DNA from: Austropuccinia psidii
Lineage: Eukaryota; Basidiomycota; Pucciniomycetes; Pucciniales; Sphaerophragmiaceae
Length of the DNA: 64,000 nt
Assembly (NCBI GenBank): GCA_023105745.1
Contig: JALGQZ010000003.1
Location: 74,188,696 to 74,252,695 of the forward strand
Reading direction: 5' to 3'
Part shown: positions 1 to 64,000 of the stretch, piece after piece
How positions within the stretch are numbered: the stretch's first letter is position 1
How the letters are laid out: the number at the start of each line of letters is the position of its first letter
Translations under genes and position numbers: made by a program
The notes under the pieces: generated by a model
Database searches by the model: none
Seen by the model: only the letters and a program-made list of their open reading frames with translations
What the model was told of the DNA's origin: nothing

Positions 1-729
1 GGCACTGGTTGAGGCGGATTTTTGCTGGTGGATGCTTGAGGAGCTTCCACTGGGCTGTTGTCCTTGCCTTGAGCCAATTTCTTCTTCTGATCTTCTGACA
101 ACATGCTTTGGTTTTTCAACCAAGCTTTTATCTGTTGGACTTGTCCTTTGACAGACATTGGTGTCCAACCCAGTAGAAGATCTTCTGTCTTTTCTGGCCC
201 CATGAACTTCTTCACTTGAAGATAAGAGTTCATGGTGCCTATCCAAAGACTTGGAAGGAGTTCCCATTCTTGTTGCTTTGACGCCAGGAACCAGTTTTTC
301 CATTGGGATTGATAAATTTCCACAGCTGCCTGTTGGAAATGGTTCAGGTCTAACAGCAATAGCAGTTATGTCAGCTTCTGGACTCTCAAGAAGAGGTTCA
401 AAGGTGCTGGCTAACCTTTGGGAACTTGTGGAAGTTCTGGCATCCTCCATTTGTGCCTCTCCTCTGGGAGGACATTCTTGCCTTTTGGATTTGTGGCTGG
501 AATGTCCTGGTCCAGATCCATTTGATTGGATGGAGTAATTGCTTCCACTTCTAGTAGGAGTCATTTTACGTCAATTCAAATAAAAATTAGAGTAAAATTG
601 AATTGAATTCACCTTCAGGACCTTTAAAGGGTTCTTTGGTTATCAAACCCCTTGGTGCTGGGCTGGTTTGAATTTCAATACTGGACTCTGAGGCTTCAGA
701 GTCTGAAGAACTTTCTCTGATAGAAGACA
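1..729 (-). pseudogene. Gypsy copy 1: 5' gag region with two overlapping frames (partial)
   Basis: This is the 5' internal end of a Ty3/Gypsy element that runs off the left edge. On the minus strand an exon follows a TCTAG acceptor (729-613), then a GTGAAT...ACTAG intron (612-551), then sequence to position 1. The spliced frame contains residues homologous to ORF1 of the two other Gypsy copies in the window: QQAAVEIY, then W..TMNSYLQVKKF, then LLGW. Two stops break that frame near positions 395-350. A second frame starts at ATG 564-562 (MTPTRSG), just inside the intron, and stays open to position 1 (about 188 codons). The frame layout matches the copies at 29.5 and 57.5 kb, although the sequence is clearly diverged. 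Function is inferred as structural gag-type protein. The rest of the element is outside the window. Confidence 0.6.
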
Positions 730-1279
730 CTAGAGAAAAATAATAATATAAGTTATTTTATCAAGTAATAAAAATAACTTATAAACTCAACTTATTGAAT
801 AAAGTTGTTTTTATGTAATTTATGGCAAATTACGTCAAAAATAAAGAAAAATGTCTAAGATAAAAAGAAAAAATGTTTTTAGTAAAGATTTTTATTTTTA
901 AAGATTTTTTATTTGATTTATTATTTTCTTCAAAGAAATAATAATTATGCAATTAACAAGTTAATTAATCAAAATTATATTTTTATTCACTTTATACTAG
1001 AATAACTCAAAGAATAAATTTCAAGTCTGTGATGTGAATAAGCCACTAGTTAGACAAGAGAAATTTATTCCAAATCACTCAATAGTATATTGTTTCAAAC
1101 AATATTCTTCAGAAAAAATAACTTAATTAATATTATAAAGATTATTTACAAGGGATAAGTCCCAAAAAAGCCAATATTAAGACAAATATGGCAATTTTAC
1201 GTCAAGAATTAGTAAAATAAGGTCTAGAATATGATTTATGTCCCAAAAATTGGTTTAAAATCACGGCCAGGCCCCCAAA

Positions 1280-3465
1280 TGTAAGGTTTGTCTATGAAAC
1301 TCTTGATAATAGTAGCAATATCAAGAGTACTATGACTGTCCTCAGTAGAAAAATATAATATAATAAAATATTATTACCACAAATTTAAATATAATTATTA
1401 AAAATAATTATATAAGAATAAATTTAATTATTATTATAATAATATAATAATAAAAAAAATATAATAATTATAATAAATTATAATTATTCTATTACTGTTA
1501 TAGTCACTGACAGTTATAACAATAAGAAGTGTAAAGCTCTTAATGAGACAATTACACGTGGAAAATATAAATATTTTACCACTTATAAATAATATAAATA
1601 TTATTTATAAAAGAATTAAAACACACACTGTGCAGAAATAATTCTTATAGAGAAAATTCTATAAAAAAAACTAATACTAGATAAAAAAAATATAGAATTT
1701 TTAGAGAAAACTTACTTATAACATTTATTTAATACAATAAGTCAAAATACAACAGTTATTATATTAAATAATAATTATAAGTTAAAAACACGTCAAAAAT
1801 CAATAAATTTAAGGATAAAACAATTTTTTATAATATAAATTATGATTAAAGAGTTTTAGAGAGGAATTTGTGGATTTTAAAAGATATTTAAAAATGATAA
1901 TTTTATATAATAAAATATATTATTGGTGATTACAACAATAATCTAAATTCTATGACTTCAATTCTTTAATTTAATAAATAAAGAATAAAAATAACTTAAG
2001 AATTACTTTTAATAATAAGATTTTATATTTAATAAAACTTTACCTGTTTAAATTTCTAATATGATTGGATTGATAATGAATGATGGACAAAAACAGTGAT
2101 GAAAAAGACTCTTTTTATGTCTTCAGGGCAGCTCTCATGATTCATAATGAATGTAGAGGGCGTGCTCAGGTCAAAACTGAAAAACCATACTTAAAAATAG
2201 AGTTCTTAACTTAAGGCAACTTATTTTTACTTCCAATTTAAAGTTACCAGTGTTATTCTTAACTCCAAGTAACTTTAATCCTCATTTAGTTTAATTATTT
2301 TAAGTTTTAATATAAAATAAGTTTATTTATATCAAAGTTCATCACATGAAAAACTCAAAATCAGAGTTTCAAGCAGAAATATTTTAAACTCAATTTTTAA
2401 TTAATTTTTAAAGAAATCATAATTTTCTTTATGCTTAATTAAAAGAGTAAATTTCCAGGCTAATTACCCAGGGAATTTATTTATAAAAGATACTTAAAAT
2501 TTAATTTATATATTGATAATATTAAATTCTAACTTGTGTGAAACTTTCAAGCAAATCCATTAAGAATTGGATTTTTAATGAATTTTTGAAGTTATTGCTA
2601 TTTTTCCACGTAAAATAGCAATACACACCAAACCTTAAGTTTTGATAAGGTTTTAATGCTTGAAACTTTAAAGTTTTAAGCTTATTTAAGGTTTTTAAAC
2701 TTAATTAAGCTTTGACAGTTCTTAAAACCTTGATTTCAAGCCTGCATATTGGGATTTACCCTTTGGCAGCTTGAAATTCCTGTCCAAATTGGGATAAAAC
2801 CAGTTTAAACCTTAAGGTTGGATCAAAGTCTAATCTTAAAGTTTAAATAAGGTTGAAAATCCTCCAATACAGGTGGACAACCTTAATTGAGTCTTTGCAG
2901 ATCCAAAAAGTTGGGTACCCCAGCTCTATTTGGTCTTTTTCCTTTGTCCCACCTTTTTGCGTGGATTTTGCCCTTTTATTTATTTAAAGCCATACCATGG
3001 CTTTAAACCCTTTTAAATTGAGCTCACGCAGGATTTACATTCTGTATGGCAAATCCTTAGCCAATTCAGTAAATATACACAACACCTCAATTTTAACTAA
3101 AATTTTGGTAAGGTTGCATAAACCTTATGTAACTTTAAATTTAAGCTTAATTAAGCTTAAATTTAACAATTTAAAAAATGTTAAAAAAGTTACATTAGTA
3201 CTGTGAGATTCTTAAATCTTCCAATAACACAAGAAATAAGTGTTTTGGGGTATAACACCCTATGGGTGTACCCTAGGTTATTTTTGGTGTAGAATCCAAA
3301 AGTGACATAATAATTATAACTTTGTTTATCCAAAAAAAAGTTATACTTATTTTTTGTTATTTTTTATTTTAAATTCAACTAAAAAGTCTGTTTAAGACAA
3401 AATTAACTTTCTGTAAAATCATTTGTGGCCTTATGGGTATGTTATACATACCTCACAGGCTCACA
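1280..3465 (-). repeat. LTR of minus-strand Gypsy copy 1
   Basis: On the minus strand this 2.2 kb block starts TGTGAGCCTGTGAGG at 3465 and ends CCTTACA at 1280, the same termini as the other Gypsy LTRs here. It is followed on its 3' side (1279 downward) by a primer-binding-like TTTGGGGGCC, so it is the 5' LTR. It is extremely AT-rich and has no credible gene. It interrupts a TET dioxygenase reading frame: the sequence resumes with the TET tail at 3466. The other end of the insertion is off-window, so its target duplication cannot be checked. Confidence 0.7.
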
Positions 3466-3641
3466 CTGATCCAGAACAGGAAAACGAAAGCACGACACTA
3501 GTGGGTATGTCCACACAATGCTCAAGGAGGTTGGCAAAAACAATGTGCCAAAAAAGCCACAGCTATTATGAGATTGGCAAGGCAGTGGGCTATCAAACAA
3601 GGGATGGTCATACAATCTCATGCCAATTCAAAGAATGAGGA
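3466..3641 (+). pseudogene. TET/JBP dioxygenase C-terminal fragment (relic)
   Basis: The reading frame from about 3466 to its stop encodes the last 50-odd residues of the TET/JBP protein, including the segments ESTTLVGMS and SYYEIGKAVGY. These align with the C terminus of the intact gene at 11663-13007. Everything upstream, including the iron-binding HxD, is missing because a Gypsy LTR is inserted at 3465. It is a dead fragment, useful as evidence that the TET gene was part of the older CACTA copy too. Confidence 0.75.
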
Positions 3642-3779
3642 GATTTGCATGTGTGTTGGAATTGCAGCGTCATGGGTAAATAATAGTGGGGTAAGGCAGA
3701 GGACAATATAGACCAGGATTGGATGGTTTGGAGTCCGGGAGATAGGTTGGCTCACATGAAAAAGGGGTGAAGTGGATTA

Positions 3780-3803
3780 TGTACGGTGGCATGCCATTGT
3801 ACA
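3780..3803. promoter_or_regulatory. Palindrome of the CACTA family (relic copy)
   Basis: A 24-bp near-palindrome: left half TGTACGGTGGCA, right half TGCCATTGTACA. It corresponds to the site at 13133-13156 of the intact element, with a CpG of the right arm changed to TpG. Function is unknown. Confidence 0.6.
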
Positions 3804-3837
3804 TGTGTCCTGGTTTGTTGCTCTTGTCCAGGATCCC

Positions 3838-4595
3838 AATGCTTCACACCCAAATCCTTACGCTTGTGCAGGTTCCAACAATGCTAAAAGCTCCTTATGC
3901 CTGTGTGGGCTGCCGATGCTTCACATGCAAATCATTACGCTCGTACAAGCTCCCAACAATTCAAAAAACTGGCTACGGGGTGCAGGCTCCTGAAGCCTCC
4001 CATGGAATTCCTTACTTTGTGCAGGTTCCTGACAATTTAACAGTTTTCTTACACCGGTGCAGGCATCCAATAGTTGACACACAAATCCTGACGCTTGTGC
4101 AGGTTCCTGACAATGCTGAGAATTTCTTATGCCTGTGCAGGCTCCTGACAATTCACACGCTAATCCTTACGCTTGTGAAGGTTCCCCACAATGCTAAAAA
4201 TTCATTACGCCTGTGCAGGCTCTGGACAGTTCACACGCCAATCCTTACGCTTGTGAAGGTTCACGACAATGCTGAAAATTTCTTACGCCTATGCAGGCTC
4301 CTGACAACTTACATGCCAACCCTTACCCTTGTGAAGGTTCCCGACAATGCTGAAAATTTCTTATGCCTGTGCAGGCTCCTGACAATTCACACACCAATCC
4401 TTACACTTGTGAAGGTTCCCAAAAATGCTAGAAATTTCTTACACCTGTGCAGGCTTCCGACAAATCACACGCCAATCCTTACGCTGGTGAAGGTTCCTGA
4501 CAATGCTGAAAATTTCTTACGCCTGTGCAGGCTCATGGCAATTCACACGCCAATCCTTACACTTGTGAAGGTTCCCGACAATTTAAACAATTCAA
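3838..4595. repeat. Decayed minisatellite downstream of TET
   Basis: Tandem units of roughly 40 bp and about 75-80 bp are built on CACACGCCAATCCTTACGC followed by TGTGCAGGCTCC or TGTGAAGGTTCC. It is the diverged counterpart of the array at 13190-13750. A 279-codon open frame crosses it only because the unit has few stops; the predicted peptide is a simple repeat, so I do not call it a gene. Confidence 0.75.
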
Positions 4596-4989
4596 TACAT
4601 GACTAAGATTAATAGCATGTGACCATAGGAAAGGTAATGTCTCATGAATCTTGAGTGGATTGCTCACATGCGGGAACCTCCCACTTTTTTACAGTTAAGA
4701 TTTGATATGGCTCTAAACAATGGAAGAAGAAAATATAGGAGACTTTAACGGTGACTATTGGCGCATTTTTGGCAAAAGAGGTTCACACAAACAAATACTC
4801 ACTCAAACCTTTGGTGGGGAACTTACAATAATTATTCTCACACAATCAGGGATTTTCTCTAAGGAGGAAATAAATAATTTTTACGTGAACAAAGAATGTA
4901 ATAGAAATCAAACATAACAAGGATTGAATACAAATAATTTATTTAGAAGAAAATATTACAAAAGAAAAAAAGTAGAAATAATGAGATTT

Positions 4990-6305
4990 TTTTAGGAATT
5001 TGGAGACTATCCTGGTGATGTCCTCCTTTGCATAAGCCTCCAGTGCCTGGGCAAGGAGGGATTTTAGTTCCTCCCAGAATTCCCCGTGCATCTCATTTTG
5101 ATGAGTTTCATCCACAAAAGGAATCATGTGGAGCAAGTGGCGATGCTCCAACAAGATTCAGTTGATCGATTTGTGGATGATGGCTTGAGGAATCATCAAA
5201 GTCAGTCGTAAGTTGGTAAATTCCTGGCAAGCGTCATCGTGGGAATGAGAGGGGCTTTGCACCGGGGGGAGGAGGCATTGGGGCTCTTGGTGGCACTGGG
5301 AGGGGGAAAACAGGATGGGAAGAAGAAGGCGGAGGGGGAGGGGGGGATCCAACTGGTGTATTGTTGATGATAATTATTGAGCAGGGAGTGGCGGGAAGAG
5401 CTGTAGATGGTTGAACAAAAGGTGAGGAAAGGTTTATAGGAAAGAAGAAACAGAAGTGGTGACTTACCAAAAGGTTCCTCTGTGGATTGCGTAGGAGCCA
5501 CCTCAGGTTCTGGCTCACAAGTCATAATGTCCTCAGGTGGTTGGGAGGATGGACTTGGGCCAGGAATAGGTGGCTCTTTGGTTTGCGAGGGTTCTAAAAA
5601 AGGAGTAAGAGTCAGTTAACTTGACTCAAAAGTGAAAGTGAAAATGAAATGAAACTTTGTCTGCTTACCATGGAATAATTCCTCCAACCATCAGGTGCCA
5701 CTCAGGCCTGGAGTGGGTTGCCGCAGGGTTTGCTTGCGAGGCAAACTAGGAACGGGAGAGTCTTGTTGGGGGGGATCTGGTGGGTTTTGTTCTATGAGTA
5801 ATGGAAAAAAGTTGGTATTATTACGTGAAGAGAAATGAGATAAGGAGGAGAAAGAAAACTTACTTTGGAGTTTGAATCCCATTGGTGACAAGACAAGGTG
5901 ACGATTGGCCCAAGCTTAATTGTCCTCTCCCCATCGCCATCCTTCATTGGCCGGATAATCACTTTGCTCAGGTCAAGGAGTCAAGTGACCATCGGATGGT
6001 GGCCTAGGAGGGGGGGTGGACAAATCAACACTTGAGGGGACAGGGCTAATCATCGAGAATCGTTCCCCTCAGCCTGCTTGGGGTCCCGGTGTCCATTCAC
6101 GCTCCAATATGGTTTCATCATCATCGACCACAAAGGAGTCCTTGCAAGGGCGTCTTGGGAGAGACCTCCTCTGGCTGTGTGGTCAGAATGGGTGGACAAT
6201 GAATAAACATTTCTTGTATGCTTGTTGGCAAGCATCACAAGCGTCAGTCGTCATTGAGGAATGAATGCAGGGGATACCCCGCTTGGTCCATAAAGTACAC
6301 AACAT
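4990..6305 (-). pseudogene. Broken Zn2Cys6-like gene (relic)
   Basis: The minus strand matches the gene at 14165-15528 along its full length, including the positions of its three introns and the conserved C-terminal stretch (HMIPFVDETHQNEMHGEF). It is non-functional. The second cluster cysteine is changed (TGC to TGG in the first exon), several CpG sites have become TpG or CpA, and the end of the last exon no longer stops at the ancestral place. It shows that this gene was already cargo in the older copy. Confidence 0.75.
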
Positions 6306-6582
6306 CTAAAAACAAAACAATTGAGGTTAGTAACTGAATAGAAAGAAAATGAAAATGTACGATGAATTATATAAATTTAAAACAAAAACGATTGTAAGGA
6401 CGCTCTAGTCGGAAGTTTTTAAAAGTCTGGAAGTAAGTTGTGAAGAAAAAACATAATTAATATCGGAACATAATGTGGACAAAAGTTTTAAATGGAGGAG
6501 ATGCACGAGGTGGATAGAAGTGGGGTTCTGAAAGTATCAGCAGGAAAAACAAACAGGCAAAAGGAAGGGGAGTGGGTTTAGT

Positions 6583-7403
6583 TGTGAGCCTTAGAGGTAA
6601 TTTCATATACCCAAAAGACCACAAATACAAAATTAACATATTAATATAAATAAAATAAATTTATTTATATTATTAAAATAAAAATCAAAATAGAAATATA
6701 AAATTATATTAAAATTAAAAAAATTAATTACAATATAAAAATAAAAATACATTAAATTTTGTAAGTGTAAAATTACATTTATACTTGAAAAAATTAAGTA
6801 AAAATGAAATTTTAACAAAATTGTGAAAAAATAAATAAATTTGGAAAAAGGTTAAATAAAAATTATTATAACTTTTTATCCAATAAATAAACATATAAAA
6901 ATTATTTCACCATTGGATTCCTCATAAAAAATCAGGTGGGGTCACCTCTGAGTGAAATTCTTGTAACTCAACTCTAAATAAGCTTAAATTAAGTTTTTAG
7001 TATTTTCAATACAAAAGTTGAAAATCCTCAAAACTTTGATTTAATTCACACCACATGTGGTGTTAGCCATCAAATTTTGTTTTAAAATTGAGGTGTTGTG
7101 TTTAGTTTAGAAGCTATGAGGAATTGAAGTATTTTCAATTGAATTCAATTGAAATTTCAAAATTTGCGTGTGTATTACATAAGTGAACTTTGATTTACAT
7201 ATGAGGTGTCAATTATTACTGTATTGTACTGTACAATTGAATTGAATTACTAATGTAAATTATAAGTATAATACATGATGAGGAATTAAAGGAAAAATAA
7301 ATTGGAAAGATTAAATTTGGGGGGAAAAGGAACTCCAGCTCTAAGGGGGAGCTAGACCCCCAAAATCCTTTCTGACAGGCGTGGGATGTCAAAATTCATG
7401 CAA
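6583..7403 (+). repeat. Gypsy copy 2: 5' LTR, first half
   Basis: Begins TGTGAGCCTTAGAGG and is collinear with the first 0.82 kb of the intact LTR at 55419. It stops abruptly at CAA (7401-7403), where the CACTA element starts. The second half resumes at 28239, so this is one LTR split by a later insertion. The five bases before it (TTAGT) do not match the five after the 3' LTR (AGGAG). Confidence 0.85.
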
Positions 7404-7449
7404 CACCAGGGCGAATCTCGCGTCAATCGTCGGCGATTGACTTCACGTC
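7404..7449 (+). repeat. Left terminal inverted repeat of CACTA element
   Basis: 46 bp, matching the reverse complement of 28190-28235 except at positions 5 and 18. The repeat contains its own hairpin: GTCAATCG and CGATTGAC around a TCGG loop. Immediately to the left is the target duplication CAA. Confidence 0.93.
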
Positions 7450-7785
7450 GCACCGCGGTCAGTATAAAATCTTGCTTCAGTCGCGTTAGTGTCACTTTAT
7501 AGTCACTGGATTTAGTGGGTCACGTCACGTCAGCGTCAAGACAACGTCAATCGTCACATGTGTCACATGAGAATGTCACTCAAAGCCCAAACCCATTTCA
7601 ACACTATGCGCAACGTTCGTGTAATTTCACCTCATTGGCTTCCGCCTCCCCGACGCTTAGCATGCTTACGCACCCGCACCGCCCTCCATCCGGATGAGAC
7701 TCCGACACTGCCCGCCCCTCTCCGTCCTCACCACTCCTTACGCTTTCACACCCCCGCCCCTACCATCCTCACGCTTGTGTAATAC
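7450..7785. promoter_or_regulatory. Left subterminal region with ACGTCA repeats
   Basis: Several copies of ACGTCA/CGTCA(A/C) are packed at 7515-7560 next to GTCAC motifs. The right end has the same core in inverted orientation (28110-28189), which is typical of transposase-binding subterminal repeats of CACTA elements. A TATAAAA lies at 7463-7469, but no gene is visible directly behind it. Confidence 0.5.
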
Positions 7786-8335
7786 CCTCCCGACATGCCT
7801 CCGACACCACTGATGACCCTTACGCTTGTGTAGTGCCCTCCCGACATGCCTCCGACACAGCTTACCATCCTTACGCTCATGTAGTGCCCTCCCGACATGC
7901 CTCCGACAACAGTTACCCTCCCTCCCGACATTCTCCCGACACTGCTTACCATCCTTACGCTCATGTAGTGCCCTCCCGACATGCCTCCGACAACAGTTAC
8001 CCTCCCTCCCGACACTGCTTACCATCCTTACGCTCATGTAGTGCCCTCCCGACATGCCTCCGACAACAGTTACCCTCCCTCCCGACATTCTCCCGACACT
8101 GCTTACCATCCTTACGCTCATGTAGTGCCCTCTCGACATGCCTCCGACAACAGTTACCCTCCCTCCCGACATTCTCCCGACACTGCTTACCATCCTTACG
8201 CTCATGTAGTGCCCTCCCGACATGCCTCCGACAACAGTTACCCTCCCTCCCGACATTCTCCCGACACTGCTTACCATCCTTACGCTCATGTAGTGCCCTC
8301 CCGACATGCCTCCGACAACGCTTACCATCCTTAAG
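7786..8335. repeat. 84-bp tandem repeat array, about six units
   Basis: The landmark TTACGCTCATGTAG recurs at about 7871, 7955, 8028, 8112, 8196 and 8280. The spacing is 84 bp, except for one 73-bp unit lacking an 11-base piece. Because 84 is divisible by three, several frames are open across it on both strands, giving repetitive 100-220 residue peptides; I treat these as artefacts. It lies in the left subterminal part of the CACTA element, before the first gene. Confidence 0.85.
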
Positions 8336-8355
8336 CTTCCGTACTACATCCATAG

Positions 8356-8383
8356 TGTGTACGGTGGCTTGTTGGCGTACACA
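8356..8383. promoter_or_regulatory. Palindrome 1, upstream of gene 8858
   Basis: Arms TGTGTACG and CGTACACA flank a centre GTGGCTTGTTGG that is less symmetric than in its relatives. It lies 475 bp before the ATG at 8858. One of six such sites in the element. Confidence 0.55.
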
Positions 8384-8857
8384 ATGGACGCCATTGCCGA
8401 AATATGCTGAGTGGCCTTCTCTGCCAACAGGACCTCAGGGGAAATTGGTCAGTATATTCACAATGTTGTGGCTAGGGTTTAAATCATGAGACTCACAAAT
8501 TAAAACCTAATAAGTGGACTATTTAAGACAAGAATTGTGTCTCCTGTTTCGCCGACAAAACCATTTTATTTCATATCAATCAAATGAACACTTTGCTTAG
8601 TCCTTACCTCATGAGCATTGAATAGTTCAAAAGTTGACTTTAGTAGGTTTCTCACTAGTCAACTTTATTCAATGTCTCACAGGGAAGTGATTTCATTTGC
8701 ATGATATGAAATAATTTGCAAAACATCGCCTCCTTCAATTTCCCGACAAATCGCATTTGCACCTTTTTTCTTGAATTTGGATCTTTTATCAAAAAATTTT
8801 CAAACAAGTTAGCAATCAACTCGTCACCATCTATTTGCTTAATAAACTACCTCCGCT

Positions 8858-11085
8858 ATGGCCCGAACCCCGGGAAATTCAACAGAATTCAATGAACGAC
8901 CAACTTCAGCCCCAGAGAGTGGAAGTGAAATCTCTGATATCGCCAGTAGTCGTGAATTAGGCATTGAAGTAGAGAGTAATCAAGATCCACCAGTTCTTCC
9001 GGAATGTGAGTATGCATCCATCTTTAATATTTCAAATCTCTCAAAACCTGATATTGTGTCATAGCCTTTATTTCAGGGCAGCCTCCAAGCTCTCAGAAAC
9101 CGAATTTTAAAAGTTATGAGAAGGAAAAGACTGTTGAACCTTGTGCACCGACAGAAGATGATGGGCAAGATGATGTAATTTTCAGTGGGGAGGTGGAAAT
9201 TATATCCAAGGAACAATTTGTCTCCAACATTGCTCAAACAATCCCAAGGCTCGAAAAAATCCAAAATGATAGTAAAATTCCTGATTATGTGCGTCAAAAG
9301 ATTGCTGAAGCCATGAGCCTGCTCAAAATGGATTTGAACCGTAAGTCCATTACTAATTCAAAACAAAATTGATAAAAATAGCTGCTTACAATATATGGGC
9401 AGGTGTGGAGGTGGGAGAATCTCTACCTGAAGGATCTCGAGTCGTAATTGGATTTCCAGGCAAAGGATTAGGAAAAAGACCAAATATACATGCGACCAAA
9501 AAAACAAACAAAAAACGCCGTACCTTTGAAGCCGCAAACGATTCTCGCGATCAAGGTGATGAAATTATCAATGTTGAAAGGGACCATATTGATAATGAAC
9601 CTCCGCATACTGAACCCCCCCCCAATACTCAATGAAACAATCCATGATGAAGCTCCACATACTGAAAGCCCCCCGATACCCAATGAAACAATGCATGATG
9701 CAACCCCTCCCGCCTCTCCTCGGAATATTCAAGCCTTTCAAGAAAGGGAAACAATTAAACATGATACAATGGGACGAGATATGACTGATATAATTCCCGA
9801 CGCTGAGCCCAAAGTGTCATCCACTGCGAATTTTCAAGGAATATTTTTATCCCGCATGGAAGAGTTTGCAGGCGTTTTGAATTATCATTCCAATATTACT
9901 CAACAATCATGGAAAAGGGGGCTTGATAATATCAATAGGATTTACAAAAATAGATGGGACAATTTACCAACAAAGGATGCTCATACATTCCTGCCCATTG
10001 GTATTAAGGTGATCAGTAACCGAGATCTTAAAATGTCGGCTTGGCTGCAGGACCTTGAGATGGCAGGTGAGTTTTTTTTTATCTTTGTGCATGATACTTG
10101 ATTATTGGCTGTTGACTGGTGATATAAATTGCAATATACAGGGTTAGATTTTTTTAAGCCAACCGAAACAGAAGCGTTTTTTGATCACAACATTTGGAAT
10201 CTCAAATTGATGAAGGAATCAGCTAAACCTCCAGATAATCTCGCAAAATCTGAACACTCCTTCTTCAAAATGGTTCAGAGCCTTCTTTACCCCGCCAATC
10301 CAGTTAAACATTTTTGGGCAAATGTTATGTTTGAATCCATTAGTTTAGTCTCATACGATGTGATTGCACCCAAACCATATGTTGCACCAACATCAAATTC
10401 AACCGATCCTCTTGGACTCAAATGGGGAGCAGTTGAATACCTTGCCTCCTGCTTGAGTAAATCGAAGCAACGTGCAACCCAACTCAGCATTGAAGGTGGC
10501 GGGGCTGAGAATGAGATATCCACAAAGCCGCACAAGAACCTGGAGGATCTGATGGATACAGTTATCCATTTGATGATTGCGTACAACATGGTACGTGCAC
10601 ATACAAAGGTCGAAGTTAATGGCATCAAAGGCAAACTCACAAACTCAAAAAAAAATGAGGCCATCAAAGATCTTTTGGCGTGTCACAAGAATCTTGGAAT
10701 CAATCGAATTTGCTATGGTATATTAGCGGCATTCTGTGCGGCGGGGGTTCGTGGTTTGATGGTATGCTCAGATGACTGGAGAACAAGCTCAGTTAAAGGG
10801 GCTTTAGCACTAATTGACATTTCCGCAAAACTTTCAGAGGGTAAAAATCTAGTGGAGCCAGTGTGGCTACGTACTAATAAGTATATATGTAATTTACTGA
10901 ATAAAAGTTTCTTCTCATCAGAGTCTTTTAACCCCACTGTACCTCTTAGATTTGATTTTGCACGATGCTTAGTATTAGACTTTGGTGATGCCTGGGTGGC
11001 GAATCGCGGGCTTGGTTCAAGTGATGAGGTCACCTTGACGGTACCCAGGTCAGCTAAACTCACAACCAGGATTGACCCGTTTTAG
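8858..11085 (+). CDS. CACTA cargo protein of unknown function (frameshift in exon 3)
   Basis: I do not recognise a family. Four exons are supported by good splice signals: 8858-9005, 9077-9340, 9403-10066 and 10142-11085, with donors GTGAGT, GTAAGT, GTGAGT and CAG or ACAG acceptors. The product would be about 670 residues. The N-terminal part is acidic and low-complexity, followed by a basic KKTNKKRR stretch that could be a nuclear signal, a PH.E.PP..NET repeat, and a compact C-terminal domain of about 310 residues (exon 4) rich in aromatic and aliphatic residues. Summed exon length is not a multiple of three. The frame shifts by one at a run of nine C at about 9607-9615, so the gene is either broken or miscalled there. 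It leads the plus-strand genes of the transposon, and its association with the TET gene suggests a shared role. Also possible is a capsid-like or DNA-binding accessory protein; I cannot tell. Confidence 0.7.
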
Positions 11086-11662
11086 ATTAGCTTTGTACTA
11101 GATAGATTGTAATTTAATTTTGCAAAGTTATTTATGAATTTAATAATCATGACTTCCTATCCTACTACTGCCCGGATGCCACAGTCTGAGTACCAATAGT
11201 AATTGTACGGCGGCATGCCTCCGTACATCATTGCGAAGACTCCGACAAGACGCAAGCTGAGTCAGGCGTTGTGCCCGCGAGTAGCACACGCGGGGGCATT
11301 GCGGGAGGTCGCGTGTATCACTTCACGCCAGCCCATAATAGGCAAAAGGTTCCTGTGTCTTTCAAGAGGAGTGGGATAACTAGGGATCCGCAGCAGGATG
11401 CATATTGCATTTGCGTGTGCTTGCAATATTCTAAATTGCTGGATTGGAAAGTGATTGCATGGGAACATCAATGTGTAAAATTGAATAATGCACTATCCAC
11501 TGCAATTTTCAGGTTCAGGTATTTGAGATCGTGAATTTGCCAAGGTCAGGCGTGAGCTTTCTTTTTAGCCGCAATTAAAAAAGATTCATCCATCGCAATC
11601 CAATTTAGGTGATATTAAGAAATCAGTAATCATTCGGTTTCATTTCATTTTCTGCTGAAAGC
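11086..11662. other. Intergenic region between unknown gene and TET gene
   Basis: No gene seen. It contains palindrome 2 (11204-11227) and then ordinary promoter-like sequence up to the TET start codon. Confidence 0.5.
11204..11227. promoter_or_regulatory. Palindrome 2, CGG-N10-CCG, upstream of TET
   Basis: 24 bp: left half TGTACGGCGGCA, right half TGCCTCCGTACA. The CGG and CCG triplets are separated by 10 bases, the geometry bound by some Zn2Cys6 factors such as yeast Put3. It lies 435 bp before the TET ATG. Confidence 0.6.
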
Positions 11663-13007
11663 ATGCCATTCACGAAAAAAGGAAAAGAGCGTAAAAGGGA
11701 ACTCGCGAGAAAGCGTCGGGCTGAGGAAGGAAAGTGTGAGTTACTCGCTTAATCTCAGTGTATATATATAGATATATATATATGCTTCCACATTTATGTG
11801 GAACCCTCATTGGGCCCCACTGAAGAACATGGGCTTTAGTCGGTTCAGATTGTGCCAATGTCATGTGGGCTCCAACAGGGAAGTCAAAGGATGTGTGCCG
11901 AAGAAAGCTCCTTGGCAGTATCTGATATCTTGTGTGCTTCAACACATAGTGATCCCGCAACCACTCGGGAATAGTAGCAGATCCCAAAAGACAAATGAGC
12001 GCAAAACGACCCGAATGAATAGGTTTTTTTCCTCCTGTCGCCCAACAGCACAAATATCAATGCCAGTATCAGCAAATATCACCCCAAGTGAAATTCGGAG
12101 GGTGGTGGATGTCAATCAGATCAAACGCATTCACTTTGGCCGTGTGGCAATTTTCTCTTCAACCGGATTACTCATTGCCCTTGTTGAATTCCGACCATTC
12201 ACAACAATGAGTGAAGTCGAGGTCAATCAATGGGATGAATTATCACAATTCTTATTTCGCGAAAAGAGGTTCACTGACCCTATTGCAACAAATGGAGCAT
12301 TACTGGAGGGATTTATGTTCGCGATTGGGTGGCGCAAATGCACCACGAAGAATGAACAATTTGGTCTGTATGGTAGTGCTGGCAAAATTGAAAATGCAAA
12401 AGATGAATGGCGGGACCGAGGTGCCAATCTTAGCTCGGTGGGTCGCATTCTAGGTCAATCCTTACGATATGTTGGGGATAATTTATTTCAGAAGATTCAA
12501 AATTGCTACAACTCATTGGGGGTTCCGTCTTTTGATCAAGTCAACTATGAAGGCGATATTCCGGCAAATCAGGGTGCATTCGAGTTCACTTCTGCACTCA
12601 CTTTCACCATGAATGGATTCAAAAACGCACCTCATGTTGATAAGGATGCATCGCTGTATGCTTCGGGATGGTGGTTTCAAGCTGATAAGCGGACCGGCCA
12701 AATTCAAAGAGATGCGTCAAAGTGGTGTACAGGGGGAAAATTGATTTTCCCAAATGAGCATTTTTGGATTGATCTATCCGCATGTCATGGGCTCATTCTG
12801 GTAGTGTGGGCCAGTAGTACATTTGTTCATTATACTGATCCAGCACAGGACAATGAAAGCACGACACTAGTGGGTATGTCCGCACAATGCTCAAGCAGGT
12901 TAGCAAAAACAATGCGGCAAAAAAGCAATGGCTATTATGAGATTGGCGAGAGAGCGGGCTATCAAATCAGGGATGGTAATACAATCTCATGCCGATTCAA
13001 AGAATGA
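11663..13007 (+). CDS. TET/JBP-type 2-oxoglutarate Fe(II) dioxygenase
   Basis: Predicted to oxidise 5-methylcytosine (or methyl groups on thymine) in DNA using Fe(II), oxygen and 2-oxoglutarate, in the nucleus. The best model has a short basic first exon (11663-11735, MPFTKKGKERKREL..., rich in K and R) and a second exon (12049-13007), total about 343 residues; the 313-bp intron is the least certain part. The iron-binding HxD is visible as APHVDKD (H about 220, D about 222) and a distal histidine as STFVHYT (about 285). The order and the GWWFQADKRTGQIQRDASK region agree with the fungal Tet-like oxygenase family as I know it. No stops or frameshifts; all catalytic residues I can check are present. 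A diverged copy of its tail lies at 3466. TET/JBP genes of basidiomycetes are known to travel with transposons, mainly the KDZ class; here it is inside a CACTA-type element. Confidence 0.88.
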
Positions 13008-14164
13008 GGAGATTTGCAAGTGGGTTGGGTAAGTAATGGTGAGGTAAGGCAGAGGACAATATACACCAGGATTGGATGGATTCGAGTGCGGGAGATGGGG
13101 TGTCTCACATGAAAAAGGGGTGAAGTGGATTATGTACGGTGGCATGCCATCGTACATCTGTCCTGGTTTGTTGCTATTGTCCAGGATGCCAATGCTTCAC
13201 ACGCGAATCCTCATGCTTGTGCAGGTTCTGACAATGCTGAAAGTTCCTTACACCTATGCGGGGGGCCATCGCTACACACGCCAATCCTTATGCCTGTGCA
13301 GGCTCCCGAAAGTTTACACGCCAATCCTTACGCCTTTACAGGCTTTCGACGATTCACACGCCAATTCTTACGCTTGTGAAGCTTCCCCACAATGCTGAAA
13401 TTTTCTTTAGCCTGTGCAGGATCCCAAGAATTCACACGCCAATTCTTACGCCTGTGCAGGCTCCCAACAATTCACACGCTAATCCTTATGCTTGGGGAGG
13501 GTCCCAAAAGTGCTAAAATTCCTTACGCTAGTACAGGCTTCCGACGATTCACACGCCAATCCTTACGCATGGGAGGGTTGCCAACAATGCTGACAAATTC
13601 TTACGCCTGTGCAGGCTCCCAACAATTCACACGCCAATCCTTATGCCTGTGCAGGCTCCCAACAATTCACACGCCAATCCTTACGCCTGTGCAGCCTCCC
13701 GACAAGTCACACGCCAATCCTTACGCTTGTGAAGGTTCTAGCCAATTTAAACAATTCAATACATGAGTAAGACTAATAGCGTGTGACCATAGGAAAGGCC
13801 ATGTTTCACGAATCTGGACTCAATTGCTCACATACGGGAACCTCCCGCTTTTTTACAGTTAAGAATGGGTATGGCTCTAAACCATGGGAGAAGAAAATAT
13901 AGGAGAGGATAACGGCAACTATTGGCGCATTTTGAGAAAAAGAGGTTCACGAAAACAAATACTCACTCAAACTCTTGGTGGGGCACTTACAAAAATAATT
14001 CTCACGCAATCAGGGTTTTTCTCTAAGGAGGAAATAAGTAATTTTTACGTGAACAAAGAATGTAATAGAATTTGAACATAACAATAATTTAAGACAAATA
14101 TTTTATTCAAAAGAAAGTATTACATAAAATAAAAAGAGGAAATAATGACATTTTTTTTAAATTT
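13008..14164. repeat. Palindrome plus 40-bp minisatellite between convergent genes
   Basis: After the TET stop comes palindrome 3 (13133-13156) and then an array from about 13190 to 13750. Its clearest unit is 40 bp (CACACGCCAATCCTTACGCC + TGTGCAGGCTCCCAACAATT), cleanest at 13560-13720. The core CACACGCCAAT recurs near the right end of the element (27735-27905). From 13750 to 14164 I see no gene, only AT-rich sequence before the 3' end of the minus-strand zinc-cluster gene. Confidence 0.8.
13133..13156. promoter_or_regulatory. Palindrome 3, downstream of TET
   Basis: 24 bp: left half TGTACGGTGGCA, right half TGCCATCGTACA, one mismatched pair. It starts 126 bp after the TET stop codon. The relic copy has the same site at 3780. 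Confidence 0.6.
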
Positions 14165-15528
14165 TTATTTTTCGAGGAATTTGGAGACCATCCCGGTTAT
14201 GTCCTCCTTTGGATAAGCCTCCAGTGCCTGGGCAAGGAGGGAGTTTAGTTCCTCCCGGAATTCCCGGTGCATCTCATTTCGATGAGTTGCATCCACGAAA
14301 GGAATCATGTGGAGCAAGCGACGATGCTCCAACAAGATTCGGTTGATCGAATCGTGGACGATGGCTCGAGGAATCATTAGGGTCGGTCGCAGGTTGGTGA
14401 ATTCCTGGCGAGCGTCATCGTGAGAATGAGACGAGCTTGGCACCGGGGGGGAGGAGGCGTTGGGGTTCTCGGGGGCACTGGAAGGGATCTCTGGGGAGGG
14501 AACCGGTGTTGGAGTGGAAGGGGAAGATGGTGGAGTCGGTGAAGAAGAAGGGGGAGGGGGATGGGGTGATCCCACGGGCGTATCGTCGATGATGATGATC
14601 GAGCGAGGAGTGGCGGGACGATCTGGAGACGGTCGAAGAAAAAATGAGGAAAGGTGAATATGGATCGAAGAGAAAGAAGGGGTGACTTACCATAAGGTTC
14701 CTCCGTGGATTGCGTAGGAGCCACCTCAGGTTCTGGCTCACGAGTCGTATCGTCCTCAGGTGGTTGGGACGATGGACTCGGGCCAGGAATAGGTGGCTCT
14801 TCGGTTCGGGAGGGTTCTAAAAAAGGAGTAAGAGTCAGTTCACTCGACTCGAAAGTGAAAGTGAAAATGAAATGAAACTTTGGCTGCTTACCGCGGAATA
14901 ATTCCTCAGACCATCGGGTGCCACTCGGGCCTGGAGTGGGTTGCCGGGGGGTTTGCTCGCGAGGCAAACTGGGAACGGGAGAGTCGTGTCGGGGGGGATT
15001 CGGGGGGTTTGGTTCTATGAGTAATGGAAAAAAGTCAGTATTATTGCGTGAAGAGAAATGAGATAAAGAGGAGAAATAAAACTTACTTTGGCGTTTGAAT
15101 CCCATCGGTGACAAGACATGGTGACGATCAGCCCAAGCTCGAATGTCCTCTCGCCATCGCCATCCTTCATCGGCCGGATAATCACTTCGCTCCGGTCGAG
15201 GAGTGAAGTGACCATCGGATGGTGGCCTAGGAGGGGGAGTGGACAAATCGATACTGGAGGGGACAGGGCTAATCGTCCGGAATCGTTCCCGTTGGCCTGT
15301 TTGGGGGCCCGGCGTCCATTCACGCTCGGAAATGGTTTCATCATCGTCGACCACAAAGGAGTCCTCGCGAGGGCGTCTTGGGCGAGAACTCGTCTGGCCT
15401 CGTGGTCGGAAGGGGCGGACAACGAACGAACATTTCTTGTGTGCTTGTCGGCAAGCATCACAAGCGTCGTTCGTCGTCGAGGAGCGAATGCAGGGGATAC
15501 CCCGCTTGGTGCATAACGTGCACGACAT
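14165..15528 (-). CDS. Putative Zn2Cys6-like DNA-binding protein
   Basis: Four exons on the minus strand, 15528-15087, 15014-14892, 14816-14691 and 14622-14165, all with GTAAG donors and phase 1 junctions; product 382 residues. The N terminus has six cysteines at 3, 6, 13, 23, 26 and 33 (CX2CX6CX9CX2CX6C), the spacing of a fungal Gal4-type binuclear zinc cluster. The second half, CDACRQAHKKC, resembles the basic recognition half. A basic stretch RPFRPRGQTSSRPRRPR follows, then proline- and serine-rich linkers, then a conserved C-terminal domain of about 110 residues with acidic helices (about 270-382). It is probably a nuclear DNA-binding protein that recognises sites in the transposon or host; the CGG-containing palindromes are the obvious candidates, but this is inference. 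Other cysteine-rich folds are possible. A decayed copy lies at 4990-6305. Confidence 0.75.
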
Positions 15529-16137
15529 CTAAAAACAAAACAAAACAGGTTAGTAACTGAATAGAAAGTAAGCAATCAAGAAAGAAAAGGAAGACATACG
15601 ATGATTTATATAAATTTAAAACGGAATCAATATAAAAACGCTCTAGTCGGAAGTTTTTAAAAGTCTGGAAGGAAGTCGTGAAGAAAGAAAAATATTAATA
15701 TCGGTACATAATGTTGACGAAAGTTTAATTGGAGAAAACGTACAAAGTAGATAGAAGTGGGGTTCTGAAAGTATTAGCAGGAAAAACAAAAAGCGAGCAG
15801 GAAAGGGGGTGGGGTTAGTCGAGTGCGAAAGAAAAGACTGGAAAGGCAGGAAGACGAGGGGGAATACGCACAAGAAGGACAAACGCGGGTGAGGTTGAGC
15901 GAAGTGGAGCGGGTGAGAAAGAAAGTGAAGTGCGTGTCGTGTGAAGATGGTCTTTTATACCAAGGTGAAGCTGAGACAATCTCAGCAGTTGCAGCACCCG
16001 CAAAAGTCTCAGCTTCAAGGCGTGTGGGCAAAATTGAAGCTGAGTCTCAGCGAATGCTGCAACTGAGAAGTGAAATGCTCGCGTGAGGCAGAAGAACAAT
16101 GGGGGTCTGGCTGAGTATTTCAATTTATTGAATTGTC

Positions 16138-16843
16138 AAGCTGAGTATTGCAATTTATTGAATTGTCATGCTGAGTCAAATCCCCTTTGTTTCCTTAAAT
16201 TGCCACCCGATCACCCAGGAGGGTGGTCGTGAGGCCCTTATTGATTGTGCATTGTGGGTGCAATGCACAAGTGACCGCGGCAAGATCACCGGCCTTATGG
16301 CCTGGTGATAGTCTTTGAACAAAGGGGGGGCTGTAAGACAAGTGAATACAGCGTGAGCTTGCCTCGACCCATTGCTCAGGTTTGCTTTCGGGTCATAATT
16401 GAAATGCTCAGTGGCTGAACATTTTAATTGCACAGTAATTGAACAATTGATATAACAATATCAAATGCACCGCTGAGTATTGCAATTTATTGAATTGTCA
16501 AGCTGAGTCAAATCCCCTTTGTTTCCTTAAATAGCCACCTGATCACCCAGGAGGGTGGTCGTGAGGCCCATGTTGAATGTGCATTGTGGGTGCAATCCAC
16601 AAGTGACCCATGCAGAAAAGCACCCGGTGCATTTGGTCACAAGTGACCGCGGCGAGATTACCGGCCATATGGCCTGGTAATAGTATGTGAACAAAGGGGG
16701 GGGCTGCAAGACAAGTGAATACAGCGTGAGCTTGCCTCGACCCATTGCTCAGGTTTGCTTTCGGGTCATAATTGAAAAGCTCAGTGGCTGAACATTGGAA
16801 TTGCACAGTGATTGAACTATAGATATAACAATATCAAATGCAC
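16138..16843. repeat. Imperfect direct duplication (about 330 and 370 bp)
   Basis: Both copies run from GCTGAGTATTGCAATTTATT through CGGGTCATAATTGAAA to ATATAACAATATCAAATGCACC. The second copy differs by an insertion around 16595-16640. Function unknown. Confidence 0.8.
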
Positions 16844-18041
16844 CATGCTGAGCCATTGCTCAGTCGTTTTTGTATGCGCGCACTCTGAGCATTTGGCACA
16901 GCATCGGATGACATTTCAGCCAGGTGCAGCATTTCACACGCTTTGGTGAAGTGCTCCAAACTGAGCCTTCCAATGAACTATTGCAAAAATGGTCTGGACC
17001 ATGCCTTTACTGAGCACTTCCACACGGTGCTTTTGAACATGAAATGCTGAGTTTGCGTGTGCAAATCGGGTGAAGCCAATGCTGAGCATGTGGCACATGA
17101 GCTACGTAAATGCAAACGATCGGAAGGTGCATGCACATTTGCTAGATGGATGCAGGCTCAAGTAGTATTACACCTTCCTGATCTGTACAGTACAGTCTAC
17201 ACTGTAGTACGCAGTACACCTTTGTAAATGTACTGCGGGGCAGAGCAAAAAGCTGTTCAACAATGTAACATGCAATAACGTCAAGCCATCGAGTCATATC
17301 TCTCACCTGCATCCCTTTGATGCACCTTGTTGGACAGCTCTGCCTAACTACGGCACAGATGCGCATGTAATCCAAATTAATGTAAGTGGGTCTTAATGGG
17401 ATGACTTAATATTTGGGTCTAACACAAAGAGTTGATTCACTCCGGTGCCATTGTTGGGGCAAACAATGACTGGCCCGCTTGTTCATTGTCAGGCAGCCAC
17501 ACGCTTTCATACGCACCCCCGATGGGTCATACACAGGCAACTTTCACATGCCTGGAAGACATTTTACTGCCAGTCTTCCAGCTGCCTATTTTCTTGGTCG
17601 GGTTGTCAGCTTGACTGCAGACGCTCACCCGCTTGCGCGTGGAAACCTGAGGCCAATCAGTGTGGATTCGCTTCAGCCTCATCCACATTAGAATAACAAT
17701 CCCAGCCTATGATTGCTGAGGCTGGTCATGTTCGCGTGGGTATCTCCCACCGCGGGTCATTTTCTTCACGTTCTCACACGCCCCGCGCAAGTTGTGGCAC
17801 CTGGCTTGCAGCCAAAAAATTCCTCGGGCGTGTGGCCTCTTTCTCCGGAGTTCTGTACGCGCGTGAGGCAAAGAGGCCAATGCCAATCTCGGTGGATTAG
17901 TACTCGCCTCAAACGCCATAGGGGTGAATGTATATGTGGATCACGGCTCACGGCTGGTGCCCCCTTTGATCATCCCAGACTTTCCCCCCTGAAAGCCCAG
18001 TATGCATCAGTCAGCAAAAAACTTCAGGCCAAACCAAAGTC

Positions 18042-18067
18042 ATGTTCGGTGGCATGCCACCGAACAT
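18042..18067. promoter_or_regulatory. Palindrome 4, perfect 26 bp, CGG-N10-CCG
   Basis: Perfectly symmetric: left half ATGTTCGGTGGCA, right half TGCCACCGAACAT. CGG and CCG are 10 bases apart. It lies about 500 bp upstream of the SNF2 gene and is the best example of the palindrome family. Confidence 0.7.
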
Positions 18068-18176
18068 ATCTCACCCGCCCACACACAAACATCCCCACAG
18101 TGAGATTGCCCTTTGAAACTGCCAACATTGCCCAGTAGGTCCCTGTGAACAATTAACCTGGGGAGGATACGCTCAT

Positions 18177-18200
18177 TGTTCGCTGTCACACCAGCGAACA
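18177..18200. promoter_or_regulatory. Palindrome 5, upstream of SNF2 gene
   Basis: Arms TGTTCGCTG and CAGCGAACA with a six-base centre TCACAC. It ends 366 bp before the SNF2 ATG. It is a variant of palindrome 4, sharing the TGTTCG outer arm. Confidence 0.55.
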
Positions 18201-18566
18201 TGACTGCATGCCTCTAATATGCCCTCCACAATAAGCTGCTACAACCCACCCAATTTCGGATGTGCTAATGTCAGCCTTGTTCCACCAAAGGTTTCGTAAC
18301 TCGCTGCAGATCCAGCAGTCAAATGGTGCACCCACATTTTGGCCACCTTGCCTTGATATATGCCCCAAATCGGATATGAAAATTATGAGCCCAAGAGGCC
18401 CACCTCCATCAAGACCATGCACGTAACCACAGGCCATCCCCCTTTTGGCCTGTTGCTGCCACTCATATAAGTTCCCCACCCGCGCTGATTCCTCTTCATT
18501 CCCTTTAGCTAACCCTTCCCGATCATATAATTCCCAACTGTCCCCAAATAATTCAAAATAGCCATC

Positions 18567-21133
18567 ATGTCAACCCCTTCACAACCACTTTGCATTGGGA
18601 TGATTAATATTCGTATTCAAATAAATAGTGATATAACCTTAAAGCCTGAGAATTCCCACTTAGGTTCTTGGATTATCCTATGGCACAATCAACACAACAT
18701 ATTCGTATATCTCCCCAATCACCAGCATGCTATTGGCTCTCTCCCGGGAACCCTTTCCCAAACGTTGATACCATTCCTTGGGGCACCCAAAACGTTCATG
18801 CACTGTGGTCCTGGTGGGGCATGGATTGAAAATTGCCAATCCAATCCTACTCAAATATTATTCGTTGAGGGAGTATTTATGACTGATGCCAATGATCCCT
18901 CCTCATCTCAGAAACCCAATCTAGCATTGATGTTCTTCACATGGTATCCAAACGTTCTATTCATAATGGAAAGCTTTCGAACACAAGATTTCAAGCTTAA
19001 AATGCCCAAAGAATATGACTGTACTACTCATTGTCAATGTCAACTCTTTACTCCGACATTTCCCGCTTCAAACTCGACGCCTGCTTCATATCCTGCTGTT
19101 TCATCATTGATTTCCAAGCAAAAACTGATACAATTACCCAGTGGATCAGACCTCCCCATGATGACCCCGCCCCATGCCATTATTCAAACCCCCCTCCTCC
19201 CTCATCAAAAGACCGGACTAGCTTTTCTCTGGGATCGAGAAATCCCCAATGGCCAATCAGCCCGTAACCTTTGGGCAACCTCACCCCCAGGATCCACTTT
19301 TAATGCCAGGCACATCATTACAAACAAGGTCGTTAGCTCATTTGAATCCCTTTCGACCAATACCCCTCTTGGAGGACTGCTTGCGGATGATATGGGATTA
19401 GGTAAAACCATTCAGGCCATTGCTCTAATTGGTACCTCCAAGGAGCGGATGATTGCAAACCCCCATCGCTCCACCCCCACCATGATCATCTGCCCCCCTC
19501 GCTTAATTACCAACTGGAAATCAGAAATATCCAAGCATGCTCAGGCTGGAGCACTGCATGCCAAAATCTACCATGGTCCCACTCGTCACTCATTATCCCA
19601 AGCCGACATCTTAAAATATGATATCATCATCACTTCTTACAATACTATCACCCAAGAATTTAAGCAAACCAATCCCTCTACATCATTCATTTTTCAAATC
19701 AATTGGCATCGTATAATCTTGGATGAAGCACAGTGAGTGGCTGAGCTTAAATGATTCAAATTACCTTTTATATCCAATAACCCTTGCCCCCTCTTATAGC
19801 TATATTCGCTCTCAATACACTGCCACTCACCGTGCCATTAATAGCCTCCTTTCATCCCATCGAATATGTTTAACGGGCACACCTATTCACAACACCATTT
19901 ATGACCTTTTGGGCATAATATCCTTCATCACTCAACCCCAGAGCGCCGATCAAGATAACTGGTCACCATTCATCCTGAGTAGTCTTTCAAAAGGTTGCAA
20001 TGATATTTTGCATTTGGCATTGCGGCATTTAAGTTTGCGCCGCACCAAAACCACACATCTCGAATCTCTCCCCACTATTAGCCATCATTATGAGCTGCTC
20101 CCACTCAACCCGACCATGCAGCAAGAATATTCCACATTATATGAAGAATTCCTATCATCCAAAAGCAAAGGACCAGGAGAGTTTTTCAGAAATATTAATA
20201 AGCTGCGAATATGTTGTAACCATCACATCATGCTTAACACAATTGCGGAGGCGGAGCTGGAAGACCCCGAGGGCAGGAGCACTCAGGATAACTCCCCAAG
20301 AATCACACGAACTATTGTGGATGTGGAAACATGCATGATGAGTAGTAAAATTGCACACCTTCTACAAAGCTTAATGAAGAACAAACAAACAAGGTGTGGT
20401 CCAACGAAATCGGTGGTTTATACCCAATGGACCCAATTTCTAGATTTGTGCGTTAATTCTAATATGCATCCATTACCAATTGACTCCATCTGACTTTTTT
20501 ATATTGTAGAATTGGTATTGCTCTTGCCCATCACTCTATCCTTTCAGCACGAATTGATGGAACAATTACACCACGAGCGCAGGACAAGGCGCTTGAGAAT
20601 TTCTTCAATAATCCTGAATGTGAAGTACTCATTGCATCCATTGCCGCGGCTGGAACTGGCCTCAATATAACTTGTGCTAATGTAGTCTATTTAATGGTGA
20701 GGGGCCCCCCAAAATTCTCCCCTGATTTTCGGACCCTGACATCCACATTTCCAGGAGCCCAATTGGAACCCAGCCATTGAGGCTCAGGCTGTTGATCGTC
20801 TACATCGTATTGGCCAACAACGACCTGTACAGGTCATCCACTATATCACTCCTCATTCAGTTGAGGTCAACATGCGGAAGGTACCTTTCAAGCTCATCTT
20901 TCACTTGATTGTATTACTATTCTGAAATCATTCCTTATGGGAATGCCATATTCCAATTACCAATAGGTCCAAGAAAAGAAAAAATCATTAACTGCGTGAG
21001 CCTTACTGATATTATATAATTTGTGATTGACAAAGTTGATAACTCCTGTTGACTCTGGCACAGGTCCACAATTATGAACACCATGAGCTGGATCGAACTT
21101 CTTCAATATTTCCTCAATGAAAATGAGCAATAG
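18567..21133 (+). CDS. SNF2-family DEAH ATPase/helicase (Rad5/Rad16/HLTF-like)
   Basis: Six-exon model: 18567-19732, 19800-20447, 20510-20696, 20755-20880, 20967-20995, 21064-21133; 2226 nt, 741 residues, in frame. The helicase motifs appear in order: Q-type LLPHQKTGLAFL, motif I DDMGLGKT (near 277), motif II, motif III LTGTPIHN (about 413), motif IV VVYTQWTQF, motif V AAGTGLN and motif VI DRLHRIGQQRP (678-691). Unspliced sequence reads DEAQ and stops; splicing at 19732/19800 restores DEAH. If the last intron is not used, the protein ends at 20999 instead. The ATPase would move or strip proteins from DNA or remodel nucleosomes in the nucleus. The first 200 residues are unlike anything I recognise, and I see no RING finger. 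In this transposon it may open chromatin for TET or transposase; that is inference. Confidence 0.85.
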
Positions 21134-21305
21134 AGTATTATTGCAAGGGAGACGGTGATACATTTCAATTCATATTGTCTATATTCTAACATATTTAGCA
21201 AGTTGTTGCATCCTTAAGAGATAATAATCAGATTTTATTACACCTGCACAAATAATTCACAAAATTTTAATTTGTCACAGTGCTATACCGTGACCAATTA
21301 CTAAG

Positions 21306-23367
21306 TTATTGCAGAGCATCACCATTAGGCCTAATAACTGGAATGTCAAGTATCTTGAGGGCGCTAGTCTGCATCTTACTACAGCCTTTGAGCCAATCTT
21401 GATCAAATACCTGAAATGATAGGCCTTCCGGAATATCACCATCATCTGTCGATCGTAATTCTGGCAATCTATCAATAGTTTTTTTACCCTTTTTTTCAAT
21501 CCGATTACAAAACTCTATGTCTCTATCCATTTTCAATACCAAATCATTAAATAACTGGGAGCGCCAGCGTAATCCCACTTTGCGGTAAACTTGACGGCCA
21601 TTTTCCAGTACCTCCTCAGTATCTGAGCATACTCGAGGGTCATTGAATTGTGATGCTAGGATGGGAAATTTAGCCGTATCACACCATTCACGACGGCGCT
21701 CACAGGTCTGCACATAATCAAGTAGATCATCATCAGACTTGGTCCACAATGAAGAAGAGATACAGTAACTAACTCTTTGACGAATCTTTGCGAGCTTTTG
21801 ATTCTCCTTCTTTTTTACCAAATACTCCGCATCCTTTTGAATAGACTTCCATTCTCTTTTCAAATAAGTGAAATATCGCTCCATTAAAGCCGCCACGACC
21901 CCATAGTTGTTATGATCCTTGTTCCAACAGTAGTGATGATACTCAGTGCTGACAAGTGCGAGACGGAATGTACGGTAAAACACCATAGACATCAGCTCGT
22001 TGAACGGATGTTGCCATGAGCTCTCCCAGTCCCAAGTGAATCGCTTTAGTCCTAGCTTGTGCAGCTCATTTTCGCAGTAGCTTTGGAAACCCTGAGACTG
22101 AACTTGTGTTGATGGCTCATTGAACACATCCTCGGGGACATATCCGAGATGACCAGCCACTTGAATTGCAATTTCACGCTCTTCTGTGCTGGGTGGTGCT
22201 GGTAGTGAGGAAAAATCCTTATCCCTAACTTTGAGTAGGAACAGGCAATGTGCGTGTACTGCTGATCTCATTCCATGGACATTCTCTGGAAGTTCTGCCT
22301 TCAGCCATTTTTGTTGCTCCTTCTGGCTTGCACGTTTCGCCACATTGTGAGCTTTGCGGGCCTGGTTCCTTTGCTGTCTGACCTCGGATTGTTCAAGCAT
22401 ACTCTGGGCGAGGCCCAGCTGAGGATGGGTGAACTCACTATTTGATTGAGTGCCTTGCTCATGCGCTGTGAAATTGTCCCTCCTTGGTTCATCATTTCTT
22501 TCACTTTGAGTCGGAGACATGTTCTCATCCTCATCATCCACCATTGTTGCTCTTGATGTACTGGCATGACCCGTTCTTGGTTTGGAGGCATATGGATGAT
22601 GACGTCCAGTGACTTTCTCTTTATGGACCAGAGGTGAAGACGCATAAAGTTCATCCCCTGCTATGCAAATCATCAGTTAACACATCAAAACATTAATGAA
22701 GACTGGTCATCCTCACGATCTTCAATTGGCTCCTGAGATCGGACTGACTTGCCTTTAGGTGCCATATCTAACCCATGAAACAAACATATCAAATTGTGAA
22801 TAAGTTTCTACTCCAAAATTCAAATGACTTACTTTGATGAAGCGTCAATACTGGATTTCCCTCCGACAGACCGCTCCAAGATACATTTTCCAAAGGTCTT
22901 TTTCGTCGTCCCCCATCCACGTGCCTTTCATGAACCACATGAACCTGCGATCCTGATGGAATATTGAGGGTTGGCTGTTTACTTTGGCCAAAGGGATCCT
23001 GGGATGCGACTGGATTCCGACCGGGATTAAGGAGGAACTCACGTGGAAATTTTGATTGGGGATTAGCGTGTGAGGAGATTTGAGGTGTGCCTTCTGGCCC
23101 CTGAGACACATGAATTTGTGTATTAGTGGGATTCGGGGGAATTGGAGTGACGGAAATATTTGGGATCGACCAAGTGCTTGAAGTTGGAGCCTTTGGATTG
23201 CCCACATCAATGTTAAGACCTGATACATTCATTGAGGATGCGATAGGGGTTGTGAGAGGAATGTTGGGACTCAATGGTGACTGTGTTTGAACATATTCTA
23301 TGCTAGATTCACTATTTGAGTCATGAACAGAACCTGAACGGGATTTATGTGACTTGAAAGATGACAT
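21306..23367 (-). CDS. Transposon-encoded protein of unknown function, rust-type family
   Basis: Three exons on the minus strand, 23367-22833, 22767-22717 and 22660-21306, give 646 residues with no stops. The last junction has two adjacent acceptors (CAGCAG-type), so one residue may vary. The first 180 residues are serine/proline-rich and include GGRRKRPLE, a possible nuclear signal. A glutamine- and arginine-rich, probably coiled-coil segment follows (EQSEVRQQRNQARKA). The C-terminal 400 residues form a conserved-looking domain with FQSYCENELHKLGLKRFTWD and a run of W and Y residues. I remember similar proteins in other rust genomes but know no function. It sits tail-to-tail with the SNF2 gene (170 bp gap) and head-to-head with the transposase. 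By position it could play the role of the second (DNA-binding) protein of CACTA elements. Confidence 0.7.
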
Positions 23368-24327
23368 AAGGGCTGAAAAAGTACAGTAATATTTTTAACT
23401 AGATAAAACACCTCAGTATTATGATAAAATAGAGTGATATGAGATGAAATCTTTTCAAATTTAGAATAGAGAAATTCTATGAATAGTTGGAACTGGGTGT
23501 TGTGTGGAAGTCAGATAAGACTCTTTTGAGGAGAATCCTCCCTGCCTCCTCTTGAGCTCCTCCGCTTTTGTCGGAAACCACCCTGCACGGCCTACCAGCA
23601 TATAATGTGGTATTTCCTTGATCTCAAAGGGGACCCATCATTCATAAGTAATCATATTCAGTACCATTTATGCCTCCCCATTGTCACATTTTGTGAATTA
23701 TCCAAACTGCCCATATATGCATTGAAATTCCACAACATTGTACATCTGTAAAGGGGTATATTCATGAAGGATTTACCCACAAAAGAGACATCACCTTTTC
23801 CCGAAAGGCAAGACAATCCAAATCACATTCCAACTGATTCAAAGCCCGCCGCACTCAAACCAAATACCAAGACTTTAGCTGCACTCCAACCCCTTATGTA
23901 ATAGAGTTATATAGTTATGTCTGTAATAAGGTTTAAACCATGTACGATGGCGTGCCAGCGTACATGGATTAAATGTTAATCCCCTCAATTCAATGGTAAC
24001 ACTTCACTAATGGAACCCCCTCAATGGTCAAACCCGCACTATCACAATGTGTAAATAAACTAGAATATGTATGAGCATTGAGCAGCATGGCATTTTACCC
24101 AATTAAACGCCTAACCAATTCCGCCATCCAGATGAGACATGTTAAACTTTATCCACTGCAGCTCATGCTCCATTACAAATGGGATGAAATCCTCAGCTGG
24201 CTCAAATCATCTCCCCCTTCATAAATAATCACTGAATTTTATTTCCAATTAATAACACTCCTAAACACTTTCACATCAACCATAGATATTTATACACAAA
24301 CCAACCGTACTCCCAATTCCTGCAGCA
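23368..24327. other. Divergent promoter region between unknown gene and transposase
   Basis: No gene. It separates two genes transcribed outward and holds palindrome 6 near its middle, so one regulatory site could serve both. Confidence 0.55.
23938..23967. promoter_or_regulatory. Palindrome 6, in divergent promoter
   Basis: 30 bp: left half CCATGTACGATGGCG, right half TGCCAGCGTACATGG, with a few mismatches near the centre. It lies 360 bp before the transposase ATG and about 570 bp before the start of the minus-strand gene. Confidence 0.6.
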
Positions 24328-27300
24328 ATGACAACCCGGCCATATTCCTCAATGCGTATATGCATGTGTCAACACTGCTCAACTCAAACACACTCTTCCC
24401 CTGAGGGTGATAGGCAAGGAGTTGCCTTCACACCTTTCCAATATAAACAGCACATTAAAAAGCTCAAATCAACCATTGCACCCAAATCTCTTCCAAACAT
24501 CCCTACTTCTGCATCAGGATCTGGGTGCCCACAAATTCTATTGGATCAAATCTTCCCAGCTGATTATTCAGTTTGACCCAAAGCACTTTCCCAACTCCAG
24601 CGGGTCTCAATTCAACTGCACAGAAACCATATAGTGGCAGTCAAACCCTTCCCCCACAAGACCTAGGAATGATAATATCTGCCATTCTATCATTAAGGTA
24701 TAATTTACCCCGCAGGGCTTCACGCATACTCAACCCCGCCCTGAACCTGCTGATCAAGTCCAGTATCTCAAGCTCAGCTGGTCCCCCCGCTCCTGCATTC
24801 CATATACCTCAAGATCTGAGTACCATATTTGAACATCTCCAATTGGAGCCAGTGATTCAAAACTATATATTTTGTCCTCAATGTTTCTCTCTTAATGGCC
24901 TTACTGAATCAGTCACAACTGACCAACCCCACTGTCAACGCCATAATGACCCAAATGATCATGATCCCCCTTGCACACAATCATTAGGCAAATTCATCTA
25001 TTCATCTGAACCCCACACCCAAAACACAACCAACATGAAGCAAAAATTTATACCAACAAAACATTTCATTTATCAACCATTCAAAAATTGGCTTGCCAGA
25101 TTTCTCCAGCGGGCTGGAATTATGGACATTCTGCATCAACATCAACAATCCCAAACTCCCGAAGATTCCCCAAAACGTGACGTCTGGGATGGATTGGTCT
25201 GGAGACGCTTCACTGGCACTAGAAATATCCATGACCCCCCATTCATGTCCATTCCTGGTGCATTGGCCTTCTCCATATATGTGGACTGGTTTAATGCACA
25301 TGGAAAGTCAACCCGGTTGGCAAGCATTGGACCTATCATGCTTATTTGTCTTAATCTCCCCCCAAGTGAAAGATTGAAGCCCGAGAATGTCTATGTTGCA
25401 GGAATCATCCCTGGTCCGAAGGAGCCAACTGCGCTTCAATTGAATTATCTATTAATGCCACTCATCAACGAGCTCAAAGAGCTATGGCAAGGTTACCATT
25501 TTGCACCCACCTCAACAGGTCCATCAGGATCCTTTATCCGTGTTGCCATCCTCACAGCCATTGCGGATGTGGTTGCCATGCGCAAGCTTACTGGATTTAT
25601 TTCCCATTCAGGAAACCACTTTTGTAATTTTTGCACCATTCACAAAGCTCAAATTGAAGAAATTGGTCCTCAATTTCACTACACGCGCTCATACCAAAGT
25701 CATAAATCAACCATTGCCAAATGGCTTCGGGCAACCCCACAGCAAAGACAAGCAATTTTCTCTGAGTATGGAGTGCGATATTCAATTTTGGAAGACCTTC
25801 CGTATTGGGATGCAACCAGAATGGTTAATCTTGACATAATGCATAATTTAATACTTGGAATTTTGAAGGATCATGCAACTTTCAAATTGTGCATTCCAGA
25901 GGCGAAATCAAAAATTTACTTCAGGTCCCGCAGGAAATCCAATGACACCAACAGTTCAGACTCAGATTCCATGACCTCCAACAGCTCTCTTGATAAAATC
26001 ACATTGAGAGAGGCCCGCTCCCTGAGAAGAGACGCAGCAAAAATAATAAATGAGCCACTCCCCACTACTTCCACCCGGAAAAACTACTTCCCAATGCCCA
26101 CCCTTCACACAGAACATCCATCTAGTGGTTCTGCGGAGATTCCTTCATTTGATGCCGATTACATCCCCACTTCTGAAATACCCTCTGAATTGGATATCAC
26201 TGCACTGAGCGATCACCAGATCAAGGGTGAGGCTCTTGAGCATCTCCGACAAATCATATCTGAGACCATAATTCCCTCATCATGGACAAGAGTTCCCCGC
26301 AAAATGGGTTCCCCCTCTCATGGTAGCTTAAAAGCCGCTGAATGGGCTCTCTTATATAAGGTCTATATTCCATTTCTAATGCTCAGTCAACAGATGTCAT
26401 TAGATGCACACCAATCCGCCAACACACAAAGAAAAATGGGTCAGTCAGAAGAACTTGCAAATGAACTAGCCAAGAATACATTCCATTTGATTAGTGCTAT
26501 CAACATTGCCACAAGCTGGACTGTTTCAATAGATGATGCGACTGCATTTGCTGAACATTGGAAAAAATTCCGCCTTTCCAATCAACACCTGTTCCCAAAA
26601 CAGAAAAGTAAACCAAATCATCATTTTGCTGATCATATTCCCGAACTCTTCCAACGTTGGGGCCCAGCACAAGCCTCAGCCACATGGGGTTATGAGCGCT
26701 TGATTGGAGTATTTGCAAAGATGCCAACAAATAACAAGATATGTACGTCAATTAATAAGATCAATATATTCACATTGATGAAACACCTGAACTGAATAAG
26801 ACTAACTTTTTGCAACTCTGAATAGATGATATAGATAAAACCTTACTTCAACATATCTGTCGATGTTCCAACCTTTCCGTTCTCCTGAAATCCCCATCTG
26901 TGCCATGTGAAATAAAACAGCTTTTCGAATCACAGCCACCTGCCGTGTTCAATCACCATAAATATAACAAGCCATCCCGCCATGACCAACAAAATTATGC
27001 TTGCCTGGTTGAGTACTTACAGAATTTTCATTCCACAAGGGAAGTAGTTGATTGGATCAGCTTAGACACTACCATGCAATCCACAAGTCCTCCCACTTCA
27101 AGGATTGTCTCACCTTGGTATTTTCCAGTTTCAAACATTAATATTGGGAACAATATATTTTCAACTGAATCCAAAAATATCAGCAACAGTGTGATATGTT
27201 TTCTGAGGGGCAACTCACGACAATTTGGTATTATTGATAGCATTTTCAAAGTCTCTGAGCCATCTAGCATACTGAATAATAACTTTCTGATTTTAAAAAC

Positions 27301-27487
27301 TTTGAAGATTGATGTGAATTTCCTACCAGATTGGCCGTATCTCAATATTTATAAAGCTGTTGGTTTTGATGATGGACACTTGATTATATCAGAAGAAGAA
27401 ATAGAAGGTAACTGTGGATTGTATGATAACAAAGCTCTGTCATTTGGACTGCTTGTAATGATAAAGCCGTTATTTCATGATATTTAG
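24328..27487 (+). CDS. CACTA/Plavaka-type transposase (Tnp2 family)
   Basis: Cuts and moves the element by recognising its terminal and subterminal repeats. The N-terminal exon begins at ATG 24328 and has a cysteine/histidine cluster (CMCQHC) like other Plavaka transposases. The long frame at about 24573-26742 carries Tnp2 signatures: SIYVDWFNAHGKS, ENVYVAGIIPGPKEPT, the zinc-like FCNFCTIH, NLDIMHNLILG and GYERLIGVF. The D in VDWFN (about 25284), the D in NLDIMH and the E in GYERL are good catalytic candidates. An intron 26743-26825 (GTACGT...AATAG) joins the final exon 26826-27487. About 1000 residues in all. The first and second parts are in different frames at about 24570, in a TTT run, with no convincing intron; one base seems missing. 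So it is either slightly broken or a sequencing error. Confidence 0.85.
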
Positions 27488-28189
27488 TCTACAAAAATGC
27501 AAATCTCTCAGATTCATTAGCAATTTTGCTAGTGAAATCATTGCCTCAAAATTTAGTGACAGAGACATGCCATTGTGACAAGCAAAGCCCATTATTTCAC
27601 ATTGCCACAAAGAACTTACTATTTTGACATTGGGTACAGTGTGAATAAGCCAAGTCCAATGATCAAATAACCCACACACTCACCTTTCATAGCATCCAAA
27701 ATTTCTAACTGCGCCATCATCATGTTAGAAGCGGAATCGGCTTTTGCGTACCCACACCCGCATGTGCACCCGCACGCGCCAATGCACACGCCAATGCACA
27801 TGCACACCCACCCGCACACGCCAATGCACACGCCCACCCACCCGCACCCGCACACGCCAATGCACACGCAAACGCGCCCGCACACGCCAATGCACACGCA
27901 CACTTCATGGATGACCTGGTGAAGTCAAACCCCCCGCCTACATCAAAACTGGCTGAAGGACATCTTTGATGTGTGTGTGTGCAAACAGGCGGGTCTGGTG
28001 TAATTTTTACCAATCATCGGACGGTTGTGGGATGATCAGGTGGTGAGGAATCTGAGTTGAAGGCACAGGGGAACCAATATTATTGGATGTCACAGGATTT
28101 GGTGTAAGACCAGAGTGTGACGTGTGCTTGACGTTCGCTTGATTTTTGCTTGACGTGAGCTCGACTTTTATCCTGCTTGACGTTTGCTT
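27488..28189. promoter_or_regulatory. Right subterminal region: CA-rich microsatellite and inverted ACGTCA motifs
   Basis: 27735-27905 is a simple array of CACACGCCAATGCA-type units. 28110-28189 has at least four TTGACGT motifs, the inverse of ACGTCA at the left end. No gene: the open frames crossing the CA-rich block are only repeats of H, P and T or C, G and V. Confidence 0.6.
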
Positions 28190-28235
28190 GACGTGAAGTC
28201 AATCGCCGACGATTGACACGAGATTCGCCCCGGTG
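28190..28235 (-). repeat. Right terminal inverted repeat of CACTA element
   Basis: 46 bp inverted copy of 7404-7449 with two differences. Immediately followed by the second CAA of the target duplication. Confidence 0.93.
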
Positions 28236-28238
28236 CAA

Positions 28239-29252
28239 AGGTTCATCACTTTTGCCCTGGAATTGAGTTACAGGGTCTGTGGACTCAATTGATGATGGGG
28301 TTTTGATACCAACTGGGGTAGTTTTAGCTGTTGCCAAGAGGGTAAAACTACCCTTAACATAAAACAATCATATTAAAAACAGTTTTAACTCGTTTCTACG
28401 CCTCTGACACACATTCTGACGTGTTTTGAAGGCTCTAGGCCTGGTATTTCTATAGTAATGGCTGATTTAAGGGTCTAAAATGGCTAAAATTGGCTAAAAT
28501 TGGCTTAAACCAGCCCTTTTTTGGTCTAAACCAGGGTCCAATGATGCCATAATTGGCTTTTCTGTTGTCAGACTGTTTTTAACTACTGACAAGAGTAAAT
28601 TTTACTTTTGGAGTAAGAGAATTGATGGCTATAAAAGAATGTCTTCTTTGTCCCACTTTTCTCTTCATGTTAGAATCTTTTCCTTTTATAATTAGTTTAA
28701 ACATTGTTAAACAAATCAATAAAATATTCCAACCACCTTTATTAAATCATTTTAAACCTTTTGACCACGTGGGGAATGCATTATAATCATTTTTTGTAAA
28801 TCTTATAATTATTTTTACCCCTGAACCACCCCAAAAGTGAATTAAAGCATCTTTCATAACTGTAAACTTTGTCACTTTGTTTCCAAATTCACTCTGGTCA
28901 CTTTTGGGCATGTTTTCTCTTTAATATTCTTTTTAAATACTCTGTTCTTTAATTAATTTCTTGCAGTTATTTGCTCAATTAATTCCAATTGAAATTGCTC
29001 TTGAAGAAATTTCTTTTGTAGCCTTAAATATCTCTTGCAGAGTATTTTTTGGATAAATTTTTATTGTTGGTAAAACAATAAATCTTTATAATATTATTGT
29101 TTTATACTAATAAAGTTACAAACAATAAAATTGGCGTGTTTTCTCTTAAAAGATTATTTCTTACTTTTTTTAATGGAATTTTACCTTATACAAATTTTGA
29201 GGACAGGAAAAGTACTTGATTTTTAATCAAAGTTTCATATCCACACCTTACA
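28239..29252 (+). repeat. Gypsy copy 2: 5' LTR, second half
   Basis: Continues the LTR begun at 6583 and ends CACCTTACA. Together the halves make 1835 bp, close to the 1840 bp of the intact LTR at 55419. Contains GGCTATAAAAGAATGTC (about 28629), the likely promoter. Confidence 0.85.
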
Positions 29253-29477
29253 TTTGGGGGCCCAGCCATAATATCTTACCCGTGACATATTTTTTTATCC
29301 TTTTTAAATCTTTTTTCTTATATTAAAAAACTTAAAAACATATAACAAAATACTTATAATCCAAAAAATCCATAAAAAAATAATTTTTTTCATATTATAA
29401 GTGAGGCTTAAATTTTTATTTCTTTTTTGAAATATCCTTTTTTTTACTTAAATAATTGGTTTTTTCACTAATTTTAG

Positions 29478-30341
29478 TGTCTGACAACGTGGTAAGACAA
29501 GAAAACATTGAAACAGCCTCAACAGTCACCAGCATTATTCCTGCTAGTACTATTAATTCAGACCATAATGGTAGTGTTATTGTGACTCATAATAACCAAC
29601 CTGAACCAATATGTTCTGAGTTGATTAACTTGGACATAAGTAATACCCTGCAGAAAGCCAAAGATTTGGCCAATAGTACGTTTTTTGACGTAAAATTACT
29701 ATTTTAAGCCTTTTCAACCATAATTATGCCTTCAACCAGGTCAGGAGCCAGCTAGAACCCCTCACGCAGCTCCCAGAAAGGTACAGAAGGAAAAGGGTCA
29801 GTTCATGACTTCCAAACAACTAAAATCGGTCATTCTGAAGCTGATAATACCATTTTACCTTCAAAAAGAGCTGACACCGCCACAACAAGCCTCTGTGGAC
29901 ATATACAAAGCCAGCCACAGTGCATACAACAATGCACTTCAATTCAAGGAATACCAGATCCTTGCAGACCTGTGGAAGAATTGCATGAATTCTTACCTGA
30001 CAGTAAGAAAATTCCTGGGCCATCCCAACACTTGCAAATTGCTCAATGGATGGCATCCATTGATGGAGAAGAAAAACATGATGCTGTTGACACTAGAATG
30101 GAGGAAAAACAACCCTCCACCACCAAAGCAAGTGCCAAAAACAGCCCCAGTGGCCAGAAGCAGCATTTCCAACGTGAAAAAGCAGCCACAAGTTCCAAAC
30201 AAGGGAAAAGGGAAGGCACCAGCCCCAAAAACTTACAGCCAAGGCTACAGAATCCCAAAGATTCAGAAGGATGCCATGGAAAATCTATTTCAGATGGCCA
30301 GAACCATGATGGAATTACAGAAGAAGGAGGAAGCCAGATAA
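29478..30341 (+). CDS. Gypsy copy 2 ORF1 (spliced, overlapping the gag frame)
   Basis: Exons 29478-29675 and 29740-30341 are joined by a 64-bp intron (GTACGT...ACCAG). The junction puts VSDNVVRQENIE... in frame with SQEPARTPHAAPRK...QASVDIYKASHSAYNN...MNSYLTVRKFLGHPN and on to a stop after QKKEEAR. The frame is open throughout in this copy (about 290 residues). It overlaps the gag-pol frame over about 0.4 kb and is one base out of phase with it. Its core residues are conserved with the far more diverged copy 1 (1-729), which argues that this frame is truly coding. The first exon, with a start codon, is not identified. Role unknown; a capsid or nucleic-acid-binding protein is a guess. Confidence 0.55.
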
Positions 30342-33300
30342 AGATTCCAGAAATGATTTATGATATATTTGATTCCATACCAGAGTTGTATAATGCTATA
30401 AATGACGTGAAAAAACATCTTTCTGATAAAAATGAAACCATTTGTAACAACATTAAAACAAACACCCTGAGTCTGTGCCAAATCAATGAAACACTTATGT
30501 CTTTTGGAAAAGCTTTAAGAACAATTAAAATTTCCAATAATGATAATTCTTTTGACAATAAAATAAATGAGCAATCTGCCATTATTAAAGAATTAACAGA
30601 TAAATATTCTAAATTCAATATTGATGACATAATTGAAACAAGAATTAAACAAGCCATAAATATTATCAAAACAGATAACAAGAATGTCCTTGATGACATT
30701 TCAAATTCATTTACTGAAGTAAAGACATATACCATTGCCTTGAAAAATTGTTTTGATGCTTCACAAGAAGAAGTATCAAAATTATCAATGAAATTGAATC
30801 AAGTCACTGCTGATAATACATGACAGACAGAGTTATGGCAAGAACTGACACATAAAGAAGACATGTATAAAATTGAAGTAATAAATTTAATACAAAGCTT
30901 CCAACATGAATACAGAAATTCCCAAAGATTTAGCAACAGTAAAATGAATGACATTGAACAAATACTGAACACCTTACCAAGAATTTCTACACCTCTAAAT
31001 CAAAATGAGGTCACAAGAATTCTAAATCTACAAGTATTGCATCCTGATAATTCACAATTAAAAAATGAATTATCCACTTCTTTTCATAACTTGGAACCAT
31101 CAATGGGCCAAGCACTCTTGAAAGAAGTTCCAAAACTTAAAGAATGGCCTCACTTCAGTGGTGAAGGAGAGTATGACCATATGAAATTCATTAGAGGTAT
31201 TGACATGATCAAAGAGGATTTTGAATTACCAGACAGATTGGTAACAGCCAGGTTTAACACCTTTTTTACCAAATCAGCTCACAGATGGTACATCAAAATA
31301 AGACAAGCACATGGACACTAGAGTTGGACTTGGTGGAAAGCCCAAATCATCAACAAATGGGCAAATGATGCTTGGAGGTTTAAAGTTGAAACAGCCTTTG
31401 AATCTGGCAGATTTAATGCTGATAAAGACAAAGCTTTACCATGGTTTTGCCAACAAAAGGACAGATTAACAGCATTATATCCTGACATGTCACAATTTAT
31501 GATCCATGAGAAAATTCTGAGACAATGTGGAGGTTACTTAGAGCATGCTATCAAAAGCAGGACTATTGAACAATCTTCAGCAGAGGATATTATCAATATA
31601 CTAGAAGAAGTAACCACCAGAACCAAAATTGGTTCTAGTAGGGTGAATCTCAAAACAAGGTTTAATACACCTTGGAAAGATTCTGTGGACAAAAACCCCA
31701 AAGAAAACTCTAGTAATATTAAGTATAAATCTGCAGATACAGTCAGAAAATGCAATATTTGCCAAATCACCAACCATTTCGCCAATACATGTCCAAAAAG
31801 GGGGGAAATCAATGAAATTGACATTGAAAAGGAACCAGATGTTGAAAAAGAACACATAATTGAAGACAATTCAGATGATAAGTCATCCATATTTTCTGAA
31901 TCTTCAAAAGATATAGAAAATATCAATGCCACTTTTGACATCATGGAATCTTATTCCCACTTACCACAATTCAGCAATGGTCAACTTGATTTATCAAGGT
32001 TTCAAGATGCATAACTTATGAAAACAAAACCAAACAGAGGAAAAGGTTATACAGCTGGTAACTCCTGTATAACAGAAGTGGTGATTGACAACAAGCCCAC
32101 CAAACTTTTACTTGACCCAGGAGCCTTCTGCTCTTGTGTTGGAAAATCTTTTCTTAAGACTTGTATACCAAATTTTGAAGACCAATTGCTACCAATTGAT
32201 GGTATAAAATTCAACAGTGCAAGTAACCCAATGAAAGCATTAGGAATCTTTGAGACCAATGTCATATTCCCACACATAAATGGGAATTTCAGAATCACAG
32301 TTGAATTTGTTGTTATGGAAAATTGCTCTAGTACCCATTTTATATTGGGAAATGAATTTTTAATCATGTATGGGATAGATTTACATAATAACAAAGACAG
32401 AGACTTTACAATTGGAGACAATAAGCGCCAAAAATTTGCCTTTTCACCATTTAAAAGACAAATTACAGTAAACAAAGTATCACCAGTCAAGTTAGAGTTA
32501 GAGAAATTCAAGTCTGAACAGTTAAATGAGGCTGAAATAAGCCTTCATCTGACTTATAAACATAAAAATGAACTTTCTTCCGTTTTGTATGACCACAGGA
32601 GAGCATTTGCTACAGATAAAGAACCTCTAGGAGCAATTATTGGTCATGAAGTTGACATCATTCTTAACATTGAGAGACCTTACCCACCACTCTTAAGCAG
32701 ACCTGCATATCCAGCAAGTCCAAGATCAAGCGAAGCTCTAGAAATTCTAATCGAAGAACTTCTGGACCTTGGTGTAATAAGAAAAGTAGGCCACAATGAA
32801 AAAGTAGAAATAACTACACCAGTCATAGTGGCAGGGAATAATGGAAAATTTAGAATGGTTGGGGACTTTAGAGCTCTGAACACTTACACTGTTCCAGACA
32901 GATACCCAATACCAAAAATCCAAATTGCCCTTACTCAAATATCTCAAGCAGTATATATAACCACTATGGATGCCCTTAAAGCATTCCATCAAAATGTGGT
33001 GACACCAAGAGCAATAGAATACTTGAGAATTATTGTTCATTGTGGGGTGTATTAATACTTGAGGATGCCCTTTGGTATCAAAAATGCCTCTCCACACTTC
33101 CAAATAATGATCAATGAAATCTTCCCTGAAGAACTCTCAGAGGGATGGTTAATCATTTACATTGATGACATTATTGTCTGTTCCAAAACTTGGGAGGAGC
33201 ACAAGTACAGATTGTCCAGAGTTTTGACAAAAATTCAATCAGTAAACATGAAAGTCTCCTTGTGTAAGGTGTGGATATGAAACTTTGGTTAAAAATCAAG

Positions 33301-36300
33301 TACTTTTCCTGTCCTCAAAATTTGTATAAGGTAAAATTCAATTAAAAATAGTAAGAAATAGTATTTTGAAGAGAAAACACACCAATTTTATTGTTTATAA
33401 ATTTATTAGTATAAAACAATAATATTATAAAAATTTATTGTTTTACCAACAATCAAAATGTATCCAAAAAATACTCTACAAGAGATATTTTAAGGCTACA
33501 AAAGAAATTTCTTCAAGAGCAATTTCAATTGGAATTAATTGAGCAAAGAACTGCAAGCAATTAATTAAAGAACAGAGTCTTTAAAAAGAATATTAAAGAG
33601 AGAACACGCCCAAAAGTGACCAGAGTGAATTTGGAAACAGAGTGACAAAGTTCACAGTGATGAAAGATGCTTTACTTCACTTTTGGGGTGGTTCAGGGGT
33701 AAAAATGATTATAATGACTTTTTCACGTTGTTAAAAGGCTTAAAATGATATAAGAAAGGTGGTTGGAATCTTTTATTGATTGGTTTAACAATTTTTAAAC
33801 TAATTATAAAAGGAAAAGATTCTAACATGAAGAGAAAAGTGGGGCAAAGAAGAAATTCTTTTATAGCCATCAATTCTCTTACTCCAAAAGTAAATTTTAC
33901 TCTTGTCAGTCGTGAAAAACAGTCTGACAACAGAAAAGCCAATTATGGCATCATTGAACCCTGGTTTAGACCAAAAAGGGCTGGTTTAAGCCATTTTTAG
34001 CCATTTTAGACCCTTAAATCAGCCATTACTATAGCAATACAAAGCCTAGAGCCTTCAAAACACGTCAGAATGTGTGTAAGAGGCGTAGAAACCAGTTAAA
34101 ACTGTTTTTACTATGATTTTTTTATCTTAAGGGTAGTTTTACCCTCTTGGCAACAGCTAAAACTACCCCAGTTGGTATCAAAACCTCATCATCAATTGAG
34201 TCCACAGACCCTGTAACGCAATTCCAGGCCAAAAGTGATGAACTTTTGCGTGAATTTTGACATCCCACTCCTGTCAGCAAGGATTTTGGGGGTCTAGCTC
34301 CCCCTTGGAGCTGGAGTTCCTTTTCCCCCCCAAATTTAATCTTTCCAATTTATTTTTCCTTTAATTCCTCATCATGCATTATACTTATAACTTACATATG
34401 TAATTCAATTCAATTATACAGTACAATACAGTAATAATTGACACCTCATATGTAAATCAAAGTTCACTTATGTAATACACGCGCACATTTTGACATTTCA
34501 ATTGAATTCAATTGAAAATACTTCAATTCCTCATAACTTCTAAACTAAACACAATACCTCAATTTTAACACAAAAATTGATGGTTAACACCACATGTGGT
34601 GTGAATTAAATTAAGGTTTTCAGTATTTTCAACTTTTGTATTGAAAATACTAAAAACTTAATTTAAGCTTATTTAGAGTTGAGTTACAAGAATTTCATTC
34701 AGAGGTGACCCCACCTAATTTTTTATGTGGAATCCAATGGTGAAATAATTTTTATATGTTTCTTTAATGGATAAAAAGTTATAATAATTTTTATTTAACT
34801 TTTTCCCAAATTTGTTTATTTTTTCACAATTTTGTTAAAATTTCATTTTTACTTAATTTTTTCAAGTACAAATGTAATTTTATACTTACAAAATTTAATG
34901 CAATTTTGTTTTTAAATTGTAATTAATTTTTTATTTTTAATATAATTTTATATTTATATTTTGATTTTTATTTTAATAATATAAATTTTATTTATATTAC
35001 TAAGTTATTTTTGTATTTTTGGTCTTTTGGGTATATGAAATTACCTCTAAGGCTCACACCTTGAAGAAATGTCATTTTGGATTTAAAGAACTTAAAGAAC
35101 TAGGACATGTTTTATTTGGTTTGTCCCTTGGAATTGACAAAAACAAAGTTGCAGCAGTATTGCTAAAACCCATGCCTCAGAATAAGAAGGAAATTCAGTC
35201 ATTCTTAGGTTTTGCAGGATATTACAGGCAACACATTAAAGATTTTGCATCCATAGCAAGACCACTTTATAAATTGTGTGACAAAGACACAGTATTTGAA
35301 ATGACTGTTGACAGAGTCAAAGCTTTTTAGTCTCTAAGAGAAGCATTGACCACTGCTCCACTCTTACTGATGCCAGACTTTAAATTGCCTTTCAAACTGT
35401 ATATTGATGCATCAGGGGATGGACTAGGTGCTGCACTTCACCAAGTTAAGATCATAAATGATAAACCTGTAGAAGGACCCATATGTTTCATATGCCGGAA
35501 AATCAAACCAACTGAAGCCAGATATGGAGCAAGTCAAATGGAATATCTATGCCTTTTCTGGGCCTTGGAGAAATTGAACTACTTCTTGGAGGGATGTGTT
35601 TTTGAGGTGATAACAGATTGTACAGCTGTCAAATCACTTTTAAACATGAAAACACCAAACAGACATATGCTCAGATGGCAAATAGCCATGCAAGAATACA
35701 GATGCAATATGACTATTGTTCATAAGGATGGGAATATTTATAAGAATGCAGATGGACTAAGCAGATGGCCATTAACAAATAATATTGATAACCCTGCTTA
35801 TGTTCCAGAAGAAGATTCACCACAAATTCCAATAGAAGGAATAAGTGTTACAGACTTAAACACCACCTTCTTTGAAGAAGTCAGAAACAGTTACACTCAA
35901 GATAGAAATTGTAGCATCCTATGCCAATTACTTAACAAAGACTGTAAAGACAACTCTCTAATACATGCCTTGGATGAATTATGGAGAAAATCTTATGATG
36001 AAGGAATATTTCACCTACTGGATGGTATAATTTACCACAGAACAAAGCACACATGTGTCATGACAGTTGTAGACAGGTCATTGATCAATCTTGTACTGAA
36101 AGAATGCCATGATAGTCCCTTTTCAGGACACCTGTCTGAAGACAGAACAAGAGAAAAAGTAAAGACCTGCATATGGTGGCCAATGTAGCAGAAAGATGTT
36201 ACAGAGTATTGCAAAACCTGTGACAGATGCCAAAAGGTAAATAAATCCACTGGCAAGAGACTTGGAAATATGATAAAAATCCAAGAACCAAACAGACCTT

Positions 36301-37410
36301 GGGAAATTGTCCATATGGATTGGGTAACTGGCCTACCACCAGGAGGTGACGGAAGCTATAATGCTTGCCTAGTAATTGTGGACAGATTCAGTAAAACTCC
36401 AATCTTTTTACCATGTCATAAAGATGATACAGCCATGGATACAGCTCTTCTGATATGGAATAGAGTAGTGTCATGGACTGGGATATTTCCAAATATCAGT
36501 AGTGATAGGGATCCCAAATTCACTTCAGCACTGTGGACAAATCTTCACCAATTATTTGGCACTAAACTGTCTTTCTCTACAGCCTACGGCCCACAAACTG
36601 ATGGCCTGGCTGAAAGGATGATCCAAACCTTAGAGGACATGGTGAGAAGAGTTTGTGCATATGGCCTTGAATTCAAATATTGTGATGGATTTACCCATGA
36701 TTGGTGTACTCTGTTGCCAGCACTGTAATTAGAATATAAAACATCAATCCATGCCAGTACCAATCAAACTCCTGCTCTTCTAGAAAAAGGATGGAACCCC
36801 AAGTTACCCCAAGATTCCTTGAGGTAAGATTTAATTGAAATACATCCCACAGCTGCTATCTTCAAAGGAATGCTAGACAAAGCTAGAAAGCATGCAGTAA
36901 GGTGCATGGAGGACTCTTGCATATGTTAAAGACACATGGGATAAATCACATGCAACTCCAGATTTCAAAGTGGGGGACCTAGTTCTTGTATCCACCACTA
37001 ACTTCAAAACATCAAAGGATGTAAAAATTTGCAAGACTCCTTTGCAGGACCTTTTGTCATTAAGGCCCTCCATGGAGAAAATGCTTTTGAAGTAGAGTGA
37101 TCTGAAGAACTTAGGAATAAGCATCCTACATTTCCAGTGAGCTTGATAAAGCCATATAAATCTAGTGATGCTGAAATATTTCCCTTGAGGAATAAAATTC
37201 GCCAAGCTATACCTCCTGTTGAGCCATCTGGAATTAAGAAAATTTCCAAAGTTCTCACAGGGAGAAAGTTGAGAACCAACAAAGCTAGGGAATAACTTGT
37301 TAGGTACAGTGACCCAACTTGTGAAGATGAATGGTTGCCAGAAAAAGACATACCTGAAGCTACTAACCTTCTGAGAAGGTTCAGACACACTAGAAATAAC
37401 ATTATTACAA
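29972..37410 (+). pseudogene. Gypsy copy 2 gag-pol (dead)
   Basis: One frame encodes gag, zinc knuckle, protease, reverse transcriptase, RNase H and integrase, as in the copy at 57728-63651. It is interrupted by stops ending at 30823, 31321, 32014, 33055, 35330, 36188 and 36728, by an LTR inserted at 33263, and by frameshifts after about 36840. Several of the stops arise by C to T or G to A relative to the younger copy. The zinc knuckle is altered (CNICQITNHFANTC) but keeps its ligands, and the RT motif YIDDI is present at about 33160. No activity is expected. Confidence 0.85.
33263..35058 (-). repeat. Solo LTR inserted in reverse in the RT region
   Basis: 1796 bp, reading TGTAAGGTG... to ...GGCTCACA, the exact reverse of a Gypsy LTR. 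It is flanked by the 5-bp duplication CCTTG (33258-33262 and 35059-35063). Removing it restores the RT frame seen in the younger copy. The internal region was probably lost by LTR-LTR recombination. Confidence 0.92.
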
Positions 37411-37438
37411 AGTAATATTCTTTTTTAGGGGGAAGGAA

Positions 37439-39204
37439 TGTGAGCCTTAGAGGTAATTTCATATACCCAAAAGACCACAAATACAAAATTAACATATAAA
37501 TATAAAATTATATTCAAAATTAAAAATTTAATTAAAATTTAAAAATAAAATCACATTCAATTTTGAAATTATAAAAATTACATTTATACTTGAAAAAATT
37601 AAGTAAAAATGAATTTTTAACAAAATTGTAAAAAAATAAATAAATTTACAAAAAAGTTGAATAAAAATTATTATAACTTTTCATCCAATTAATAAACATA
37701 TAAAAATTATTTCACCATTGAATTCCTCATCAAAAATCAGGTGGGGTCACCTCTGAGTGAAAATTTTGTAACTCAACTCTAAATAAGCTTAAATTAAGTT
37801 TTTAGTATTTTCTGTATGAAAATTGAAAATCCTCAAAACTTTTTTTAATTCACATCAGATGTAGTGTTAATCACCAAAATTTGTGTTAAAATTGAGGTGT
37901 TGTGTATATTTTAGACGTTATGAGGAATTAAAGTATTTTCAATTGAATTCAATTGAAATGTCAAAATGTGCACATGTATTACATAAGTGAACTTTGATTT
38001 ACATATGAGGTATCTATTATTACTGTATTGAACTGTACAACTCAATAGAATTACATATGTAAATTATAAGTATAATACATCATGAGGAATTAAAGGAAAA
38101 ATAAATTGGAAAGATTAAATTTGGGGGGGGAAAGGAACTCCAGCTCTAAGGGGGAGCTAGACCCCCAAACTCCTTGCTGACAGGCGTGCGGTGTCAAAAT
38201 TCATGCAAATGTGCATCACTTTTGGCCTGGAATTGAGCTACAGGGTCTGTGGACTCAATTGATGATGAGGTTTTGATACCAACTGGGGTAGTTTTAGCTG
38301 TTGCCAAGAGGGTAAAACTACCCTTAAGATAAAACAATCATAGTAAAAACAGTTTAAGCTGGTTTCTACGTCTCCTATGCACATTCTGATGTGTTTTGAA
38401 GGCTCTAGACCAGGTATTGCTATAATAATGGCTGATTTAAGTGTCTAAAATGGCTTAAACCAGCCCTTTTTTCATCTAAACCAGGGTTCGATGATGCCAT
38501 AATTGGCTTTTCTGATGTCAGATTGTTTTTCACGACTGACAAGAGTAAATTGTACTTTTAAAGTTAGAAAATTGATGGCTATAAAAGAATGTCTTCTTTG
38601 CCCCACTTTTCTCTTCATGTTAGAATCTTTTCCTTTTATAATTAGTTTAAACATTGTTAAACCAATCAATAAAAGATGCCAACCCCCTTTCTTAAATCAT
38701 TTTAAACCTTTTAACCACGTGAATAAATCATTATAATCATTGTTTGTAACTCTTATAATAATTTTTACCCCTGAACCACCCCAAAAGTGAAGTAAAGCAT
38801 CTTTCATCACTGTGAACTTTGTCACTCTGTTTCCAAATTCACTCTGGTCACTTTTGGGCGTGTTCTCTCTTTAATATTCTTTTTAAAGACTCTGTTCTTT
38901 AATTAATTGCTTGCAGTTCTTTGCTCAATTAATTCCAATTGAAATTGCTCTTGAAGAAATTTCTTTTGTAGCCTTAAAATATCTCTTGTAGAGTATTTTT
39001 TGGATACATTTTGATTGTTGGTAAAACAATAAATTTTTATAATATTATTGTTTTATACTAATAAATTTATAAACAATAAAATTGGTGTGTTTTCTCTTAA
39101 AAATACTATTTCTTACTATTTTTAATTGATTTTTACCTTGTACAAATTTTGAGGACAGGACAAGTACTTGATTTTTAATCACAGTTTCATATCCACACCT
39201 TACA
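37439..39204 (+). repeat. Gypsy copy 2: 3' LTR
   Basis: Runs from TGTGAGCCTTAGAGG to CACCTTACA, 1766 bp. It is followed at once by integrase sequence of a different Gypsy element (copy 4), into which this LTR was inserted. The following five bases AGGAG do not match the bases before 6583. Confidence 0.85.
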
Positions 39205-40270
39205 AGGAGACAGGAGTTACAATTCTTGCCTAGTATTAGTTGACAGATATAGCAAAACCTCAATGTTTTTACCATGTCACAAACATCATACAGCTATGGA
39301 TACAGCCATAATCATATGGAATAAAGTTATTAGCCATACAGGCTGATTTCAAAATATCATAAGTGATAGAGACCCAGAATTCACTTCAGAATTATGGACA
39401 AACCTCCATAACCTGTTTGGAACAAAATTATCATTCTCAACAGCTTACCACCCTCAAACTGATGGTCTAGCAGAAAGAATGATACAGACATTAGAAGACA
39501 TGATAAGAAGATTCTGTGCTTATGGCCTAGAATTCAAATATTCTGATGGTTTTACCAATGATTGGTGTACATTAATACCAGCTCTTGAAATGGCATATAA
39601 GACATCAATCAATTCTCCAACTGGAAAGACACCTGCAATGCTAGAAAAAGGATGCAATCCAAGACTCCCTTATGATGCACTTAAAAAGGATTTAGTGGAT
39701 ACACACCCAACAGCAAGTAGCTTCCAGTTAATGCTTGAAAAAGCAAGACACTATGCAAACAGATGTATGCAAGATTCTTTCAAGTATGCAAAAGACAGAT
39801 GGGATAAAATTCATAAACCACCTGACTTCAAAATAGGAGACTTGGTCCTAGTGTCAACTCTAAATTTTAATAAGATAAAAGGCCCAAAGAAATTGAGCAA
39901 TTCCTTTGCAGGACCATTTATGATAAAGGCACTACATGGACCTAATGCTGTGCAATTAGAGCTCACAGGTGTATTAATGAACAAACACCCAGCTTTCCCT
40001 GTAATTCTGATAAAACCTTACAGCTCAAGTGACAAGGAACTATTTCCACTAAGAAATAAACCGCCACTTGAAATACCCCCTTTAGAAGAAGGAGATGAAA
40101 AGAAAATTGTGAAAGTCCTTAAAGAAAGAAGGACAAGAAATTAAAAAGAAAGAGAATAGCTTTTAAGGTATATAAATCCAACTCAAGACGATGAATGGCT
40201 ACTTGAGAAGGATATAACAAATGCTGATAAGCTACTAAGAAGGTTCAGACATGAAAGAAAACCTAAATAA
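39205..40270 (+). pseudogene. Gypsy copy 4: integrase and chromodomain end of pol (partial)
   Basis: The frame starts mid-integrase (SYNSCLVLVDRYSKT) and runs through [25 protein letters not shown] and the C-terminal SH3-like and chromodomain-like part (DDEWLLEKDI). It is related to the main Gypsy family but clearly a separate subfamily. It lacks everything upstream because an LTR of the other family is inserted at 39204. Stops at about 39344 (TGA), 40142 and 40156 break it. The longest intact piece is 39479-40144. Confidence 0.8.
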
Positions 40271-40391
40271 TAGAAAAATAAAGCATTATTGAGCTTCAAG
40301 ACTAACAAAGTCTATTGAAGAGGTAGGACAGTGGATGATACCCTAATGAACTATATCAGATTGTGATACAATATTTTTCAGTGGTAGGGAA

Positions 40392-42141
40392 TGTGAGCCT
40401 TTGAGATATGACAACATATTCAAAAAGGTCACAGCAAAATTTCTGTAATAATTATACTTATGATATTATCTCAAAAATTAGTAAAATACCATAAAAAAGT
40501 ACAGAATCTGAATTAAAGCGGAATCTAATGAATAAACATGTGAAAAAAAATTACACCATTAGATTACTCATGGTAGAATACACATATGTCATTTTTATGG
40601 AATATCTGAAAAGTCAATAATTACTGAAGTATAAGTAATAATATCTTAGAAAAGGTACAAAACTTAATTTATCTCAGAAACCAATGAAACAACATGTGAA
40701 GTAAATTGGACCATTGGATTCTCCATAAATATTCACATAAAACAATTACAAAGCTAAGCTCTAAAGTCCATACTTAAGGAATTAAGCTGAATATATGCAC
40801 TTTTTGGTCAATGCATATATTCATTGTTTTTAGCTAATATCTCTTGAGATATACAAGATAGAGAGATAAACCAAACATAAATTCACCACATAACTACTGT
40901 AGGAGTACAGATATGAACTTTATTTCACAAGCTATAGACAAGGTTAAAACCTGTAAAGGATTATTGATTAAAATCAATAGAGCTGTTGACCACTTTGCTG
41001 TGAAAGTGGTCCAAACTTAGAAAAAGTGGACATTCAGATTCTAATAGTTCATAGGTGAAGAATGAAGTAATTCTAATTATAATATTCAAGGTATAACCCC
41101 TTGAAATCATGGTTTGAAGTTCAAAATATTAAATTTTGACAGAAAAGATGAGTTACAAGAAAGATCATCAAAAATAGAGTTTTGATTATGTAATGAGATT
41201 CTCTTGGAAGTTTAATAATGACATGCCAAGCTATCAGAATCCACTCTCAGAATAGCTTTAGCATGTATAACTTAAAATTTATTAATGATCAAAGTTTAAG
41301 CTTAAATTTGATAATTTATGATCACTCACTGTAATCTTATTTTAAGCTTAACAGTCATATAAGTGATAATACTGATGAATACTATTATATTATGATTAAT
41401 AATAACAAAATACACAAATTTTAGGCTTCTTCCAAGCCTATGATGTCATCAAACTTAGAGTTATAATGAGAACTCTGAATAATGGTGTAATAATGAGATA
41501 GGATGGTTTGATCATGATGCAATCATCACTACACCTTAAAGTATTGATCATTTCTAGTAGAACGCATCAGTAAACGTCTACTAGAAGCCTTCTGGACTCT
41601 AGAAGGCAGGTATTTACTATAAATAGAGCTCTTTTTACTCTATTTTCCCCTCAGACGCTTACAAAACACTAAATAATTAAATCAAAAAAAGGTAAATTCT
41701 TCATTCTTTATATATAAAAACTTTTATATTATTAAAGACCAAAGATCATTCTCTTATAATCATCAATCTTAATGTGATTACTTCAATTATCTAATTGTTT
41801 TGCTCAAAAATCTCTTTAAACTCTATTTCCATGTAAAATCAAAGACTACTTGTAATTACAGTTTGTATAAATTTTATTTAAATTATTTTGGTGTAAAATA
41901 TTTCAAAATTATTATATTAAGTGTTAAATTTAGTTTATTTTCTCTTTATTATTACTTTTCATAATTCTTATATTGATATAAATAGTATTTATATTAATAA
42001 ATAACTTTAATATTAGTAATATTATTGTTATTAATTTTTTTTTATTTATAAAGAACAATTTTTTACGCCTTTATTATTTGTTGGTAACAATAATAAAGTG
42101 CTTATAAATATATTTGTTTATTATATTATCTTTTTATAATA
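40392..42141 (+). repeat. Gypsy copy 4: 3' LTR, first part
   Basis: Begins TGTGAGCCTTTGAGATATG after GGTAGGGAA. It is interrupted at 42141 by the Harbinger-like element and resumes at 48287, giving about 1.9 kb in total. Confidence 0.75.
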
Positions 42142-42421
42142 GGGGGTGTCAAAGTCACCAAATTCCGCCTTAAAATAACACGGGATTTGGACCCCAAATC
42201 CCAACACTAAATCCTTGGTTTTTTATGTGTAAATCCCATGGCATTTTAACTGAGTCCCCTGGTATTTTGACCAAATCCCATGCATCTGGGATTTCAGCTT
42301 GAAACCTAACCCAAATTAGTACTCACAATTCATACCTGCACAACATATTCTTCTACACTCCATTTTGGACAATCTGACCGAACAGCTTACAGTCCATTTA
42401 TACTTCTTCATCCATATAATA

Positions 42422-43630
42422 ATGCCTCGATCCAAGGCAAGACAAATCAAGCTAGATATGAAAATCACCTCCAGCCTGCCTCATCCATCAGGTCACTTAA
42501 TACGTACAGATTATTTAACCAGATTTAATTGGCTTTCAGTCAAAGCCAATTTTGAGTCATGTTTTGGTACCAGTGGTTCAACATCTATTGGAAGACCTCC
42601 CTCATCAAATCAGCATGTATTTCAGCTTATGGCGATTGAGGTCAACAAAAAATCACGTAATTGACTAAACCTTAGTTCAAGAAGCATCTGAGATCGATGG
42701 CGAACATATAAAAAGAAATATATGGCAGCAAAAAAATCGAGAATTTAACTGGGGCTGGAATAACGGAAGAAGATGAGAGTAAAGGAATAAAGTCAATGAG
42801 TGAAAAGCTTGAAAGTATGTGTCCTTGCTATGCTGAAATGGATGCGCTCTTTGGCCACAAGCCCAATGTCACTCCGGTTGCAAGCTATGATTCACAAGCA
42901 AAAGACAGCTTAAATGGTGATGATGAAGATGTTTTGCCCAATAAGGTAAGCTATTGTCTCTTCCTTTTTTACCTGTGATAATTAAAGTTCATGTGCTTTT
43001 TAAAGGAGAATAATGGATTGGAATCACCTCTCAATCTTGTTCCTTTGGTTCAAGCGGAAAACCTTCAAGATGAATCAGTAAGTATGTTTATGCCTGATAC
43101 TTATGAAATCCATTGTTGATTATTTCTCCTTTGAACAGCAAATTAAATCCATAACGCATTCAACACAAAAGCGTAATCGAGCATTGACACCCAACTCGAA
43201 GGATAAGAGTGGCTCTAGGAAAAGGCCAATGGATATTTTTGCACCGACATATGCCAATTTGCTTGAATCACGGCAAAAGGGTATGTTTTGGAATTATGGC
43301 TACTCTGATCAATCCCACTGACTAAATTCATGATTTGTAGCCTGTGAAACCAGTGATAATTCTCGTTTGGAGTGGGACAGGGAGAGGTGGAATGAAGAGA
43401 AAGCAAGCAACATGGAAAAGCAACGGTTTGAAGAAGTCAAGTTGAAAAAGCAAATGGAGTTTGAGGAGAAGCAACATGCAAAGCAATATGAATTTGAAAA
43501 AGAAAAGTGGAATTGTGAATTGGAATTGAAGGAAAAGCAATGCCAGATGGATCTCACTATAGCGGCATTGTCATCAAGCAGGCCACTCGGGGAGCTGGAA
43601 CGCATTCTGGAATTAATCAATAAAAAATAA
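42422..43630 (+). pseudogene. MYB/trihelix-like accessory protein of the Harbinger element
   Basis: Starts MPRSKARQIKLDMK at ATG 42422. The first exon contains FNWLSVKANFESCFG and GRPPSSNQHVFQLMAIEVN. After a splice near 42656 come RWRTYKKKY, EKLESMCPCYAEMDALFGHKPNV and, in the last exon (about 43340-43630), a long charged coiled coil (EKQRFEEVKLKKQMEFEEKQ). I recall this arrangement from rust Harbinger elements, where the protein helps the transposase bind DNA and enter the nucleus. A base appears to be missing near 42743, putting KKSR and NLTGAGIT out of frame, so the gene is probably dead. Exon borders after the first are approximate. Confidence 0.65.
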
Positions 43631-43879
43631 CTTATTACATATATGTAATGTGATCAATTTATATGTGGTGCTTGTTCAATAAATCATATTTTTATGTTTA
43701 ATTATTGATCTTATGTCATTAAATCTAACTCCACTTTATTACCAAATGAAAATTTTAATGTTTACGCATAATTGGGGCACCAACTTGCAAGTTCAATTTC
43801 ATATGACATTTATTTGCAATTTCCGACAGATTTGAAAATTTGGGCAAGTTTTGCATTGAGAATTTATATGAAGTCTGTT

Positions 43880-45270
43880 CAAAAATCAAATTTGATGATG
43901 GCTTTTTTCCTTTTTTATGAAAATGTCATTTTATGGTTTTTTTTTTAATTTTTTCATCTTTTTCTATATGTTTTTTTTATTTTTTAGTTTGAAGGGTTTC
44001 AAATTTTAATTGGGCAATGTCCCTTGTTTTGTTGATTTTTGATTTTTAATTCTTAATTTTTAATTTTTTTTTAAAGTTGATTTTTTTCTTTAATTTCTTT
44101 TAATTTATTAATTTTTATTTTTACTTTTCACCTCTCCAATTTAAAAAAAAACACCTTTTTTTTTAATTTCAAATCTTAAATTTCACTTTTTTTTTTCATT
44201 TTTACTTTTCACCCCTCCCTCTTAAAAAAAAATCACCAATTTTGTTTAATTTTTTATTTTTAAATTTTATTTTTTAATTCTCAATTAATTTTTTTCTAAT
44301 TTTACTTTTCACCCTTCCCTCTAAAAAAACCCCACTTTTTTTAAAATTCAGGTAAGTGAATTTCTATTCTTTTTGTTTAATCACAACCATTTTTTGCTAA
44401 TTTTTTTTTATTTTTCTATAGGTAATCTTCTTTTTGTCTTTTAAAATTTTTTTATTCATTTTTTTGCACCTCCCAAACTCACCCACCCATCACCATCATC
44501 ATCCACAACTCACCCACCCATCACCATCATCATCCACAACTAACCCACCCATCACCATCATCATTCATCATTCACCTCCCAAAACCCCCCACCTAACTCC
44601 TAACCCCACCTCACTAACCCTGGAACCTCTCAAATAGGCTCCTGGGAGGTTCCAGGGCCTGAGGCCTTAAAATCACTCCAAATCAATTCCGAATCGATTT
44701 GGCGTCTTTTAACTTAATCATCATTCTAATGGCCCCTAGAGGCCATTAGAATGATTATTTTGATTTTTTTTTCATTTTTATTTTTTTAATTATATCATTT
44801 AATTAAAAAAAGATACTGATGATTTTTTTTTCTAAAATCCACATTCCTTTTTTTTCTTTTTCATTTCTGGAATTTGCAAACTGATTTCATTTTTTTTCTT
44901 ATTATTCATTTATTGAATTTGAATAATATCTTACTGATTTTTTTTTATTCATTTATTTTATTTCAAAAATCTTTGACCAATAATGATTTTTTTTTGATTT
45001 TTTTTAATCATTTATTTTATTTCAAAAATCATTTACTGATAATGATTTTTTTTTGATTTTTTTTAATCATTTATGTTATTTGAAAAATCATTTACTGATA
45101 ATGATTTTTTTTTTGATTTTTTTTCAAAAATCATTTACTGATAATGATATTTTTTTTCCTTTTTTTAATTTTTTGGGATAATAATCATTACTGACCCTTG
45201 ATTGATTTTTTATTTTAATTTTTGTTTCACTTTTTTTTTGTTCATATAGGGCAGGATTAATTATAAGAAT
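43880..45270. other. T-rich low-complexity tract inside the Harbinger element
   Basis: Long runs of T with ATTTTTT units, a CACCCATCACCATCATCATC microsatellite at about 44480-44570, and a four-fold repeat of TCATTTACTGATAATGATTT at 44970-45150. No gene. Confidence 0.7.
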
Positions 45271-45280
45271 TTATTTTGCA

Positions 45281-46633
45281 ATGTCATTTCATTTCCCATC
45301 CCTTCCATCATCCTTAAAATTCAAAAAAAAATCTCCTCCTCTCTCTCATTCTTCCAATCATTTTGATGATGTCATGGTTAGGACTAAACCAGACTCAGCA
45401 CATCATCAGAATGATTTGAAAGATGATGAAGCTCATATTACTCCTCTTGATGTCATGGTTAGGACTAAACCAAATATAGAACATCATGAGGATAATAATA
45501 CCAAATTAAATAATAAAAGAAAGCTCACCTGAAGCCAAAGACAACACATCCATGATTCAAAACAAATAATGTCTCACCTTTGCCATTCAGAAAAAGAATT
45601 TAAAAACTTTTCAACAATTTCGATTGACAAGAAATCTGCCAATGCCTCATGGTTAAAACTTCCATCACTTAACACTCTCCCCCATCCTTATATCCTCATT
45701 AATGAAACATCCAAGCTGTTTTTGCCTGTCATCATATATGAAATAGCCCCATTTGATAATTCTTCTGGCCACTCTCAAATGCTGCAAAACATCATCATGA
45801 CATTAATGTCCTTATCTCAAAATCAACAAGAAATTAAAACCAATAATCAACTCCAAGGTGGCATTATGAAAGGTATTGGGTTTTGATCTGGTTCTGATGC
45901 CGGAAAATCTGCAGGTGTGTGATATTTTTGGCATATTACCTTAATAATTACTGACTAATTACAAAATTATTAGGTGTTTACTCCAGAAAACCCGGTTTAA
46001 CTTCTCATCAAATTGAACCAAATAACAATCAATGGATCAAGCTTCATCAATATGATGAATTTGTTTACTCAAGAATCTCCCATTTTTCAAAATTAGCAGC
46101 AAATGAAAATTAATCATTAATGGAAGCAGCCCAATTACCCAACTTCAGTCAACTTGAATGGACTTCTGCCAATCCCAAGGAAGAATTCAAATCATTTACG
46201 AATGTCATTGTCACCCAAGATGGATTTTTCAATAAGCCACACAAAGATTTAAACGATCTCAATGCCTGGACTTAAGGTATATTTTCTTTCGTATCAAAAA
46301 TCAATTTCCTTCCACTTCCTACTGTCTTCACCCCCTCTGGACATGGCTTACACTTCCCCGAATTGAAAATGGAGATTGATTTTTCAAAAAAAACCTGGCA
46401 TCATGGAAATTCTTTGTAAGACATCAACAATGGTTCATCATACAACAAACCCACCTCCACAAATTATCAATCATGACAAAATTACTCATTTTGGATGTTC
46501 TTTTCAAATAAACCATAGATTGTTTAATGTAGGTGACAAATTCTTGAAAATGACACCCACTGAAATTAATTCAAGAGTCAATGGGTACTTTGAAAGAAAT
46601 ATGCAGGATCAAAAAAGAACTAAAAAATCTTAA
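45281..46633 (+). pseudogene. Broken unknown reading frames in the Harbinger element
   Basis: A series of open pieces with coding-like composition. The first (45281-45532) contains a duplicated motif, DVMVRTKP. The second (45569-45886) has HSEKEFKNFSTISIDKKSANASWLKLPSL. Others run at about 45975-46115 and 46120-46275, and the last (46376-46633) ends NHRLFNVGDKFLKMTP. Stops and frame changes separate them. I do not recognise the protein. It is not part of the standard Harbinger set, so it may be a captured gene. Confidence 0.4.
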
Positions 46634-46720
46634 TTGCAAATACTTTTATTTTATGAATAACATCTCCACTCCGTTGTATGCCAATAAATTAGGTTTATAA
46701 AACATTGGTCCTGATGAAAT

Positions 46721-47967
46721 TTACAATTGACTATTTTTCCATGCCAAAGTGATTGGTTTAATTTTTTCACGCATATTTAGCACATCTTCCCCAATGTCAT
46801 TGTTGGCCAGATTTTCCGCATGTGGTAGATCATCATCTTCATATAAATCAAACCACTCATCACCAATTTGAGCTAACATATTATGTAAAATCATGCAAGA
46901 CACAACCCAACTAACAAAATATTCAATTTCATGATTATCCCTCATTTGAATTTGCATTTCCCTTAGAGAAAACCACCTTCCCTTCAAAATTCCAATTGCA
47001 TGCTTGATTCTGACCCTTGATTTTGCTAGACAGTAATTGAAAGAACGGTTGTCTTCATTATGTGCTACAACTCCCTTATATGCTGGAACAACCCAAGGAG
47101 AGCTTGCATATGCGGAATCTGCAAGTAATTATTGATCCTTTTCATAAAACTCTTGAGGTGTTTGTGCTATTTTCATATGTTGATAGACATTCAAATCATG
47201 AAGTGACCCATTACAACCAACATGCACAGCAGTGAACTGTTTGTTGATATTGCAAACCAGTTGTATTGACATAGAATACCTTATATGTAAGCCATCAGTA
47301 AGATTGAAATAAAGAATAAAGATTCAACAGCTTACCTTTTTTTGCGATCAAAATATGCTTCACCATCATTGAGAGGACGTTGTGATAATGGTATGAGACT
47401 CCCATCAATAAACCCAATGCATCCAAGGAAGCCTTCTGCTTGCATTACTTGAGACATCTCTCTGTGTTGTTCTATTGTTGGCCACACAATCACTTTGCAC
47501 TTCAACTTCATTAATATCTGGATGACTCTTTGAGTGTACAACAGAATAGTCCCATGGCTAATTCCAAACAACATTCCAATCTTTCCCAAAGCAGCCCCAT
47601 TTCCATTTGATCCTAGCCTTGATAATGCCACAGCCAATTGGATGGCAGGATTGCGTTGTTTGTTTTGTGATGAGTTTTGAAAGGTTTTATCAGCTTGAAT
47701 TTGTGCAACCAGTTTTTCAAATGATTCATGTGTGGTCCTACATAGCTGTCGAAACTTTTCAGATGATAATGTCTGTAAATCATTCATCATATGCATGTAA
47801 TGAGATGGATATCTTCTACAAGGATTGATGTATCTTTGTGATGTTATCATATCTAATAAGATTATATCTTCCTGGATATCAGAATCACTATCAGAGCTGA
47901 GAGCATTGATGAACTGAAGTGAGTTCAAGGTCTGAAGTAAAGGTAGCCTTTGCAATGCCTTGGGCAT
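46721..47967 (-). pseudogene. PIF/Harbinger DDE transposase (inactive)
   Basis: Minus strand, first exon 47967 (ATG, MPKALQRLPLL) to 47336, 56-bp intron, second exon 47279-46721. The fold is recognisable: a helix-turn-helix-like region (LSRLGSNGNGAALGKIGMLFGISHGTI), first catalytic Asp in CIGFIDGSLIPL, second in GCNGSLHDLNVYQ, then LLADSAYASSPW and RIKHAIGILKGRW. The family usually has E where this copy has K (RI-K-HAIGILKG), so the third catalytic residue is lost. A TAA also interrupts DQ*LLADSAY near 47130. Both changes fit G-to-A or C-to-T decay. Confidence 0.85.
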
Positions 47968-48286
47968 GGTAAATGAAGAAAAGGCTGGTAGTAAATGCAA
48001 TTTGAAATCAAATAACTTAATAAATGATGAGTGTATTTAGATTTTATGCAAGAGAAGAAAATTTTTATGCAATTTAAAATGCCCTTACTGAGTTGTGTGT
48101 TTGAAAAATGTGCCTTTATGGGAAGCTAAAGGCGGGATTTGGTACCAAAAAACCTGTGTTTTTGTACCTCAAAATACCTCACCTCTTGAGGTGTGGGATT
48201 TCCCAAATTCCAAAAAATTAATGTGGGATTTTGGCAAAAAAAAACTTGGGATTTTGAGTGTGGGATTTGGTAACTTTGACACCCCC

Positions 48287-48436
48287 TAATATAAGCATTT
48301 TTTATGCCTTAATTATAATAATTCACAATTATTATAATTAATTTTATCTTATTATTCATTATTCATTAGGACATTCATAGTAGAATAAGTTAAATATTTG
48401 TAATATTTACTTATTGTTTCATAGTCAAACCTTACA
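48287..48436 (+). repeat. Gypsy copy 4: 3' LTR, last part
   Basis: Continues the LTR after the Harbinger insertion and ends AAACCTTACA at 48436, the terminus shared by the other Gypsy LTRs. Confidence 0.65.
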
Positions 48437-49303
48437 CATTTTCAGGACTCAATTCTTCAACTCCAAATCAAGTCCTCAAATACATCACTCATTTTGAAGG
48501 TTGACTTCAGATCCTCAGTCATACAATTTATGGTGGTGACCAGAAGGTTATTTGAGGGCCCCAAATCTTTGGCTTTCCAGTTGTTGGTATTATACTCTAG
48601 GATTATTCAAGGGTTTATTTCAAGAGGGTTTTGAACATCAAGACAGTTTTCAAGGCATCAAGCACTCCTTGGAAAATTCAACTGTTACATACAGGATGTA
48701 TTCAGAAAACCTGTATAGCATTGACCCTTTTGGGCCAATTCATATTCCATGGTGGGAATTCAAGACACGTAGTTCAAATTTCAACATGGCCAGATCTGTA
48801 TTGACCCAATTCCGTCAATACAGCTGGGTGACTCTCCTTCCAGGATCAGTCTTTCAGCTTTTCACATGTACTGGCCACATTTTCACACCTGGGGACTTTT
48901 TCTCCAGTTAATTAATATATTGGATATATTTTTATTATTATTTTCTTTTCATTATTAAAGTAAATACTGATAATCTGACCTCAGTCATTTGTACCTTTTT
49001 CTTTGCCTGTCAGTGGATATTGGTGGTCATATCCTTTACTAATTTCAATGTTCTTTCTGGCAGGTTGAAACAGTGAATTGTGTATTCATTTGGTTGGCTC
49101 TTTGTCCTTTGGCTTTTCTCTTATTATTCTTTAGCCTTTGGCTTCATTCTTATCTTTGGCATATCTTGTATTTCTCTCATTTTCCCTTAAAGAAATATAT
49201 TCTTATTTTATTTCTTTATTCTTTTGGAGCCCTCCAAGTGAGCTCTTGATTCCTGAGGGCCAGGCCACTCTTGTTTTTCCTGAGGGCCCCTGTGACAAAG
49301 CCT
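48437..49303. repeat. Unclassified repeat, copy A
   Basis: About 0.55 kb of this block (48760-49300) is a diverged direct copy of 54680-55180. Shared landmarks are CTGGGGA followed by CAGTTA.TTAAT, then GGCAGGTTGAAA, and GAGCCCTCC...GGCC...CCCCTGTGACA. I see no gene and cannot place it in a known family. Confidence 0.5.
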
Positions 49304-49796
49304 TAAACTACAAACTAAACCCCAGCTTGAACATAAAAAAAGATGTTTGACACCACATGTGGTCTGAATTAAGTTAAGAAAGAATTATTTTCATTTTTTT
49401 ATACCATGAATCTTCAAAACTTTATTTGAGTCTATTCAGAGTTGAGTCACAGAAATTCTACCCAGAAAGGAGCCAAGGTAAAATCTCATGGGGACTCCAA
49501 TTTTGAAAGACAAAACCCATCCTGATTAACCAGAAAGAAAATTATAATAATTTTCCAAAAAATGTTTCCAAAAATCATACAATCTTCAAGTTTTCAATTA
49601 TTTTGTATTTCTACCAAATTTTGATAAGAAAAATATTCATTTTGAAATTTTCTTATTCTTGTGAAATTTATTTGAAAATAGAAATCACATTCAAATTTGA
49701 TTGTTATTTGGTCATTCTTAATAGAAAAATCTCCTTGATATTAATTATATGTTTTTGGTCTTTTGGGTATCCCAGAGTACCTCTAAAGCTCACTGT
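49304..49796 (-). repeat. Gypsy LTR fragment, reverse
   Basis: Reads like the first part of a Gypsy LTR on the minus strand. It contains GACACCACATGTGGTCTGAATTAA and ends with GGTCTTTTGGGTATCCCAGAG and CTCTAAAGCTCACT. Strongly diverged. Confidence 0.6.
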
Positions 49797-50364
49797 AAAG
49801 TCCATTCACTTTTCCAGTCTTTTTTCTAAGAAATACTATAATAAATACAAGGAAATATTTTCTTAGAGTTTGAAATGATGAATAAAAGTGCGATTAAAGA
49901 GATCATAAATGGCTTCTTGTGTGGAAGCACCTCAAGTCAGTTGTATGGAGGGATTTTCCTCAATCATGATGGTTATTGATAAAAATTGACCAAATGAAAT
50001 TCTTCTATCTATCCAGTCTTTCCTTGATAAAAGTTCACCCAATTAAGAGATTCCTAACCCTTTAAAAGTCAAAAAATAAACAGATTTAAAAATTAGATAT
50101 AGCGTTGGAGTATGAGAAAATGGCAGCTTTTGACTTTTTTGACCAGATTCCACCTTCCAGGTTGCATTGGCGTGGAGGAGGAGCTTAGCAGGACGCCCCG
50201 ATGTGCCCAGGGCATGCCCTCGCGCCTACTCGCGGAGTTAACCGTCGCCCGCCGCCCTATTCGGATGACAGCTTGCCCTTCAATTTTTGCATGCCCTCAC
50301 CACTCCATCCCAATCGTCACAAAGTAGAGCAAACGATCCTTCAAGCGGTTCAGAAATACTTACA

Positions 50365-51115
50365 ATGAGTACGAATGCTTCGAGTGATCGCAGTCAAGCG
50401 AGCTTGGTTTCGCCCGATTTGCTTCAAAAAATGGAGGAGTGTTCAGCTGCCTTGCAACCTTTCAACGCCTCGGCGTCTTCAAATATTCAGAATGGATTGA
50501 CTCGCCGTGAATTAGCTACCTTCCAAGGAAAAATGGCCAAGACGCTGGATCATATGCTTGGTGGTGTGACTGATATTTCTTCATTATGTTTTTTGAATAA
50601 CCCCCATCATTTCTCATCTCGAGTTTGGGTGCTAAGTAATTTCGACGTTTGAACCACCAAGTTTATTCGAAATTGATGACTAAGGCGGCTGAAGATCGCC
50701 TAATGGATGAAGAAATTGTCGGTCCTCGCTTTTGATCACGTCTTCAATCTATTTTTTGAGATTGTTTGATTTGTTTGGCTTCCAGCAAAAATTGAGGGCA
50801 TATCTTCGTCGCGTTCAACGAAATGTGGATTTATCCCGATCACGGGCTGAAGTTGATCGAGGGCCAGCAAGAAGGTTCGTTTCTCAAGGTACTGCTAACC
50901 TCAAGTGCCTTGATCTTGCACCAAAGCGAGCTCGATTGTCGGAAGCCCAAATCGAGGAGAAGATAAGAAAGGGTAAAGAAAGCGATAAGGTCGAGTTGCC
51001 GCAAATTAGACAGGTTATCAAGGCTTCAAACAATGACCACAAAGTAGTCATTGATTGTGATGAGGATGACTCTAACGAAGGCCAGGACGATGACCTCAAA
51101 ATTTACGTTGATTGA
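50365..51115 (+). CDS. Host-like gene of unknown function, three exons
   Basis: The only gene here that does not look transposon-derived. ATG at 50365 (MSTNASSDRSQ). Exons 50365 to about 50563, 50662-50717 and 50786-51115 are joined by introns of about 98 and 68 bp in matching phases, giving about 196 residues. The middle is probably helical or coiled-coil (LTRRELATFQGKMAKTLDHML, VYSKLMTKAAEDRLMDEEI, QKLRAYLRRVQRN). The C terminus is very acidic (CDEDDSNEGQDDDLKIYVD). The size and helical character would fit a small complex subunit, but I see no motif that names it. The sequence has many CpGs in contrast to the AT-rich repeats on both sides. The exact first donor site (50561 or 50564) is uncertain. 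Confidence 0.6.
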
Positions 51116-52112
51116 GATGCGATTGCTTTTTTGGATAGGTGAGGCGCGTAGCTAGCCTTTAAACCCATTCAGCACCAGCTGATGAATTGCTTATCTTCAA
51201 CCTTTCCACAAAGCAAAGTCATCAATATCGAAGCCTTCTCTGTCCATCCTTGACTCAAGTGAAATCACGTAAGGTGGCATAGGCTCTTTTTTGCGAAAAT
51301 ACACGCCCTTGTAAAACCTTTACCATGATGATTTTTTAACTTATCTTGTAAATTTAAATTAAATAGCTGTTGGGCCAACTGGTTCATTGGAAAATTCATA
51401 TTCCATCAGTCTGGCTTCGTTTCTGCCTGCCACCTTTTCCGTGGCCAAGCGAGACCTTGATGTGAGAAATCACCCCAAGCATGATGTTTTCAATTTAGTG
51501 CATCAGCCTAAAAATTATTACAATAAAACCTGTCCTCAATTATACACATCATCGAGTCCACAACTTCCATAGCCCATATTCCAAGCCTATACTTCGGTAA
51601 GGTGTTTTCTTGTATCAAGTCTCCTCAGACTCATGCTGTAAAACGATAATTCACTGATATGCAAATTTCAATTAATACTTTTTTTCTACAAAATATAGCG
51701 ATAAAAATAGGGAGAGAGCTTCAAGAACTAAAACACACCCGCTGCAAAAAATTCTTAAACATTAAGCAAGTCAACGATAGCCAAAGTTTTGATTAAAGAA
51801 TTATAAAACAGGAGCCATGACGCTCATTACACAATCAGCTTTTGAGAATCAGTAGACAACTCATTGAAAATAGCTGTGTCTTTAGAGACTTGAAAGCTTA
51901 AACAATAGGAATAGGAGAAAAATGGAATTCTGGCAATGAAAATCTTGAAGATCATGATTGATAAAAGGGTTTAGGAGAAAAATGTTAGTATTTGTTTGTG
52001 TAAGGGAAATAACCATTATTAATTTGAATCAATTTTTTGAGGAAATATTACTCAAAAAAGAAGTTCAAGACCATACAGTCTTTTTAAAATTTCAATCTAC
52101 ATTGGGAAAATC
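51116..52112. other. AT-rich region with no recognised feature
   Basis: One 60-codon open piece at 51387-51572 (DLDVRNHPKHDVFNLVHQ) could be an exon remnant, but it has no start codon or clear splice pair. Otherwise nothing is seen. Confidence 0.4.
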
Positions 52113-53592
52113 TGTGAGCCTTAGAAGTATGGTCTGTAAGTTGAGTTTGAGAAAGCTGTAAAATGAAATTGGGAATGTCAGCCTGTGACTCAAAACCAGA
52201 GCACAAGCATGACAGCCAAATACCATAAACCAATGGTAAAGCCAAGATACCACCAAAACATGGAGCTGAGCCAAACCAGCTCAAAAAGTATCCAAAGAAA
52301 GAGGAAACTCACCTCTTTCCAAATATACAAGTCCAATCATCATAGGACAAAGAATAACAAAGTTATTCCTGCTCAAAGTTGTTGCTGAGCAGAAACCTTT
52401 ATTTTCACCTCTCATCTGAAATCCAGAAAAAGAGGCTCAGCCCCATGAAATGGGTATTCAAAATGAAGCTCTAAATCAGGGCTATCCAATGGTACCAGCC
52501 AAATTGAGCTAGAATCAGAATTACTGAAGTTATAACCAAAATAAGGTCAAATGAGGGGGGTTAAAATATTCACCTCTCATCTAACTTCAAGATTTTTAGT
52601 GTGAGATACCTAAAGTGGGGTCTTTTTTGGAAAGAGCACAATCAGGGCTATCTTATGGTGCCATTCATTTCCCCATATCTCATATAGAACAAAGGTTATG
52701 GAGCAAACAAGCTCCATACAGATATTGAGAAAATCATATATATGTACAAAAAATCTTGTACATGGCATAACTTTGCCATATTTAATGATAAACATATCAA
52801 GTGAGGAGCCATTGTGTAAAACACATCCAGGGATACACAATTAACCAACTTTGAGCTTGATATCTCAAACACTGACTGAGTTTTAGCAGTTTTAAGGTTA
52901 AAATCCCACCATTGGGCCAATACACCTTTTCTGTGGGATAGTATCCCACAACCCTGATTATGAGGTGTCAAACAGACAAAGAAGCTTGTTTATACTTCAA
53001 TAACTCATAGTTTGGTAAATTCTGGGGTCCCATACAGGATCCGTACAGCATTCTACATGTAATACATGTCAGAAGAGGGCTGTGTGGTCCCCAGATGAAA
53101 TTTTTCACCCTGTATTGGCAAAAACTGCCCAGATGTGGTTTCAAAACCACATCTGAGCCCAATACAGGATATACAGGGATTGTGAAAACCACAAGCCAGT
53201 CCTTGCAAGTGAAAAATCTCCACTTCTTCTAGTGAAAGGTCCAGAAGGCTTTTTCACCCAAGTTTAGGATAAAAAGGAGCCTTTTGTCCACAAGAAAAGG
53301 TTTCCTCATCCTGTTCTTGAATTTCAATAAAGTATAACTGTCCAAAGCAGTTATACTCTTGGAAAAGAAGTCAGCTATACTTTAAATTTAACTATTTTAG
53401 CTTCTATTATAGTAAATCAACTGCTAAAACTGCACCCAGGGCTTTCAGCAGTGCTCACCACCACTATTTTATTAATAGTAAAGCCCTTTAATTTTTATTT
53501 GAGAACCTTCTTTATCATTACTATCCATTTTACAGTCATAGTTTTGGCTGTAAGTATTATTATTACCACCTCATCATAGACTCAGCCTGACA
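52113..53592 (+). repeat. Divergent Gypsy-type LTR (1480 bp)
   Basis: Begins TGTGAGCCTTAGAAG and ends AGCCTGACA, directly followed by TTTTGGCATCCTGGCC, which looks like a primer-binding site. A polyadenylation-like AATAAAG lies at 53326. It is therefore a 5' LTR of a separate subfamily. Confidence 0.6.
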
Positions 53593-54505
53593 TTTTGGCA
53601 TCCTGGCCATGTTTTTTTAACCTTTTTTGGACCTTAAAAGTGAGTTTTTTCTTCAATTCTTATTTTCTCACACTATTTTTTCTTTTTTTAGCTGTGAATT
53701 TTTTAAAGAAATAAATATAAAACATATCTTATATTTGTTTTTTGAGTGGCATATGATCACATACCACTTTGTTTTTTTTACTTTAATTACCTTGTTGTGT
53801 GGTTGATTTTAATTTAATAACCACAAAACCTTTATTTTCGGTTTGTTTTACATATTAAAACACTTTAACCCATCAATAATGTCCCTTTCAATTAAAAAGG
53901 ACACCTCTCTTACTGTAAACCAACAGTATTAGAGGCATGGTTGGGCATATTGATAGTTTCAATTGCCAAATACATAACCACGTTTAGATTACACTTGTTA
54001 ATTACAAGTTAATCTGTGAGATACTGGTATACAAACATGGTACCAAAAACCCACAAGCTGTATTTTTTGACATGTAATTGATAATTTCAATTTAACTGTC
54101 ATAATAGAAGGGTATAATATAGAAATCTATTTCCCAGAGGCCATTCTTAGATGTACAAACAGTATTTTAAGAAGTCTTAACTGACAATTAGCCCTATTTG
54201 TCCTTTTTGATTCAGAGGAAGAAAATTTCATACCAATTGAAACCCAGTCACAGGCCAACATAACAGTGACACCCTCAGAACGAGAGGAAAGCAAGGGCAA
54301 AGGAAAGAGGCACAGTGAAGGCCTTATCACAGTCAAGAAGTGGACACCAATTTCCACTCGGAGGAGTAGAAAACCACAAAACTCTGCATCAATACAAGGT
54401 GAAAAAACCTTAATCACTTGCACAGGAAAGATTACAATAATCAACTGTGAAAACCACTCATCAGGGGTAAGGGTATTCATTGATACACCCACTCAAAAAC
54501 CTTAA
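53593..54505 (+). pseudogene. 5' internal remnant of the divergent Gypsy element
   Basis: After the LTR, a T-rich leader leads to a TTCAG acceptor at 54215. The open exon that follows (to a stop at 54505) reads ...ETQSQANITVTPSEREESKGKGKRHSE...STRRSRKPQNSAS. Layout resembles the first coding exon of the other Gypsy copies, but the residues are not clearly homologous. The rest of the element is absent. Confidence 0.4.
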
Positions 54506-55418
54506 ACCAGCAAATCCACTGTGTGCATTGACATTCATTTTCAGCAATCTTACTTGCAGAAACATGCATACAGTCTAGTTCATCAATACGGCCTGTCAAT
54601 ACTTGTACAGGTTGGAATTACCCAATACAGTTTGGATACACCATTTCCAAACTGTATGATCACTCAATACAACCACTCCTCTTGTACAGGACCTGTATTG
54701 GCCAGACTCAATTCAATCATCAAATCCTCTCATGTAAATTCTCTCTCTGGATCAGGGCTGGTGATTCTCACATATACCAGCCCCTCTTTCTCCCCCCTGG
54801 GGAGTTTTCCCCAGTTAGTTAATTTTATTTATTTATTATTTCATAATTATTCTTATCCTTATTTTGGGTATTATAATTATTTGATTTTTAAGTTAGTCTT
54901 TACCTGTACAATATTAGTTGGGTGGCCATATCCTTATTAACTCTTCTCTTTCCATTCTGACAGGTTGAAAGAGTGGACTTGGACTTGTTTGTGGTTGGCT
55001 CTTTTATTTCTTACTCTTATTCTTTGTTGCGGATTTTCTTATATTTCTTTTATTAATAATTCATCATATGACACTCTTAAGTGTATTCATTTCTTATCAT
55101 ATCCTTGAGCCCTCCATAAGTGAGTCCCAGTTTACTGAGTGCCAGGCCCTCTTCACTTCGAAGAGCCCCTGTGACATTACTTCAATTAACTTATATTTGA
55201 TTCTTTCTGTTCATTCATTTAAATTCATTTCTCTCATTCATCAATTATTAGCTTTCATGACTTTATGATTCTCTAATGATTATGATTATTCTTTCTCATC
55301 AATCTTCATCTCATTCATTTCATTCATACGAAAATTGATTCTTTCTATTTTTCTTAACCATTGCTGACCATTTCATTTCATTTTTTATATCTCAAATCAA
55401 ATTCTTCTGTTCTATTAT
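54506..55418. repeat. Unclassified repeat, copy B
   Basis: Direct, diverged counterpart of copy A at 48437-49303. It ends where the youngest Gypsy element is inserted. The upstream part (54560-54720) has several GTATTG/CAATAC inverted motifs. No gene seen. Confidence 0.5.
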
Positions 55419-57258
55419 TGTGAGCCTTAGAGGTAATTTCATATACCCAAAAGACCACAAATATAAAAAATGACATATTAATATAAATAAAATAAATTTA
55501 TTTATATTATTAAAATAAAAATCAAAATATAAATATAAAATTATATTAAAAATAAAAAATTAATTACAATTTAAAAAATAAAAAAATACATTAAATTTTG
55601 TAAGTATAAAATTACTTTTATACTTGAAAAAATTAAGTAAAAATGAAATTTTAACAAAATTGTGAAAAAATAAATAAATTTGGAAAAAAGTTATATAAAA
55701 ATTATTATAACTTTTTATCCAATAAATAAACACATAAAATTTATTTCACCATTGGATTCCTCATAAAAAATCAGGTGGGGTCACCTCTCAGTGAAATTCT
55801 TGTAACTCAACTCTAAATAAGCTTAAATTAAGTTTTTAGTATTTTCAATACAAAAGTTGAAAATCCTCAAAACCTTAATTTAATTTGCACCACATGTGGT
55901 GTTAACCATCAATTTTGTGTTAAAATTGAGGTGTTGTGTTTAGTTTAGAAGTTATGAGGAATTGAAGTATTTTCAATTGAATTCAATTGAAATGTCAAAA
56001 TGTGCGCATGTATTACATAAGTGAACTTTGATTTACATATGAGGTGTCAATTATTACTGTATTGTACTGTACAATTGAATTGAATTACATATGTAAATTA
56101 TAAGTATAATACATGATGAGGAATTAAAGGAAAAATAAATTGGAAAGATTAAATTTGGGGGGGAAAAGGAACTCCAGCTCTAAGGGGGAGCTAGACCCCC
56201 AAACTCCTTGCTGACAGGCGTGGGATGTCAAAATTCACGCAAAAGTTCATCACTTTTGGCCTGGAATTGAGTTACAGGGTCTGTGGACTCAATTGATGAT
56301 GAGGTTTTGATACCAACTGGAGTAGTTTTAGCTGTTGCCAAGAGGGTAAAACTACCCTTAAGATAAAACAACCATAGTAAAAACAGTTTCAACTGGTTTG
56401 TACGCCTCTTACACACATTCTGACGTGTTTTGAAGGCTCTAGGCCTGGTATTGCTATAGTAATGGCTGATTTAAGGGTCTAAAATGGCTAAAAATGGCTA
56501 AAAATGGCTTAAACCAGCCCTTTTTGGTCTAAATCAGGGTTCAATGATGCCATAATTGGCTTTTCTGTTGTCAGACTGTTTTTCACGACTGACAAGAGTA
56601 AATTTTACTTTTGGAGTAAGAGAATTGATGGCTATAAAAGAATGTCTTCTTTGCCCCACTTTTCTCTTCATGTTAGAATCTTTTCCTTTTATTAATTAGT
56701 TTAAACACTGTTAAACCAATCAATCAAAGATTCCAACCACCATTTTTAAATAATTTTAATCCTTTTAACCACGTGAAAAAATCATTATAATCATTGTTTG
56801 TAACTCTTATAATCATTTTTACCCCTGAACCACCCCAAAAGTGAATTAAAGCATCTTTCATCACTGTAAACTTTGTAACTTTGTTTCCAAATTCACTCTG
56901 GTCACTTTTGGGTGTGTTTTCTCTTGAATATTCCTTTTAAAGACTTTGTTATTTAATTAATTGCTTGCAGTTCTTTGCTCAATTAATTCCAATTGAAATT
57001 GCTCTTGAAGAAATTTCTTTTGTAGCCTTAAAATATCTCTTGTAGAGTATTTTTTGGATAAATTTTTATTGTTGGTAAAACAATAAATCTTTATAATATT
57101 ATTGTTTTATACTAATAAAGTTATAAAAAGTAAATTTGGCGTGTTTTCTCTTAAAAATAATATTTCTTACTATTTTTAATTGAATTTTACCTTATAAAAA
57201 TTTTGAGGACAGGAAAAGTACTTGATTTTTAATCAAAGTTTCATATCCACACCTTACA
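55419..57258 (+). repeat. Gypsy copy 3: 5' LTR, 1840 bp
   Basis: TGTGAGCC...CCTTACA. Contains a TATAAAAG box at 56633-56640, a likely promoter in front of TCTTCTTTGCCCCAC. The reference LTR for the family in this window. Short frames within it are not genes. Confidence 0.93.
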
Positions 57259-57278
57259 TTTGGGGGCCCAGCCGTGAT
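57259..57278 (+). other. Primer-binding-like site after the LTR
   Basis: TTTGGGGGCCCAGCCGTGAT. Starting at TGGGGGC it resembles proline-tRNA primer sites, but only part matches, so the tRNA is not certain. Copies at 29253 and (minus) 1279 have nearly the same bases. Confidence 0.4.
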
Positions 57279-57479
57279 ATTCTACCTGTGACATATTTTT
57301 ACTCTTTTTAAATCTTTTTTCTTATATTGAAAAATTTAAAAACATATAAAAAATACTTATAATCCAAAAAATCCATAAAAAATAATTTTTTTCATATTAT
57401 AAGTGAGGCTTATATTTTATTTCTTTTTTTGAAATAACCTTTTTTTTACTTAATTAATTGGCTTTTTCATTAATTTTAG

Positions 57480-58391
57480 TGTCTGACAACGTGGTAAGAC
57501 AAGAAAACATAGAAACAGCCTCAACAGTAACCAGCATTATCCCTGCCAGTACTGTTAATTCTGATCATAATAGTACTGTTATTGTGACTCAAAATAACCA
57601 ACTTGAACCAATATCTTCTGAATTGATTAACTTGGACATAAGTAATACACTTCAGAAAGCTAAAAATTTGGCCAATAGTAAGTTTTTGACGTAAAAAATA
57701 CTATTTTAGGCCTTTTTAACCATAATTATGCCTTCAACCAGGTCAGGAGCCAGATACAACCCCTCAAGCAGCTCCCAAAAAGGTAATAGACGTGATTATG
57801 GCAGAGGCCAATCAGGTACAGAAGGAAAAGGGTCAGTTGATGACTTCCAAACAACTAAAATAGGTCATTCTGAAACCGATAATACCATTTTACCTTCAAA
57901 AAGAGCTGACACCGCCACAACAAGCCTCTGTGGACATATACAAAGCCAGCCACAGTGCATACAACAATGCATTTCAATTCAAGGAGTACCAGATCCTTGC
58001 AGACCTGTGGAAGAATTGCATGAATTCTTACCTGACAGTAAGAAAATTCTTGGGCCATCCCAACACTTGCAAATTGCTCAATGGATGGCATCCATTGATG
58101 GAGAAGAAAAACATGATGCTTTTGACACTAGAATGGAGGAAAAACAACCCTCCACCACCCAAACCAGTGCCAAAAACAGCCCCAGTGGCCAGCAGCAGCA
58201 ATTCCAACGTGAAAAAGCAGCCACAAACTCCAAACAAGGGCAAAGGGAAGGCACCAGCCCCAAAACCTTACAGCCAGGGCTACAGAATCCCAAAGATTCA
58301 GCAGGATGCCATGGAAAATGTATTTCAGATGGCCAGAACCATGATGGAATTACAGAAGAAGGAGGAAGCCAGATTAAGGTTCCAGAAATGA
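57480..58391 (+). pseudogene. Gypsy copy 3 ORF1 (spliced frame, one stop)
   Basis: Exons 57480-57677 and 57742-58391, intron GTAAGT...ACCAG of 64 bp. Same frame as ORF1 of copy 2: SDNVVRQENIE, then QASVDIYKASHSAYNN, MNSYLTVRKFLGHPN and a basic PNKGKGKAPAPKP tail, ending KKEEARLRFQK. A TAG at about 57858 interrupts it (TCG in copy 2), so this copy may have lost ORF1. It overlaps the gag frame (57728 onward) one base out of phase. Confidence 0.55.
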
Positions 58392-59058
58392 TTTCTGACA
58401 TATTTGATTCCTCCCAGAGTTGTATAATGCTATAAATGACGTGAAAAAACATCTTTCTGATAAAAATGAAACCATTTGTAACAACATTAAAACAAACAAC
58501 CTGAGTCTGTGCCAAATCAATGAAACACTTATGTGTTTTGAAAAAGTTTTAAGGACAATTAAAAATTCAAATAATGATAATTCTTCTAACAATAAAATAA
58601 ATGAACAATCTGCCATTATTAAAGAATTAACAAACAAATATTCTAAATTCAATATTGATGACATAATTGAAACAAGAATTAAACAAGCCATAAATATTAT
58701 CAAAACAGATAACAAGAAAGTCCTTGATGACATTTCAAATTCATTTACTGAAGTAAAGACATATACCATTGCCTTGAAAAAGTGTTTTGATGCTTCACAA
58801 GAAGAAGTATCAAAATTATCAATGAAATTGAATCAAGTCACTGCTGATAATACAAGACAGACAGAGTTATGGCAAGAACTGACACATAAGGAAGACATGT
58901 ATAAAATTGAAGTAATAAATTTAATACAAAGCTTCCAACATGAATACAGAAATTCCCAAAGGTGTAGCAACAGTAAAATGAATGACATTGAACAAATACT
59001 GAACACCTTACCAAGAATGTCTACACCTCTAAATCAAAATGAGGGCACAAGAATTTAA
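57728..59058 (+). pseudogene. Gypsy copy 3 gag N-terminal part
   Basis: ATG 57728 (MPSTRSGARYN) lies 14 bases before the 3' splice site of the ORF1 intron, so only unspliced RNA has it. The frame runs to 58435. A one-base deletion at about 58414, relative to copy 2, shifts it; it continues in the next frame (VKKHLSDKNETICNN, coiled-coil-like) to a single TAA at 59056-59058, after which the same frame carries on as gag-pol. Without these two lesions the gag-pol would start at 57728. Confidence 0.65.
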
Positions 59059-59070
59059 AATCCACAAGTA

Positions 59071-62000
59071 TTGGATCCTGATAATTCACAATTAAAAAAT
59101 GAATTATCTACTTCTTTTCATAACTTGGAACCATCAATGGGCCAAGCACTCTTGAAAGAAGTTCCAAAACTTAAAGAATGGCCTCACTTCAGTGGTGAAG
59201 GAGAGTATGACCATATGGAATTCATTAGAGGTATTGACATGATCAAAGAGGATTTTGAATTACCAGACAGATTGGTAACAGCCAGGTTTAACACCTTGTT
59301 TACCAGATCAGCTCACAGATGGTACATCAAAATAAGACAAGCACATGGACACCAGAGTTGGACTTGGTGGAAAACCCAAATCATCAACAAATGGGAAAAT
59401 GATGCTTGGAGGTTTAAGGTTGAAACAGCCTTTGAATCTGCCAAATTTAATGCTGATAAAGACAAAGCTTTACCATGGTTTTGCCAACAAAAAGACAGAT
59501 TAACAGCATTATATCCTGACATGTCAGAATTTATGATCCATAGAAAAATTCTGAGACAATGTGGAGGTGACTTAGAGAATGCTGTCAAAAGCAGGACTAC
59601 TGAAAAATCTTCAGCAGAGGATATTATCAATATACTAGAAGAAGTAACCACCAGAACCAAAATTGGTTCTAGTAGGGTGAATCTCAAAACAAGGTTTAAT
59701 ACACCTTGGAAAGATTCTGTGGACAAAAACCCCAAAGAAAATTCTAGTAATATTGAATATAAATCTGCAGATACAGTCAGAAAGTGCCATATTTGCCAAA
59801 GCACCACCCATTTAGCCAATACATGTCCAAAAAGGGGGAAAATCAATGAAATTGACATTGAAAAAGAACCAGATGGTAAAAAAGAAGACATAATTGAAGA
59901 CAATTCAGATGATAAGTCATCCATATTTTCTGAATCTTCAAAAGATATAGAAAATATCAATGCCACTTTTGACATCATGGAATCTTATTCCCACTTACCA
60001 CAATTGAGCAATGGTCAAGTTGATTTATCAAAAGTTCAAGATGCACAACTTATGAAGACAAAACCAAACAGAGGAAAAGGTTATACAGCTGGTAATTCCT
60101 GTATAACAGAAGTGGTGATTGACAACAAGCCCACCAAACTTTTGCTTGACCCAGGAGCCTTCTGCTCTTGTGTTGGAAAATCTTTTCTTAAGACTTGTGT
60201 ACCAAATTTTGAAGACGAATTGTTACCAATTGATGGTATAAAATTCAACAGTGCAAGTAACCCAATGAAAGCATTAGGAATCTTTGAGACCAATGTCATA
60301 TTCCCACACATAAATGGGAATTTAAGGATCACAGTTGAATTTGTTGTTATGGAAAATTGCTCTAGTACCCATTTTATATTGGGAAATGACTATTTAATCA
60401 TGTATGGGATAGATTTACATAATAACAAGGATAGATACTTTACAATTGGGGACAATAAGCGCCAGAAATTTGCCTTTTTACCATTTAAAAGACAAATTAC
60501 AGTAAACAAAGTATCACCAGTCAACTTAGAGTTAGAGAAATTCAAATCTGAACAGTTAAATGAGGCTGAAATAAGCCTTCATCTGACTGATAAACAAGAA
60601 AATGAACTTTCTTCCCTTTTGTATGACCACAGAGGAGAATTTGCTACAGAAAAAGAACCTCTGGGAGCAATTATTGGTCATGAAGTTGACATCATTCTTA
60701 ACATTGAGAGACCTTATCCACCACTCTTAAGAAGACCTGCTTATCCAGCAAGTCCAAAATCAAGAGAAGCTCTAGAAATTCATATCAAAGAACTTCTGGA
60801 CCTTGGTGTAATAAGAAAAGTGGGCCACAATGAGGAAGTAGAAATAACTACACCAGTCATAGTGGCGTGGCATAATGGAAAATCCAGAATGGTTGGGGAT
60901 TTTAGAGCTCTGAACACTTACACTGTCCCAGACAGATACCCAATACCAAAAATCCAAATTGCCCTTACTCAAATATCTCAAGCAGTGTATATAACCACTA
61001 TGGATGCCCTTAAAGGATTCCATCAAAATGTGGTAACACCAAGAGCAAGAAAATACTTGAGAATTATTGTTCATTGTGGAGTGTATGAATACTTAAGGAT
61101 GCCCTTTGGTATCAAAAATGCACCTTCACACTTCCAAAGAATGATGAATGAAATCTTCCCTGAAGAACTCTCAGAGGGATGGTTAATCATTTACATTGAT
61201 GACATTATTATCTGTTCAAAGACTTGGGAGGAGCACATGTACAGATTATCAAGAGTTTTGACAAAAATCCAATCAGTAAACATGAAAATCTCCTTAAAGA
61301 AATGTCATTTTGGATTTAAAGAACTTAAGGCACTAGGACATGTTGTATCTGGTTTGTCCCTTGGAATTGATAAAAACAAAGTTGCAGCAGTATTGTTAAA
61401 ACCCATGCCTCAGAATAAGAAGGAAATTCAGTCATTCTTAGGTTTTGCAGGATATTACAGGCAACACATTAAAGATTTTGCATCCATAGCAAGACCACTT
61501 TATAAGTTGTGTGAAAAAGACACAGTGTTTGAGATGACTGTTGACAGAGTCAAAGCTTTTGAGTCTCTAAGAGAAGCATTGACCACTGCTCCACTCTTAC
61601 TGATGCCAGACTTTAAACTGCCTTTCAAACTGTATATTGATGCATCAGGGGATGGACTAGGTGCTGCACTTCACCAAGTTCAGATCATAAATGATAAGCC
61701 TGTAGAAGGACCCATATGTTTCATATCCAGGAAAATCAAACCAACTGAAGCCAGATATGGAGCAAGTCAAATGGAATGTCTATGCCTTGTCTGGGCCTTG
61801 GAAAAGTTGAACTACTTTTTAGAGGGATGTGTTTTTGAAGTGATAACAGATTGTACAGCTGTCAAATCACTTTTGAACATGAAAACACCCAACAGACACA
61901 TGCTCAGATGGCAAATAGCCATACAAGAATGCAGAGGAAATATGACTATTGTTCATAAGGATGGGAATATTCATAAGAATGCAGATGGACTAAGCAGATG

Positions 62001-63651
62001 GCCATTACCAAATAATATTGATAATCCTGCTTATGTTCCCGAAGAAGCTTCACCACAAATTCCAATAGAAGGAATAAGTGTTACAGACTTAAACACCACC
62101 TTCTTTGAAGAAGTCAGAAGTAGTTACACTCAAGATAAGAATTGTAGCATCTTATGCCAATTACTTAACAAAGACTGTAAAGACAACTCTCTAATACATG
62201 CCTTGGATGAAGTATGGAAAAAATCTTATAATGAAGGAAGATTTCACCTCCTGGATGGTATAATTTACCACAGAACCAAGCACACATGTGTCATGACAGT
62301 TGTGGACAGGTCATTAATCAATCTTGTACTAAAAGAATGCCATGATAGCCCCTTTTCAGGACATCTGTCTGAAGACAGAACAAGAGAGAGAGTGAAGACC
62401 TGCATATGGTGGCCAATGTGGCAGAAAGATGTTGCAGATTATTGCAAGACCTGTGACAGATGCCAAAAGACAAATAAATCCACTGGCAAAAGACTTGGAA
62501 ATATGATGAAAATCCAAGAACCTAACAGACCTTGGGAAATTATCCATATGGATTGGGTAACTGGCCTACCACCAGGAGGTGACAGAAGTTATAATGCTTG
62601 CCTAGTAATTGTGGACAGATTCAGTAAAACCCCAATATTTTTACCATGTCACAAAGATGATACAGCCATGGATACAGCTCTTCTGATATGGAATAGAGTA
62701 GTGTCATGGACTGGGATATTTACAAATATCATCAGTGATAGAGATCCCAAATTCACTTCAGCACTATGGACAAATCTTCACCAATTATTTGGCACTAAAA
62801 TGTCTTTCTCTACAGCCTACCACCCACAAACTGATGGCCTGGCTGAAAGAATGATCCAAACCTTAGAGGAAATGGTGAGAAGATTTTGTGCATATGGCCT
62901 TGAATTCAAAGATTGTGATGGATTTACCCATGACTGGTGTACTCTGTTACCAGCACTGGAATTAGCATATAAAACATCAATCCATGCCAGTACCAATCAG
63001 ACTCCTGCTATTCTAGAAAAAGGATGGAACCCCAAGTTACCCCAAGATTCCTTGAGGAAAGACTTAATTGAAATACATCCCACAGCTGCTAGCTTCAAAG
63101 GAATGCTAGACAAAGCTAGAAAGCATGCAGTAAGGTGCATGGAGGACTCTTTTGCATATGCTAAAGACAAATGGGATAAATCACATGCAACTCCAGATTT
63201 CAAAGTGGGGGACCTAGTTCTTGTATCCACCACTAACTTCAATAACATCAAAGGATGTAAAAAGCTGAAAGACTCCTTTGCAGGACCTTTTGTGATTAAG
63301 GCCCTCCATGGAGAAAATGCTGTTGAAGTAGAGTTATCTGAAGAACTTAGCAATAAGCACCCTACATTTCCAGTGAGCTTGATAAAACCATATAAATCTA
63401 GTGATGCTGAAAAATTTCCCTTGAGGAATAAGGTTCCCCAAGTTATACCTCCTATTGAGACATCTGGTACTAAGAAAATAACCAAAGTTCTTAAAGAAAG
63501 GAAATTAAGAACCAAGAAAGTAAGGGAATACATTGTTAGGTACAGTGACCCAACTTGTGAAGATGAATGGTTAGAAGAAAAAGATATACCAGAAGCTACC
63601 AAACTCCTGAGGAGATTCAGACACACTAGAAACACCAATATTACAAAGTAA
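59071..63651 (+). CDS. Gypsy gag-pol polyprotein (Ty3/Gypsy with chromodomain-like end)
   Basis: 1526 residues, the longest intact frame in the window; the listed start is just after a stop, so it lacks its own ATG. In order: capsid-like region ([16 protein letters not shown]), zinc knuckle [14 protein letters not shown] from about 239, aspartic protease with LLLDPGAFC from about 357 (DPG rather than the usual DSG/DTG), reverse transcriptase with YIDDI at 708-712, RNase H YIDASGDG at about 855, integrase with an HHCC zinc region (about 1090-1135) and DDE residues in HMDWVTG (about 1161), ISDRDPKF and DGLAERM, and a C-terminal chromodomain-like [18 protein letters not shown]. It copies and inserts the element; chromodomains guide insertion to chromatin. 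Only the stop and frameshift upstream suggest it may not be fully autonomous. Confidence 0.92.
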
Positions 63652-63654
63652 TAT

Positions 63655-63674
63655 TCTTTTTTAGGGGGAGGGAA
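63655..63674 (+). other. Polypurine tract
   Basis: TTTTTTAGGGGGAGGGAA directly before the 3' LTR, the usual plus-strand primer of LTR elements. Confidence 0.8.
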
Positions 63675-64000
63675 TGTGAGCCTTAGAGGTAATTTCATAT
63701 ACCCCAAAGACCACAAATATAAAAAATAACATATTAATATAAATAAAATAAATTTATTTATATTATTAAAATAAAAATCAAAATATAAATAGAAAATTAT
63801 ATTAAAAATAAAAAATTAATTACAATTTTAAAAATAAAAAAATACATTAAATTTTGTAAGTATAAAATTACTTTTATACTTGAAAAAATTAAGTAAAAAT
63901 GAAATTTTAACAAAATTGTGAAAAAATAAATAAATTTGGAAAAAAGTTATATAAAAATTATTGTAGCTTTTTATCCAACAAATAAACACATAAAATTTAT
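63675..64000 (+). repeat. Gypsy copy 3: 3' LTR (cut by window end)
   Basis: Starts TGTGAGCCTTAGAGG and is nearly identical to the first 326 bp of the 5' LTR. Confidence 0.92.

What the first reader, a model, noticed from the sequence alone, without database searches (positions are those of the whole stretch)
7404..28235. A CACTA-type transposon carrying a TET dioxygenase, a SNF2 ATPase and a zinc-cluster protein
Seen: exact 46-bp terminal inverted repeats, a CAA target duplication, a Tnp2 transposase, and five further genes between the same ends. Known: basidiomycete TET/JBP genes are linked to transposons, chiefly the KDZ class. Inferred: this is a mobile epigenetic cassette, in which TET removes methylation, SNF2 opens chromatin and the zinc-cluster protein recognises sites. 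The combination in one 20.8 kb CACTA element with defined borders is, as far as I know, not described.
Basis: partly seen in the sequence, partly recalled or inferred. Interest (0 to 1): 0.92.

Follow-up and report, generated by a model that had tools for sequence, protein, structure and literature searches.

The report
Rust transposon carrying anti-silencing gene set
A large and abundant jumping gene in the myrtle rust fungus carries, beside its own transposase, a relative of DNA-demethylating enzymes and a SNF2 motor protein that selection appears to have kept working, which suggests that it resists the silencing of its own DNA by its host.

Summary
The element is real. Window 7404-28235 is a 20,832-bp CACTA/EnSpm-type transposon with 46-bp terminal inverted repeats (44 of 46 matching, not exact), a CAA target duplication, and empty sites in three LTR-like copies in the window. 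The genome, Austropuccinia psidii by its named protein matches, holds 485 exact copies of the 5' terminal repeat. Of 6 copies read beyond their first half, 5 are collinear through SNF2 and Tnp2; 4 of these were read to a 3' end with a perfect 3-bp duplication. The genes travel together: 50 TET-SNF2 pairs at 6.77-6.88 kb, and 9 of 10 probed Tnp2 loci carry both. Variants among copies indicate purifying selection on TET, SNF2, Tnp2 and two orphan genes, while private TET variants look neutral. TET and SNF2 are thus maintained parts rather than chance cargo. TET-bearing rust EnSpm elements are already published (Kojima 2025), so the kind is known. New here, as far as my searches go: SNF2 as a second maintained accessory gene, the gene set, and a CpG-rich array of paired CCGACA sites. 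The SNF2 is nearest RAD5. The zinc-cluster gene is unproven. Demethylation is inferred.

The parts
7404..7449 (+). 5' terminal inverted repeat, 46 bp, begins CACCAGGG
   Evidence: 44/46 match to the 3' end; 485 exact copies in the genome, reversed control 0
7401..7403 (.). target duplication CAA, left copy
   Evidence: CAA also follows the 3' end; empty sites in three copies of the host repeat
7760..8340 (+). CpG-rich subterminal tandem array, 24 CCGACA sites, many in pairs 11 bp apart; 84-bp unit
   Evidence: TRF 84-bp period x 6.0 at 7836-8330; 24 CCG and 0 CGG; CpG o/e 1.11 for 7404-8340; site counts vary between copies
9640..11085 (+). gene A, orphan gene, unknown function; one short intron by the relative P0241; true start uncertain (the frame 9052-9372 may belong to it)
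   Evidence: P0241 aligns to 9691-11082; 93 of 93 homologues are A. psidii; constraint in 10150-11082; third-position excess in 9052-9372
12015..13007 (+). TET/JBP-like 2OG-Fe(II) dioxygenase (PF20515), HxD and distal H present; candidate start codons at 12015 and 12060
   Evidence: Pfam E 8.4e-46; 101 of 101 scored genome matches full length without a stop; constraint; starts
13275..13737 (+). second tandem array between the TET and zinc-cluster genes
   Evidence: TRF
14165..15528 (-). zinc-cluster-like gene; N-terminus C-x2-C-x6-C-x9-C-x2-C-x6-C; exons unresolved
   Evidence: Pfam Zn_clus below cut-off; all six Cys kept in 19 of 20 copies; constraint not significant among shared variants
18567..20850 (+). 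SNF2 ATPase; exons about 18567-19733, 19801-20448, from 20511 to near 20697, and a last exon from near 20758 holding NWNPA and HRIGQ; end uncertain
   Evidence: Pfam, exon mapping, motif places, nearest solved chain RAD5, 106 of 106 scored genome matches of exon 1 full length at >=99%
21309..23394 (-). minus-strand gene of unknown family, candidate TnpA-like partner
   Evidence: 119 of 120 listed homologues (of 172) named A. psidii; N/S ratio 0.39 for 21309-22655
24286..27487 (+). Tnp2-type transposase region; this copy's frame is shorter than in most scored copies
   Evidence: PF02992 E 1.6e-15; 60 of 60 scored genome matches 99-100%, open frame 836 aa in 58
27754..27910 (+). 3' side short tandem array
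   Evidence: TRF 12-36 bp periods
28118..28194 (-). five subterminal ACGTCA repeats, read inward from the 3' end; the last overlaps the terminal repeat
   Evidence: 8 of 12 ACGTCA copies in the element lie in its terminal 300+300 bp; places
28190..28235 (-). 3' terminal inverted repeat, 46 bp
28236..28238 (.). target duplication CAA, right copy

Best explanation
This is an EnSpm/CACTA transposon of myrtle rust that carries a maintained anti-silencing module. The Tnp2 transposase, probably with the minus-strand protein as its end-binding partner, cuts and pastes the element. The TET-like enzyme is proposed to oxidise 5-methylcytosine on the element, so that the CpG-rich ends and the subterminal CCGACA array can again be bound and transcribed. 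The SNF2 translocase is proposed to clear nucleosomes or bound proteins from the same DNA, or to help repair after transposition. A DNA-binding protein of the element (zinc-cluster, gene A or the minus-strand protein) is proposed to target them. Shown or indicated: recurrent borders with target duplications, co-travel of TET, SNF2 and Tnp2, purifying selection on TET, SNF2, Tnp2, gene A and the minus-strand gene. Inferred: substrate of TET, role of SNF2, targeting, escape from silencing.
For: 485 exact 5' ends; 5 of 5 copies read to both ends, the window included, have perfect 3-bp duplications CAA, ATT, CCT, TTT, TTT. 101 of 101 scored TET genes are full length without a stop and 103 of 106 scored SNF2 first exons have no stop. 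50 TET-SNF2 pairs at fixed spacing, the window's included; exact 5' end at the expected distance for 15 of 18 TET, 13 of 19 SNF2 and 7 of 14 Tnp2 hits in the stretch listed; probe test 9 of 10. Shared-variant N/S ratio 0.41 for TET (p < 0.0005) against 1.24 for private variants; six-copy second half: SNF2 stretches 0.49 (p 0.002), 0.34 (p 0.0025), 0.54 (p 0.11), Tnp2 0.42 (p < 0.0005); four antisense controls 0.98-1.30. CpG o/e 0.65 in the element against 0.20 and 0.36 in the rest of the window. The host methylates TEs: 'TEs were hypermethylated' in A. psidii (PMC12774611, passages).
Against: The TET claim rests on one Pfam family and the HxD..H residues; no solved TET structure matches by sequence and the AlphaFold model is unusable (pLDDT 33). 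CpG transitions among private variants are about 8 times as frequent per site as other C/G transitions (0.315 against 0.038), and those among shared variants about 10 times (0.231 against 0.024), so copies are not fully protected. Seven of 20 fetched copies have a broken TET frame. Published data say younger A. psidii TE families have higher 5mCpG ratios, with no family exempted in the passages seen. The SNF2 is RAD5-like, not of a clear nucleosome-remodeller type. Zinc-cluster constraint is not significant among shared variants (0.79, p 0.15). Nothing here shows expression.
Confidence: 0.66

Rival explanations
1. The TET-like enzyme is maintained for another chemistry (6mA, thymine, or a hypermodified cytosine mark) that labels or shields the element, and SNF2 serves transposition or repair rather than chromatin opening. 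The genes are functional parts, but not a demethylation cassette.
For: Kojima states that the function is not experimentally validated and that other activities cannot be excluded for the PU type (PMC12730594, parts read). SNF2 is nearest RAD5. CpG sites still decay.
Against: No modifying partner such as a glycosyltransferase was matched in the 10 window frames or the 9 proteins; CpG is the reported methylated and depleted context in this species.
Confidence: 0.22
2. TET, SNF2 and the others are passive cargo, captured once and amplified with the transposon without a function for it.
For: Transposons do capture host genes; Kojima describes TET transfer between transposons as passive. The zinc-cluster gene shows little constraint.
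Against: N/S ratios for TET and two SNF2 stretches as low as for Tnp2, and near or above 1 in private TET variants and antisense controls; at least 101 full-length TET frames and 106 full-length SNF2 first exons among those scored.
Confidence: 0.06
3. Tnp2 and the ends are the unit, and TET/SNF2 lie there by chance nesting in this window only.
For: The window is full of nested repeats; one of 10 probed Tnp2 loci has retrotransposon-like sequence at both probe positions.
Against: Collinear copies with the same ends and fixed spacings genome-wide.
Confidence: 0.01
4. The high CpG content reflects recent amplification or an unusual base composition, not protection by TET. (This concerns the CpG argument only and does not exclude the other explanations.)
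For: The copies were chosen by an exact 61-bp end and so are young; published data link TE youth to higher GC and more CpG sites. CpG transitions are common among both private and shared variants.
Against: A retrotransposon-like insert with a 1,924-codon open frame in L027 has CpG o/e 0.05, so an intact frame alone does not bring CpG retention; but that is one element and its ancestral composition is unknown.
Confidence: 0.4

Closest known systems
TET+ EnSpm of rust fungi (Kojima 2025, PMC12730594)
   Same: EnSpm-type transposase, CAC..GTG ends, 3-bp duplications, a TET/JBP gene inside; related A. psidii EnSpm families and four Austropuccinia TET clusters are mentioned
   Different: The main text has no mention of SNF2 or zinc (0 occurrences). 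Its Table S1 and Repbase entries could not be read, so this very family may be listed there, perhaps without the accessory genes.
Plavaka / KDZ TET-linked transposons of basidiomycetes
   Same: Fungal TET-transposon link; weak Plavaka match in the transposase (25.4 against a cut-off of 26.3 bits)
   Different: Ends are CACC..GGTG with 3-bp duplications, not the Plavaka ends described; Tnp2 scores well above cut-off; no KDZ family appeared in the Pfam list
Maize Spm/En with TnpA
   Same: CACTA element with a tnp2-domain transposase; TnpA activates Spm and this correlates with DNA demethylation (PMC10398659, passages); GC-rich, possibly methylation-sensitive subterminal repeats (PMC2613891, passages)
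   Different: Spm relies on a binding protein; here an oxidase gene is on the element. The likeness of CCGACACTGCTTA in the array to the En/Spm motif is recalled and could not be checked in a held paper.
Arabidopsis VANDAL elements with VANC
   Same: Transposon-encoded anti-silencing; targets often form tandem repeats that vary between related elements (PMC5735166, outline and abstract)
   Different: Unrelated transposase and no oxidase gene (recalled)

Membership tests
CACTA/EnSpm superfamily | Tnp2-type transposase | tested here: met
   PF02992 57.3 bits, cut-off 28.6
CACTA/EnSpm superfamily | 3-bp target duplication | tested here: met
   5 of 5 copies read to both ends, with empty sites
CACTA/EnSpm superfamily | CAC..GTG termini | tested here: met
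   CACC..GGTG; rust EnSpm described as CAC..GTG
CACTA/EnSpm superfamily | literal CACTA pentamer at the ends | tested here: not met
   Ends read CACCA and, complemented, CACCG; not required by the published rust EnSpm description
CACTA/EnSpm superfamily | subterminal repeats | tested here: met
   CCGACA array and ACGTCA repeats
CACTA/EnSpm superfamily | DDE triad with C(2)C and H motifs | not tested
   CNFC is visible in the frame; no alignment of the catalytic residues was made
Plavaka | Plavaka transposase and TGT..ACA or CATCA..TGATG ends | tested here: not met
   25.4 bits against cut-off 26.3; ends differ
PU-type TET/JBP dioxygenase | Tet-like 2OG-Fe(II) domain | tested here: met
   PF20515, 157.1 bits, cut-off 27
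PU-type TET/JBP dioxygenase | HxD and distal His of the iron site | tested here: met
   HVD or HLD in 19 of 20 copies, FVHY in 18 of 20, found by motif search on the translated frame; no structural check
PU-type TET/JBP dioxygenase | position in the PU tree of Kojima 2025 | not testable with these tools
   Table S1 and its sequences are not held; supplement look-ups allowed: 0
TET family | fold match to solved TET structures | tested here: inconclusive
   No sequence match to a solved TET chain; model pLDDT 33, so no fold search was run
TET family | oxidation of 5-methylcytosine | not testable with these tools
   needs an assay or oxi-mC maps
SNF2 ATPases | two-lobed SNF2_N plus Helicase_C motor | tested here: met
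   window exons 1 and 2 match SNF2-rel_dom; relatives P0021 and P0090 pass both cut-offs, P0036 misses Helicase_C narrowly at 23.1 against 23.5; window motifs LTGTP, GTGLN, HRIGQ in place
RAD5/HLTF group of SNF2 | closest solved relative is RAD5 | tested here: met
   profile of 8 relatives: RAD5 E 3.8e-34, next 1e-23
RAD5/HLTF group of SNF2 | RING and HIRAN domains (recalled as typical) | tested here: not met
   no such Pfam match at E <= 0.1 in P0036, P0021, P0090, which are database models and may be incomplete
Zn(2)-Cys(6) zinc-cluster proteins | curated Zn_clus score | tested here: not met
   14.1 bits, cut-off 21
Zn(2)-Cys(6) zinc-cluster proteins | six cysteines with the zinc-cluster spacing (spacing rule recalled) | tested here: met
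   C-x2-C-x6-C-x9-C-x2-C-x6-C, all six kept in 19 of 20 copies

The most novel reading that the evidence does not exclude
The element is a self-contained, self-targeting demethylation machine: one of its own DNA-binding proteins recognises paired CCGACA sites about one helical turn apart in the CpG-rich subterminal array and brings TET there, while the RAD5-like SNF2 clears the DNA, so that the transposon erases silencing marks only on itself. That would be an enzymatic counterpart of Spm TnpA and Arabidopsis VANC, in a family with 485 exact 5' ends in one genome.
Probability: 0.22. Interest if true: 0.87.

Novelty: new variant of a known kind. Interest (0 to 1): 0.62.

Why it matters
TET-bearing fungal transposons were known, but the use of TET to the element was argued from undisrupted frames (PMC12730594). 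Here constraint on TET and on a second accessory gene, SNF2, is measured against private-variant and antisense controls in copies with defined borders. With 485 exact 5' ends in a chromosome-scale genome of a species with published long-read 5mC calls, the question whether a transposon can demethylate itself becomes directly testable copy by copy.

Tried and rejected
Chance nesting of TET and SNF2: rejected. Plavaka or KDZ membership: rejected on transposase score and ends. The three exceptions to the full gene set that I looked into have retrotransposon-like sequence in place: L027, L012 and the locus near C12:39186859; I call it retrotransposon-like from its LTR layout and by eye from the long frame, no family scan of it was run. 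The six database models that join gene A to TET disagree with each other about exons, so I left a fusion open. Structure models of TET and gene A were unusable (pLDDT 33 and 44), so no fold search was run. The protein searches listed only A. psidii among named hits (best 120 of 310, best 120 of 172, 93 of 93), so distribution in other rusts is untested; the genome tool offers no relatives. NCBIfam matches of the SNF2 relatives are to bacterial SNF2 families far below their cut-offs and say nothing about function. Four other genome questions (families PF12851 and PF20515, the 3' end as DNA, the 3' terminal-repeat pattern) did not complete. The anchor failed in 19 of 20 copies and was replaced by the count. 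One search measured spacings without allowing for strand; one search corrected this.


Full report
Organism. The genome that holds the window has 1,015,390,075 bases in 84 contigs. Of the best 120 listed (of 310) relatives of the SNF2 frame, 119 are named Austropuccinia psidii MF-1 and one is unnamed; for an orphan gene of the element 93 of 93 are A. psidii.

Borders. The element runs from 7404 to 28235 (20,832 bp). Its 46-bp inverted repeats match at 44 of 46 positions, so 'exact' is wrong by two bases. CAA flanks both ends. The insertion lies in a 1.8-kb repeat laid out like an LTR, at 6582-7403 plus 28235-29252, with further copies at 33263-35058 (inverted), 37479-39204 and 55419-57258; these three uninterrupted copies show the empty site.

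Recurrence. The first 61 bases matched at 100% in 40 of 40 scored places (1,528 candidates). The exact 46-bp 5' end occurs 485 times (243 forward, 242 reverse; reversed control 0 and 0). I fetched the first 10 kb of 20 of those 40 places: 19 are collinear with the window copy over TET and the zinc-cluster region, with main blocks 91.3-97.5% identical; L024, the most diverged, also has blocks down to 79.5%. The twentieth, L027, is cut after about 680 bp by a retrotransposon-like insert with a 1,924-codon open frame. These copies were chosen by an exact end, so they are biased to young ones. Of six copies whose second half I then read, L013, L018, L020 and L023 reach the 3' repeat with perfect duplications (ATT, CCT, TTT, TTT), L028 is collinear as far as fetched (to 20,454, then repeat-shifted to 20,663 of 20,832), and L012 is collinear to position 11,744 and then runs into the window's LTR-type repeat. 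L013, L018 and L020 are 97.5-98.1% identical to the window over their long blocks and 20,629, 20,893 and 20,765 bp long.

Do the genes travel together? The three gene searches score only the best of thousands of candidates (101 of 7,789 for TET, 106 of 6,463 for SNF2 exon 1, 60 of 10,065 for Tnp2), so missing pairs in these lists say little. Even so, 50 TET and 50 SNF2 hits, the window's included, pair on one strand at 6,770-6,875 bp (window 6,795); 7 SNF2-Tnp2 and 2 TET-Tnp2 pairs were found in the same way. In the part of C1-C3 covered by the 100 listed exact 5' ends, 15 of 18 TET hits, 13 of 19 SNF2 hits and 7 of 14 Tnp2 hits have such an end at the expected distance; the rest lack an exact end there and were not examined further, save one that was probed. 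As a test with places fixed before reading, I took 10 of the 50 Tnp2 hits without a partner in the lists and read 301 bases where SNF2 and TET should be: 9 of 10 have both at 98.3-100% identity; the tenth has retrotransposon-like sequence at both places.

Genes. Pfam gives Tet-like 2OG-Fe(II) oxygenase PF20515 (E 8.4e-46), SNF2-rel_dom PF00176 (E 1.6e-31 and 3.3e-14 in two exons) and Tnp2 PF02992 (E 1.6e-15), with Plavaka just below its cut-off. Relatives of the SNF2 protein add Helicase_C and no RING or HIRAN, and a profile of eight of them is nearest RAD5 among solved structures (E 3.8e-34, next 1e-23). In the window the motor motifs GLGKT, DEAQ, LTGTP, GTGLN and HRIGQ lie in open exons (that these are the motor motifs is recalled). 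Gene A (9640-11085) and the minus-strand gene (21309-23394) match no Pfam family above cut-off. Six of 93 gene A relatives are database models joined to TET; whether gene A and TET are one gene is open. The zinc-cluster frame starts with six cysteines in zinc-cluster spacing (rule recalled), all six kept in 19 of 20 copies, but scores below Pfam's cut-off. The window's Tnp2 frame is shorter than in 58 of 60 matches; intact copies exist, so this copy is probably moved by others.

Selection. In the alignment of 20 first halves I compared changes shared by 2-10 copies, which arose mostly in active lineages, with private ones, which arose mostly after insertion, against a neutral expectation that keeps the mutation types, CpG included. 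Shared: TET 27 replacement to 23 silent, ratio 0.41, p < 0.0005; gene A3 0.40, p 0.005; the other gene A part 0.51, p 0.11; zinc-cluster 0.79, p 0.15. Private: TET 1.24 (p 0.83), gene A3 1.04, gene A 0.60 (p 0.08), zinc-cluster 0.74 (p 0.03). Second half, six copies, L012 dropped because beyond 11,744 it is another repeat, all minority variants without a shared/private split: SNF2 stretches 0.49 (p 0.002), 0.34 (p 0.0025) and 0.54 (p 0.11; this third stretch, 20511-20771, probably runs past the exon end), minus-strand gene 0.39, Tnp2 0.42 (both p < 0.0005). Antisense controls gave 0.98, 1.00, 1.06 and 1.30; four stretches taken as non-coding gave 0.81, 1.11, 1.22 and 2.71. The copies are related, shared CpG changes may be recurrent, and gene models are partial, so these are indications, but TET and SNF2 stand with the transposase. 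The TET frame 12093-13004 is intact in 13 of 20 copies.

Methylation. A. psidii TEs are reported hypermethylated, younger families more so, and CpG loss is attributed to deamination of 5mC (PMC12774611 and PMC8063080, passages). The element has CpG o/e 0.65 against 0.36 (left) and 0.20 (right) in the rest of the window; the first halves of 20 copies give 0.68-0.80, and the frame of the insert in L027 gives 0.05. Against a simple escape story, private transitions at CpG are 0.315 per site against 0.038 at other C/G sites, and shared ones 0.231 against 0.024. So copies are, or were, methylated; whether active lineages are protected is not settled, and recent amplification could explain the composition.

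Ends. The 5' subterminal region holds an 84-bp tandem array with 24 CCGACA sites, all in one orientation, many in pairs 11 bp apart; the whole element has 34, plus 4 on the other strand. The number in the first 1.7 kb varies from 14 to 32 among 19 copies (7 in the interrupted L027). ACGTCA, which contains CpG, has 8 of its 12 occurrences in the terminal 300 bp of the two ends (the word was chosen after looking). Arrays that vary between copies recall VANC targets (PMC5735166, outline and abstract) and the subterminal repeats of CACTA elements (PMC2613891, passages). The resemblance of CCGACACTGCTTA in the array to the En/Spm motif is from memory; the one paper found with that string is on another subject by its title.

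Prior art. Kojima 2025 (PMC12730594; outline, parts 2-5 of 7, figure legends and a term search seen) describes TET-bearing EnSpm elements from rusts with CAC..GTG ends and 3-bp duplications, related EnSpm families in A. psidii and four Austropuccinia TET clusters, and proposes escape from silencing. Its main text has no 'SNF2' or 'zinc'; supplements could not be read. Searches with TET, JBP and CACTA (20 of 22 papers listed), with SNF2, CACTA, TET and fungi (5 of 5), with SNF2, transposon-encoded and anti-silencing (15 of 115) and with Plavaka, Dileera, SNF2 and rust fungi (15 of 19) showed no title or abstract start on an SNF2-carrying TET transposon; two A. psidii genome papers have no 'SNF2'. 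Iyer et al. 2014 is not held. I therefore file this as a new variant of a known kind.

Mechanism. Most likely the element carries its own anti-silencing module: TET acts on 5mC at CpG-rich ends, SNF2 removes obstacles or aids repair, and one of the binding-type proteins targets them. The first step is supported by homology and constraint only; the second and third are inference.

Noticed in passing
window 3465-6582: A decayed relative of the element's TET-end to zinc-cluster stretch (76-82% nucleotide identity to 12834-15819, with stops) lies just outside the element, so at least one older subfamily existed.
   Followed up: partly
window 6582-7403, 28235-39204, 55419-64000: The host repeat looks like LTR retrotransposons with LTRs of about 1.8 kb and a lone copy inserted inverted at 33263-35058.
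   Followed up: partly
window 50001-52000: An island of CpG o/e 0.85 in otherwise CpG-poor DNA, with two short frames (50269-50652, 50711-51115).
   Followed up: no
G000 C12:39.18-39.41 Mb: Six of the 60 best Tnp2 matches cluster within about 220 kb; the one probed has retrotransposon-like sequence where SNF2 and TET would be.
   Followed up: partly
L027:985-9994: A retrotransposon-like insert with a 1,924-codon open frame but CpG o/e 0.05 in it, inside a copy of the element.
   Followed up: partly
window 9640-11085: Gene A is an orphan with relatives found only in A. psidii (93 of 93) and shows constraint in its longer part; its function is unknown.
   Followed up: partly
window 44764-45213: AT-rich direct repeats with spacings of 43-132 bp.
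   Followed up: no
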